A stretch of 64,000 nt of DNA from positions 104,669,767 through 104,733,766 of the forward strand of contig CM067322.1 of NCBI GenBank assembly GCA_034231615.1. Direction: 5' to 3'. Positions 1 to 64,000 of this stretch are shown one piece after another. How positions within the stretch are numbered: position 1 is the first letter of the stretch; each line of letters begins with the position of its first letter. The translations under genes and the position numbers were made by a program. The stretch is from Meghimatium bilineatum. Taxonomy: Eukaryota; Mollusca; Gastropoda; Stylommatophora; Philomycidae. Below the pieces are notes generated by a model that did not search any database, had not been told where the DNA came from, and was given only the letters and a program-made list of their open reading frames with translations.

Positions 1-80
1 GACACAAACACAAAAAATTAGAAGGTCTGAGGTGACACAAACACAAAAAAATCTGAAGGTATGAGGTGACACAAAAACAA
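1..80. repeat. Short tandem repeat, about 34 bp, just over 2 copies
   Basis: The block starting GACACAAACACAAAAAA recurs at about 1, 34 and 67. It is cut by the window start, so the array may extend to the left. Confidence 0.6.
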
Positions 81-265
81 GTAATTGACAGAAAATAAAC
101 AAATAAACTTTGAAATAAATTCACGAGAAACAATGACATAATGACGCAATTTTTACTCGTAGGACTGTCGGGAATTCATTCCAATGGACTTTATAGTGAC
201 ACACTTACAGACGTGCCGGATCTCAAGAGCTTGTAGATTGTTATCGTCTTCCCATGTACGACCTA

Positions 266-718
266 AACATACTGAAGTGGTCATTTTCCTCCCAACACAT
301 ACGACTTTAGCATACCTGAGTGGTCATCATTCACTACAACACATACGACTTTAGTTTACCTGAGTGGTCATCTTTCACGACAACACATAAGACTTTAGCA
401 TACCTGAGTGGTCATCTTTCACTACAACACATACGACTTTAGTTTACCTGAGTGGTCATCTTTCACGACAACAAATAAGACTTTAGCATAACTGAGTGGT
501 CATCTTTCACGACAATACATACGACTTTAGCATACCTGAGTGGTCATCTTTCACGACAACACATACGACTTTAGCATACCTGAGTGGTCATCTTTCACGA
601 CAACACATACGACTTTAGCATACCTGAGTGGTCATCTTTCACGACAACACATACGACTTTAGCATACCTGAGTGGTCATCTTTCACGACAACACATACGA
701 CTTTAGCATGCCTGAGTG
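266..718. repeat. Minisatellite, 44-bp unit, about 10 copies
   Basis: Units contain ACCTGAGTGGTCATC and CATACGACTTTAG. The 44-bp spacing is exact between neighbouring copies near 567 and 611. Left copies are more diverged than those at 540-700, as expected if recent amplification was internal. Confidence 0.9.
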
Positions 719-793
719 GTCATCGTTACTCTTAACACATTCAACTTGAGCATGTGTATTGACAATCGTTGCTTCTATTTTTGTACCCGCTGG

Positions 794-2129
794 TATAAAG
801 TATGAGGTCTGGAATTTCATGCGATCACGTGCATTGGATTAATATTTATTATAAATGCGACATCATGTTCACTTCAAATCGGCACCTCGACACTCAAATT
901 GTGACGTGGGGGGGGGGTGGTGAACTCGAAGATGTCTGTTTTTGTGTGTGATACAACAACTAGTTGACAACATCAAGCGCATCAGTTATGTACATCCATA
1001 AAACATGTACATCAGTTATGTACATCCATAAAACAACCAAATTGTTGCATCAATATTCGCTGTTTCTGATGGAAGTTGGTAAACTCTATATTCGCTGTTT
1101 CTGATGGAAGTTGGTAAACTCTATATTCGCTGTTTCTGATGGAAGTTGGTAAACTCTATATTCGCTGTTTCTGATGGAAGTTGGTAAACTCTATATTCGC
1201 TGTTTCTGATGGAAGTTGGTAAACTCTATATTCGCTGTTTCTGATGGAAGTTGGTAAACTCTATATTCGCTGTTTCTGATGGAAGTTGGTAAACTCTATA
1301 TTCGCTGTTTCTGATGGAAGTTGGTAAACTCTATATTCGCTGTTTCTGATGGAAGTTGGTAAACTCTATATTCGCTGTTTCTGATGGAAGTTGGTAAACT
1401 CTATATTCGCTGTTTCTGATGGAAGTTGGTAAACTCTATATTCGCTGTTTCTGATGGAAGTTGGTAAACTCTATATTCGCTGTTTCTGATGGAAGTTGGT
1501 AAACTCTATATTCGCTGTTTCTGATGGAAGTTGGTAAACTCTATATTCGCTGTTTCTGATGGAAGTTGGTAAACTCTATATTCGCTGTTTCTGATGGAAG
1601 TTGGTAAACTCTATATTCGCTGTTTCTGATGGAAGTTGGTAAACTCTATATTCGCTGTTTCTGATGGAAGTTGGTAAACTCTATATTCGCTGTTTCTGAT
1701 GGAAGTTGGTAAACTCTACGCTGGCACCCCATCAGATTCTTCTCTTAGAATATTTCTTCTTTCTTGTATGCTAATCTGCTTTAGTGTAGTCGTATTCCTT
1801 ACACTTTAATTTACTATCTGTAAACACTATTAATTAACCATCACACTTAGAATCCTAGAGAATTTCCAACTTTCTAAACTAGTCCTCACACTTGGAATTC
1901 GAGATGTCTTCTCGATGTTTCAAATCTATCTACTTGACTTTGGTGATTCGGCCTGTCTTACGCCAGCCGAATCTCCAATCCTACTTTGACTGCCGAGCTC
2001 CCCCGAATCTGAATATGTTCCCCCATTTATACTAGTTTCTAATCTGAACTTAATATCTTGTCCCATTTATACTAGTTTCTAATCTAATGCACGTGATCGC
2101 ATTAAATTCCAGACCTCATACTTTATACA
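794..2129. mobile_element. Inverted-repeat-bounded element with a tandem-repeat core (MITE-like candidate)
   Basis: The segment from 794 (GTATAAAGTATGAGGTCTGG) to about 838 reappears reverse-complemented at 2085-2129 with only a few differences. Weaker inverted similarity continues inward to about 885 and 2040. The outer flanks do not match, so the similarity has a sharp boundary. Between the arms lie the 19-copy 35-bp array and A/T-rich unique sequence with no coding potential. Non-autonomous elements with inverted ends and a tandem core are known in invertebrates. I saw no convincing target duplication, so assignment to a DNA transposon or Helitron-like group is open. Confidence 0.5.
1053..1717. 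repeat. Perfect minisatellite, 35-bp unit, 19 copies
   Basis: The unit begins ATATTCGCTGTTTCTGATGG and ends in GTAAACTCT. The array is exactly 665 bp (19 x 35) and I see no difference between units. This homogeneity contrasts with the diverged arrays nearby and implies very recent expansion or strong homogenisation. Confidence 0.97.
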
Positions 2130-2156
2130 ATAAAATTTATAATACTGTCCTTTCCA

Positions 2157-2273
2157 TACTTTCACACGTCTTACATTCAACTTTCACACGCCTGACATTC
2201 AACTTTCACACACCTGACATTCAACTTTCACACGCCTGACATTCAACTTTCACACGCCTGACATTCAACTTTC
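2157..2273. repeat. Minisatellite, about 22-bp unit, 5 copies
   Basis: CTTTCACACGCCTGACATTC recurs five times with minor changes (CACACA for CACACG). Confidence 0.85.
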
Positions 2274-3148
2274 TCCAACTCTAAACAATAATTGGAATAA
2301 AATATTGACTTATAAGTAGTGCAACGAATGACATGGAATAAAAATGACATTGGTGATTGTGAATAAAAGTAAATAATAATAAATGTCCTTGGTCATTTCT
2401 ACTTTATCTCAATGGAGCAACACCTCGATGTAACAATGCATAATAGGTTTGAGTTACGAGTAGTCTTGACAGGCAATCGCCTTGTTATTCTTCTGTCATA
2501 ACACCGACCTTCGAACAAAAAAAACCTGCGCTCTTTCTGTAGGTGCACAGGCTCTGCTAATTGCAATGACCAAACAAAAGCACCGTACCGTATTTGACAA
2601 AATATATATGTGTGTTGCTGTTTCATTAGTGTAACGGCTGTGTGTGTGTGTGTGTCCTTCGCGTGAACTATGCAGTGAGGATTCTCACTTCGTTCTTAGC
2701 ATCCTCAATGGCCTCTGGGGGTTATCATTTCCTTGAGGTACCTCTCCCGGTCTCCATGACACAGTATTACAACTGAAGTACTATGTTAAACTTGCAAAAG
2801 AAACATGGACATCATAACTGACGTACTGCCTATGTCAGAATAGAAAGAAAAACATAGGCATCACAAGTGCGGTACTGTCTTTGTCAGACGTGTACGAAAA
2901 AACATGGACATCACAACTCTTGTCTTGTCTATATCGGACGAGTAAGAATATTACATGGACATGCCATGGAACTGTCTATGTGATAATGTATCTGTACTAG
3001 GACATGATGTCAGTAGTGAATATGTGCTCGGATGTAGACAAACATGATTGGATAATAGCTGTAAACGTGATAATAATAAAGACGATGGGTAGTTACAAGG
3101 CGACACAGACGTCAATGAACAATTCGATAATACTGTGAAGGAAGATTA
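2274..3148. other. Non-coding stretch with a degenerate ~60-bp repeat
   Basis: No gene was recognised. Between about 2802 and 2990 a loose repeat of roughly 60 bp (ACATGGACATCACAACT, GTACTGTCTATGTCAGA) is present three to four times. A short GT run lies at 2639-2655. Confidence 0.45.
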
Positions 3149-3298
3149 GTGACGACTTGAGAGGTTAAACACAACAATACCTTCAAGATAACCATAAAGT
3201 GACGACTTGAGAGGTTAAACACAACAATACATTCAAGATAACCATAAAGTGACGACTTGAGAGGTTAAACACAACAATACATTCAAGATAACCATAAA
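3149..3298. repeat. Minisatellite, 50-bp unit, 3 copies
   Basis: Three near-identical units start with GTGACGACTTGAGAGG at exact 50-bp spacing. Confidence 0.9.
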
Positions 3299-3461
3299 GA
3301 CACGAAACCGTTCTTACTGCTATCTACGCTGACATTAAAAGATCCTGCGGATGTGAAATTCTAAAGTAGATATCTCGTGATTGTGAAGATACAGCGCTGT
3401 ACCCTCGAGAACTATCAACATGTGACGGATAAGATTCTTTCAGAAACTCAAGCTGGATATA

Positions 3462-3681
3462 CTTCACGCCTAAGATTGTCTCAAAACTAAAAAAAAGGTA
3501 CACTTCCGCCTAAGATTGTCTCAAAACTAAAAAAAAGGTACACTTCCGCCTAAGATTGTCTCAAAACTAAAAAAAGGATACACTTCACGCATAAGATTGT
3601 CTCAAAACTCAAATAGGGTACACTTCACACCTAAGATTGTCTCAAAACTAAAAAAAGGGTACACTTCACACCTAAGATTGT
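3462..3681. repeat. Minisatellite, 40-bp unit, 5-6 copies
   Basis: TAAGATTGTCTCAAAACT recurs every 40 bp at 3471, 3511 and 3551 and on to about 3673, separated by an A-rich run of variable length. Confidence 0.88.
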
Positions 3682-3737
3682 CTGTAATCATACAAGCTCC
3701 AATCCTCTTGATGATGTCATTGACATGAAGTAGCTGT

Positions 3738-3819
3738 CGTCAATATCTGGGTAGAAACGTCAATATCTGGGTAGAAACGTCAATATCTGGGTAGAAACGT
3801 CAATATCTGGGTAGAAACG
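3738..3819. repeat. Minisatellite, 20-bp unit, 4 copies
   Basis: GTCAATATCTGGGTAGAAAC is repeated four times head to tail. Confidence 0.93.
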
Positions 3820-4099
3820 TAAAGTGACAACTTCGAAAATTTAACATCTCATATGTCGGATTTCTAGTGTCGGATTTAGAATTGATAAGGTCCTAAGCTA
3901 TTTGAGCTATGTGGCCCTTTATAAGTCCAGATATTATAAGTCAGTGCAAAACATGAGTTTTGTGGACACCAAGAAAATGGGGGCGCTAAGCTATAGCTTG
4001 TTTAGGTTATATGTAAATCCTGCCTGCTCATATTGTATTTCACTTGATATCTGTTATGTACTTTTAATTTCTCTCATTGCTGCTCCTTCTACGTCACAT

Positions 4100-4485
4100 T
4101 GTTGCATCTAGTTACTATGAAATATACATCAAGTTACTGCCTCAAGTTACTGTGAAATGTACATCAAGGTACTGCCTCCAGTTACTGTGAAATGTACATC
4201 AAGTTATTGTCACCAGTTACTGTGAAATGTACGTCAAGTTACTGTCTCCAGTTACTGTGAAATGTACGTCAAGTTACTGTCTCCAGTTACTGTGAAATGT
4301 ACGTCAAAATATTGTCTCCAGTTACTGCTGCAAGTATGTCACGCTATTGACTTTCACGAATGTCACGCTATTGACTCTAGTTACTGATGCACGTATGTCA
4401 CGCTATTGTCTCTAGTTGCCACTACACGCATGTCACGCTATTGTCTCTAGTTAATACTAAACGCATGTCACGTTATTGCCTCTTA
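4100..4485. repeat. Left half of a ~35-bp minisatellite split by a LINE
   Basis: Units carry TCTCCAGTTACTGTGAAATG, changing rightward into forms with CTCTAGTTACTAATAC and TATGTCACGTTATTG. The same family resumes at 6045-6425 beyond the minus-strand LINE fragment, so this looks like one array interrupted by insertion. Confidence 0.8.
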
Positions 4486-4489
4486 GTTC

Positions 4490-6045
4490 GTTGGTTAGTC
4501 CTTGGATCATCGTAATTACACCCCGGAAAAGTCCATATGTGCTAAGATCTCTCCTTGAGTGTATCCGCCATTACACTTTGACTGATGGTCCCAATACGCC
4601 CTAGATTGACTATCATTCTTACTCTCCCACGAAACCGCTTATTTCTAGTGACACCAGATTTCAAGCCAAGCTCCTTTATTCTAGTCATAAAACAAGAGTC
4701 ATCGTCACTTGTACAGTCATTTATTCGTGCGTTTTCCCGTAGGTCGTTCAAAATGTCTGCACGATCCATCGCTCCATCAACAGCCATAGTAGCAGCGTAG
4801 GCAGCCAACCTATCTGCTCTCTCATTACCCTGGACTCCCGCATGTCCCAACAAAAAAAGTCACTTTGCGCAAGTTGGAATTCGTCACATCATCAAGCCAC
4901 TGTTCCCGAACGTACCCCGCCTGAGCTTTCACAATCATTTTCATGGAGTCACTGAATATACAGGCATGCTCGCAGATAGTCTGTGAGCAGACCCATTTGA
5001 AAGCTCTGAGTACTGCTTAAATCTCCATTGTCATGCTTCTTGTCGTCTGAGCGAATGCATCACTTTCCTCTCTGATGGTCTCCACACACCTTTGAGCCGT
5101 GAAGGCCATTCTCTTCTGATGTGTCTCTCAACCGATCCATCTGTATATATAATCATATCACCTTCCCTGGAATTCTCACCTATCAAAGTGAGCACATTCG
5201 TCTCTACCACTGTCGGACAACATTCCCGCACTCTATATTGAGTGTTATTATTACTTCGAAGGTTGTCGGACAACATTCCCGCACTCTATATTGAGTGTTA
5301 TTATTACTTCGAAGGCTGTCGGACAACATTCCCGCACTCTATATTGAGTGTTATTATTACTTCGAAGGTTGTCGGACAACATTCCCGCACTCTATATTGA
5401 GTGTTATTATTACTTCGAAGGTTGTCGGACAACATTCCCGCACTCTATATTGAGTGTTATTATTACTTCGAAGGCTGTCGGACACTATGAGGGTGCCATA
5501 CTCCACTCGGCACCAGGCAGTACATCCTCCAATCTGCACACGCTCTGTATAACGTCTTCTGAGCGCCCTATCTACGACTTTCCTCTCTTTAGTCGACTGC
5601 TTTTCACTTTGATAATTTCTGGGTGTAGAGGGTGCTCTTTATCAGCGGTGATTTGTAGGTAGTCCTGCGCCATGCACATTTGTAATCTTTGCTCCGCAGT
5701 TGTGCAATCAAGTAGGTATCGCATAGCCCGAGCCGACGTATCTCTCGAACACCCCAAAATGATTCGCATTGCCTCATTCTGGATTCTATCTAATCTTTCT
5801 GTTTGAGTCTGACTCAGTGTCAGAATCGCCAGTGCATACTCTACCTCCGCCTCCACCAATCCCTGATACAGCAGAAATAGCAGTCTCTGTTCACATTGAG
5901 CAGCAGCCATAACTTTCACGCCTCAATACCTTCATAAACCTTTACAATTATGTGGCCAACATGACCCCCAAGTACTTCATTCTGCTTGTTCTCTCGAGCA
6001 CATCCCCTCTCAAAGTAATCGATGGCGTGGACGTGTTTACTATGT
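4490..6045 (-). pseudogene. Degenerate non-LTR retrotransposon 3' part (post-RT region and RNase H)
   Basis: On the minus strand the order is a post-RT thumb/linker segment (about 5919-5572) with ERLDRIQNEAMRIILGCSRD, then an RNase H start (5276-5031) with IIYTDGSVER, then an RNase H end (4853-4542) with LGHAGVQGNERADRLA. The thumb motif matches the LINEs at 25-28 kb and 54-60 kb, so it is the same broad family: non-LTR elements with RNase H after RT, such as the I superfamily. Frames are broken between segments and the RT core is absent, indicating 5' truncation. The tail HIWTFPGC near 4540 recalls the C-terminal EHLW-CP motif of the other copies. Confidence 0.85.
5211..5475. repeat. 53-bp tandem expansion inside LINE RNase H coding sequence
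   Basis: TGTCGGACAACATTCCCGCA recurs at 5211, 5264, 5317, 5370 and 5423, with a partial sixth copy at 5476. The unit is not a multiple of three, so each copy shifts frame. It lies just upstream of the YTDGS-encoding segment of the host LINE. Confidence 0.93.
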
Positions 6046-6425
6046 GATTACTATTGTCTCAAGTAACTTAAGCGTATGTCATGTTATTGTCTCTAGTTAC
6101 TAATACACGTATGTCACGTTATTGTTCTAGTTACTACTACACGTATGCCACGTTATTGTTTTAGTGACTGCTGCCCGTATGTCACGTCAATATATCTAGC
6201 TAGTGCTGCATGTATGTCACGTTATTATCTCAAGTTACTACTGGATGTGTGTCACGTTATTGTCTCTATATACTACTGCAATTATGTCACCTTATTGTCT
6301 CTAGATACTACTGCACGTATGCCACGTTATTGTCTCTAGATAATACTGCAATTATGTCACGTTATTGTCTCCAGATACTACTGCAATTATGTCACGTTAT
6401 TGTCTCTAGATACTACTTCTTATAT
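6046..6425. repeat. Right half of the LINE-split ~35-bp minisatellite
   Basis: Degenerate units contain TTGTCTCTAGATACTACTGC and TATGTCACGTTATTG, the same family as 4100-4485. Confidence 0.8.
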
Positions 6426-6461
6426 GACCTGTGTATTTTCTCATAAACTGTGTTAGATATT

Positions 6462-6568
6462 TTTATCCTACAACTAATGTAGTATGTCTATCTAACAACT
6501 AATGTAGTATGTCTATCTAACAACTAATGTAGTATGTCTATCTAACAACTAATGTAGTATGTCTATCT
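6462..6568. repeat. Minisatellite, 25-bp unit, 4 copies
   Basis: AACAACTAATGTAGTATGTC is repeated four times and is followed by a decayed unit. Confidence 0.92.
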
Positions 6569-6636
6569 AAAAAATGTAGTCTAGACTCACATTACGAAGA
6601 AAAGTCGTAGAGGATTGAAATCGCTGTACTAGGTTT

Positions 6637-6804
6637 GCCAAATGTGTTCCGTCGCTCTCTGCTGAGAGTAAAACTCATGGCAAATGTGTTCCGTCGCTCT
6701 CTGCTGAGAGTAAAACTCATGGCAAATGTGTTCCGTCGCTCTCTGCTGAGAGTAAAACTCATGGCAAATGTGTTCCGTCGCTCTCTGCTGAGAGTAAAAC
6801 TCAT
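6637..6804. repeat. Minisatellite, 42-bp unit, 4 copies
   Basis: CAAATGTGTTCCGTCGCTCT recurs every 42 bp. The unit is divisible by three, so both strands stay open and give spurious 14-residue repeat peptides. Confidence 0.93.
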
Positions 6805-6878
6805 GGCAAATGACTCAGAAGTTTCACGCGATAGTGATGCACAGATACATTCTGAAAAAATCCATCTTGTAAACTAGA

Positions 6879-6962
6879 CGACTCTAGCTAGATTTGAACC
6901 CATGACCTGTTCAACACAAGATGAATAGCGCTACCACTGCGCAAGGGAGATCGTTGAGTTAT
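6879..6962 (-). other. tRNA-derived SINE head or tRNA pseudogene
   Basis: On the minus strand, TTGCGCAGTGGTAGCGC gives a good D-arm and A-box (GCGC paired across AGTGGTA), and GGGTTCAAATC about 35 nt later matches a B-box. The anticodon stem is imperfect and the T-stem pairs poorly, so a functional tRNA is unlikely. A SINE head or tRNA relic is the best reading. Confidence 0.5.
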
Positions 6963-7029
6963 AATAATAGTAATAGTAAATTCGCTGACTAATAGTTACA
7001 TTCTACATATAGTTGGATTTTTTCAGATA

Positions 7030-7165
7030 TATATAAATATGAGATGTGTGATCTATATAGATCTAATATGAGGTGTACGATCTAAGCTATATAGATCTAA
7101 TATGAGAAGTACGATCTAAGCTATATAGATCTAATATGAGGTGTATGATCTATATAGATATAATA
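7030..7165. repeat. A/T-rich tandem repeat, ~35-bp unit, about 4 copies
   Basis: AATATGAGGTGTACGATCTA and TATATAGATCTAATATGAG recur with length variation from loss of the AAGCTATA segment. Confidence 0.75.
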
Positions 7166-7169
7166 TTAA

Positions 7170-8548
7170 TGTGAGTATTGATCACGTATTATGTTTAGTC
7201 TTGGCACCATATTTCACTGATGCGGACATAGGACAATATGTGTTCACGTAATCCCGTATATATTTGCCAGATTTCTGCCGGAACTTTGTTGACAACTAGA
7301 ATGGAAATGACAGCTACTGTCACACGATCTTTTCTGTCAATCAAACTAATATCCGCCTAGACAACCAGTTACAACGTCACGCAGGAATTGTGTGAAGTGA
7401 GCGACCAATAGCTGAGCTACCTTATAAAGTCAGCATGGTTCTAAGCAAGAAAACGTCAACGATTGGACGGTGGACAAAATGTGTTTAATAGGGAACGGGA
7501 ACCCAGTTAGAGTTGACAATTTCAACATTAGATCTTGTATCCCGGCCCACTTTGTGACTTGGTTTCTCTAATTTCAATCTGATTTTCCCCACCCTCTTGT
7601 ATGCCGTAGGAGGGATTAGACCGAGACAGAGGTTGACGTGCGAAGTAAGACATGCCTTTTCATATCCGTGAATGAGATTGCAGTTTTTATGGTTAGCCAC
7701 AGACCATTGATCAACTATTCTAGTCTAGATTTCTTACAGTATGGCAAAGCCGATCTTCGCCTTTTTGCCAAGGCTCACTCAACTTGATGAAGAGGACACT
7801 CCTAGTTGAAGATATTTCGCACGTGTGTCTTATGAGAGGACTTGAGTTGAAGCTATATCTTCATTTATTAGCCCTCAACGCGTCCTCACTTGATCTACCA
7901 AATGTACGACATCAGCAAGTAATATTGCGCTCTTTCATCGTAAGATGAAGACTAGGCGTAGATAGAATTCTCAATGAAGGATTTACAAATATCACATCAG
8001 AACCAAGTGTTTTTTAGTGGAATTTTATTGTTGTCAATAATATGCGATTATATTTCTTGGAAGTACACGGTTTTACATTAAATAATAATGTTGATGTCAG
8101 TTCCCGTGTTCTGTGTTTGCAACAATGAGGTCAGATATTTGAGAACACCAGTACGAAGATTTCTCAGAGAAAATATTTCTGTTGTGTGCAGGCTGATTAA
8201 TTAATCCACTCAATCTAGACTGGATCATTCATGGATAATATTTCATGTGCATCTGCCGTTATTTCATATGAATCATCCGTGTTGTGTCGGCATTGATCAA
8301 ATCATACACAAACTACTCGCGCGACGGTCACCCGGGCATTATTACATCTAATCTGTGCGATGAATAAAAGGGTACTGTAAACATTCGATGTATACGGCTT
8401 GACCTTGTCATATTTCAGAAAGCCAATAATGTGCACGTGTATACAATATTCGATAATTAGATATCGATGAAGTTATTTATAATCGAACATAATAATATCG
8501 GTTCAAGAAGACAACTTGCTGGACATTTGTTTCATGTTTTCGTAGAAC
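7170..8548. other. Upstream region of the Nkx2-2 gene, mostly unique sequence
   Basis: This is the longest stretch in the first 9 kb without an evident array or transposon. It directly precedes exon 1 on the coding strand, so the promoter, 5' UTR or a non-coding first exon may lie here. I recognise no coding sequence. Confidence 0.45.
7405..7429 (+). promoter_or_regulatory. Possible CCAAT-TATA promoter elements
   Basis: CCAAT at 7405-7409 is followed 13 bp later by TTATAAAG (7422-7429) in unique sequence, about 1.2 kb before the Nkx2-2 start codon. A second weak TATA-like AATAAAAG lies at 8363-8370. Such matches are common by chance in A/T-rich DNA. Confidence 0.2.
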
Positions 8549-8652
8549 AAATTTGAACTAGACATAGCTTATCTTGAACTAGACATAGCTTTTCTTGAAC
8601 TAGACATAGCTTTTCTTGAACTAGACATAGCTTATCTTGAACTAGACATAGC
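8549..8652. repeat. Minisatellite, 21-bp unit, 5 copies, abutting the Nkx2-2 start codon
   Basis: CTTGAACTAGACATAGCTT is repeated with TTTT/TATC variation. The last unit is cut off by the ATG at 8653. Each unit carries TGA and TAG, and the in-frame TGA at 8638-8640 bounds the reading frame upstream, so the array lies in the 5' UTR if the transcript starts further left. Confidence 0.93.
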
Positions 8653-8983
8653 ATGAATCCGCAGTTTGAGATGGCAGCAGTTAGGGGGCATCCATTTTCT
8701 GTGAAAGATCTCCTGGATCTACCAGAGACAAAAGCAGCGGCAGTTGTCTCACCTGCTGGAAACTCCTGCATGTCCCCACCTCAAGGACTACCTCATCCAA
8801 GATCAATGCCCCTATCACATCCTGAAGGATCCCTCGATCTGCGCCAAAGCCGACTTCACGTGCCTGTCCCTGGAAGTCTATCTCATCGTGATACCGATAT
8901 ATCTGCTATCCAGCAATCCTACTACGATCCAGACAATCCATACACGCGATGGCTACACAATAATGAAAGCATTCACTACGGCC
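8653..8983 (+). CDS. Nkx2-2: Nkx2-2 homeobox protein, coding exon 1 (TN motif)
   Basis: This exon encodes the N-terminal 110 residues plus one base of codon 111 of an NK2-class homeodomain transcription factor, a nuclear regulator that in other animals patterns the ventral neural ectoderm. Residues 14-25 (PFSVKDLLDLPE) match the TN (tinman/Eh1-like) motif, which recruits Groucho/TLE co-repressors. YYDPDNPYTRWL near the end matches the NPYTRW block that precedes the homeodomain in Nkx2-2. The start is the first ATG after an in-frame TGA at 8638. A second ATG at codon 7 (8671) is possible. The exon ends in phase 1 at the donor GTAAGT (8984-8989), which joins in frame to 52132. The link to exon 2 is inferred from complementary family domains, phase and strand, without transcript evidence. 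Confidence 0.9.
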
Positions 8984-8989
8984 GTAAGT
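8984..8989 (+). other. 5' splice site of the 43 kb Nkx2-2 intron
   Basis: The sequence GCC|GTAAGTA is a near-consensus donor placed right after the NPYTRW block. It leaves phase 1, which the acceptor at 52131 resolves to a CAT (His) codon. Confidence 0.85.
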
Positions 8990-9107
8990 ACATGGATATG
9001 TCTGTCTGTCTCACATATTTATACTGACACCAATTACAACCCTATATATATTTCACAACAGGAAATTGTTCAGCCACATTTTACGTACAGACTACTCATC
9101 AAACAAA

Positions 9108-9779
9108 GTATACTGTACACCATACACTCGCCACATCACATCACAGGGTACAGCATACACTCGCCACATCACAGGGTACAGCATACACTAATCTTATCAA
9201 ATACAGGGTACAGCATACACTCGCCACATCACAGGGTACAGCATACACTCGCCACATCACAGGGTACAGCATACACTCGCCACATCACATCACAGGGTAC
9301 AGCATACACTCATCTTATCAAATACAGGGTACAGCATACACTCGCCACATCACATCACAGGGTACAGCATACACTCGCCACATCACATCACAGGGTACAG
9401 CATACACTCGCCACATCACATCACAGGGTACAGCATACACTCGCCACATCACATCACAGGGTACAGCATACACTCATCTTATCAAATACAGGGTACAGCA
9501 TACACTCGTCACATCACACACAGTGTACAAATATACACTCGTCACATGACATACAGTGTACAAACATACACCCGTCACTTCACATCACAGTGTACAAACA
9601 TACACTCGTCACATCACACACAGTGTACAAATATACACTCGTCACATGACATACAGTGTACAAACATACACTCGTCACATGACACACAGTGTACAAACAT
9701 ACACTCGTCACATGACACACAGTGTACAAACATACACTCGTCACATCACACACAGTGTACAAACATACACTCGCCAATG
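9108..9779. repeat. Minisatellite, 33-bp unit, two subfamilies
   Basis: Left units (to about 9515) carry CACAGGGTACAGCATACACT, with some longer variants containing CTTATCAAATACAGGG. Right units carry CACAGTGTACAAACATACAC. The two forms are clearly related, which suggests an array that switched its amplifying variant. It begins about 120 bp inside the intron. Confidence 0.92.
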
Positions 9780-10062
9780 ATATCAATGTCTACTCTTACA
9801 TTACTTTGTTAAATTACTTTGACCTGATCATATTTGAATATCAATTCAGACACTGAAATATTTGTAGTACTCATAACATATTCACGTCATTGATGTAATT
9901 GTAGTAGGCATATCGTTGTTGTGTAAGACACTACATTTCAACTTCTGGAGGTTGTAATAATGTTACAATTTAATAACAAGATTGGATTTGATTGTGTTTA
10001 TTGTTCCCAATTTGCAATCACCACATTTAAATAAAGGCGGCCGACTTGACGCTCAACACTTT

Positions 10063-10118
10063 ATCCTCAGATATGTCGGATTATCCTCAGATATGTCGGA
10101 TTATCCTCAGATATGTCG
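10063..10118. repeat. Short tandem repeat, 19-bp unit, 3 copies
   Basis: ATCCTCAGATATGTCGG is repeated three times. The 280 bp before it (9780-10062) hold nothing I recognise. Confidence 0.85.
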
Positions 10119-10189
10119 GGCCAATGAAATATATCGGAATAATCCGGTATTTATCAATACGGCTAAATTGCTTGAAAAAGGGAAAACTT

Positions 10190-10530
10190 TACTATTACCT
10201 ACTTCACATTTACAAATTTAACTATTACTTACATCACATTTACAAATTTTACTATTACTTACTTCACATTTACAAATTTTACTATTACTTACTTCACATT
10301 TACATATTTTACTATTACTTACTTGACATTTACAAATTTTAATATTGCTTAATTCAAATTTACATATTTTACTATTACTTCACATTTACATATTTTACTA
10401 TTACTTCACATTTGCATATTTTACTATTACTTCACATTTACATATTTTACTATTACTTACTTTACATTTGCAAACTTTACTATTACTCTCTTCTCATTTA
10501 CTAACGTTATTATTACTTACTTGACATTTA
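10190..10530. repeat. Minisatellite, ~30-bp A/T-rich unit, about 11 copies
   Basis: TTTTACTATTACTTACTTCA followed by CATTTACAAA recurs, with shorter units lacking one TTAC block. Confidence 0.87.
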
Positions 10531-10639
10531 CACACACTGGTAACTAGTATTCTAAAATATATATGTGTGCACATTATATCTTAGAGTGTGTCATTATCTT
10601 TTATTTTAGAGTGTGACATTTAATATACGAGAGTGGGAG

Positions 10640-11098
10640 ATGTTAGATGTTAGAGTGTGCCATCTTCTTAGTCCTTCAAGTCTGTTAAAAACATAGAGCT
10701 TATAGTCTACCATCATATTAGATGTTAGAGTGTGCCATCTTCTTAGTCCTTCAAGTCTGTTAAAAACATAGAGCTTATAGTCTACCATCATATTAGATGT
10801 TAGAGTGTGCCATCTTCTTAGTCCTTCAAGTCTGTTAAAAACATAGAGCTTATAGTCTACCATCATATTAGATGTTAGAGTGTGCCATCTTCTTAGTCCT
10901 TCAAGTCTGTTAAAAACATAGAGCTTATAGTCTACCATCATATTAGATGTTAGAGTGTGCCATCTTCTTAGTCCTTCAAGTCTGTTAAAAACATAGAGCT
11001 TATAGTCTACCATCATATTAGATGTTAGAGTGTGCCATCTTCTTAGTCCTTCAAGTCTGTTAAAAACATAGAGCTTATAGTCTACCATCATATTAGAT
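10640..11098. repeat. Minisatellite, 75-bp unit, 6 near-identical copies
   Basis: TAGAGTGTGCCATCTTCTTA recurs at 75-bp spacing (10651, 10726 and on). The unit length is divisible by three, giving a spurious 161-codon minus-strand frame of 25-residue repeats. The diverged edge at 11099-11330 shows decayed TTAGAGTGT units. Confidence 0.95.
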
Positions 11099-11329
11099 CT
11101 TAGAGTGTGTCATTCATATATTATTTATCCTATAGAAACGTGTTTCATTATTTTATACATTACAGTGTGTTAAAATGTACATTGTATAGAGTGTCATCAT
11201 ATTAGTTCTTAGAGTGTCAACATTTTGGATCTTAGAGTGTCTTCACGTTAGATATTATAGTCTGACATATCTTCAATTTGCGTAATTCGATTCGGATCTA
11301 CCCAGTTAGATCTTGAATTCTGTTATGCT

Positions 11330-14300
11330 AAATCTTAATCTGCTGTCAAATTAGATCTGAATCTTTCATCAAGTTAGATCTGAGCCTGTCCTCAAGTTAG
11401 ATCTGAGTCTTTCATCAAATTAATTGCAGATGTCTGTAACACAGTTAGAAATGAGTCATAATATTAGACTGAGTCTTTCATCAAGTTAGATCTGAGTCTT
11501 TCATCAAGTTAGATCTGAATCATTAAGTTAGATCTGAGTCTTTAATCAACTTAGATCTGAGTCTTTCATCAAGTTAGATATGTCTTTCATCAAGTTAGAT
11601 CTGAGTCTTTCATCAAGTTATTTCTATCTTTCATCAAGTTAGATCTGTCTTTCATCACGTTAAATCTGTTATTCATCAAGTTAGATCTGAGTCTTTCATC
11701 AAGTTAGTTCTGTCTTTCATCACGTTAGTTCTGTCTTTCATCACGTTAAATCTGTTATTCATCAAGTTAGATCTGTCTTTCGTCAAGTTAGATCTGAGTC
11801 TTTCATCAAGTTAGATCTGAGTCTTTCATCAAGTTAGATCTGAGTCTTTCATCAAGTTAGATCTGAATCATCAAGTTAGATCTGAGTCTTTCATCAAGTT
11901 AGATCTGAATCATTAAGTTAGATCTGAGTCTTTAATCAACTTAGATCTGAGTCTTTCATCAAGTTAGATCTGAATCATTAAGTTAGATCTGAGTCTTTAA
12001 TCAACTTAGATCTGAGTCTTTCATCAAGTTATTTCTATCTTTCATCAAGTTAGATCTGTCTTTCATCACGTTAAATCTGTTATTCATCAAGTTAGATCTG
12101 AGTCTTTCATCAAGTTAGTTCTGTCTTTCATCACGTTAGTTCTGTCTTTCATCACGTTAAATCTGTTATTCATCAAGTTAGATCTGTCTTTCGTCAAGTT
12201 AGATCTGAGTCTTTCATCAAGTTAGATCTGAGTCTTTCATCAAGTTAGATCTGAATCATCAAGTTAGATCTGAGTCTTTCATCAAGTTAGATCTGAATCA
12301 TTAAGTTAGATCTGAGTCTTTAATCAACTTAGATCTGAGTCTTTCATCAAGTTATTTCTATCTTTCATCAAGTTAAATCTGAGTCTTTCATCAAGTTAGA
12401 TCTGAGTCTTTCATCAAGTTAGATATGTCTTTCATCAAGTTAGATCTGAGTCTTTCATCAAGTTATTTCTATCTTTCATCAATTTAAATCTGAGTCTTTC
12501 ATCAAGTTAGATCCGTCTTTCATCAAGTTAGATCTGAGTCTTTCATCAAGATAGATCTGAGTCTTTCATCAAGTTAGATCTGAGTCTTTCATCAAGTTAG
12601 ATCTGAGTCTTTCATCAAGTTAGTTCTGTCTTTCATCAAGTTATATGTTTTTCATCAAGTTAGATCTTTCTTTCGTCAAGTTAGATCTGAGTCTTTCATC
12701 AAGTTAGTTCTGTCTTTCATCACGTTAGTTCTGTCTTTCATCACGTTATATCTGTTTTTCATCAAGTTTGATCTGTCTTTCGTCAAGTTAGATCTGAGTC
12801 TTTCATCAAGTTAAATCTGAGTCTTTCATCAAGTTAGATCTGAGTCTTTCATCAAGTTAGATCTGTCGTTCATCAAGTTAGACCCGAGTCATCAAGTTAG
12901 ATCTGAGTGTTTCATCAAGTTAGACCCGAGTCATCAAGTTAGATCTGAGTGTTTCATCAAGTTAGATCTGTCTTTCATCAAGTTAGATCTAAGTAATCAA
13001 GTTAGATCTGAGTTTTTCATCAAGTTAGATCTGAGTCATCAAGTTAGATCTGAGTCATCAAGTTAGATCTGAGTCATTAAGTTAGATCTGAGTTTTTCAT
13101 CAAGTTAGATCTGAGTATTTCATCAAGTTAGATCTGAGTCATCAAGTTAGATCTGAGTTTTTCATCAAGTTAGATCTGAGTCATCAAGTTAGATCTGAGT
13201 GTTTTATCAAGTTAGACCCGAGTCATCAAGTTAGATCTGAGTGTTTCATCAAGTTAGATCTGTCTTTCATCAAGTTAGATCTAAGTAATCAAGTTAGATC
13301 TGAGTTTTTCATCAATTTAGATCTGAGTCATCAAGTTAGATCTGAGTCATCAAGTTAGATCTGAGTCATTAAGTTAGATCTGAGTTTTTCATCAAGTTAG
13401 ATCTGAGTATTTCATCAAGTTAGATCTGAGTCATCAAGTTAGATCTGAGTTTTTCATCAAGTTAGATCTGAGTCATCAAGTTAGATCTGAGTCATCAAGT
13501 TAGATCTGAGTTTTTCATCAAGTTAGATCTGAGTATTTCATCAAGTTAGATCTGAGTCATCAAGTTAGATCTGAGTTTTTCATCAAGTTAGATCTGAGTA
13601 TTTCATCAATTTAAATCTGAGTCTTTCATCAAGTTAGATCTGAGTCTTTCATCAAGTTAGTTCTGAGTCTTTCATCAAGTTAGATCTGAGCCTTTCATCA
13701 AGTTAGATCTGAGTCTTTCATCAAGTTAGATCTGAGTCATCAAGTTAGATCTGAGTCTTTCATCAAGTTAGATCTGAGTCTCATCAAGTTAGATCTGTCT
13801 TTCATCAAGTTAGATCTGAGTTTTTCATCAAGTTAGATCTGAGTCATCAAGTTAGATCTGAGTTTTTCATCAAGTTAGATCTGAGTCATTAAGTTAGATC
13901 TGAGTCATCAAGTTAGATCTGAGTTTTTCATCAAATTAGATCTGAGTCTTTCATCAAGTTAGATCTGAGCCTTTCATCAAGTTAGATCTGAGTCTTTCAT
14001 CAAGTTAGATCTGAGTCATCAAGTTAGATCTGAGTCATCAAGTTAGATCTGAGTCATCAAGTTAGATCTGAGTCATCAAGTTAGATCTGAGTCATCAAGT
14101 TAGATCTGAGTCATCAAGTTAGATATGAGCCTTTCATCAAGTTAGATCTGAGTCATCAAGTTAGATCTGAGTTTTTCATCAAATTAGATCTGTCTTTCAT
14201 CATGTTAGATCTGAGCCTTTCATCAAGTTAGATCTGTCGTTCATCAAGTTAGACCTGAGTCATCAATTTAGATATGTCGTTCATCAAGTTAGACCTGAGT

Positions 14301-15425
14301 CATCAAGTTAGATCTTTCGTTCATCAAGTTAGACCTGAGTAATCAAGTTAGATCTGAGTCATCAAGTTAGATCTGAGTTTTTCATCAAGTTAGATCTGAG
14401 TCATCAAGTTAGATCTGAGTCATCAAGTTAGATCTGAGTTTTTCATCAAGTTAGATCTGAGTATTTCATCAAGTTAGATCTGAGTCATCAAGTTAGATCT
14501 GAGTTTTTCATCAAGTTAGATCTGAGTATTTTATCAAGTTAAATCTGAGTCTTTCATCAAGTTAGATCTGAGTCTTTCATCAAGTTAGATCTGAGTCTTT
14601 CATCAAGTTAGATCTGAGCCTTTCATCAAGTTAGATCTGAGTCTTTCATCAAGTTAGATCTGAGTCATCAAGTTAGATCTGAGTTTTTCATCAAGTTAGA
14701 TCTGAGTATTTTATCAAGTTAAATCTGAGTCTTTCATCAAGTTAGATCTGAGTCTTTCATCAAGTTAGATCTGAGTCTTTCATCAAGTTAGATCTGAGCC
14801 TTTCATCAAGTTAGATCTGAGTCTTTCATCAAGTTAGATCTGAGTCATCAAGTTAGATCTGAATCTTTCATCAAGTTAGATCTGAGTCATCAAGTTAGAT
14901 CTGAGTTTTTCATCAAGTTAGATCTGAGCCTTTCATCAAGTTAGATCTGAGTCTTTCATCAAGTTAGATCTGAGTCTTTCATCAAGTTAGATCTGAGTCA
15001 TCAAGTTAGATCTGAGTCATCAAGTTAGATCTGAGTCATCAAGTTAGATCTGAGTCATCAAGTTAGATCTGAGTCATCAAGTTAGATCTGAGTCATCAAG
15101 TTAGATCTGAGCCTTTCATCAAGTTAGATCTGAGTCATCAAGTTAGATCTGAGTTTTTCATCAAATTAGATCTGTCTTTCATCATGTTAGATCTGAGCCT
15201 TTCATCAAGTTAGATCTGTCGTTCATCAAGTTAGACCTGAGTCATCAAGTTAGACCTGAGTCATCAAGTTAGATCTGAGTCTTTCATCAAGTTAGATCTG
15301 AGTCTTTCATCAAGTTAGATCTGAGTCTTTCATCAAGTTAGATCTGAGTCATCAAGTTAGATCTGAGTCTTTCATCAATTTAGATCTGAGTCATCAAGTT
15401 AGATCTGAGTCTTTCGTGAAATTAG
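11330..15425. repeat. 4.1 kb minisatellite of mixed 23- and 19-bp units
   Basis: The long unit contains AGATCTGAGTCTTTCATC and the short unit AGATCTGAGTCATCAAG, which lacks four bases. Both share CAAGTTAGATCTGAGT. Long, short and GTTTTT or GTCGTT variant units alternate. Blocks of several hundred bases recur, for example around 11.46-12.10 versus 11.82-12.35 kb and 14.45-14.65 versus 14.65-14.85 kb, so there is higher-order structure. Short units create TGAGTCA, a perfect AP-1 consensus. Confidence 0.95.
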
Positions 15426-15539
15426 ATCGTCGTGTCTGTCATCAATTTACGTGTTCGAAATTGAAAGATAAGGAATTAGTTCCTTCTGCAGAGTTAGTTT
15501 ATGTTGTCATTGTCCTTTGACCATGTCATTTCACTAAAT

Positions 15540-16800
15540 ACATTTCGACTAGTAAGCCCACTTGCCCTTCTGTTCAGCCAGATGTCCCTGGTGTTGTTTT
15601 CTGATAATCTGATTGACTGCTCCCATATTATAATGTCTTCGCTTATTTTGAGGAGCTACTTTTAAACAAGTCTGTTCCGCTACTTTGTTTCTTGCTGTAT
15701 CGCTATGACCAGGGATGCATTGCATGATCAAACTGATGACGGATATATGCAGAGATAAGACTGTGCGCTGCTCTTGCTATGTGGCAAATATCATACAGGT
15801 GACCTTGAAAGCTGGTCTATCAGTGTAGGCCTTGGTTGCCGATAATGGTTAGCTGTTTATAGTTTCTAGGGCACATGTCCTCAGGATTGTTGGTAGTGTT
15901 CCCTTGTTGGCTGTTTTATCTAGTAATTTTGTTTGGATAGTTGGTTGGTGCAAGTTCTCCCAAGGGTGGTCCGATGTAGTTAATTTATAATTCTCCCTCT
16001 TGCAGTAGATGGTGTTTGTCATTACCCTCTCCGGATATACCCAAGAGAGACAGTTGCTTTAGTGTTGTTTTTTGGGGGTTTGTTTCCAAATGTCAATATG
16101 TATTTTATTTGGATCGTCATTATTTTATCTCTTGCACCTTTCTAAAACTTCCGTCAGTTCTCTTTTCTACAACTTCCGTCAGTTCTCTTTTCTACAACTT
16201 ACGTCAGTTCTCTTTTCTACAACTTCCGTCAGTTCTCTTTTCTACAACTTCCGTCAGTTCTCTTTTCTACAACTTCCGTCAGTTCTCTTTTCTACAACTT
16301 CCGTCAGTTCTCTTTTCTACAACTTACGTCAGTTCTCTTTTCTACAACTTCCGTCAGTTCTCTTTTCTACAACTTCCGTCAGTTCTCTTTTCTACAACTT
16401 CCGTCTGTTCTCTTTTCTACAACTTCCGTCAGTTCTCTTTTCTACAACTTACGTCAGTTCTCTTTTCTACAACTTCCGTCAGTTCTCTTTTCTAAACTTA
16501 CGTCAGTTCTCTTTTCTACAACTTACGTCAGTTCTCTTTTCTACAACTTACGTCAGATCTCTTTTCTACAACTTCCGTCAGTTCTCTTTTCCATCTGATA
16601 TCCAGCGGCTCTACATTTGCATCTCTCACATACTGCTGTGGGTGTTGATCCTATCCCTTCACAGATTAGTCTCAGAGCTTGGTTCTGCACCCTATTCAGG
16701 GATGAGATAATAGTATTGATCACAAATGACTACAGAGGAAAGCTATAATCCATTACTGATCTCACAAGTTACAGCTGGTGGAGTGTCGGTTTGTCCGCCA
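15540..16800 (-). pseudogene. Degenerate non-LTR retrotransposon fragment with RNase H, split by a minisatellite
   Basis: Read on the minus strand, about 16790-16600 encodes VRSVMDYSFPL then LNRVQNQALRLICEGIGSTP, the typical post-RT thumb of Jockey/R1-like LINEs. About 15900-15820 gives ALETIN then KAYTDRPAF (compare YTDGS), and 15731-15550 gives IMQCIPGHSDTARNKVAEQ, the RNase H HCG-type block. Several stops interrupt it. The 25-bp array at 16149-16590 lies between thumb and RNase H. This family differs from the LGCTRDTP elements elsewhere in the window. Confidence 0.72.
16149..16590. repeat. Minisatellite, 25-bp pyrimidine-rich unit, about 18 copies
   Basis: TTCTCTTTTCTACAACTTCC followed by GTCAG recurs every 25 bp, with CC/AC variation. 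On the Nkx2-2 sense strand each unit resembles a polypyrimidine tract ending in CAG. Confidence 0.95.
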
Positions 16801-16929
16801 ACAGGTAGTATTGGTAGGTCTTAAGGTCTGAAGTACTGGCATATCTTGAAGTCACTTGGTAGATCTTGAAGTCAGTTAGCAGATCATGAAGTCATTTGTA
16901 TTGGTAGATCTTAAGCTGTAGCTTGTGCA

Positions 16930-17037
16930 CGGTGTCACGTGTTAGGCACTGTGTTACGTGGTGTACATGGTGTCACATGTTGTACACTGTGTCACGTGTT
17001 GTACACTGTGTCACGTGCTGTACACTGTGTCACATAT
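16930..17037. repeat. Short tandem repeat, ~19-bp unit, about 5 copies
   Basis: GTGTCACGTGTTGTACACT is repeated with changes. Several units contain CACGTG. Confidence 0.8.
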
Positions 17038-17985
17038 TTTAATTTCTCTACAGGAAAGTTGGATGCAAATGTACTTTTAGAAGGTAGTGTTTCCTTTTTA
17101 GTCGAAATATCTTGACATGTTCATTTCTGTTCTTTTTGATGATTTTGAATTTGTCTTTGCTAGTTCTATGGTTTCTGTTTAACTTTCTCCACTGAAGACG
17201 TACATATTGTGTTAGCAGAAATTTTACTTCTCTGAATCTGCAGGGTGCAACAGAGGAATGTTGACCCCAGTTTTGGGTATAAAAATCGTCAATCATATAT
17301 TGATTTTCGTTGTCAGGAATGAGCTGGCAAAAAAATAGTAATAATATAGTTTGTCTAGCTATTTCGGAGCTGTTTTGTGTCTGTTTATGTTTTCCTAGCT
17401 ATTTCGGAGCTGTTTTCTTTATGTTGTGAATTAGATTGTCTTGTTGAGTGGGCTGGATGACTTGGAAAACTGATTTTACCCATGCATTTTCTGATATGCA
17501 ATGTTGATTACTTGAGCAGATGTTAGTATGACAGTTCTCGCTGTTCTGAAATGTGTGCATTTTATTCTTGTGGCAACCGAAAGTTCGTATGCGGTGTCTG
17601 TATAAATGATTTATATTACACCGGCACAATTAGTTGTCCTTATTGGTCTGCGGCAAGAGTATACAACATGAAAATAGCAGGATACAGAGGAAGAGCAAGA
17701 AGACGGTGTATTGAAGGAGTTACCAACATTCTGACACGGCACAGTACCAGGCTAATCAAGAGACCAGACGTGCACAAGTCCGAAAACTGATCGCCATTCA
17801 ATCCTGCGACCCCTGACATCATCAGCAGAGAAAAGACAATAGATAGAGACTATTTGTTGTAGCTTGTGTTGCTGATCTGTCTGATATCTGCTAGCAGACA
17901 CTTGCACACATATTTTTTATTTGAATGAAGATTTTCAATTTGACTTTTAATAATTGAAGTGATACATGGCCATCTTCTATTTCTG
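17038..17985. other. Mostly unrecognised sequence with a possible LINE tail
   Basis: No gene was recognised. The motif TAGCTATTTCGGAGCTGTTT occurs twice (17355-17420). At about 17660-17815 on the plus strand, the segment reading GRARRRCIEGV, followed in another frame by AQVRKLIAIQSCDP and a stop, resembles a LINE C-terminal end. The match is short and I hold it loosely. Confidence 0.3.
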
Positions 17986-17987
17986 TG

Positions 17988-18403
17988 TTAGTGCAGTTCA
18001 TGTTTGACATTTCACAGTCAAATGTTTGTGCAGTTCATGTTTGACATTTCACAGTCAAATGTTTGTGCAGTTCATGTTTGACATTTCACAGTCAAATGTT
18101 TGTGCAGTTCATGTTTGACCTTTCACAGTCAAATGTTTGTGCAGTTCATGTTTGACATTTCACAGTCACATGTTTGTGCAGTTCATGTTTGACATTTCAC
18201 AGTCAAATGTTTGTGCAGTTCATGTTTGACATTTCACAGTCAAATGTTTGTGCAGTTCATGTTTGACATTTCACAGTCAAATGTTTGTGCAGTTCATGTT
18301 TGACATTTCACAGTCAAATGTTTGTGCAGTTCATGTTTGACATTTCACAGTCAAATGTTTGTGCAGTTCATGTTTGACATTTCACAGTCAAATGTTTGTG
18401 CAG
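17988..18403. repeat. Minisatellite, 37-bp unit, about 11 copies
   Basis: GTGCAGTTCATGTTTGACAT recurs at 17991, 18028 and 18065 and onward, nearly without differences. Confidence 0.95.
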
Positions 18404-18406
18404 TTT

Positions 18407-18612
18407 AGTGGTTGAGGTTCAAGTGATAGACTTGCACACTTGGTTGAGGTTTTAGTGATAGACTTGCACACTTGGTTGAGGTTCAAGTGATAGACGCACA
18501 CTTGATTGAGGTTCAAGTGATAGACGTGCACACTTGATTGAGGTTGAAGTGATAGACTTGCACACTTGATTGAGGTTCAAGTGATAGACTTGCACACTTG
18601 ATTGAGGTTCAA
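18407..18612. repeat. Minisatellite, ~33-bp unit, 6 copies
   Basis: TTGAGGTTCAAGTGATAGAC followed by TTGCACACTTG recurs. It begins immediately after the preceding array with an unrelated unit. Confidence 0.93.
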
Positions 18613-18857
18613 GTGATCGATATCATATACTGATTATTGATCATATTGGAGAATTGATTCTCTCGCTTAAGTGGTCTTGACCTTTTCTTAGAAGCGATTC
18701 CAGTTATGAATTGTTACTTAAAATAAATTGTTTTAAAGGTATCCTTTCAGCATTTCTGATTGATCATATTGTCAAATAAATGTATATTTTTGCTTATGTC
18801 GGCAAATTTGAAATTTCAAATCATGTAAGCAGTCAAGTTAGATGTTCACTATGTATG

Positions 18858-19050
18858 CAGTCAAGTCAAATGTTCATGTTCACAGTCACGTTATATGTTC
18901 ATGTTCACAGTCACGTTATATGTTCATGTTCACAGTCACGTTATATGTTCATGTTCACAGTCACGTTATATGTTCATGTTTACAGTCACGTTATATGTTC
19001 ATGTTCACAGTCACGTTATATGTTCATGTTCACAGTCACGTTATATGTTC
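18858..19050. repeat. Minisatellite, 25-bp unit, about 8 copies
   Basis: GTTCATGTTCACAGTCACGT is repeated. The shared TTCACAGTCA core suggests a distant relation to the 37-bp array at 17988. Confidence 0.93.
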
Positions 19051-19136
19051 CTGTATGCATCTTCACGGCGAACTCCTACTTCCACATTAATATACATCAC
19101 CATTTAAAACAGAGCGACAGCTAAATGTGTTTGGCT

Positions 19137-19412
19137 GTGCTATATCAAGTAGAAAATCTGAGTTGGCTGCTGGTTTAGCTATATCAAGTGGAAAGTCTGA
19201 GTTGGCTGCTGGTTTAGCTATATCAAGTGGAAAATCTGAGTTGGCTGCTGGTTTAGCAATATCAAGTAGAAAATCTGAGTTGGCTGCTGGTTTAGCTATA
19301 TCAAGTGGAAAGTCTGAGTTGACTGCTGGTTTAGCTATATCAAGTAGAAAGTCTGAGTTGGCTGCTGGTTTAGCTATATCAAGTAGAAAATCTGAGTTGG
19401 CTGCTGGTTTTC
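19137..19412. repeat. Minisatellite, 39-bp unit, 7 copies
   Basis: TGGCTGCTGGTTTAGCTATA recurs every 39 bp. Being 13 codons long, it leaves a spurious 97-codon frame. Confidence 0.93.
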
Positions 19413-19494
19413 GCTATTGATGACCAGGTGTTAGCTATGATCGCAACATTATGATAATTTACAGAGAATTGTGGGATTTGTGATATCAAAGAAC

Positions 19495-20375
19495 CTCCAA
19501 CTGATAAATGACAATGATGGTAAGTCAATGTCTACTAAGCTAAGAACATTAAAAAGATGGAAAGAATATTTTTCTGAGTTACTAAATACAACATCAAGCA
19601 ACAATACAGCAAAAGAAACCATAAAGAGAACTAAAAATTAACAAGAACAAAATTTGGGAAATTATTTCTCATAGTGGAAATTGCTGAGGTCATAAAAAAG
19701 GCAGAAAATAATAAATTCCAGGGATAGATAACATACCACTAGAAATTATAAGAGCAGCAGGAGAAACAGGATTATATTGGCTACACAGAATTTTTAACAC
19801 AGCGTGGAGGCAACAGAAGACACCAATAGACTGGAGAAAAGCTATCACAGTGCCAATATGGAAAAGGAAAGATAGCAAAAGAGACTGTAAGCAGTACAGG
19901 GGAATTTCCTTGTTAAGCCATGCAGGAAAACTATATGCAAAAATAGTAGAGAAAAGACTGAGACCTGTAATAGAACAACAACTTAGCAATACACAAATGG
20001 GTTTTAGGAGAAACAGAGGATGTACTGATGCAATATTTATTCTGAAACAGTTGGCAGAGAAGTCAATAGAATACAACCAAAATTTATACATATCCTTCAT
20101 AGATCAAGAGAAAACATTTGACCGAGTAAACAGAGAAAAAGTATGGGAAACATAAAAAATGTATGGAGTATGCCAACATTTAATTAACGTTTGTAGAAGT
20201 CTCTATAACAACAGCAGTTGCACTATAAGAATAGATGCAGGCTACACAGATGACTTTGTGATTAGCACAGGAGTAAAGCAGGGATGTGTATTATCCCCAC
20301 TACTTTTTATTACATACATGGACCATATAAACAAAACAGCAAATTCTAATGAAGCAAATGAACTGATTTTTGCAG
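19495..20375 (+). pseudogene. Non-LTR reverse transcriptase fragment (RTE-like, clade uncertain)
   Basis: About 19530-19600 gives TLKRWKEYFSELLN, the linker before RT. About 19680-19745 is the degenerate 'GxDNIP' RT start. 19850-20155 has KQYRGISLLSHAGKLYAK, TQMGFRRNRGCTDAI and motif A FIDQEKTFDRVN. 20159-20375 has motif B GVKQGCVLSPLLF. Homology stops before the YxDD motif and the sequence passes into a degenerate array. A stop at 20153 and a frameshift upstream make it non-functional. Confidence 0.88.
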
Positions 20376-20995
20376 TTGTTACATTTGTGACTCTCTCATC
20401 ATCTGTGCTACATTTGTGACTCTCTAATCATCTATGTTACATTTGTGACTCTCTCATGATCTATGCTACATTTGTGACTGTCGTCATATCTCTGTGCTAT
20501 ATTCATGACAATATCATCAGCTTGCGTTGATGCATTTTAGACTCTCTCGATAAGTTTGTTACATTTAGTACTTTCTCGTTAAATTTATCGCATTTATGAC
20601 TCTCATCAACTATCAGTTTTATATTCATGACTCTATCATTAAATGTTTGTTAAATTCAGGACTTTCTCACATCAATTATCTTCGTTACATTCAGGACTTT
20701 CTCACATCAATGATCTTCGTTACATTGAGGACTTTCTCACATCAATTATCTTCGTTACATTCAGGACTTTCTCACATCAATTATCTTCGTTACATTTAAA
20801 CCTCTCTCATCAACATTATGTGTTATTTTGTTGTTATGTTAATGTGTTATTCAGAACTCTCACTCACAACTATAACTTACATCCATTACTCTCTCACACA
20901 CAACAATAACTTAGATTCATTACTCTCTCACTCACAACTATAACTTTCATCTATGACTCTCTCACACACAACTATAACTTACATTCATTGATAAA
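20376..20995. repeat. Degenerate tandem repeats (~29 and 35 bp)
   Basis: Left units carry ACATTTGTGACTCTCTCATC. The middle (20640-20800) is a cleaner 35-bp array with TTCGTTACATTCAGGACTTT. The right end has CTCTCACACACAACTATAAC. All share a TCT-CTCA core, so they probably derive from one array. Confidence 0.78.
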
Positions 20996-21240
20996 TCTAC
21001 TAATTTAAATTGTGTTAAATATAAATTATATCGCACATAGGTGTATAAATTCACATAGAATTTTATTATTCAATGTCACATGTGAAATGTAAAATCGCAT
21101 ATGCAATATGTAAAATCGCATCATGAATTTACTAAATCTCATAATTAAATGCTACAATCTCACACATTGCTGTAGCACATTCTCTTTATTTCAGTGCACT
21201 TTCATCAGTGAATAATTATGTGCACTGTAGTGTTTCATTT
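20996..21240. other. A/T-rich non-coding stretch
   Basis: No gene or clear array is visible. A weak repeat of AAAATCGCATATG-like segments lies at 21085-21125. Confidence 0.35.
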
Positions 21241-21620
21241 ATATAACATCGGTATTTATTGATCAAGCTTGAATACAATCTCTGATTTAATTTCTACAAT
21301 CGCTGAATTAATTTCTACAATCTCAAATTTAATTTCTGCAATCTCCGAATTAATTTCTAAAATCTAAGATTAAATTTCTGCAATCGGTGATTAAATTTCT
21401 ACAATCTCTGATTTAATTTCCACAATCTTCGATCTAATATCTATAATTCCTGGTTTAATTTAAGTCACTGATTTAAATCTACAATTTATTTAGTGTCTAA
21501 ATTTCTAGTTCAATTTCAACAAATTTTAATTTAATATCTGTACTCTAAATTCAATCTTTGGTTTAATTTCTACAATCATTAATTTAATGTCTAGCTCTTT
21601 ATATATTTCTACAATCTCTG
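21241..21620. repeat. Degenerate tandem repeat, ~21-bp unit
   Basis: TCTACAATCTCTGATTTAAT recurs with many substitutions, making this one of the oldest-looking arrays in the window. Confidence 0.75.
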
Positions 21621-21904
21621 GTAAAGCAGGCAGCAGAAACAGTTCCCGAACAAGTCCCAAATTGTTTGTGGATGCTAACGACAAGCTAAATATCATCATT
21701 TATAATCATCTTTGGTCAAGGCTGACGACAAGCTAAATATCATCATTTATAATCATCATTTCGTCACTAAGAACTACTCTCATGCGATTACATTATGAAA
21801 ACTAGCTGTTACTCTCCTCCAGAATCTCCAGTTGCGTTACTTTGAAATAATGTTTTTCAATCTAAAGTTAGTTCCACTATCTCTTGCTGACTGCGACAGT
21901 ATAA

Positions 21905-22330
21905 ACACATGACTTGGAACTTTGAAAGATACACATGACTTGGAACTTTCAAATATACACATGACTTGGAACTTTCAAATATACACATGACTTGGAACTT
22001 TAAAAGATACACATGACTTGGAACTTTCAAAGATACACATGACTTGGAACTTTCAAAGATACACATGACTTGGAACTTTCAAATATACACATGACTTGGA
22101 ACTTTCAAAGATACACATGACTTGGAACTTTAAAATATACACATGACTTGGAACTTTCAAATATACACATGACTTGGAACTTTCAAATATACACATGACT
22201 TGGAACTTTAAAATATACACATGACTTGGAACTTTCAAATAGACACATGACTTGGAACTTTCAAATATACACATGACTTGGAACTTTCAAAGATACACAA
22301 GACTTGGAACTTTCAAATATACATATGACA
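21905..22330. repeat. Minisatellite, 25-bp unit, about 17 copies
   Basis: ACACATGACTTGGAACTTTC recurs with AAATAT/AAAGAT alternation between units. Confidence 0.95.
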
Positions 22331-22419
22331 TGGAATATTGAAATAATTATTATCAAATATATATCTGTATATCTATGGAATTATACAACACACATAGGGC
22401 AGCATTATTTGAAACTATT

Positions 22420-22575
22420 TTAACATGTTAATAACTGTCTTGAGCCTGATCACAAACTATTTAACACGTTAATAACTGTCTTGAAACTTATAACGAACTA
22501 TTTTAACACGTTAATAACTGTCTTGAGCCTGATAACGAACTATTTTAACACGTTAATACCTGTCTTGAGCCTGAT
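22420..22575. repeat. Minisatellite, ~42-bp unit, 4 copies
   Basis: ACACGTTAATAACTGTCTTG followed by AGCCTGAT recurs four times. A CT-rich microsatellite follows at 22591-22632. Confidence 0.87.
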
Positions 22576-22714
22576 TAGACAATGTTTGTTAACTCTCTCT
22601 CACTCTCTCTCTCTCTCATTCTCTCTCTCGCTAGATGTCTTGAGAGTTTAAAACAATTGTTAGAAATCCTGGAAATAAGAAATATGATTGTCACCTGTAT
22701 CAGCTTTAATTTTA

Positions 22715-24055
22715 GATTGACTGTTGGCTTGACTATCAGCTTGAATATTGGCTTGGATGTTGGCTTGGCTATCAGCTTGAATACTGGCTTGGATGTTGGC
22801 TTGACTATCAGCTTGAATATTGAATTGGATGTTGGTTTGACTATCGGCTTGATCGAATGTTGGCTTGAATGTTAGCTTAAATGTTAGCTTGAATGTGGGC
22901 TTGAATGTTGTCTTGAATGTTGGCTTGAATGTGGGCTTCATTGTTGGCCTTATTATTGGCTTGATTTCTGCTTGACAGCTAGATTGCAGCCTTGACTCTC
23001 GAATTGATTGTCGGCTTGATTGTTGGCTTGGCTATTAGTTTAATTGTAGGCCTACCTGTTGGCGTGATTTTCGGCCTGATGTTCAGCTTGATTGTCAGTC
23101 TCACTGTTGAATTGATTGTCGGCTTATCTGTTAGCATGATTGTCGGCTTGACTGTAGGCTTGATTATCTGCTCCAATGTTGGCTTGATTGTCGGATTTAT
23201 TGTTGGTTTGATTACCGGCTTGGCTAGTGGGTTGATTATTGAATTGACTGTTGCTGTGATTGTCTGCCTGAGTGTTGGTTTGATTGTCAGCTTAGTTGTC
23301 GGCTTGGTTATCGGCTTGAATGTTAACTGGACTAATGGCTTCACTCTCAGCTTGACCGAAGGTTTTATTGTTGGCTTGATTGTCGGCTTACCAGTCTGTT
23401 GCCTTGACCTTCAGTTGGTTTGACTGTTGGCTTGACCCTAAGTTGGTTGACTGTTGACCTTTAGTTGGTGTGACTGTTGGCCGACATTCATTTGGTTTGA
23501 CTTTTGGCTTGATCTTCAGTTGGTCTGATTGTTGCCTCGACCTTCAGTTGGTTTGACTTGGCTTGATATTCATTTGATTTGGCTGTTGGCTTGACCTTCA
23601 GTTGGTTTGACTGTTGACTTGTCCTTCAGTTGGTTTGACTGTTGCCTTAACTATTGACTTTAATGTTGCTGGTCTCTTGGTTTGACTGCTTGCTTAAATG
23701 TTCACTTGAATGTTGGCCTGACTTTTTGACGTGACTCTCGGCTTTAATTTCGGCTTTATTGTAGACTTTATTGTCGGCTTGACTGTCTGTTGGATTAACT
23801 CTCGACTTGAGTCTTGGCTTGACTGTCTGTTGGCGGAACTCTCGACTTGAGTGTTGGCTTGACTGTCAGCCTGTCAGCTATATTGTCGCATTGACTGTCT
23901 CTTGGCTTGACTGCTGGCTTGACTGTTAGCTTGACTGTCTTAACTCAAGTTGACTCAACTCTGGACTTGACAGTTATCTTGACTGTTGGCTTGTCTGTTA
24001 GCTTGACTGTTGGTTTGGCTGTTGACTTCAATGTTAAACTGTCAAATACTACATT
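22715..24055. repeat. 12-bp minisatellite, left part of a SINE-split array
   Basis: The basic unit TTGGCTTGAATG is highly diverged (TTGACTGTCGGC, TTGATTGTCGGC), giving long open frames of GL-rich or KPT-rich repeats on the two strands. It resumes at 24255. Confidence 0.9.
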
Positions 24056-24061
24056 TTCCCG

Positions 24062-24246
24062 TTAAGGGGTTGCAGGGGGGGGGGATTTTGTAGCTGTGCA
24101 ATAAAGGCCGCATGCTCTTGCGGTCGCCACGTCATATACAGGGTGATTGTTGCTCTCCAACAGAAAAAAACCCAGTCCTTACCGGTGATCGAACTCTAGA
24201 CCTCACTAGTGTGAGACCAACGTTCTAACCTCTCGGTCAATTAACC
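24062..24246 (-). mobile_element. tRNA-derived SINE
   Basis: Read on the minus strand from 24245, TTGACCGAGAGGTTAGAACG (A-box region, Ser/Leu-tRNA-like) is followed by GAGTTCGATCACCGG (B-box, about 24196-24184). A body containing GTGGCGACCGCAAGAGCATG and a C-run near 24077-24086 follow. The size, the Pol III promoter spacing and the clean interruption of a 12-bp array support a SINE. I cannot name the family. Confidence 0.62.
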
Positions 24247-24254
24247 ACACTGTC

Positions 24255-24445
24255 GTCATGAATATTGGCTTCACCATTGGCTTGAATAGTGGCTTGAATA
24301 TTGGCTTGACTATTGGCTTGAATACTGGCTTAACCATTGGCTTGAATATTGGCTTAACTAGTGGCTTGGCTATTGGCTTGAATATTGGCTTAACCAATGG
24401 CTTGAATATTGGCTTGACTTTTGGCTTAACTATTGGCTTGACTGG
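24255..24445. repeat. 12-bp minisatellite, right part
   Basis: ATTGGCTTGAATATTGGC and variants: the same unit as 22715-24055 but far more homogeneous. Confidence 0.92.
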
Positions 24446-24689
24446 GTATGAAATTTTGTGGGTAGTTGGATTAGTTCCTTAGACGCAAGATTAAAAAGAA
24501 CAACATCTAGACACAACAAACAAATTATGAATATATTCAGAAAAACTGATTTGAAATAAAGCACTAAACATGCGAACGAATCAAAATTGCATATTTAATC
24601 ATATTTTTAATATGCTTGTTTGCAGTCAGGCTGAAGAATTTAATCTATCTATAACGTGATGGCACGTACAAATACCATATTTGTCCTAC
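24446..24689. other. Spacer between arrays
   Basis: No feature was recognised in this A/T-rich spacer. Confidence 0.3.
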
Positions 24690-25325
24690 ATGATAATATA
24701 TCTCCATATTTGTCCTACATGATAATGTATCTCCATACTTGTCCTACATGCAAATATCTTTCCCTTCTATATGAAATATGTCTCCACACTTGTCCTACAT
24801 GGAGATATGTCTCCATACATGTCCTACATGGACATATGTCTCCATACATGTTCTACATGGAGATATGTCTCCATACATGTTCTACATGGACATATATCTC
24901 CATACATGTCCTACATGGACATATGTCTCCATACATGTCCTACATGGACATATGTCTCCATACATGTCCTACATGGAGATATGTCTCCATACATGTCCTA
25001 CATGACATATGTCTCCATACATGTTCTACATGGACATATGTCTCCATACATGTCCTACATGGAGATATGTCTCCATACATGTCCTACATGGAGATATGTC
25101 TCCATACATGTCCTACATGGAGATATGTCTCCATACTTGTCCTACATGGACATATGTCTCCATACATGTCCTACATGGACATATGTATCCATACATGTCC
25201 TACATGGACATATGTCTCCATACATGTCCTACATGGACATATGTCTCCATACATGTCCTACATGGAGATATGTCTCCATACATGTTCTACATGGAGATAT
25301 GTCTCCATACATGTTCTACATGGAC
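24690..25325. repeat. Minisatellite, 29-bp unit with internal hairpin symmetry, about 21 copies
   Basis: Units contain GTCTCCATACATGTCCTACA. ATGTCC-TACAT-GGACAT is a 6-bp stem within a unit, and in GGAGATAT-type units TGGAGA-TATG-TCTCCA forms a second stem across the unit boundary. Confidence 0.94.
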
Positions 25326-25377
25326 ATTCTACTTACGATTTGTGCTTTATTATGTTGAGTAGTGTTCATGGTGTCCA

Positions 25378-28140
25378 CCATGTTTGCATAGGAATAGAAA
25401 TAACAAGAGACAACATTCCTTTAAATATAAGGCGCAACGAAAAGTCGATCTTGAGCAAGTTGCAACAACTGGCATGACAAAGAAATACAGTGAGACCAAA
25501 CATACGACAACCCCCCATGGTGGACTGAAGAGGTAGAGTCTGTATGGGTAAGGAAGAAGCAAAGTGTCAGGAAGTGGGAACATAAGAGACGAAAGACACA
25601 AGTCACCATGGAAAGCAAAAACGAGTCAGGGATTACTATGAAGAAGACCACTGAAGCCTTTAAACAAATCGTGAAGGAAGACAAGAAAGAACGCTAGGAT
25701 AATTTCGAACAAGATGTCGCAGCCGACAGTGCCCTATACAAATTTTGGAAATTACACAAGGCTATGAATCGCTAAACGGACACAAAAATTAAACTTGTGC
25801 TTGAAGGACAAGTCGGGGTTTATACTAACCACAGATGAACAGAAGGGTAGCGCTTTCTTCAGCAGATACCTCCAACAATCAGATCAGAAAACAATATTGA
25901 TGAACATGAGACTATAGTGGTAACAACAAACGATGTCGCTGGTGAGGAACTGGTCTCGTTGTAGGATGTAACAAAGATCATAAAGACAACATCATATTGT
26001 ACAACAAAAAATACCTTACCCAACCCAAACGGAATACCTTACGGTCTCTTGAAATATTTGACAGACGTCCGGTTTAAAACAATTGTTGGTGATTTCAACA
26101 CAAGTCTGAAAACAGGACGCATACCAGAAGAGTGGCTACACTGTTACCTTCTCCCTCTGACTAAGCCAGGTAAAGACACCTCCGATATCAAGAATTATCG
26201 TATCCTCACCTTACAAAATGTCTACGGCAAGGTGCTGGAGAGGATAATCGCTAGAAGACTGGCCTTCGATTTGGAAAATGGAGGCTTACTTCCTGACACT
26301 CTAGGTGCATACAGACCGGGGAGAGACAAGACCACAAATGCAGCGATCTTCGCCTATGCCTACGAGGGCTTTCAGGCAAAGGAGGAAACAATGGTCGCCA
26401 CGGTCGACCTAGAAGATGCTTACAACAGAGTCAGCTTTGGCCAGCTAATACAACTGCTAAGTAAACTCAGCACGTTCTTGTGGATAATTCGATGGATAAC
26501 AATGGTGTTAATGTCTAGACATGTGGCTCTGAGATTGGGATCCGGGACATCAGAGATCAGAACTATAACACCTGGATTACCACTGGGATTTCAGTATCAC
26601 ATGTACTCTTTAACGTCTACACATACAAAATAGTGCAGCTTCAGGAGGCTAGATCCAGCAGGATATTAACATATGTGGACAACCTCTTGCTGTACAAGCA
26701 CGGCAGAAACAGAAGAAACATAATTGATGACGTCCAGCGTAATCTAGAACATTTGTCGATCTGGTGCACTAACTACAAGACAGTCATCAATCTTACAAAG
26801 GCAAACATCGTCAGGTTCTCGCTGAACAACAAGATGATCACAGACACATTACCTGCATGGAAATCAACAGTGACAGGGAGCAGACTATGAAATACATAGC
26901 AATCACTTGTGATAGAAGACAATCGTTCGCGAGACATGAAGACAATAACATTCAGAATGCTTGGAAGGGTGTCAGTGTAATCAAAATAACGGCATCTGTA
27001 GAGATGTAGCTGCGAACCCTTTTTTTCAGATGATGCAGGCAGTGGTATTATCTGTGTTGAACTATGGTTTAGTTTTACTAATACTGTCGCAAATACAGGC
27101 GGATAGATTGGAGAGAGTTCAAAACGAGGCCATGAGAGCTGGACTAGGATGCACAAGAGATACACCAATCGTGGCCATGAAGTTTCTCCTAGATCTACCG
27201 AGTATCAAGTCAAGACATAAAATAGCCCAGGTTAAAGAATACTTCAAGGTCGCCAATAATGATCATCACGTCTTACGCCAATCTCTAGACAGCACAAAAG
27301 GAAAACAAATCAAGAGAGGAAGGTCCTGGATGGCAGAAGACACCCTACTCAGAGTTTGTGAGCTGGAGGAAGTGGGAAGAGGATGTGATTGGGAGACATT
27401 TGGTAAAGAGAGAATGTTATTGACAACAGTTGTGATACAGGTGGGAAGAGAATGTCGCGACTGCACTGCCAACAGAACAGAGGAAATCATTCAAGAACTC
27501 ATACTGCAGCACTCGAAGCCACAAGATACAATAATTTAATTGGACGACCCAGCAACACAAGAAACAAACAGGTGTGGTTGTTGTTTCGTGGCATACCAAA
27601 ATGGCAAGAAATTAGCTGAGAAGTCATTTACATTTCCCACTTTAAGATCGAGTATGAGAATGGAAATATAATCTGTAACAACAGCTGTCACGTGGCTGGG
27701 TGACGCAACTACCACCAAACTCATTGATTCTATTGGACTCTCAAAGTATGCTGCGCAAGATAGAAAAGTATACGATCTGTATTGAATGGGTCACTGAAAG
27801 AGCCGATGTGTTGACTGGTAAAGCTTTGGTGAATGGCACTCAGATAAGAAGAGACAGGATTGAATTGATTAGAGGAGTCATGAGAACACCATATGAGAAG
27901 ACGAGGAGGAGGTCGAACTAGACAATGTACATATTCAGAGAATGGTAGAAAAATGATTGGCTAGAGGCGATGGGAGAAAATGCTCCCTCTACGATAAGAT
28001 CAGAAGAGCGCTTAATCAGCAACTGACTTGGACACTGAACTTTATACACTGTTAGATGGCTGACGGAACAGTGAGCAGAGCATATATGGAAATGCCCTAA
28101 GTACTGTGACGCTTGTTCCTAATCAAGAATCAAGACAATT
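25378..28140 (+). pseudogene. 5'-truncated non-LTR retrotransposon (RT and RNase H, I-superfamily-like)
   Basis: The order is the end of the endonuclease-RT linker (25400-25700, VRPNIRQPP and WWTEEVESVWVRKKQ in broken frames), then RT (26049-26633: LTKPGKDTSDIKNYRILTLQ, LGAYRPGRDKTTNAAIFAYA, motif A VDLEDAYNRVSF, TITPGLPLG). Next comes 26633-26890 with YVDN at 26672-26683 where active elements have YADD, so the second catalytic Asp is lost. A thumb (27050-27535) with DRLERVQNEAMRAGLGCTRD follows, then RNase H in shifted frames (LDDPA for YTDGS; DSQSMLRKIEK at 27737) and a C-terminal EHIWKCPKYC segment near 28085. The shared 3' end CTAATCAAGAATCAAG lies near 28120. From 27063 the element is duplicated twice downstream. 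Confidence 0.92.
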
Positions 28141-28350
28141 AGTAAACTAACACATTGCGCCTTCATTGATCTAATAATTTCATATGTATCTGCACTTCGC
28201 GGTTCCTGGATGTCGAAATGGAATGTTTCTCCTCAAATTCACTTGTCAATAGCTATTTATTTTCTGTTATACATATACCGTTGAATGACTTTCGGCGTGT
28301 TGGTGTAGAAGAATTCTCTGGAAATGGCCTTCTTTGTGTGTTCTAGGGGT

Positions 28351-29612
28351 ATTGTTGTACCATCAAATGATTGACATTCCCGTTTGTTACTGTGGTGTGC
28401 ATTGTTGTACCATCAGATGATTGACATTCCCGTTTGTTACTGTCGTGTGCATTGTTGTACCATCAGATGATTGTCATTAACGTTTGTTACTGTGGTGCAC
28501 ATTGTTGTACCATCAGATGATTGATATTCCCGTTTGTTACTGTGGTGCACATTGTTGTACCATCAGATGATTGATATTCCCGTTTGTTACTGTGGTGTGC
28601 ATTGTTGTACCATCAAATGATTGACATTCCCGTTTGTTACTGTGGTGCACATTGTTGTACCATCAAATGATTGATATTCCCGTTTGTTACTGTGGTGCAC
28701 ATTGTTGTACCATCAAATGATTGACATTCCCGTTTGTTACAGTGGTGCACATTGTTGTACCATCAAATGATTGACATTCCCGTTTGTTACTGTGGTGCGC
28801 AGTGTTGTACCATCAAATGATTGATATTCCCGTTTGTTACTGTGGTGCACATTGTTGTACCATCAGATGATTGATATTCCCGTTTGTTACTGTGGTGTGC
28901 ATTGTTGTACCATCAGATGATTGACATTCCCGTTTGTTACTGTCGTGTGCATTGTTGTACCATCAGATGATTGTCATTCCCGTTTGTTACTGTGGTGCAC
29001 ATTGTTGTACCATCAGATGATTGATATTCCCGTTTGTTACTGTGGTGCACATTGTTGTACCATCAGATGATTGTCATTCCCGTTTCTTACTGTGGTGAAC
29101 ATTGTTGTACCATCAGATGGGTTGTCATTCCCGTTTGTTACTGTGGTGCACATTGTTGTACCATCAGATGATTGATATTCCCGTTTGTTACTGTGGTGCA
29201 CATTGTTGTACGATCAGATGATTGATATTCCCGTTTGTTACTGTGGTGTGCATTGTTGTACCATCAGATGATTGACATTCCCGTTTGTTACTGTGGTGTG
29301 CATTGTTGTACCATCAGATGATTGACATTCCCGTTTGTTACTGTCGTGTGCATTGTTGTACCATCAGATGATTGTCATTCCCGTTTGTTACTGTGGTGCA
29401 CATTGTTGTACCATCAGATGATTGATATTCCCGTTTGTTACTGTGGTGCACATTGTTGTACCATCAGATGATTGTCATTCCCGTTTGTTACTGTGGTGCA
29501 CATTGTTGTACCATCAGATGGGTTGTCATTCCCGTTTGTTACTGTGGTGCACATTGTTGTACCATCAGATGATTGATATTCCCGTTTGTTACTGTGGTGC
29601 ACATTGTTGTAC
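28351..29612. repeat. 50-bp minisatellite, array 1 of the compound repeat (about 25 units)
   Basis: Units read ATTGTTGTACCATCAGATGA, then a GACATTCCCGTTTG core, then TGTGGTGCAC or TGTCGTGTGC. Variant order partly repeats in arrays 2 and 3. 28140-28350 is non-LINE flank carried in every compound unit. Confidence 0.96.
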
Positions 29613-30900
29613 TATGGTTTAGTTTTACTAATAATGTCGCAAATACAGGCGGATAGATTGGAGAGAGTTCAAAACGAGGCCATGAGAGCTGTACTAGGAT
29701 GCACAAGAGATACACCAATCGTGGCCATGAAGTTTCTCCTAGATCTACCGAGTATCAAGTCAAGACATAAAATAGCCCAGGTTAAAGAATACTTCAAGGT
29801 CGCCAATAATGATCATCACGTCTTACGCCAATCTCTAGACAGCACAAAAGGAAAACAAATCAAGAGAGGAAGGTCCTGGATGGCAGAAGACACCCTACTC
29901 AGAGTTTGTGAGCTGGAGGAAGTGGGAAGAGGATGTGATTGGGAGACATTTGGTAAAGAGAGAATGTTATTGACAACAGTTGTGATACAGGTGGGAAGAG
30001 AATGTCGCGACTGCACTGCCAACAGAACAGAGGAAATCATTCAAGAACTCATACTGCAGCACTCGAAGCCACAAGATACAATAATTTAATTGGACGACCC
30101 AGCAACACAAGAAACAAACAGGTGTGGTTGTTGTTTCGTGGCATACCAAAATGGCAAGAAATTAGCTGAGAAGTCATTTACATTTCCCACTTTAAGATCG
30201 AGTATGAGAATGGAAATATAATCTGTAACAACAGCTGTCACGTGGCTGGGTGACGCAACTACCACCAAACTCATTGATTCTATTGGACTCTCAAAGTATG
30301 CTGCGCAAGATAGAAAAGTATACGATCTGTATTGAATGGGTCACTGAAAGAGCCGATGTGTTGACTGGTAAAGCTTTGGTGAATGGCACTCAGATAAGAA
30401 GAGACAGGATTGAATTGATTAGAGGAGTCATGAGAACACCATATGAGAAGACGAGGAGGAGGTCGAACTAGACAATGTACATATTCAGAGAATGGTAGAA
30501 AAATGATTGGCTAGAGGCGATGGGAGAAAATGCTCCCTCTACGATAAGATCAGAAGAGCGCTTAATCAGCAACTGACTTGGACACTGAACTTTATACACT
30601 GTTAGATGGCTGACGGAACAGTGAGCAGAGCATATATGGAAATGCCCTAAGTACTGTGACGCTTGTTCCTAATCAAGAATCAAGACAATTAGTAAACTAA
30701 CACATTGCGCCTTCATTGATCTAATAATTTCATATGTATCTGCACTTCGCGGTTCCTGGATGTCGAAATGGAATGTTTCTCCTCAAATTCACTTGTCAAT
30801 AGCTATTTATTTTCTGTTATACATCTACCGTTGAATGACTTTCGGCGTGTTGGTGTAGAAGAATTCTCTGGAAATGGCCTTCTTTGTGTGTTCTAGGGGT
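29613..30900 (+). pseudogene. LINE 3'-end copy 2 in the compound tandem repeat
   Basis: This 1288-bp segment is almost identical to 27063-28350. It begins in the thumb coding region at TATGGTTTAGTTTTACTAAT and includes RNase H remnants and the 3' flank. It lacks the RT, so it arose by DNA-level duplication and not by retrotransposition. Confidence 0.94.
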
Positions 30901-32312
30901 ATTGTTGTACCATCAAATGATTGACATTCCCGTTTGTTACTGTGGTGTGCATTGTTGTACCATCAGATGATTGACATTCCCGTTTGTTACTGTCGTGTGC
31001 ATTGTTGTAACATCAGATGATTGTCATTAACGTTTGTTACTGTGGTGCACATTGTTGTACCATCAGATGATTGATATTCCCGTTTGTTACTGTGGTGCAC
31101 ATTGTTGTACGATCAGATGATTGATATTCCCGTTTGTTACTGTGGTGTGCATTGTTGTACCATCAAATGATTGACATTCCCGTTTGTTACTGTGGTGCAC
31201 ATTGTTGTACCATCAAATGATTGATATTCCCGTTTGTTACTGTGGTGCACATTGTTGTACCATCAGATGATTGATATTCCCGTTTGTTACTGTGGTGTGC
31301 ATTGTTGTACCATCAAATGATTGACATTCCCGTTTGTTACTGTGGTGCACATTGTTGTACCATCAAATGATTGATATTCCCGTTTGTTACTGTGGTGCAC
31401 ATTTTTGTACCATCAAATGATTGACATTCCCGTTTGTTACAGTGGTGCACATTGTTGTACCATCAAATGATTGACATTCCTGTTTGTTACTGTGGTGCGC
31501 AGTGTTGTACCATCAAATGATTGATATTCCCGTTTGTTACTGTGGTGCACATTGTTGTACCATCAGATGATTGATATTCCCGTTTGTTACTGTGGTGTGC
31601 ATTGTTGTACCATCAGATGATTGACATTCCCGTTTGTTACTGTCGTGTGCATTGTTGTACCATCAGATGATTGTCATTCCCGTTTGTTACTGTGGTGCAC
31701 ATTGTTGTACCATCAGATGATTGATATTCCCGTTTGTTACTGTGGTGCACATTGTTGTACCATCAGATGATTGTCATTCCCGTTTGTTACTGTGGTGCAC
31801 ATTGTTGTACCATCAGATGGGTTGTCATTCCCGTTTGTTACTGTGGTGCACATTGTTGTACCATCAGATGATTGATATTCCCGTTTGTTACTGTGGTGCA
31901 CATTGTTGTACGATCAGATGATTGATATTCCCGTTTGTTACTGTGGTGTGCATTGTTGTACCATCAGATGATTGACATTCCCGTTTGTTACTGTGGTGTG
32001 CATTGTTGTACCATCAGATGATTGACATTCCCGTTTGTTACTGTCGTGTGCATTGTTGTACCATCAGATGATTGTCATTCCCGTTTGTTACTGTGGTGCA
32101 CATTGTTGTACCATCAGATGATTGATATTCCCGTTTGTTACTGTGGTGCACATTGTTGTACCATCAGATGATTGTCATTCCCGTTTGTTACTGTGGTGCA
32201 CATTGTTGTACCATCAGATGGGTTGTCATTCCCGTTTGTTACTGTGGTGCACATTGTTGTACCATCAGATGATTGATATTCCCGTTTGTTACTGTGGTGC
32301 ACATTGTTGTAC
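30901..32312. repeat. 50-bp minisatellite, array 2 of the compound repeat (about 28 units)
   Basis: It has the same unit as 28351-29612 and is three units longer, which accounts for the 150-bp difference between the 2550- and 2700-bp periods. Confidence 0.96.
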
Positions 32313-33600
32313 TATGGTTTAGTTTTACTAATACTGTCGCAAATACAGGCGGATAGATTGGAGAGAGTTCAAAACGAGGCCATGAGAGCTGTACTAGGAT
32401 GCACAAGAGATACACCAATCGTGGCCATGAAGTTTCTCCTAGATCTACCGAGTATCAAGTCAAGACATAAAATAGCCCAGGTTAAAGAATACTTCAAGGT
32501 CGCCAATAATGATCATCACGTCTTACGCCAATCTCTAGACAGCACAAAAGGAAAACAAATCAAGAGAGGAAGGTCCTGGATGGCAGAAGACACCCTACTC
32601 AGAGTTTGTGAGCTGGAGGAAGTGGGAAGAGGATGTGATTGGGAGACATTTGGTAAAGAGAGAATGTTATTGACAACAGTTGTGATACAGGTGGGAAGAG
32701 AATGTCGCGACTGCACTGCCAACAGAACAGAGGAAATCATTCAAGAACTCATACTGCAGCACTCGAAGCCACAAGATACAATAATTTAATTGGACGACCC
32801 AGCAACACAAGAAACAAACAGGTGTGGTTGTTGTTTCGTGGCATACCAAAATGGCAAGAAATTAGCTGAGAAGTCATTTACATTTCCCACTTTAAGATCG
32901 AGTATGAGAATGGAAATATAATCTGTAACAACAGCTGTCACGTGGCTGGGTGACGCAACTACCACCAAACTCATTGATTCTATTGGACTCTCAAAGTATG
33001 CTGCGCAAGATAGAAAAGTATACGATCTGTATTGAATGGGTCACTGAAAGAGCCGATGTGTTGACTGGTAAAGCTTTGGTGAATGGCACTCAGATAAGAA
33101 GAGACAGGATTGAATTGATTAGAGGAGTCATGAGAACACCATATCAGAAGACGAGGAGGAGGTCGAACTAGACAATGTACATATTCAGAGAATGGTAGAA
33201 AAATGATTGGCTAGAGGCGATGGGAGAAAATGCTCCCTCTACGATAAGATCAGAAGAGCGCTTAATCAGCAACTGACTTGGACACTGAACTTTATACACT
33301 GTTAGATGGCTGACGGAACAGTGAGCAGAGCATATATGGAAATGCCCTAAGTACTGTGACGCTTGTTCCTAATCAAGAATCAAGACAATTAGTAAACTAA
33401 CACATTGCGCCTTCATTGATCTAATAATTTCATATGTATCTGCACTTCGCGGTTCCTGGATGTCGAAATGGAATGTTTCTCCTCAAATTCACTTGTCAAT
33501 AGCTATTTATTTTCTGTTATACATCTACCGTTGAATGACTTTCGGCGTGTTGGTGTAGAAGAATTCTCTGGAAATGGCCTTCTTTGTGTGTTCTAGAGGT
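32313..33600 (+). pseudogene. LINE 3'-end copy 3 in the compound tandem repeat
   Basis: Again 1288 bp with the same left junction. It shares private bases with copy 2 (for example ACATCTACCG where copy 1 has ACATATACCG) and has its own changes (ATATCAGAAG, TTCTAGAGG), so copies 2 and 3 are closest to each other. Confidence 0.94.
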
Positions 33601-34706
33601 ATTGTTGTACCATCAAATGATTGACATTCCCGTTTGTTACTGTGGTGTGCATTGTTGTACCATCAGATGATTGACATTCCCGTTTGTTACTGTCGTGTGC
33701 ATTGTTGTACCATCAGATGATTGTCATTAACGTTTGTTACTGTTGTGCACATTGTTGTACCATCAGATGATTGATATTCCCGTTTGTTACTGTGGTGCAC
33801 ATTGTTGTACCATCAGATGATTGATATTCCCGTTTGTTACTGTGGTGTGCATTGTTGTACCATCAAATGATTGACATTCCCGTTTGTTACTGTGGTGCAC
33901 ATTGTTGTACCATCAAATGATTGATATTCCCGTTTGTTACTGTGGTGCACATTGTTGTACCATCAAATGATTGACATTCCCGTTTGTTACAGTGGTGCAC
34001 ATTGTTGTACCATCAAATGATTGACATTCCCGTTTGTTACTGTGGTGCGCAGTGTTGTACCATCAGATGATTGACATTCCCGTTTGTTACTGTGGTGTGC
34101 ATTGTTGTACCATCAGATGATTGACATTCCCGTTTGTTACTGTGGTGCACATTGTTGTACCATCAGATGATTGACATTCCCGTTTGTTACTGTGGTGCAT
34201 ATTGTTGTACCATCAGATGATTGTCATTCCTGTTTGTTACTGTGGTGCACATTGTTGTACCATCAGATGATTGACATTCCCGTTTGTTACTGTGGTGCAC
34301 ATTGTTGTACCATCAGATGATTGACATTCCCGTTTGTTACTGTCGTGTGCATTGTTGTACCATCAGATGATTGACATTCCCGTTTGTTACTGTGGTGTGC
34401 ATTGTTGTACCAACAGATTATTGACATTCCCGTTTGTTACTGTGGTGTGCATTGTTGTACCATCAGATGATTGACATTCCCGTTTGTTACTGTGGTGTGC
34501 ATTGTTGTACCATCAGATGATTGACATTCCCGTTTGTTACTGTGGTGCACATTGTTGTACCATCAGATGATTGACATTCCCGTTTGTTACTGTGGTGCAC
34601 ATTGTTGTACCATCAGATGATTGACATTCCCGTTTGTTACTGTGGTGCACATTGTTGTACCATCAGATGATTGACATTCCCGTTTGTTACTGTGGTGTGC
34701 ATTGTT
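33601..34706. repeat. 50-bp minisatellite, array 3 of the compound repeat (about 22 units)
   Basis: The right half is dominated by one variant (CAGATGATTGACATTCCCG), unlike arrays 1 and 2, so local homogenisation continued after the compound duplication. Confidence 0.96.
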
Positions 34707-34721
34707 GGAAGTTTCATGCAC

Positions 34722-35250
34722 TATATGATAACAATCTCTTCTCATTTCTCTGACCTCACGTAAATATTTGTGTCTCCATCTCATTTCTCTGACCTCACGT
34801 AAATATTTGTGTCTCCATCTCATCTCTCTGACCTCACGTAAATATTTGTGTCTCCATCTCATTTCTCTGACCTCAGGTAAATATTTGTGTCTCCATCTCA
34901 TTTCTCTGACCTCAGGTAAATATTTGTGTCTCCATCTCATCTCTCTGACCTCACGTAAATATTTGTGTCTCCATCTCATTTCTCTGACCTCAGGTAAATA
35001 TTTTTGTCTCCATCTCATTTCTCTGACCTCACGTAAATATTTGTGTCTCCATCTCATTTCTCTGACCTCACGTAAATATTTGTGTCTCCATCTCATTTCT
35101 CTGACCTCAGGTAAATATATGTGTCTCCATCTCATTTCTCTGACCTCACGTAAATATTTGTGTCTCCATCTCATTTCTCTGACCTCACGTAAATATTTGT
35201 GTCTCCATCTCATTTCTCTGACCTCACGTAAATATTTGTGTCTCCATGCA
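34722..35250. repeat. Minisatellite, 39-bp unit, about 13 copies
   Basis: CATTTCTCTGACCTCACGTA followed by AATATTTGTGTCTCCATCT recurs. In four units ACG is AGG, giving CTCAG|GTAAAT (cut points after 34876, 34915, 34993 and 35110). At 13 codons per unit it yields spurious open frames on both strands. Confidence 0.95.
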
Positions 35251-35929
35251 GCTATAACAGGCTTCTCACAAATAAGCTTTCTACCACAAGCATATTTTCT
35301 CAAAGTGAATCCTGTAGACCCTTAATAGTCCACCCGAATGCAGATCTGGAAATATCAATCACATTATTCTTTCAAATCCCTCACTGCCTCAGTATTGTCA
35401 GACATATTCCAAATGTCTATTCAGATCAATTCTCGGTTAATATTATCCATTAATCTTGGCCTAGTGTGAAAACAACTAGAGCTGAATATATCAGATTTTG
35501 CTATCCAACGGTTCAATGTTGGTTTACTTTTCACTAAGCCATGAATAGTCCTCTTTCCCGGGTGTGGAATAGAATGGTAGTTTTCCTCGAGTAGCTTCAT
35601 TGCAGAAATACTTTAAAATATTATTTGTGATTGCTCTATTGTCATTAATTTTATGCGCCGCCTCATGTTTTCCTACAAACTATAAACTTTATGTTGAGAT
35701 TCTTCTGACGGAGAATTTGAGCATGACACCGGATACAACCTGTCTTGTGCTCGAGAGTACACAATCGTGCAAAATCTTGTTTTCTTTTCTTGTCGCTTTA
35801 TACCTCTTTAATGCCTAGCACGTCATGGGTAGTTCTCTGTAGATGGGTTTCTGTGTGCTTCATATATGTTTGTTTTCGTTGACTTATATTTCTGTAGTTC
35901 ATCGTTTGCAATTTCCCGCTTAAATCGTG
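35251..35929. other. Unrecognised unique sequence
   Basis: There is no array or transposon that I can identify. Short open frames here (for example 35600-35818) have no recognisable domain. Confidence 0.35.
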
Positions 35930-35942
35930 CCAATTGTATGAT

Positions 35943-36682
35943 TAGACTAAGGTAAAACACAGGTTTATATATCACTTCAATGAGGCACGACAGACTATAA
36001 CTAAAACTAGTAGGTAATGATGCGCAAACAAGAAATCATACAAATTATAATACACAAATCATATTCAACGTTCCATCCACAAGATCTTTATCAAGACACA
36101 AACAAAACATCAAAAGACGACGAATGGAAAATTATCACAACAAAGAAACGTATCCAACGGAAATATGGAAATGAGATGCCGGAAAGTCAAAAAGTACATA
36201 AAAACGTAAATATATGTGCAAACGAAACCAACAAAAAGATGAGTAAATAACGAAAGAAAAAGAATAAAGACAAATACCACACCAACCCAGTACTAGACAT
36301 AAGAGTGATCGGAATTGAGTCCAAAAGGCTTGAGTGTACTCAATTTAATATTGAGACGATTTTTCCACATATATTTAGGTTTTTTATGTACTTTCTGACC
36401 TTCCGGCATCTCATTTCCATATCTCCCTTGGATACGTTTGCTTGTTGTGATAATTTTTCCATTCGTTGTCTTTTGATGTTTTGTTTGTGTCTTGATAAAG
36501 ACCTTTTGGTTGAAACGTTGAATATGATTTGTGTATTGTAATGTGTATGATCTCTTGTGTTCGCATCATTACCTACTAGTTTTAGTTATAGTCTGTCGTG
36601 TCTCATTGAAGCGATATATAAACCTGTGTTTTACGTAAATCTAATTGTTGTTAGTTTCACGCAGTTAGCTTGTATTGATTGT
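35943..36682 (-). mobile_element. Non-autonomous foldback derived from a Penelope-like element
   Basis: Two arms of about 270-290 bp (from 35950 rightward, and 36375-36660) are reverse complements at high identity around a short centre (CTCAATTTAATATTGAG, itself nearly palindromic, about 36337-36353). Both arms match the arms of the Penelope-like element at 58616-60359. A 13-bp direct repeat CCAATTGTATGAT flanks it at 35930-35942 and 36683-36695, which marks it as a complete insertion. No RT remains. Its right end corresponds to the left end of the 58.6 kb copy, so it lies in the opposite orientation. Confidence 0.83.
36488..36525 (+). ncRNA. Degenerate hammerhead-ribozyme-like motif in the Penelope arm
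   Basis: TTGATAAAGACC-TTTT-GGTTGAAACG resembles the hammerhead core: CUGANGA, a stem II hairpin, then GAAAC. Two core positions differ (C3 to U, G8 to A). Hammerhead ribozymes are known in Penelope-like element terminal repeats. The same motif occurs at 60248-60276. I could not establish stems I and III, so this is probably an inactive relic. Confidence 0.35.
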
Positions 36683-36695
36683 CCAATTGTATGAT

Positions 36696-36974
36696 ACACG
36701 AACCATGTCTAAATGATGTCTTATAATTTACTGTAAAACATATTAAATATGTGTGTGAGCTGAGCGGTGATATATGTCACATATAAACACAAATTAAAAC
36801 TAATGGCTGCATTTTACTGAACAAACATAATGCATAGGGTCTATATACCATTTCAAATTCACACACAAAATTTCAGTAATATGCCTTATATATATTTGCT
36901 GGGATACATCATCTTAAAGTTGACCAGAGATGGTAACACGTGATAGTATCTGACTGCTTGGATACTTGTTGTTG
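36696..36974. other. A/T-rich spacer
   Basis: Nothing was recognised between the foldback element and the next array. Confidence 0.3.
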
Positions 36975-37385
36975 TACCTCATTGCAGAAAACTTGTCACA
37001 TACGACAAACATTGCAGAAAACTTGTCACATACGACAAACATTGCAGAAAACTTGTCACATACGACAAACATTGCAGAAAACTTGTCACATACGACAAAC
37101 ATTGCAGAAAACTTGTCACATACGACAAACATTGCAGAAAACTTGTCACAATACATTCGACAAACATTGCAGAAAACTTGTCACATACGACACACATTTG
37201 CAGAAAACTTGTCACATACGACAAACATTGCAGAAAACTTGTCACAATACATTCGACAAACATTGCAGAAAACTTGTCACATACGACAAACATTGCAGAA
37301 AACTTGTCACATACGACAAAGATTGCAGAAAACTTGTCACATACGACAAACATTGCAGAAAACTTGTCACATACGACAAACAGTC
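36975..37385. repeat. Minisatellite, 30-bp unit, about 13 copies
   Basis: CATTGCAGAAAACTTGTCAC followed by ATACGACAAA recurs. Two longer units carry an extra AATACATTC. Confidence 0.95.
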
Positions 37386-37465
37386 TAGAATTTATCTTAT
37401 TGTAAGAAAATGTGTTAGAATTAATGTAGAAAACCGTATTAAAATGATCATTACTGCAGGGACAT

Positions 37466-37720
37466 GATTCTTGATTAGAAACCTGCCCCACAGCATGTGG
37501 AGCATACCCATAAGTGCTCGCCCTCTGTTCCAGCAGCCATTCGACTAGATGATATTTCGAGTCCAATGCTACCGAAACAGATGTCGACCTCAGGGCACAA
37601 CTCTAGCCTTGCAACATGTTTCTTTGTTGTTCCGCCCACCCACGCCGTGCCCGTAACTAGTTCAAGCACAACGTTGGCTGTCGGAACAACATGGTAACTG
37701 TTATCGAAATTGTTATCTAA
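37466..37720 (-). pseudogene. Internally deleted LINE: 5' and 3' ends fused
   Basis: On the minus strand, about 37710-37550 matches the 5' part of the LINE at 54.66-55.34 kb (shared CAGTTACCATGTTGTTC, GGAACAACAAAGAAACATGT, GTCGAC-TCTGTTTC). It then passes directly into the LINE 3' end: EHLWVCSTCCGAGF and a stop, then TTTCTAATCAAGAATCA (37482-37466), as at 60750-60800. About 6 kb of endonuclease, RT and RNase H sequence is missing. The join leaves a short continuous open frame (37726-37475), which I regard as a relic. Confidence 0.75.
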
Positions 37721-37969
37721 TTGCACACATCAGCAGACTACCATTAAACAGCATACCACAGCCAGCTATGCTACACAGATACAGTGAAGACAGAACTGAG
37801 ACCGACCACGAAAACGATGAACCACCAAGATTAAAAGAGGCGACAAATGCCTCAATATACTCAGTACAGACGAGCGCCATCTGCAGAGAACTCTTCTACC
37901 CCTGACGCTGAAAGGCAACAAATGGTTTAGCGAATAGATAGAGATAGACTGCAGAAAAACAAGCTAATT

Positions 37970-38915
37970 CATAGCTGACTGCAAGAAAACATGTTACAGA
38001 GTGGCTGACTGCAAGAAAACATGTTACAGAGTGGCTGACTGCAAGAAAACATGTTACAGAGTAGCTGACTGCAAGAAAACATGTTACAGAGTGGCTGACT
38101 GCAAGAAAACATGTTACAGAGTAGCTGACTGCAAGAAAACATGTTACAGAGTAGCTGACTGCAGCAAAACATGTTACAGAGTGGCTGACTGCAAGAAAAC
38201 ATGTTACAGAGTAGCTGACTGCAAGAAAACATGTTACAGAGTAGCTGACTGCAGCAAAACATGTTACAGAGTAGCTGACTGCAAGAAAACATGTTACAGA
38301 GTAGCTGACTGCAAGAAAACATGTTACAGAGTGGCTGACTGCAGCAAAACATGTTACAGAGTAGCTGACTGCAAGAAAACATGTTACAGAGTGGCTGACT
38401 GCAGCAAAACATGTTACAGAGTAGCTGACTGCAAGAAAACATGTTACAGAGTGGCTGACTGCAGCAAAACATGTTACAGAGTAGCTGACTGCAAGAAAAC
38501 AAAGAAGTACTTCACAGCATCAAAACATGTTACAGAGTAACTGACTGCAGCAAAACATGTTACAGAGTAGCTGACTGCAGCAAAACATGTTACAGAGTAG
38601 CTGACTGCAGCAAAACATGTTACAGAGTAGCTGACTGCAGGAAAACATGTTACAATGTGGCTGACTGCAGGAAAACATGTTACAATGTAGCTGACTGCAG
38701 GAAAATAAACTAGAGTATTGTTGATTGCATGAAAACATACTTTAGTAACTGATTTCAGGAAAACAGACTAGAGTGCAGCTGATTGCAGGGAAATAGGCTA
38801 TAGTTTCGGTAATTGCAGGAAATCATGCTAAAGTGCAGTTGACCACAAGGAAAAAGGCTAGAGTTTCTGTGACTACAGGAAACAGATTAGAGTTTCGGTC
38901 AATACAGAAAATGGT
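37970..38915. repeat. Minisatellite, 30-bp unit, left part of an interrupted array
   Basis: GCTGACTGCAAGAAAACATG followed by TTACAGAGTA is nearly perfect to 38690, with two binary variants (GCAAGA/GCAGCA and GTAG/GTGG). It then decays through 38915 (GATTGCAGGGAAATAGGCTA). It resumes at about 39165. Confidence 0.95.
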
Positions 38916-38959
38916 ATTGAATTTAGTTAAACAGGAAATCTCCGTGACTATGGCTAAGT

Positions 38960-39160
38960 TAGGCATATGCTATGCTATAATTGTTGCTATTGATTATGGG
39001 GTACTACTTGTGCACATGAGGTCTAGATTTCAAATCCGGCTCATGACCTCTTGTATACAAAGTGATTCGCCGATCACCGGGGATTATCGCTTGAAGACAA
39101 GAAATTAGTGCAATGAGTGGTGCTGCCGTCGAAGGACATGCGCCGTTTTCGTTGTTATTA
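38960..39160 (-). mobile_element. Possible SINE inserted in the 30-bp array
   Basis: This unique block sits inside an otherwise continuous array. Its minus strand has TGATCGGCGAATCAC (A-box-like) and GAGCCGGATTTGAAATC (weak B-box), and shares AGGTCATG and AAATCTAG with the tRNA-like head at 6879-6962. Family assignment is uncertain. Confidence 0.38.
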
Positions 39161-39164
39161 CAGT

Positions 39165-39660
39165 GTAGATGCCTGCAGGAAAATAAGTTAGATTTTAGGT
39201 AAATGCTGGGAAGTAAATTAGATTGTAGTTGAGTACAGGAAAATAAATTATGGTGTAGTTGAGTGCAGGAAACTAAATTAGAGTGTACTTGAGTGCAGAA
39301 AAATAAATTATGGTGTAGTGGAGTGCAGGAAAATAAATTATGGTGTAGTTGAGTGCAGGAAAATAAATTAGAGTGTGGTTGAGTGCAGGAAAATAAATTA
39401 GAGTGTACTTGAGTGCAGAAAAATAAATTATGGTGTAGTTGAGTGCAGGAAAATAAATTAGAGTGTGGTTGAGTGCAGGAAAATAAATTAGAGTGTACTT
39501 GAGTGCAGAAAAATAAATTAGAGTGTGGTTGAGTGCAGGAAAATAAATTAGAGTGTAGTTGAGTGCAGTAAATAGATTTGTTTAGACCACTTCAGAAAAT
39601 AGGTTTTGAGTAGCTGACTGCAGTAAAATAAACTTATTTTATAGCTGACCGCAGGAAAAC
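39165..39660. repeat. 30-bp minisatellite, right part
   Basis: GAGTGCAGGAAAATAAATTA followed by GAGTGTAGTT: recognisably derived from the left part (GCAGGAAAATAAACTAGAGT at 38696), but a different variant was amplified. Confidence 0.92.
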
Positions 39661-39750
39661 AAGCTAAACTTCCCCCCAAAAAGTTCATAATGAACAATGG
39701 GCTATGTGTATTCAAACATCACTATTACTTGGGTACAATTTAATGCTTCA

Positions 39751-39863
39751 AGCAGGTTTAATAATTGTTCTATCATAGTCAAACTCAGATACCTACATCT
39801 CAGACCTGCAGGTTTAATAATTGTTCTATCATAGTCAAACTCAGATACCTACATCTCAGACCT
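39751..39863. repeat. 57-bp direct duplication
   Basis: GCAGGTTTAATAATTGTTCT to CATCTCAGACCT occurs twice in tandem, a very young two-copy array. Confidence 0.9.
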
Positions 39864-39982
39864 ATTAACTTTGACAGTTAAAATCGCCAGCGCAAGCACT
39901 GACAATATCACAGAGTACTTTACTTCCAACAACATACATGTTTATATTTATTTGACAACAATAACATTCATTGTTTCCTGTA

Positions 39983-41170
39983 CTGTCTACTTGTTAAAAG
40001 ATGTTACATACTGTCTACTTGTTACAAGATGTTACATACTGTCTATTTGTTACAAGATATTACATACTGTCTACTTGTTACAAGATATTACATACTGTCT
40101 ACTTGTTACAAGATATTACATACTGTCTACTTGTTACACGATATTACATACTGTCTACTTGTTACAAGATGTTACATACTGTCTACTTGTTACAAAATGT
40201 TACATACTGTCTACTTGTTACAAGATGTTACATACTGTCTAAATGTTACAAGTTTTACATTCTGGCTACATGTTACAAGTCGTTAAATACTGACTAATTG
40301 TTAGAAGTCGTTACATGCTGGCTACTTGTTAAATGTCGGTACATGCTGGCTACAAGTCATTACATGCTGGATACATCCTACATGTCATTACATGCTGGAT
40401 ACATCCTACAAGTCATTACATGCTGGCTACATGCTACACGTCATTACATGCTGGATAAATAGTACAAGTCGTTACATGCTGGCTACATGCTACAAGTCAT
40501 TACACGCTGGCTAAATATTACAAGTCGTTACAGGCTGGCTACATGCTACAAGTCGGTACATGCTGGCTACATGCTACATGTGGCAACATGCCGGCTACAT
40601 GTTGCAAGTCGCTAAATACAACTAATTGTTAGAAATCTTTACATACTGACTACTTGCTAGAAGTCGTTACATGCTGGCTACATGTTACAAGTCGCTACAT
40701 GCTGGCTACATGTTACAAGTCGTTACATGTTGGCTACATGCTGCAAGTCGTTACATTCTGGCTTCATATTATAGGTCGTTACACGCTGGCTACATGTTAC
40801 AAGTCGGTACATGTTAGCTACTTGTTAGAAGTCGTTATATACTGACTACTTGCTAGAAGTCAATACATGCTGGCTACATGTTACAATTCGCTACATGCTG
40901 GCTAAATGCTGATATGTCGTTACACGCTGGCTACATGTTACAAGTCGTTACATGCCGGCTACATTTTACAAGTCGGTACATATTGGCTACTTGTTAGAAG
41001 TCGTTACATATTCACTACGTGCTACATGTTGGAACATGTTCGCTACATGCTACAAGTCAGTACATACTGAATACATGCTACAAGTCAGTACATACTGAAT
41101 ACATGCTACAAGTCAGTACATACTGAATACATGCTACAAGTCAGTACATACTGAATACATGCTAGAATTC
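39983..41170. repeat. Minisatellite, ~28-bp unit, homogeneous left and degenerate right
   Basis: The left third has TACTGTCTACTTGTTACAAG with GATGTTACA. From 40250 the units become GTCGTTACATGCTGGCTACA with many changes. At 41050-41165 a CAGTACATACTGAATACATG variant is locally repeated. Confidence 0.9.
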
Positions 41171-41261
41171 GGCACAAACTTTTTACCTGTTAGAATGACT
41201 GTTGTATATGCTAAGTTTACAGGCACTATGAGATGAATACATTCAAAGAGAAGAGGGAAAC

Positions 41262-44200
41262 TTGGAATATATCATGAGAAGAGAACACGTGGAACATATC
41301 ATGAGAAGAGAAAACGTGGAACATATCATGAGAAGAGAACACGTGGAACATATCATGAGAAGAGAACACGTGGAACATATCATGAGAAGAGAACACGTGG
41401 AACATATCACGAGAAGAGAACACGTGGAACATATCATGAGAAGAGGACACGTGAAACATATCATGAGAAGAGAACACGTGGAACATATCATGAGAAGAGG
41501 ACACGTAGAACATATCATGAGAAGAGAACACGTGGAACATATGAAAAGAGAACACGTGAAACATATCATGAGACGAGAAAACGTGGAACATATCATGAGA
41601 AGAGAACACGTGGAACATATCATGAGAAGAGAACACGTGGAAAATATCATGAGAAGAGAACACGTGGAACATATCATGAGAAGAGAACACGTGGAAAATA
41701 TCATGAGAAGAGAACACGTGGAACTTATCATGAGAAGAGAACACCTGGAACATATCATGAGAAGAGAACACGTGGAACATATCATGAGAATAGAACACCT
41801 GGAACATATCATGAGAAGAGGACACCTGGAACATATGAAGAGAGGACACCTGGAACATAACATGAGAAGAGAACACGTGGAACATATCATAAGAAGAGGA
41901 AAAGAACATGTGGAACATATCATGAGAAGAGGACACGTGGAACATATCATGAGAAGAGGACACCTGGAACATATCATGAGAAGAGGACACCTGGAATATA
42001 TAATGAGAAGAGAACACGTGGAACATATCATGAGAAGAGAACACGTGGAACATATCATGAGAAGAGGACACCTGGAACATATTATGAGAAGAGGACACCT
42101 GGATCATATCATGAGAAGAGGACACCTGGAACATATCATGACAAGAGTACACGTAGAACATATCATGAGACGAGAAAACGTGGAACATATCATGAGAAGA
42201 GAACACGTGGAACATATCATGAGAAGAGAACACGTGGAACATAACATGAGAAAAGAACACCTGGAACATATCATGAGAAGAGGACACGTGAAACATATCA
42301 TGAGAAGAGGACACCTGGAACATATCATGAGAAGATGACACCTGGAACATATCATGAGAAGAGGACTCGTGGAACATATCATGAAAAGAGGAATCCTGGA
42401 ACATATCATGAAAAGAGGACACCTGGAACATATCATGAGAAAAGGACACCTGGAACATATCATGAGAAGAGGACACCTGGAACATATCATGAGAAGAGAA
42501 CATATAGAACATATCATGAGACGAGAAAACGTGGAACATATCATGAGAAGAGAACACGTGGAACATATCATGAGAAGAGGACACGTGGAACATATCACGA
42601 GAAGAGAACACGTGGAACATATCATGAGAAGAGGACACCTGGAACATATCATGAGAAGAGAACACGTGGAACATATCATGAGAAGAGAACACCTGGAACA
42701 TATCACGAGAACAGAACACGTGGAACATATCATGAGAAGAGAACACGTGGAACATATCATGAGAAGAGGACACGTGAAACATATCATGAGAAGAGGACAC
42801 CTGGAACATATCATGAGAATAGGACACCTGGAACATATCATGAGAAGAGGAAGAGAACATGTGGAACATATCATGAGAAGAGGACACGTGGAACATATCA
42901 TGAGAAGAGGACACCTGGAACATATCATGAGAAGAGGACACCTGGAACATATCATGAGAAGAGAACACGTGGAACATATCATGAGAAGAGAACACGTGGA
43001 ACATATCATGAGAAGAGGACACCTGGAACATATCATGAGAAGAGGACACCTGGAACATATCATGAGAAGAGGACACCTGGAACATATCATGAGAAGAGAA
43101 CTCGTAGAACATATCATGAGACGAGAAAACGTGGAACATTTCATGAGAAGAGAACACGTGGAACATATCATGAGAAGAGAACACGTGGAACATATCATAA
43201 GAGAACACCTGGAACATATCATGAGAAGAGGAAGAGAACACGTGGAACATATCATGAGAAGAGGACACGTGGAACATATCATGAGAAGAGAACACCTGGA
43301 ACATATCATGAGAAGAGGACACCTGGAACATATCATGAGAAGAGGACACGTGGAACATATCATGAGAAGAGAACATGTAGAACATATCATGTGACGAGAA
43401 AACGTGGAACATATCATGAGAAGAGAACTCGTGGAACATATCCCGAGAAGAGGACACCTGGAATATATCATGAGAATAGAACACGTGGGACATATCATGA
43501 GAAGAGAACACCTGGAACATATCATGAGAAGAGGACACGTGAAACATATCATGAGAAGAGGACACGTGAAACATATCATGAGAAGAGGACACGTGGAACA
43601 TATCATGAGAAGAGAACACGTGGAACATATCATGAGAAGAGGACACGTGGAACATATCATGAGAAGAGAACACGTGGAACATATCACGAGAAGAGAACAC
43701 GTGGAACATATTACGAGAAGTGCACACGTGAAACATATCATGAGAAGAGAACACGTGGAACATATCATGAGCAGAGAACACCTGGAACATATCATGAGAA
43801 GAGGAAGAGAACACGTGGAACATATCATGAGAAGAGGACACGTGGAACATATCATGAGAAGAGGACACCTGGAACATATCATGAGAAGAGGACACCTGGA
43901 ACATATCATGAGAAGAGGACACCTGGAACATATCATGAGAAGAGGACACCTGGAACATATCATGAGAAGAGAACACGTAGAACATATCATGAGACGAGAA
44001 AACGTGGAACATATCATGAGAAGAGAACACGTGGAACATATCACGAGAAGAGAACACGTGGAACATATCATGAGAAGAGGACACCTGGAACATATCATGA
44101 GAAGAGAACACGTGGAACATATCATGAGAAGAGAACACCTGGAACATATCACGAGAAAAGAACACGTGGAACATATCATGAGAAGAGAACACGTGGAACA

Positions 44201-44984
44201 TATCAAGAGAAGAGAACACGTGGAACATATCATGAGAAGAGGACACGTGAAACATATCATGAGAAGAGGACACGTGGAACATATCATGAGAAGAGAACAC
44301 GTGGAACATATCACGAGAAGAGAACACGTGGAACATATCATGAGAAGAGAACACGTGGAACATATCATGAGAAGAGAACACCTGGAACATATCATGAGAA
44401 GAGAACACGTGGAACATATCATGAGAATAGTACACCTGGAACATATGATGTGAGGACACCTGGAACATAATGTGAGAAGAGAACACGTGGAACATATCAT
44501 GAGAAGAGGAAGAGAACACGTGGAACATATCATGAGAAGAGGACACGTGGAACATATCATGAGAAGAGGACACCTGGAACATATCATGAGAAGAGAACAC
44601 GTGGAACATATCATGAGAAGAGAACACCTGGAACATATCATGAGAAGAGAACATGTGGAACATATCATGAGAAGAGGACACCTGGAACATATGATGAGAG
44701 GACACCTGGAACATAACGTGAGAAGAGAACACGTGGAACATATCATGAGAAGAGGAAGAGAACACGTGGAACATATCATGAGAAGAGGACACGTGGAACA
44801 TATCATGAGAAGAGGACACCTGGAACATATCATGAGAAGAGGACACCTGGAACATATCATGAGAAGAGGACACCTGGAACATATCATGAGAAGAGGACAC
44901 CTGGAACATATCATGAGAAGAGGACACCTGGAACATATCATGAGAAGTGGACACCTGGAACATATCATGAGAAGAGAACACTGA
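41262..44984. repeat. 3.7 kb minisatellite of 27-bp units carrying E-box variants
   Basis: The core is CATATCATGAGAAGAG followed by AACACGTGGAA or GACACCTGGAA, roughly 135 units. Most units differ only at A/G before ACAC and at CACGTG versus CACCTG. Six-base-longer units (GAAGAGGAAGAGAA) and a GACGAGAAAACG variant recur at irregular intervals, showing higher-order duplications. The unit length is a multiple of nine codons, so several frames stay open for hundreds of codons on both strands without being genes. Confidence 0.97.
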
Positions 44985-45039
44985 AATGTTTTAGAGAAAG
45001 AAGTGTACCTTATATAACAAGAAATGTAATACAGGGAAA

Positions 45040-45378
45040 CTTGTCACTGTGACGTGGGGGCGCTTGTCACTGTGACGTGGGCGCGCTTGTCACTGTGACG
45101 TGAGGGCGCTTGCCACTGTTACGTGGGGGACCTTATCACTGTGACGTGGGGGACCTTGTCACTGTGACGTGAGGGCGCTTGCCACTGTGACGTGGGGGAC
45201 CTTGTCACCGTAACGTGGGGGACCTTGTCACTGTGATGTCGGGGATCTTGTCACTGTGATGTGAGGTCGATTGCAAATGTGACGTGAGGGTTGCTTGCCA
45301 CTGTGACCTGGGGTACCTTGTCACTGTGACGTGCGGACCTCGTCACTGTGACGTGAGGGCGCTTGCCACTGTGACGTG
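45040..45378. repeat. Minisatellite, ~23-bp G-rich unit, about 14 copies
   Basis: CTTGTCACTGTGACGTGGGG alternates with GAGGGCGCTTGCCACTG forms. Units contain TGACGTGG. Confidence 0.92.
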
Positions 45379-45984
45379 GGGATTATAAAATGCCTAGAAT
45401 AAATGATTTCAATGAAATAGAATCATACATCAGACCTGGGCGCAGTATGTGGCTAAATGTTGTGCCTAGAATGAAACTGTCAGATTTCGTATAGTTGAAG
45501 CAGAATGACTTGTGCGCGAATATTTCATTTCTTCTGACATGATACCGCTCAACTCAAGCAGAAAATGTCTAATCAAGCAGCCAGCGGGGTTTGCTTCTGA
45601 AACGATCCGTATTTGAATTCATCGTTTCTGTAAAACTAGTAGAAATAAACAGCTGTGTTGTAAACGGCTGAAGTTTTCAATAACTTTTACCAAATGTGTG
45701 GCTACACAGAGAAAACAGTTTAATGCCGATCCAGTGCTTGGTCAATACAAATACATACATGATATACCTCATCAACATAGGCAATAAAATAGGTCACCAT
45801 TAAACATACTGCTTCTGCTTATGACCGTCAGGGCGACGATGTCGCTGGCTAATATTTTATGAAGAAATTGCAGTTTTTACAAATGTATGAGTGAGTGCAC
45901 GAATATGTATGTGTATATGTGTGTGTGTATGTGTGAGCTTGTGTGTAAGATGTATGACAGTAATGTTACTTCTCTTGGGCCATA
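45379..45984. other. Unrecognised unique sequence
   Basis: No gene or array is visible apart from a GT-rich microsatellite at about 45907-45940. Confidence 0.4.
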
Positions 45985-46455
45985 GTACATAATAACACAG
46001 GTCAATAATAACACAGGTCAATAATAACACAGGTAAATAATAACACAGTCAATAATAACACAGGTAAATAATAACACAGGTCGATAATAACACAGGTCAG
46101 TAGTAACACAGGTTAATAGTAACATAGGTCAGTAGTAACATAGGGCAGTAGTAACACAAGTCAGTAGTAACACAGGTCAGTTGTAACACAGGTAGTAGTA
46201 ACACAGGTCAGTAGTAACACAGGTTAGTAGCAACACAGGTCAGTGGTAACACAGGTAGTAGTAACACAGGTAGTAGTAACACAGGTCAGTAGTAACACAG
46301 GTCAGTAGTAACACAGGTTAGTAGCAACACAGGTCAGTGGTAACACAGGTAGTAGTAACACAGGTAGTAGTAACACAGGTCAGTAGTAACACAGGTCAGT
46401 AGTAACACAGGTAGTAGTAACACAGGTAGTAGTAACACAGGTAGTAGTAACACAG
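45985..46455. repeat. Minisatellite, 16-bp unit (and 13-bp shortened form)
   Basis: AGTAGTAACACAGGTC recurs with AATAATAACACAGGTC on the left. The AGGTAGTAGTAACAC form lacks TCA. Confidence 0.92.
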
Positions 46456-46477
46456 GGACCACATGGACCTTAATACA

Positions 46478-46575
46478 AAATAGATAACACGTATACACAC
46501 TAGATAACACGTATACACACTAGATAACACGTATACACACTAGATAACACGTATACACACTAGATAACACGAATA
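46478..46575. repeat. Minisatellite, 20-bp unit, about 5 copies
   Basis: TAGATAACACGTATACACAC is repeated head to tail. Confidence 0.95.
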
Positions 46576-46605
46576 CACACTGTTCAGTAATAATTTTATC
46601 TATAT

Positions 46606-47262
46606 TGAGATGTTCGTTGAGATGCAGACACACAGGGCAAGAATCATTTATCTCCATGTTGAGATGTCCGTTGAGCTGCAGACACACAGGGCAGGAATCA
46701 TTTATCTCCATGTTGAGATGTCCGTTGAGCCGCAGACACACAGGGCAAGAATCATTTATCTCCATGTTGAGATGTCCGTTGAGCTGCTGACACACAGGGC
46801 AAGAATCATTTATCTCCATGTTGAGATGTCCGTTGAGCTGCAGACACACAGGGCAGGAATCATTTATCTTCATGTTGAGATGTCCGTTGAGCTACAGACA
46901 CACAGGGCAGGAATCATTTATCTCCATGTTGAGATGTCCGTTGAGCTGCAGACACACAGGGCAAGAATCATTTATCTCCATGTTGAGATGTCCGTTGAGC
47001 TGCAGACACACAGGGCAAGAATCATTTATCTCCATGTTGAGATGTCCGTTGAGATGCAGACACACAGGGCAAGAATCATTTATCTCCATGTTGAGATGTC
47101 CATTGATATGCAGACACACAGGGCAAGAATCATTTATCTCCATGTTGAGATGTCCGTTGAGATGCAGACACACAGGGCAAGAATCATTTATCTCCATGTT
47201 GAGATGTCCGTTGAGATGCAGACACACAGGACAGGAATCAGTTTTCTTCATGTTGAGATGCA
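46606..47262. repeat. Minisatellite, 54-bp unit, about 12 copies
   Basis: GTTGAGATGTCCGTTGAGCT and CAGACACACAGGGCAAGAAT recur every 54 bp. At 18 codons per unit it gives open frames on both strands. Confidence 0.95.
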
Positions 47263-47434
47263 CGCTACAACTTGCTGTAGTGCTCCAATATTGCGTTTTC
47301 TCTGTTAATTTTTGTTAGGTTCTTATGGGTGACATTATCCACGTGAAGGTCTGTTTCTGTAGTCTGGTTCCATTCGCTATTCTCCTCTCAGGTTTCAACC
47401 AAATTTTACCTGTCTACAGTTTTGTATTCTCACC

Positions 47435-48130
47435 TGCGACCACAACTCACCTCTCTACAGTGTCTCTGTGACCACACCTCACCTGTCTACAGTGTGTCTG
47501 TGACCACACCTCACCTGTCTGCAGTGTGTCTGTCACCACACCTAACCTGTCTACAGTGAGTCTGTGACCACACCTCACCTGTCTACAGTGTGTCTGTGAC
47601 CACACCTCACCTGTCTACAGTGTGTATGTGACAACAACTCACCTGTGTACAGTGTGTCTGTGACCACACCTCACCTGTCTACAGTGTGTCTGTGACCACA
47701 CCTCACCTTTCTACATTGTGTCTGTGACCACAACTCACCTGTCTACAGTGTGTCTGTGACCACACCTCACCTGTCTACCGTGTGTCTGTGACTATACCTC
47801 ACCTGTCTACAGTGTGTCTGTGACCATACCTCACCTATCTACAGTGTGTCTGTGACCACACCTCACCTGTCTACATTGTGTCTGTGACCACACCTCACCT
47901 GTCTACAGTGTGTCTGTGACCACACCTCACCTGTATACAGTGTGTCTGTGTCCACACCTCACCTGTCTACAGTGTGTCTGTGACCATACCTCACCTGTCT
48001 ACTGTGTGTCTGTGACCATACCTCACCTGTCTACATTGTGTCTGTGACCACACCTCACCTGTCTACAGTGTGTCTGTGACCACACCTCACCTGTCTACAG
48101 TGTGTCTGTGTCCACACCTCACCTGTCTAC
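47435..48130. repeat. Minisatellite, 32-bp unit, about 21 copies
   Basis: CACCTCACCTGTCTACAGTG followed by TGTCTGTGACCA recurs. Most units contain CACCTG. Confidence 0.95.
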
Positions 48131-48728
48131 AGTTAGTGATATCACTTGCGTACACTGCCAGTGATATCACATCTCTACACTGCCAGTGATATCACATCTC
48201 TACACTGCCAGTGATATCACATCTCTACACTGCCAGTGATATCACATCTCTACACTGCCAGTGATATCACATCTCTACACTGCCAGTGATATCACATCTC
48301 TACACTGCCAGTGATATCACATCTCTACACTGCCAGTTACATCACATCTCTACACTGCCAGTTACATCACATCTCTACACTGCCAGTGATATCACATCTC
48401 TACACTGCCAGTGATATCACATCTCTACACTGCCAGTGATATCACATCTCTACACTGCCAGTGATATCACATCTCTACACTGCCAGTGATATCACATCTC
48501 TACACTGCCAGTGATATCACATCTCTACACTGCCAGTGATATCACATCTCTACACTGCCAGTGATATCACATCTCTACACTGCCAGTGATATCACATCTC
48601 TACACTGCCAGTGATATCACATCTCTAGACTGCCAGTGATATCACATCTCTACACTGCCAGTGATATCACATCTCTACACTGCCAGTGATATCACATCTC
48701 TACACTGCCAGTGATATCACATCTCTAC
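48131..48728. repeat. Minisatellite, 25-bp unit, about 24 copies
   Basis: TGCCAGTGATATCACATCTC followed by TACAC is almost perfect and directly abuts the preceding unrelated array. Confidence 0.96.
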
Positions 48729-49014
48729 ATCATCATTAGATGACTCTGACTGTGCTTAGATTGTATAGTAAAATGCCATATGGAAATAATATAATATATG
48801 AAGGAATCTACCCCACACTGCAGCATGGACGCAAGCTTTCAGGAGTCCATAACAAGTGACTGTCCAGCCTGGCGCGGTCCCTAGATTGCGGAAATCTCTA
48901 ACTCTTGGCTGTCCAGCCGGCAAAGATCGACGATTTCGGGAATCCATAACTCTTGGCTGCCCAGCATAGCATGGTCTAAATGGTAGACATATTAAAAAAG
49001 ATGGAAAGAGATCA
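48729..49014. other. Spacer with a degenerate ~57-bp repeat
   Basis: Around 48850-48970 a segment with AACTCTTGGCTGTCCAGC recurs about three times with many differences. Nothing else was recognised. Confidence 0.4.
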
Positions 49015-49488
49015 TTGCAAGACATTTGAAATACATATACTTGAAATTGAAATGCATATACTTGAAATTGAAATACATATACTTGAAATTGAAATATATA
49101 CTTTGAATAGATTATTGCAATAATTTTTAAGATATACACTTGGAAGATATCATTGCAAGAATTTTGAGATAGATAGAGTTGGCAGAGATCAATGCATGAT
49201 ATTTAAGTAGATACAACTGCAGGAGATCATTGCAAACATATGAAATACATACAGCTGGAAGAGATCATTGCAGGAAATTTGAAATAGATACAGATGGAAG
49301 AGATGATTGTAATAAGATTGAAATAGATACAGATGGAAGAGATGATTGTAATAAGATTGAAATAGATACAGATGGAAGAGATGATTGTAATAAGATTGAA
49401 ATAGATACAGATGGAAGAGATGATTGTAATAAGATTGAAATAGATACAATTGAAAGAGATCATTGCAAACATTTGAAATAGACATCTA
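49015..49488. repeat. A/T-rich arrays, ~20-bp then 39-bp units
   Basis: At 49025-49095, GAAATTGAAATACATATACT recurs three to four times. At 49270-49450, a 39-bp unit with GAAATAGATACAGATGGAAG is repeated four to five times, with decayed copies on both sides. Confidence 0.87.
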
Positions 49489-49524
49489 TTAAATGAGGCT
49501 TCTGTAATGAATATCTCATTCAAG

Positions 49525-49645
49525 ACCGTGTATTATGCCTTGTTTCAAGATCTTGTATTGTGCCTTGTTTCAAGACCTTGTATTGTGCCTTGTTTCAAGA
49601 TCTTGTATTGTGCCTTGTTTCAAGACCTTATATCATTCCATAGCT
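49525..49645. repeat. Left part of a ~26-bp array split by a LINE fragment
   Basis: TCTTGTATTGTGCCTTGTTT followed by CAAGAC recurs about five times. The related forms ATATCATTCCCTGTTTCAAG lie at 50582-50680. Confidence 0.82.
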
Positions 49646-49654
49646 GTGATGAGG

Positions 49655-50575
49655 GTTGACAGTTATAATTTCAAAAGTTAATGATAGGCCTCAGACAAGG
49701 ATGTCTATTGTCTTCAGATGTTGTCTCCCTGTATACAAAGGATATTATACGAAACATAGAAAACATTTCAGGAATAGCAGTTGGAGGTTAAAATCTGAAT
49801 AATCTAAGATATGCTGACGATACTGTTCTGATTGAAGGGAGCGAACACGAAATTTAAATCTTTTAGACACAGTAGTACAAGAAAGTGAAAAAGAGGGCTC
49901 ATCTAAACAAGAAGAAAACGGAAGTAATTGTTGTTTCAAAGAAATGCGCACCGACAAAATGCGGTATTAATATCAATGGCGAAAACTTAAATCAAACTGA
50001 TAATGTCAAGTATCTTGGCACCGATTTAACATCAGAAGACAGGTGCTCCAATGAGATCAAGAACTGGATAGCAAAGAAAAAATCACCATTTCAAAAAATG
50101 ATAAGCAATCTATGCAATGGAGTAATATCAATGCATACATGAATTCGAGTGCTATTTTGATGCAATCCTTCTTTATAGAAACGAAGCATGGACAGTAAAC
50201 AAAAGTGCTCAAGATAAGATGGAGGCAACTGAGATGAGATGTGGGTTTAAAGAAGAATGATGAAAATTCCATGGACAGCCAAGAAAACTAATGTAAAAGC
50301 TCTCAAAGATGCTGGAGTAAAACGACAAATTAGAGCAAAAATTAGAAACAGACAATCAAAAATTTTAGGGCATGTGGTAAGGAAAGTAAAAAACTTAGGC
50401 ATTTAGTAACTACCGGCACTATCAATAGGAGAAGAAACAGAAAAGACAAAGAGAGAAGTTTCTGGATGGGTTGTCACTGTGGCACAAGAAGATTTCCCCA
50501 ACTGAACTTATTAACAACACAGCAGACGAAAGTTGTGGAGAAGCATGATCGCCTACATTACTCGGAATGGCACTT
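49655..50575 (+). pseudogene. Non-LTR retrotransposon 3' part (RTE-like, clade uncertain)
   Basis: The order is RT motif B (LRQGCLLSSDVVSLYTKDII), then LNNLRYADDTVLIEG with an intact YADD near 49810, then a post-RT segment (49885-50142: LNKKKTEVIVVSKK, NVKYLGTDLTSEDRC), then RRMMKIPWTAKKTN and KILGHVVRKV (50250-50400), a typical C-terminal end. Frames are interrupted by stops and shifts. 5' truncation falls at motif B, close to where the fragment at 19495-20375 ends, but I would not assume they were once one copy. Confidence 0.87.
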
Positions 50576-50579
50576 GATT

Positions 50580-50682
50580 GATTGATATCATTCCCTATTT
50601 CAAGATTTTATATTATTCCCTGTTTCATGACATTATATCATTCCCTGTTTCAAGATCTTATATCATTCCCTGTTGACATCGT
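50580..50682. repeat. Right part of the LINE-split ~26-bp array
   Basis: ATATCATTCCCTGTTTCAAG with TTATATT variants, repeated about four times. Confidence 0.82.
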
Positions 50683-50689
50683 CACAGAC

Positions 50690-50940
50690 ATCACAAAGCC
50701 CAGATTGCAATTCTCATCCATTTGACGATTCAGCAAAAATCTGAGATTCAGCAGATATCAGAGGATTCAACAGATATCAGAGGGTTCAGCAAATATCAGA
50801 GTGTTCAGCAAACATCTGAGATTTCCGCAAATATCTGATATTTCACAAAACATTTGAGATTTCAGCAGATATCTGAAGATTCAGCAAATATTTCAAGATT
50901 CTGCAAACATCTGAAGATTGAGTAAACATCAATCCAAACG
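50690..50940. repeat. Degenerate tandem repeat, ~24-bp unit
   Basis: GATTCAGCAGATATCAGAGG and TTCAGCAAATATCTGA forms recur about nine times with many changes. Confidence 0.75.
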
Positions 50941-50984
50941 ATTATTTCTGTCGTTCCCAAGAAGGAGTATCACCATTTTTAAAA

Positions 50985-51865
50985 TACTGCAATGATATTT
51001 ATATTTGCTACATTTTAAAACTATGTTTGCTATATCGTAATGATATTTATATATGCTATATTTCAATGATATTTATATTTTCTATATTATATTTATATTT
51101 GCTATATTATATTTCAATGACATCTATATTTGCTATATTTTAATGACATTCAAGCTTAATATATTTTAAGGATTATATTTAGTATATATGTAACAAATAT
51201 AAATATCATTCAAATATAGCAAACAGAAATAAAATTAAAATATGGAAACATAAATACCGTTAAAATATATTAAACATACATATTATTAAAATATATCAAA
51301 TATAAATATCTTATACTATATCAATCAAAAATAACATTATATTATAATAAATATAAATATTATTAATATATAACAAACATAAATATCATATAAAATATCA
51401 TATATAAAAATCATTAAAATAGATCAAGTAAAAATATCATCAAAAAATAACAAATATAAATATCGTTGAAATCTGACACATATAAATATCATTAAATTAT
51501 ATTAAGTATACCTTATATAAAGGATATTTATATTTGCTAGATTTAAACGATTTTATGTTTGGTTTTCTTTAGAGATGCTTATATTTGATATATTTTAATG
51601 ATATTTATTCTTGTTATGTTTAAATTGTTTTAATGTTTGCTATATATTAATGCCATTCATATTTGTTACATTTTAATGATATTTATGTTTGCTATATTTT
51701 AGTGGTTTTTTAATATTTAAAATATTTAATATATTTTAACGATATTTAATTTTGTTATATTTGAATCATACTTATATTTAATATATTGTAATGATATTTA
51801 TATTTTGTTATATGTTAACAATATTTATATTTGTTATATTGTAGTGATATTTATACTTTTTATGT
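50985..51865. repeat. A/T-rich arrays in alternating orientation (inverted)
   Basis: TTTAATGATATTTATATTTG-type units run on the plus strand at about 50985-51180. Their reverse complement (AATATAAATATCATTAAAAT) runs at about 51190-51510, and the plus form returns at about 51530-51865. Adjacent inverted blocks could pair over hundreds of bases in the pre-mRNA. Confidence 0.82.
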
Positions 51866-52109
51866 TTCAATAATATTTGCGTGTCATATTTTGTGGTTGT
51901 CTTTAATATTTATATTTATTGTACGGTTTCAAAGTGTAGGTAGCTTATCCAAATTATTCCTAGTGAAGATGATTCGAAGGAGGAAGAACAAATTCTGCGT
52001 ACAACTAATCGAACCATGTGTAAGAATCGTATTGTGGCAATAATAATGATAATAATAACAACAAATTTTGAAATATTAACAATACTAATAGTTATATTTG
52101 CTATAGTAA

Positions 52110-52131
52110 TAATTTGTTATTCTTGTTTCAG
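52110..52131 (+). other. 3' splice site of the 43 kb Nkx2-2 intron
   Basis: A T-rich tract (TTTGTTATTCTTGTTTCAG) ends at AG 52130-52131. Joining to the donor at 8984 keeps the frame open through ISF into the segment preceding the homeodomain. Confidence 0.82.
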
Positions 52132-52994
52132 ATATAAGTTTCATGACTCCGTCCACACAAGCTTACAGCAGCGTCAACACTAATGGCACCACCAGTCCTG
52201 CTAGCCACGACCATCACAGCGAAGTATCTCAACAAGACAGTCGAAGTGGTGATAACGTCACGCCAATCAAAGACTGTTACGATGATGACGACAATGACGA
52301 CGACGATGATGAGGATTGCAAAAGTGAAACTGGAAACTCTGACAGCAAATCAACAAGTAAAGACGCCGTAGATTCACAAACTGACTCCAACAATGGAGAC
52401 CCACCAAAAAAAAGAAAACGGCGAGTACTTTTTTCTAAAGCGCAGACCTACGAACTGGAACGTCGGTTTCGGCAACAGCGCTATCTGTCAGCCCCAGAAC
52501 GTGAACACCTGGCTAGCATTATTCGGCTTACTCCAGTACAGGTGAAAATATGGTTCCAGAACCATCGATATAAGTTAAAGAGATCACGTCAAGAAAAGGG
52601 ACTTGCAGATCTGAACCCTCTGCCATCTCCAAGACGTGTGGCTGTTCCTGTTCTAGTCAAGGACGGAATACCCTGTCAACGACCGTCCCTGAACTCTGCG
52701 CTGAAAACTTCCGATCACCAACATCATCTTCCTATGCAGACAGGAATGTCAAACGCAATGGGGATGGCGATGAACGCTGGTAGTCTCAACCATATGAGCT
52801 GTATGAACGGTTACGGTCACATGTCGTCTGGTGCCCAGTCCATTTCCTCGACGCTGTCTAACTCTATGTCTATGAACATGAGTTGTTCCTATAACAACAG
52901 CATCAGTCACCTCAACGTCCCCAGCGTCAACACCATGAACGTTCTGCCTGGATACAGTCATCCGTTGATGCAGCCTCAGACACGGTGGTATTGA
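52132..52994 (+). CDS. Nkx2-2: Nkx2-2 homeobox protein, coding exon 2 (homeodomain, NK2-SD, C-terminus)
   Basis: This exon encodes the DNA-binding part of the factor. In the joined protein: a Ser/Asp-rich linker with an acidic run (about residues 161-173, [14 protein letters not shown]), then the homeodomain at 204-263 (52410-52589). It starts [20 protein letters not shown] and has [12 protein letters not shown] with Trp48, Phe49, Asn51 and the NK2-class Tyr54, which prefers CAAGTG-type sites. The NK2-specific domain [20 protein letters not shown] is at 273-292. The tail is rich in Met, Ser and Asn and ends QTRWY. HRYKLKR replaces the HRYKMKR I recall from vertebrate Nkx2-2, a conservative change. 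The frame is intact and stops at 52992-52994. Domain order and length fit Nkx2-2 better than Nkx2-1 or Nkx2-5. Confidence 0.95.
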
Positions 52995-53466
52995 TACTGT
53001 GACTGTGTGTGAGTGTCGCGTCAGCGCGCGTGTGTTTGCATTTACATATGTTGAATGTATGTTTTTAGCGGGCATACAAATGCCACATATAAATTATTTC
53101 TGACAATAATTAATACAATCTTGGTGGATCATAAATCAAAAATGGTGTCACAGCGACTTGATGAATGGGATTATTCCAGACCGGACAAAGTATTGAAATT
53201 AATCAATAAATCATGCATATCGTGTATATAAAATTGATTTTTAACTTGTTTTGATTTCTTAGAAGTAGATTTCCCTTCAGTATCATGGTCAATCGACAGT
53301 GATTACATACCGTCAGACAGAGACGCTGCAAGTAGGAAGATTGGAACAACGTCAATGGGAAGATATGATATTGTCAATTGGAATATAGAATCACGGTAAA
53401 TGGGAAAATATAAATATGGTAATTAGGAGGCCAGACTAAATCGTGGATTTTCTGAGATGATAAAAG
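52995..53466. other. Putative Nkx2-2 3' UTR and downstream flank
   Basis: Unique A/T-rich sequence follows the stop codon and contains the candidate poly(A) signal at 53205. I see no array until 53467. Confidence 0.55.
53205..53210 (+). terminator. Candidate Nkx2-2 polyadenylation signal
   Basis: AATAAA lies 211 bp after the stop codon, followed by a T/G-containing stretch (TTTTTAACTTGTTTTGATTT near 53235-53258) that could be the downstream element. Transcript ends are not visible from sequence. Confidence 0.5.
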
Positions 53467-53728
53467 TAGTTATGGCGTCTGAACACGTCATTGTAATGTC
53501 TCCTGTACTAAATAAGTGAGTTTTGGCGCATGAACACGTCATTGTACTGTCTCCTGTACTCAAAAAGTGAGTTATGGCGCCTGAACACGTCATTGTACTG
53601 TCTCCTGTACTCAAAAAGTGAGTTATGGCGCCTGAACACGTCATTGTACTGTCTCCTGTACTAAAAAAGTGAGTTATGGCGCCTGAACACGTCATTGTAC
53701 TGTCTCCTGTACTCAAAAAGTGAGTTAT
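53467..53728. repeat. Minisatellite, 51-bp unit, 5 copies
   Basis: GAGTTATGGCGCCTGAACAC followed by GTCATTGTACTGTCTCC recurs every 51 bp (17 codons). Confidence 0.95.
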
Positions 53729-53904
53729 ATTTGCAATAATAGTGATTAGCTGAACAGGTAGTCCCACTGACGACATAGCTGACAAGATTCATGATTTCTC
53801 TGACAGTTAGCGTTCTTGCATATTTGTGTACAACAGTTATTTCTTATTGCATCCTGAATATTGACCCCCCCACCCCTCTCCCATTTCAATGTTAGACCTC
53901 CCCG

Positions 53905-54290
53905 TCTACCCATTCTATGACTACGTATCACCTGTCTGCAATGCTGTATTCTCTGACTACGTATCACCTGTCTGCAACGCTGTATTCTCTGACTACGTAT
54001 CACCTGTCTGAAATGCTGTATTCTCTGACTACGTATCACCTGTCTGCAATGCTGTATTCTCTGACTACGTATCACTTGTCTGCAATGCTGTATTCTCTGA
54101 CTACGTATCACCTGTCTGCAATGCTGTATTCTCTGACTACGTATCACTTGTCTGCAATGCTGTATACTCTGACTACGTATCACCTGTCTGCAATGCTGTA
54201 TTCTCTGACTACGTATCACCTGTCTGCAATGCTGTATTCTCTTACTACGTATCACCTGTCTGCAACGCTGTATTCTCATCTCTTTGATTT
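53905..54290. repeat. Minisatellite, 36-bp unit, about 10 copies
   Basis: TCTGACTACGTATCACCTGT followed by CTGCAATGCTGTAT recurs. At 12 codons per unit it produces spurious open frames on both strands. Confidence 0.95.
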
Positions 54291-54317
54291 TTATTTCTGA
54301 AAACACACGCACATTAT

Positions 54318-54460
54318 ATCACAACATTTTACTGTACGTTCACTACATTCTGTGCAGATATCACAACATTTTACTGTACATTCACTACATTCTGTGCTAT
54401 TACTAAATCACAACATTTTATTATAAGTTCCGTTTCCCACATTCTGGTTGTGTGTAGAGT
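54318..54460. repeat. Tandem repeat, ~40-bp unit, about 3 copies
   Basis: ATATCACAACATTTTACTGT and CACTACATTCTGTGC recur twice well and once poorly. Confidence 0.82.
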
Positions 54461-55001
54461 GAATGTTTCACATCCGTAAAGTACTACAATTTTGTGTAGT
54501 GTGAATGTTTCACTAACTTTGCTAACATCTTCCCTGCTCCTAGCTGATTTGCCTTGATGATACCAATGATTGATATTTTCCGGTTAAAGATGGCGTCATG
54601 AGTGGTCACAGTTACTCTGATGCGCTTGTGATCTCGTTTTTTCCTGAGGACCCCGTAGTCGCAACCTTCGATAACAGTTACCATGTTGTTCGGACAGGCC
54701 GACATTGTGCTTGAACTGAAGAGTTTAATGATGAAGGCGATCATTAACAAACGCTAGACGACATTTGTCAACAATACAACTGTGACAACGTTTGTATGCA
54801 GTGAAAATGGCGGATCCCAAGCTGTCAACAATACTCTGTATATACCACTTGCTGGAGAGCGGTATGCTATATGGATAGAGACTGCGGTTGTCTTGAACAG
54901 TTTTTTCTTCGAGAGAAAAGGCGAAAATTTATGTGTGCACGAGCCCGTCTAATGAAGGTCGGTATAATGTACGATTTCTACAATTCATTACAAGAGAAAT
55001 T

Positions 55002-55148
55002 CCCGCCTAGCACCACATACCAACAACTTTTCACTGTTGAACTGGAATTCCGGCCTAGCACCACATACCAACAACTTTTCACTGTTGAACTGGAATTCCG
55101 GCCTAGCACCACATACCAACAACTTTTCACTGTCGAACGGGAATTCCT
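55002..55148. repeat. 48-bp tandem triplication in the LINE 5' region
   Basis: CCTAGCACCACATACCAACA followed by ACTTTTCACTGT occurs three times. The 37.5 kb deleted copy lacks this segment. Confidence 0.93.
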
Positions 55149-57475
55149 GCAAAGGTGCACGACAACTCACTGTCCGGTATATTCGGAAATAACTGTTAGA
55201 TATAATAACAAAGCTAGAGCTTCAGCCCTCACAGTTCGTGGACGGGTACAGCGTGGACGGCCGGAACAACAAAGAAACATGTCGCAAGGACCAGAGATGC
55301 GTCCTGTTGTCGACGTCTGTTTCAGCAGCATTAGACTCTGAACAACATCAGGTCAGAAAATGTGGTCGACGCGGTATGAATAACAGAGGGAGGAGAAGGA
55401 AGAAATTCATAAGGAAAACCGATAGAATACGGAAACATAACATCAACATTGGATACTGTAACTGCAATAGCGCCAAGCAGCGCAGCCCAGTTCTTGAACG
55501 TCTCCTGTATGACTTCGACCTCATGTTACTACAGGAGACACAGGCTGAACAGTTGAAATTCATGGACTTCGTGTGCCGCGTCAATCCTGAAAGCCCAACA
55601 CAACATGGGGAAGCCATTCTCGTTAGGCAAAGAATACCCCACACACTATTGAATTTATCAGTTGGGATAGAGAGAACAGAGGGCTGCTGCAGGGAGTACA
55701 GATAACATTCCAAGGTACAAGGTGGAATATAATCAACGTCTACATGGGAAATTGCTCCCACATTAAGCCTGACGACTGGGAGTTCATTAGCGAACTTGAG
55801 CATCTCCTTGGAGAAATGCTACTGGTTTGTGGAGATTTCAATACACGAAATGTCTCCGGTGGAAACCCAAACAACAACCATCAAGGACTGGCTTTAAATC
55901 AAGCGCTTCTCGAGACTGATCTAGCTCTTCTGAACTGCATGAGCTTGACTAGATTAGCAACCAAAGAAACAGACTCCGATTCCAACATTGACCTCGCACT
56001 GATCTCAGGTCATGGAGCGACAGATGCAAGATGGACAGCTCTCAAATACCATGGAAGCGACCATTTGCCATGCTCCATGAGCTTCTCGAAAGGGCGCCAA
56101 GACAGATTGATCCAGATTGACAACCCTTTTAGATATGCGCTCACGACAGAATCAGTGCTTAGCAGCTTCAGGAAGAAGGCCTGGGAACGCAAGTGGGTAA
56201 GACCTAAGATCCAACAGTCCCCAAGATGGAATAAAGAGACAGAGGCAATATGGCTACTCAAAAAGCAAGCGATCAAGGATTGACAACAAATATCACACTC
56301 AGTGATAGACTGGAGGCACAGAGTGCAATGAAGAAGACAATAGACTCTTTTAAACAAGGTGCCGAAGTAGCAAAGAAGATGTGTTGGAAAAAATTCACTG
56401 AGGAGGTCACGGCGGACAAAGCATTGCACAAGTCTTGGAAACTACATAGGTCAATTAAGCGGAGAACAGAATCGAAACCCAGTACAAGCGTGAGGGACGA
56501 CACAGGGCAGACATTGATATCAGATGAGATGAAAGGTAGAGCTTTCTTTGATAGATATCTTCAACAAACTAATCATGGTGACTTAGATCAGCGCAAAGAA
56601 ATGCTGCATATCCTGACATCCATCACGGATTTTAGGGCCAAAGAAGACGTTAATCAGCTTGCAGATGTTAAAGAAGTGCAACTAGCTATTAAGAATGCAT
56701 CCGATGGCGCTCCAGGCCCGGATGGAATCAGGTACAGCGTACCCAACGACATTGGGGAGAATATGCTAGCTAAAATAACTGACGATTATAATGTGAGTCT
56801 GAAAACAGGAGTAGTACCAGAGGAGTGGCTACATAGCTATCTTATACCCGTGCCAAAACCAGGCAAAGATTCTACGGACATAAAAGGTTATCGCATCATC
56901 ACGCTGCAGAATGTGTACGGTAAGATTCTAGAACGAATTGTTGCTAGACGCATAACCAAGGAACTAGATATAAAAGGCGTTCTCCCAAATAACCTAGTTG
57001 CATAAAACCTAGAAGAGACACAGTCACAAATGCAGCAGTTCTTGCGTATGAAGTTTATGAAGGTTTTCAGAACAAAGAAGAATCTGCAGTTGCAGCGATA
57101 GACCTGGACGATGCGTACAATAGAGTTAGTTACATCCATATTTTCGACATGCTAAAGGAACAAGATATCCATCCCTGGATCATACGCTGGATAGCAAATG
57201 TGCTAATCTGTAGAAAAGTCGCTCTGATGTGTGGATCCTGGACATATGAGATCAGAACAATAGCACCTGGTCTGCCACAAGGATCTCCTCTGTCCCCAGT
57301 ACTGTTTAATGTGTATACATTGAGAACTGCTCAATTGCAAACTCCCAGCAATTGTAGAGTTCTAACATACGCTGACGATATCCTACTATACAACATGGGC
57401 AGGAACAGAACAGATATCGCTGACGGTGTACACAATTGGACTAGATCAATTGTCGATATGGTGCAGAGCATACAA

Positions 57476-57655
57476 TAGAACATACAACATAACATACAAC
57501 AGAACATACAACAGGAGATACAAGAGGACATACAACAGGACATGCAACAGGACATGCAACAGGACATACAACAGGACATACAACAGGACATAAAACAAAA
57601 CATACAACAGAACATACAACAGAACATACAACAGAACATACAACAGAACATACAA
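57476..57655. repeat. 12-bp minisatellite expanded inside LINE RT-thumb coding sequence
   Basis: ACATACAACAGG/AACATACAACAG is repeated about 15 times between AGAGCATACAA (57467) and ACATACAACGCTGTGATCAA (57649). Removing the array restores the reading RAYNAVINPSK, so the array grew from one AYN codon neighbourhood. Confidence 0.93.
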
Positions 57656-59048
57656 CGCTGTGATCAATCCCTCGAAAGCAAAGGTCGTCTGGTACTCCTT
57701 AAATAATAATCTGGACAATGACACACATGCCAGATGTTAGTTGCATGGGCTCATTCATTGAAAGAGAACAGGACCTTAAATATCTTTGGATAATCTTTGA
57801 TAGAAGTCTCTCATTCAGCAAACACGTCACAAATATGATTCAGAAGGCTAAAAGAGGGATCAGTGTTATCAAGGTTATGGCCACCTTCGACAATCAGAAA
57901 TGGTACTGTTTCTGCTTTTGCAAGAGATGGTGCCATCTGTCATAGATTATGGCCTCGGCCTACTAACACTGTCACAGATACAAGTCGATAGATTGGAAAA
58001 AGTTCAAAATGAGGCAATGAGAGCGGTACTTGGGTGTACTAGAGATACACCCATCTCTGCTATGAGATTTCTGCTTGATCTCCCCAGCATTAGAGTGCGA
58101 CATCAGGTAGCACAAGGTAAGTCGTATCTTAAAGTGACAGAATACAACCACCACCCATTACACCATCGTCTAGATGAGTTAAAGGGAAAACGTATTAAGC
58201 GTGGCAGATCATGGATGGCAGAGGCTGAAGACACACTGCGAAGAGTATGTGAATTGGAAGAAATAGGAAAGGGCAGTGAGTGGGTTGAGGTAGACACTGA
58301 AAAGAAATCACTGACTAAAGCAATAATACAACTAGATAAAGCGTGTCGAAAATGGACGGATGTCGGGGTTCAGGATACAGTGCACGAACTCGCCTAACTA
58401 CACTCGAAACCACAAGACATAATTATATACACAGATGGCTCCGTTAACAGAAACACAAAACGGTTGGGGTTTTGTTGCCCACAGAAATGGCGTGAAGTTG
58501 GTTGAGAAATTTTCAGCATATTCTACTGTCACATTGAGCATGAGGATGGAGATAAAGGGAGTTACAGCAGCTCTTATTTGGTTGATAACTGATACATCAA
58601 CACACACGGTAATACTCAGTCAATACAAGGTAACTGCGTGAAACGTAACAATAAATAGACTTATGTAAAACACAGGTTTATATTTCGTTTCAATGGGACA
58701 CGACAGACTATAACTAAAACTAGTGGGTAATGATGGGCAATGATGAGCACACAAGAAATCATAAAAATTACAATACACAAATCGCATTCAACGTTTTAAC
58801 CAAAAGGTCTTTATCAAAACACAAACAAAACATCAAAAGACGACGAATGGAAAAATTATCACAACGTCCAACGGAAATACGGAAATAATATGCCGGAAGG
58901 TCAGAAACTACATAAAAACATAAATATATGTGGAAACGAAACGAACATAAAGATGAGGAAATGACGGAACAAAAAGACTAAAGACAAAGACCACACCAAC
59001 CCAATACTAGTTACCAGTACTTCTACTCTTATCCGCCTTGCTGAACTG

Positions 59049-60008
59049 GTGCTTACGCTCAACTCTTTTGAATTTGATGGTCATTTTTTCGATCAGATCA
59101 GTGGCGTTTCCATGGGAACAAAAATGGGACCTAGCTATGCGTGTCTCTTCATGGGACATCTTGAACATTTAGTTTGGTCTACCTATGATGGCCCGTTTCC
59201 ATCTCTTTTCCATAGATACATTGACGATGGGATAGGTATCACCGACATGTCCGAAGTGGAATTGTCTCGTTTCATCAACTTCATCGGCAGTTTTAACCCT
59301 GCTATTCAATTTACATCTAATATCTCCCCTGCCTCTGTCAACTTCCTTGACATCATTATCACCATTCATCCCCCTTACCTCAGCACATCCGTTTACTATA
59401 AACCTACTGATGCACATGGCTTTCTGCTCTACACTTCTTCTCATCCTCCTGCTTGTCGCAACTCTCTACCGTACTCCCAGCTTCTTCGCCTGCGTCGCTT
59501 ATGTAGCGATTACGACGATTTTCTCGACAAGTCCTCTGAGATGATTGAGTTTTTCCGTAGACGATCGTTCCCTGACAGCATTATTTCATCCACTTGGCTC
59601 CGTGTGCTCCATTTGTCTCGCCTCGATACCTTGACCATCTCTCAGGGTTCTTCCTCCTCCTCTGATAGGGTTAAACTTGTTCTTACCTTTCATCCCTATA
59701 ACTCTTCTGTTCGACGCATCATGCTAAAACATTATTCTCTTCTCCAGTCTGATCCTGACACCCGTGACGCTTTCCATGACTTACCCCTGGTGGCTTATAG
59801 GCGTGATAGAAATCTGAAGGACATCTTGGTTCATAGCCACCTTAAGTCTTCTGTTTCTGACCATTTTGGCACTGTTCGTTGCTCACGTGTCCGTTGCTTT
59901 ACATGTCCTTACGTAGCTCAGATGCGCTCCATTTCATTTCCCAATATACTTTATATATTGGGCCGTAGTTTACCCACCCCTGCTCTAGAAAATCGTCTCA
60001 TTTTTTAA
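59049..60008 (+). pseudogene. Penelope-like reverse transcriptase, truncated at both ends
   Basis: The frame is open from about 58965, but RT similarity begins near 59016 (TLIRLAELVLTLNSFEF). Visible motifs are DQISGVSMGTKMGPSYACLF, RYIDD (residues 56-60, the catalytic Asp pair), VNFLDIIITI, YYKPTDAHGF, and SLPYSQLLRLRRLCSDYDDF, the order seen in Penelope-like RTs. The end has CSRVRCFTCP, the Cys-rich linker that normally precedes a GIY-YIG endonuclease, but a stop follows after LENRLIF and no GIY-YIG is visible. The N-terminal RT fingers are also missing. The copy cannot be autonomous. Confidence 0.9.
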
Positions 60009-60247
60009 TTGGCTACACTCAAGCCTTTTGGACTCAATTCCGACCACTCTTATGTCTAGTACTGGGTTGGTGTAGTCTTTGTCTTTATTCTTTTTGTTCC
60101 GTCATTTACTCATCTTTTTGTTCGTTTCATTTCCACATATATTCACGTTTTTATGTACTTTCTGAACTTCCGGCATATCATTTCCATATTTCCGTTGGGC
60201 GTTGTGATAATTTTTCCATTCGTCGTATTTTGATGTTTTGTTTGTAT

Positions 60248-60276
60248 CTTGATAAGACCTTTTGGTTGAAACGTTG
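60248..60276 (+). ncRNA. Degenerate hammerhead-like motif in the right Penelope arm
   Basis: CTTGATAAGACC-TTTT-GGTTGAAACG: one base shorter than the copy at 36488 and likewise lacking the perfect CUGANGA core. The complementary left-arm copy is at about 58789-58817. Confidence 0.3.
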
Positions 60277-60368
60277 AATGTGATTTGTGTATTGTAATTT
60301 TTATGATTTCTTGTGTGCTCATCATTGCCAATCATTACCTGTGTTTAACGTAAGTCTATCGGTAATAC

Positions 60369-60810
60369 AGACTCTCAAAGCATGTTTCGCAAGATAGAAA
60401 AGTTCATTCTAAGAAAAGAATGGATGGACTTGTTGAACAACTCAGTTGTCCAGAGCATTACATGGATATACTGTCATTGTCATGCTGCGGTCAGAGGAAA
60501 TGAGAGAGCCGACTTATTGGCTGGCAATGCGACGATAGATGAAGGCAGTAATAAATTCATTTCAAGATGCAGATGATGTCAATGAGGATGAGAACGTACA
60601 AATACAGAGAATGTTAGAAATGGGAGTATCTAGAGGTGAGGGAAGGAAAAGTAAACTTTTGGAAAGTCCCGAAGATCACACAATCAACACTTGACCGGGA
60701 CTCTGAGTCTACATACACTGGGATGGCCACTGGAGCGGTGGGCGGAGCACTTATGGGAATGTCCCGCGTGCTGTGAAGCCAGTTTCTAATCAAGAATCAA
60801 GAGAATCAAC
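60369..60810 (+). pseudogene. 3' remainder of the split LINE (RNase H end and 3' tail)
   Basis: This continues the LINE after the Penelope insertion: DSQSMFRKIEKFILRKEWMD (60370-60430), then WIYCHCHAAVRGNERADLLA (RNase H C-terminal block), a degenerate segment, then EHLWECPACCEASF and a stop near 60785. The shared 3' end TTTCTAATCAAGAATCAAG follows. It aligns with 27737-28140 and with the minus-strand relic at 37466. Confidence 0.88.
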
Positions 60811-61335
60811 AATGTTTAATATGGTGTACCCTGTTTCCTGACTCTACTCTGATACTATGTATGTTTCACGAAGAATGTTCGCCATAATTATTTGTTCAGA
60901 TTAGACCAACATCATCAGTAGTTAAGATACATGTGACATAAATGTACATATATATACTCACTAAGCACGTGTAAACATGAATCTTTTCATTTTATGAAAT
61001 ATTGGGTATTCATTTGAAACATGTTTCAGTTTTGTAATGTTAAAAGTTATTCCTGCATGGTTTTGAACAAGACACATCGATGGCTTTCTGGGTGTGAGTT
61101 TAGTCTATGCTCAACGTACGTTCGATCTGTCCTTTAAAAAAATATCCCATTGGGTTGAAACACGGGTCTTGAGATATAAGAATAGAGTGAACTATGACAC
61201 GATAACGGCTGTAAAGAGAGATTATGAGAGCTGCTTACACTATATATATATATACACATTGCCTAGATATGTCGATGAAACTCTTAAATATTGGTTGGGA
61301 ACAATTCAAGTCAGACGAGCAAATTAGAGAAAACA
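60811..61335. other. Unrecognised sequence
   Basis: No array or gene was recognised. An open frame at 61094-61327 has no domain I know and includes a TA microsatellite (61241-61256). Confidence 0.35.
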
Positions 61336-61420
61336 ACAATATCTACAACAATAAGAAGAAAACAACAATATCTACAACAATATCTACAACAATATCTACA
61401 ACAATATCTACAACAATAAG
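61336..61420. repeat. Short 12-bp-based repeat
   Basis: ACAACAATATCTACAACAAT is repeated, with AAGAAGAA interruptions. Confidence 0.82.
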
Positions 61421-61429
61421 AAGAACACG

Positions 61430-61740
61430 ATGGACTTATATCTGACCTACTTAGAATTTAGTTAAAACAGACTGGCACTACAAGTATTAAAATGGGTACC
61501 AGATAACAAAATACAATGAGGAAGACCAAGAAAGACTCTTTGCAGAACAACCATCAACGAGCGTATAATCAAGGGTCTCAACAACATTTCAGAATTATAC
61601 ATAGTCTAAGATACAAACATTTACTGCAAGTAAACAGCGTTGGTTTCTACCATATGCACTTTATTCGGCGCTGGCGGGACATACATCGATATGTTGATGA
61701 ACATTGCTCAAGAATGATAGAACGAATGTGACAGGATTTC
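61430..61740 (+). pseudogene. Possible LINE C-terminal remnant
   Basis: One frame gives GRPRKTLCRTTINERIIKGL ending in a stop near 61607. The basic GRPRKT motif is frequent near the end of CR1/RTE-type proteins. The evidence is short and I hold this loosely. Confidence 0.25.
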
Positions 61741-61803
61741 ACAGGTAAAACTGAAACATAACATATAGACAACATCTAGTACAGTCAGGGAATTTCCCGG
61801 TAT

Positions 61804-61828
61804 TGTATGTGTGTGTGTGTGTGTGTAT
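61804..61828. repeat. GT dinucleotide microsatellite
   Basis: A TGTG run of about 22 bp. Confidence 0.9.
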
Positions 61829-61892
61829 AACCCTTAGCTTGACGTCATGCATCACTTAGAATATATATTTGTAACTATAGCTTCCTAGTTCA

Positions 61893-62040
61893 ATCGAAAA
61901 TTGAAGGGCGTGTGGATGTGCGTTGATATTAAAGATTGAAGGGCGTGTGGATGTGCGTTGATATTAAAGATTGAAGGGCGTGTGGATGTGCGTTGATATT
62001 AAAGATTGAAAGGCGTGTGGATGTGCGTTGATATCAAAGT
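61893..62040. repeat. Minisatellite, 35-bp unit, 4 copies
   Basis: ATTGAAGGGCGTGTGGATGT followed by GCGTTGATATTAAAG is repeated four times, then a C-run at 62044-62052. Confidence 0.93.
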
Positions 62041-62097
62041 GATACCCCCCCCCTATGACCTTGAAGGCGTATGCGTTTGATGATGATGAGATGTGTG

Positions 62098-64000
62098 TTG
62101 ACATCCATGTTTGAATGTGACTAGACGTCCATGTTTGAATGTGACTAGACGTCCATGTTTGAATGTGACTAGACGTCCATGTTTGAATGTGACTAGACAT
62201 CCATGTTTGAATGTGACTAGACGTCCATGTTTGAATGTGACTAGACATCCATGTTTGAATGTGACTAGACGTCCATGTTTGAATGTGACTAGACGTCCAT
62301 GTTTGAATGTGACTAGACGTCCATGTTTGAATGTGACTAGACATCCATGTTTGAATGTGACTAGACGTCCATGTTTGAATGTGACTAGACATCCATGTTT
62401 GAATGTGACTAGACGTCCATGTTTGAATATGACTAGACGTCCATGTTTGAATGTGACTAGACGTCCATGTTTGAATATGACTAGACGTCCATGTTTGAAT
62501 ATGACTAGACGTCCATGTTTGAATGTGACTAGACGTCCATGTTTGAATGTGACTAGACGTCCATGTTTGAATGTGACTAGACGTCCATGTTTGAATGTGA
62601 CTAGACGTCCATGTTTGAATGTGACTAGACGTCCATGTTTGAATGTGACTAGACGTCCATGTTTGAATGTGACTAGACGTCCATGTTTGAATGTGACTAG
62701 ACGTCCATGTTTGAATGTGACTAGACGTCCATGTTTGAATGTGACTAGACGTCCATGTTTGAATGTGACTAGACGTCCATGTTTGAATGTGACTAGACGT
62801 CCATGTTTGAATGTGACTAGACGTCCATGTTTGAATGTGACTAGACGTCCATGTTTGAATATGACTAGACGTCCATGTTTGAATGTGACTAGACGTCCAT
62901 GTTTGAATGTGATTAGACGTCCATGTTTGAATGTGACTAGACGTCCATGTTTGAATGTGACTAGACGTCCATGTTTGAATGTGACTAGACATCCATGTTT
63001 GAATGTGACTAGACATCCATGTTTGAATGTGACTAGACGTCCATGTTTGAATATGACTAGACGTCCATGTTTGAATGTGACTAGACGTCCATGTTTGAAT
63101 GTGACTAGACGTCCATGTTTGAATATGACTAGACGTCCATGTTTGAATAATACTAGACATCCATGTTTGAATATGACTAGACGTCCATGTTTGAATATGA
63201 CTAGACGTCCATGTTTGAATGTGACTAGACGTCCATGTTTGAATATGACTAGACGTCCATGTTTGAATATGACTAGACGTCCATGTTTGAATAATACTAG
63301 ACATCCATGTTTGAATGTGACTAGACATCCATGTTTGAATGTGACTAGACGTCCATGTTTGAATATGACTAGACGTCCATGTTTGAATATGACTAGACGT
63401 CCATGTTTGAATGTGACTAGACGTCCATGTTTGAATGTGACTAGACGTCCATGTTTGAATGTGACTAGACGTCCATGTTTGAATGTGACTAGACATCCAT
63501 GTTTGAATGTGACTAGACATCCATGTTTGAATGTGACTAGACGTCCATGTTTGAATATGACTAGACGTCCATGTTTGAATGTGACTAGACGTCCATGTTT
63601 GAATGTGACTAGACGTCCATGTTTGAATATGACTAGACGTCCATGTTTGAATAATACTAGACATCCATGTTTGAATATGACTAGACGTCCATGTTTGAAT
63701 ATGACTAGACGTCCATGTTTGAATGTGACTAGACGTCCATGTTTGAATATGACTAGACGTCCATGTTTGAATATGACTAGACGTCCATGTTTGAATATGA
63801 CTAGACGTCCATGTTTGAATATGACTAGACGTCCATGTTTGAATGTGACTAGACGTCCATGTTTGAATGTGACTAGACGTCCATGTTTGAATATGACTAG
63901 ACGTCCATGTTTGAATATGACTAGACGTCCATGTTTGAATGTGACTAGACGTCCATGTTTGAATGTGACTAGACGTCCATGTTTGAATGTGACTAGACGT
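62098..64000. repeat. Minisatellite, 24-bp unit, about 79 copies, runs off the window
   Basis: CTAGACGTCCATGTTTGAAT followed by GTGA, ATGA or AATA recurs with ACGT/ACAT alternation. The 24-bp unit (8 codons) leaves an open minus-strand frame of more than 550 codons that I do not regard as a gene. The right end of the array is not in the window. Confidence 0.97.

Follow-up and report, generated by a model that had tools for sequence, protein, structure and literature searches.

A duplicated Nkx2-2 gene near a chromosome end of Meghimatium bilineatum, with a 43-kb coding intron composed mostly of minisatellites

The stretch of DNA analysed here (the window) covers 64,000 nucleotides of contig CM067322.1 (C25) of the Meghimatium bilineatum assembly. 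It contains an Nkx2-2 gene, Nkx2-2A, with two coding exons. The main features are listed below.

8553..8652, + strand: array of a 21-bp unit (4.8 copies), whose last base adjoins the start codon; 5' UTR or promoter
8653..8983, + strand: Nkx2-2A coding exon 1 (331 bp), with start codon, TN motif FSVKDLLDLP and NPYTRW, ending in phase 1
8984..52131, + strand: coding intron of 43,148 bp, of which tandem repeats (58 non-redundant arrays) make up 62%
11346..15449, + strand: longest intron array, 23 bp x 191, 84% matches (TRF)
25328..28350, + strand: decayed non-LTR retrotransposon in a non-tandem island, with RVT_1 in 25965-26630 and a 3' end that runs into the 50-bp array
27063..34707, + strand: triplication of a 1,288-bp LINE 3' part plus 50-bp array, LINE parts 99.7-99.8% identical
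28351..29612, + strand: first copy of the 50-bp array (the second lies at 30901-32312, the third at 33601-34707)
41248..44981, + strand: array, 27 bp x 137, 90% matches (TRF)
46605..47260, + strand: array, 54 bp x 12 (TRF and genome search)
49675..50292, + strand: decayed LINE reverse-transcriptase fragment, YADD visible, one stop; it resembles a fragment in the intron of a second Nkx2-2 copy
52132..52994, + strand: Nkx2-2A coding exon 2, with acidic linker, homeodomain, NK2-SD-like region, terminus TRWY and stop

Joining the exons across the phase-1 GT-AG intron gives a single translated Nkx2-2 frame of 397 aa with no internal stop. This confirms the junctions proposed in the first-pass annotation, with a phase-1 end of exon 1 at the donor GTAAGT and the start of exon 2 after TTGTTTCAG. 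TN motif, NPYTRW and NK2-SD follow one another in this frame and the homeodomain occupies residues 205-261 (Pfam, 66.8 bits against a cut-off of 22.9). A PDB sequence search places Drosophila vnd/NK-2 first (1nk2, E 1.2e-34), with Nkx2-1 and Nkx2-5 ranking below. The Nkx2-2 identity and the two-exon structure originally assigned are upheld. The codons for DNPYTRW have a single exact match genome-wide, in this gene. Compared with the Nkx2-2/vnd class of NK2 homeobox genes, homeodomain and motif order are alike, and the gene differs only in the length and content of its intron. To judge from its sequence, Nkx2-2A is an ordinary two-exon gene with a clean frame and clean splice sites. No extra coding exon was found among the intron ORFs scanned (ten proteins and five stretches, out of 64 open frames listed, a check that small exons escape): the long ones have the appearance of artefacts of the repeats or of fragments of retrotransposons. 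The window gave 0 hits for RNA genes with Rfam at gathering scores and 0 for tRNAs with ARAGORN.

In human and fly relatives of Nkx2-2 a coding intron lies between the NPYTRW region and the homeodomain. The genome carries a second Nkx2-2 (copy B) with an open frame of 461 aa on another contig, C16, 5.9 Mb from the contig end. Its intron occupies the same codon position, in the same phase and with the same donor, GTAAGT, so that the conserved intron position claimed initially holds within this genome. With both sites conserved in place and phase in the two copies, normal splicing would excise the 43-kb intron. Over residues 1-109, exon 1 of copy B aligns with that of copy A at 69%. Across 387 codons pN is 0.182 and pS 0.748 (homeodomain, 0.016 and 0.781); the pair therefore looks constrained, with pairwise pN/pS blind to which copy is responsible. 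The exons of copy B contain in-frame minisatellites and an altered NPYTRW: a 27-bp repeat runs across this motif and a 180-bp array of 21-bp units lies shortly past the splice site. The first-pass annotation had also proposed that repeat load is tolerated in a dose-sensitive gene, a claim weakened by the existence of this second open-frame copy.

The two introns differ greatly in length, that of copy A being 4-fold longer than that of copy B (43,148 versus 10,935 bp). This is one of the observations that would fit an intron specially enlarged or selected for length, for example for transcription delay or as an intronic regulatory array; another is that the host gene is a conserved developmental regulator. 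Against this, a comparison of intron A with 83% of intron B revealed no non-repeat block conserved in both; where same-strand matches are extended, they consist of reverse-transcriptase fragments. Apart from one inverted match at 17.7-17.8 kb of the window, every tblastx hit above 30 bits outside tandem stretches is a piece of reverse transcriptase of this kind. One candidate, in which some 620 bp match on the same strand between window positions 49675-50292 and positions 7967-8593 of the copy B locus, has a local score of 157; 300 dinucleotide shuffles reach 59 at most. We considered a conserved intronic enhancer here and rejected it: the matching stretch is decayed LINE reverse transcriptase (in the copy B locus RVT_1 has E 1.1e-6 and 29.0 bits, just below the cut-off of 29.6).

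The intron had been described as mostly tandem arrays, and TRF agrees, covering about 26.8 of its 43.1 kb (62.2%, for array periods of 7-100 bp). Cover is 40.0% in the upstream 8.65 kb, 29.3% in the downstream 11 kb (34% in the two flanks combined) and 0% in both exons. TRF returns 135 rows for the window and 1 for one mononucleotide shuffle of it. The intron arrays have a median period of 30, within the unit range of minisatellites (about 10-100 bp), and a GC content of 38%, the same as the remaining intron. The non-array part includes retrotransposon fragments.

Barring a few local exceptions, the arrays of the window are unrelated to one another. When 79 array units (56 of them intronic) were compared with fetched loci not overlapping the window, four found a match (three intronic, one of these CT-rich). 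A 216-bp query from the 54-bp array has no other match in the 1.6-Gb assembly, in a search that skips very common words. The pattern, then, is that most of the tested units each form a kind by themselves, and they appear to have arisen on the spot, with replication slippage or unequal exchange as the presumed mechanism. A separate idea, selection against splice signals in the arrays, was dropped. GTRAGT occurs 4 times in sense and 20 times in antisense orientation, and AGGTRAG 0 and 23 times in arrays; since a single 32-bp array (47429-48118) and its margins account for 22 of these 23, the AGGTRAG bias amounts to about one event.

For one array the origin can be followed further. The 50-bp unit has 56 matches in the genome: 20 at this locus, 6 in multi-copy form at two other places and 30 single ones, each about one unit long, spread over 16 contigs. 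In two of the 30, a tail of the same LINE family precedes the unit on the same strand, at distances of 119 and 237 bp (judged among 37 dispersed tails listed). In the window copy the roughly 120-240 bp between LINE tail and unit are missing. These two adjacent pairs strongly suggest that the 50-bp array derives from the LINE 3' region. The LINE 3' part and the array were later triplicated in tandem, and recently, the LINE parts differing at 3 or 4 positions per 1,288 bases. The order of growth would thus run from a LINE 3' piece to a 50-bp intron array, and then to the triplication of both. This resembles satellites grown from the tandem repeats of retrotransposons, described for LTR elements with short internal arrays at primary constrictions (PMC7004042): there, too, a dispersed retrotransposon piece expanded to a long array at particular places. 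In the present case, by contrast, the element is of the non-LTR type, the array sits in an intron near a chromosome end, and the dispersed form mostly measures about one unit.

Three copies of about 2.5 kb with LINE parts 99.7% identical, together with long arrays, are classic trouble spots for assembly, and the assembler might have expanded or misplaced the arrays or the triplication. We regard this as highly improbable: the copies differ by substitutions and in array length (1262, 1412 and 1107 bp), the largest arrays are built of diverged units (84-90% matches) and the contig is resolved into telomere at either end.

C25 begins and finishes in pure telomere repeat (TTAGGG arrays), and Nkx2-2A lies 0.46-0.50 Mb from its end. 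Six neighbouring 10-kb blocks have a mean tandem fraction of 0.53, compared with 0.126 (median 0.05) for 14 distant blocks. The four 10-kb blocks of the intron (0.47-0.84) are statistically indistinguishable from six that lie at the window edges or outside them (0.35-0.73; Mann-Whitney p 0.48, small numbers), and the repeat load therefore looks regional. For the same reason the earlier statement that intron content had 'exploded' is not supported in that form, although the window flanks are lower than the intron. That difference between intron and flanks (62% versus 34%) would favour special enlargement or selection for length, but the blocks at or beyond the edges are as repeat-rich as the intron and we consider this explanation very unlikely.

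Among 21 systematic samples, all from three contigs (C25, C2 and C17), the ones lying no more than 2.5 Mb from a contig end have a mean tandem fraction of 0.44 (n=6) compared with 0.12 (n=15) for the others (p 0.023), the 2.5-Mb cut having been picked after the data were seen and the chromosome-end idea itself being post hoc. Tandem content tends to fall with distance from the end in these samples, with exceptions (Spearman -0.53, p 0.014). The coefficient is -0.47 (p 0.037) without the neighbourhood of the window and -0.36 (p 0.033) over all 36 samples. Five telomere-like end samples were excluded from these statistics. Some near-end samples are repeat-poor (L032, at 2 Mb, 0.015; L036, at 0.1 Mb, 0.18; L004 and L009, 0.12 each). 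An effect of chromosome ends is moderately supported; a regional rather than an intronic repeat load is better supported.

Alternatively, minisatellite domains could be patchy anywhere in the genome, or favour genes or introns, with telomere nearness a coincidence. Interior islands of 0.41-0.45 (L003, 0.41; L016 and L029, 0.44 each; L045, 0.45) fit such a distribution, as does the intron of copy B, 36% tandem in the 8.65 kb measured, and 13 gene-centred homeobox/POU loci have a mean of 0.19 (coding parts counted) compared with 0.126 for the 14 distant blocks. The excess in near-end over far samples and the equal richness of the intron and the blocks around the window speak against it. We hold this alternative to be possible but doubtful. 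Probably, Nkx2-2A is an ordinary retained duplicate about 0.5 Mb from a telomere, whose intron grew with a minisatellite-amplifying region and not gene-specifically. The region near the telomere would repeatedly amplify short segments into minisatellites, and the intron would have grown through lying there and being free to grow.

There is a parallel in human minisatellites, with units of 10-100 bp: PMC3486850 describes their enrichment towards the ends of chromosomes, with one example situated 0.4 Mb from a telomere. Unit size and position are similar; the human subtelomeric class is GC-rich, unlike the arrays of the window. A literature search on minisatellites in Stylommatophora, or on minisatellite, intron, homeobox and subtelomeric together, gave no paper on the subject by title.

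The two Nkx2-2 copies are probably products of the genome duplication in land snails and slugs. The eight homeodomain loci read include Hox1-like genes on both C17 (L001) and C25 (L002). Hox1-2-3-like genes are grouped on one contig, a Hox5-like gene lies apart and Lox5/Antp-like genes are on the other contig. Two Nkx2-2 and two Pou4-like genes are consistent with the same duplication. The Hox, Lox5/Antp and Pou4 labels are provisional, those of the Hox genes following homeodomain signatures. Duplicated homeobox genes of Stylommatophora likewise form split Hox sets on two chromosomes, with Hox1 in both (PMC12328838); Nkx genes and telomeres have 0 occurrences in the main text of that paper.

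The duplicate serves as an internal control, with one ancestral intron at two chromosomal addresses and a 4-fold difference in length, and steps of array birth are visible at the locus, from LINE tail to 50-bp array to triplication. Tentatively, the address might have set the fate of both copies, giving A a long array-filled intron with its motifs kept, and B a compact intron with minisatellites in its exons, an idea that we rate as rather unlikely. If it is true, minisatellite birth would be a major position-dependent source of intron gigantism and of protein divergence between land-snail duplicates. If the gradient is genome-wide, stylommatophoran duplicates would provide a test of the effect of chromosome position on intron size and coding repeats.

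In the assembly (1.612 Gb in 32 contigs), where the window is C25:104669767-104733766 (C25 being contig CM067322.1), the gene that we call Nkx2-2A comprises two exons:

Window 8653-8983: Nkx2-2A exon 1
Window 52132-52994: Nkx2-2A exon 2

Joined, these give a frame of 397 amino acids with no internal stops. The homeodomain scores 66.8 bits (Pfam), its closest solved structure is that of Drosophila vnd/NK-2, and the stretches that we take to be the TN motif, NPYTRW and NK2-SD accompany it in the order of the family. With this open frame and homeodomain, the gene and its two-exon structure stand as described in the first-pass annotation.

The intron (intron A) is 43,148 bp long, and 62% of it lies in arrays detected with a tandem-repeat finder (TRF). 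There are 58 non-redundant arrays with a median period of 30 bp (27 have at least five copies); a single mononucleotide shuffle of the window gave one TRF row. The arrays nearest to the splice sites lie 131 bp from the donor and 253 bp from the acceptor. A 21-bp array (window 8553-8652) has its last base directly ahead of the start codon, which makes the gene's 5' UTR or promoter itself minisatellite. A 24-bp array with 97% matches occupies window 62100-64000 (at least 1.9 kb) and continues past the window end.

Six 10-kb blocks at or beyond the window edges, two of which overlap it (L013 by 3.8 kb, L012 by 0.2 kb), have a tandem content of 35 to 73% (mean 53%), and four 10-kb blocks of intron A do not differ from them (p 0.48). 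The mean for 14 distant 10-kb blocks, including one with 2.5 kb of N (L024), is 12.6% (median 5%). Intron A is not special amid its surroundings, though the window's own flanks together are lower (34%).

C25 measures 105,182,576 bp and carries pure telomere repeat in its first and last 4 kb; Nkx2-2A is therefore 0.46 to 0.50 Mb from the chromosome end. In 21 systematic samples from C25, C2 and C17, tandem content drops the farther a sample lies from the nearer end of its contig (rho -0.53, p 0.014). These samples are the 14 distant blocks, six added later and, counted as one, the window together with its neighbourhood. Without this neighbourhood the values are rho -0.47, p 0.037 and, for all 36 samples including gene-centred ones, rho -0.36, p 0.033. 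Five telomere or telomere-like contig-end stretches (L030, L037, L039, L040, L041), L038 (all N) and L047 (inside the window) were excluded, and distance is to the contig end only for C15, C16, C22, C7 and the C2 end reading N. Because there are exceptions in both directions, we consider a raised tandem load toward chromosome ends no more than probable. Minisatellites near telomeres are a known kind (PMC3486850).

The units of different arrays are unrelated, except for a few neighbouring relatives. Four of 79 units tested (56 intronic) match other fetched, non-overlapping loci (approximately 300 kb compared; matches in L012, L013 and L047 were dropped due to overlap with the window), and the 54-bp array has no match elsewhere in the genome. 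The 50-bp unit has 56 matches: 20 in the window, six in multiple copies at two places (C11, C23) and 30 isolated, each about one unit long and spread over 16 contigs. The 50-bp array is directly preceded by the 3' end of a LINE that is dispersed in the genome, with at least 37 other tails listed (40 of 174 candidates scored). Two of the 30 isolated units follow one of these tails in the same orientation, at 119 bp (C16) and 237 bp (C14). Together with the LINE end before the array, these make it very likely, from sequence comparison, that the unit derives from the 3' region of the adjoining LINE. Arrays grown from retrotransposons are a known kind (PMC7004042).

The LINE 3' part and its array were triplicated after the array had formed. 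The three LINE parts (1,288 bp each) show three or four differences per pair (99.7-99.8% identity), and the arrays measure 1,262, 1,412 and 1,107 bp. From a short similar stretch common to array and LINE at the junctions (TTGTACTATGG/TTGAACTATGG) we infer that unequal exchange or microhomology repair would fit. The window holds another, more distant member of this LINE family at 54805-58397 (endonuclease domain 55627-56280), 67-70% identical to the intron A copy where aligned. An open frame of 347 amino acids (window 58965-60008), whose RVT_1 match reaches only E 0.034, presumably resembles a Penelope-like element reverse transcriptase. 

A genome search located a duplicate, Nkx2-2B, on C16 (exon 1 from 50173317, exon 2 from 50184613), with an open frame of 461 amino acids. 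Its intron (intron B; 10,935 bp) shares codon, phase and donor (GTAAGT) with intron A. The 83% of intron B that was read (approximately 8.6 kb from the 5' end, 36% tandem, plus 0.4 kb next to exon 2; L042) contains no conserved non-coding block common to both introns. Extended same-strand matches were rejected as conserved elements, being reverse-transcriptase relics, and an inverted match (215 bp, 75%; L048 778-991 with window 17846-17638) is probably a dispersed element.

The two homeodomains are identical in protein sequence (pN/pS 0.016/0.781, the two counted replacements stemming from multi-step codon paths); across 387 aligned codons pN/pS is 0.182/0.748. Such low pN relative to pS argues strongly that selection has kept at least one copy and, given the open frame of Nkx2-2B, probably both. 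Both exons of Nkx2-2B include in-frame repeats, in these stretches:

C16:50173300-50182299 (L048): 27-bp x 2.3 repeat covering the NPYTRW place, now NNRYTKWLHSNRYSKWLH
C16:50184200-50186400 (L042): 180 bp of 21/42/63-bp repeats in exon 2, from approximately 40 bp past the acceptor

The exon 2 repeat encodes about 60 residues. Since the exons of Nkx2-2A contain no TRF arrays, tandem amplification has entered coding sequence in copy B, not in copy A.

Two Hox1-like genes (C17, C25) and two Pou4-like genes (C22, C15) point to a duplicated genome. There are two split Hox sets, each with a Hox1:

C25:7.08-8.52 Mb: first set
C17:6.5 and 16.2-18.0 Mb: second set

This layout fits the Stylommatophora HoxA/HoxB as presented in PMC12328838 and is unlike that of Lissachatina, for which the same paper gives the second Hox1 as absent; here the Hox1-like gene is present twice. 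Two partial homeodomain matches of equal score, 37 kb apart and with one TGA each (C25:7622214-7622345 and 7659252-7659383), may reflect a Hox4-like exon that was duplicated locally. A homeodomain that we take to be NK2-1-like (L046, C16:54752822) lies 4.6 Mb from Nkx2-2B. Among the matches listed for C25, none besides Nkx2-2A is comparably strong; C16 may therefore be the only place where NK2-1 and NK2-2 have kept their ancestral linkage. Elsewhere, C2:121988305-121991928 (L009) is a nuclear copy of mitochondrial ND4-ND2-COI (ND4 and ND2 being our presumed names), with five internal TGA by the standard code; it provides the only COX1 match reported in the assembly, and we take its COI to be pulmonate-like.

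The array-filled intron is thus real. The first-pass annotation had read it as an exploded intron tolerated by a dose-sensitive gene; this gene-particular reading is not supported as it stands, since neighbouring blocks are equally rich and a duplicate exists. In its place we put a gene present in two copies, of which this one lies close to a chromosome end, amid DNA rich in minisatellites.
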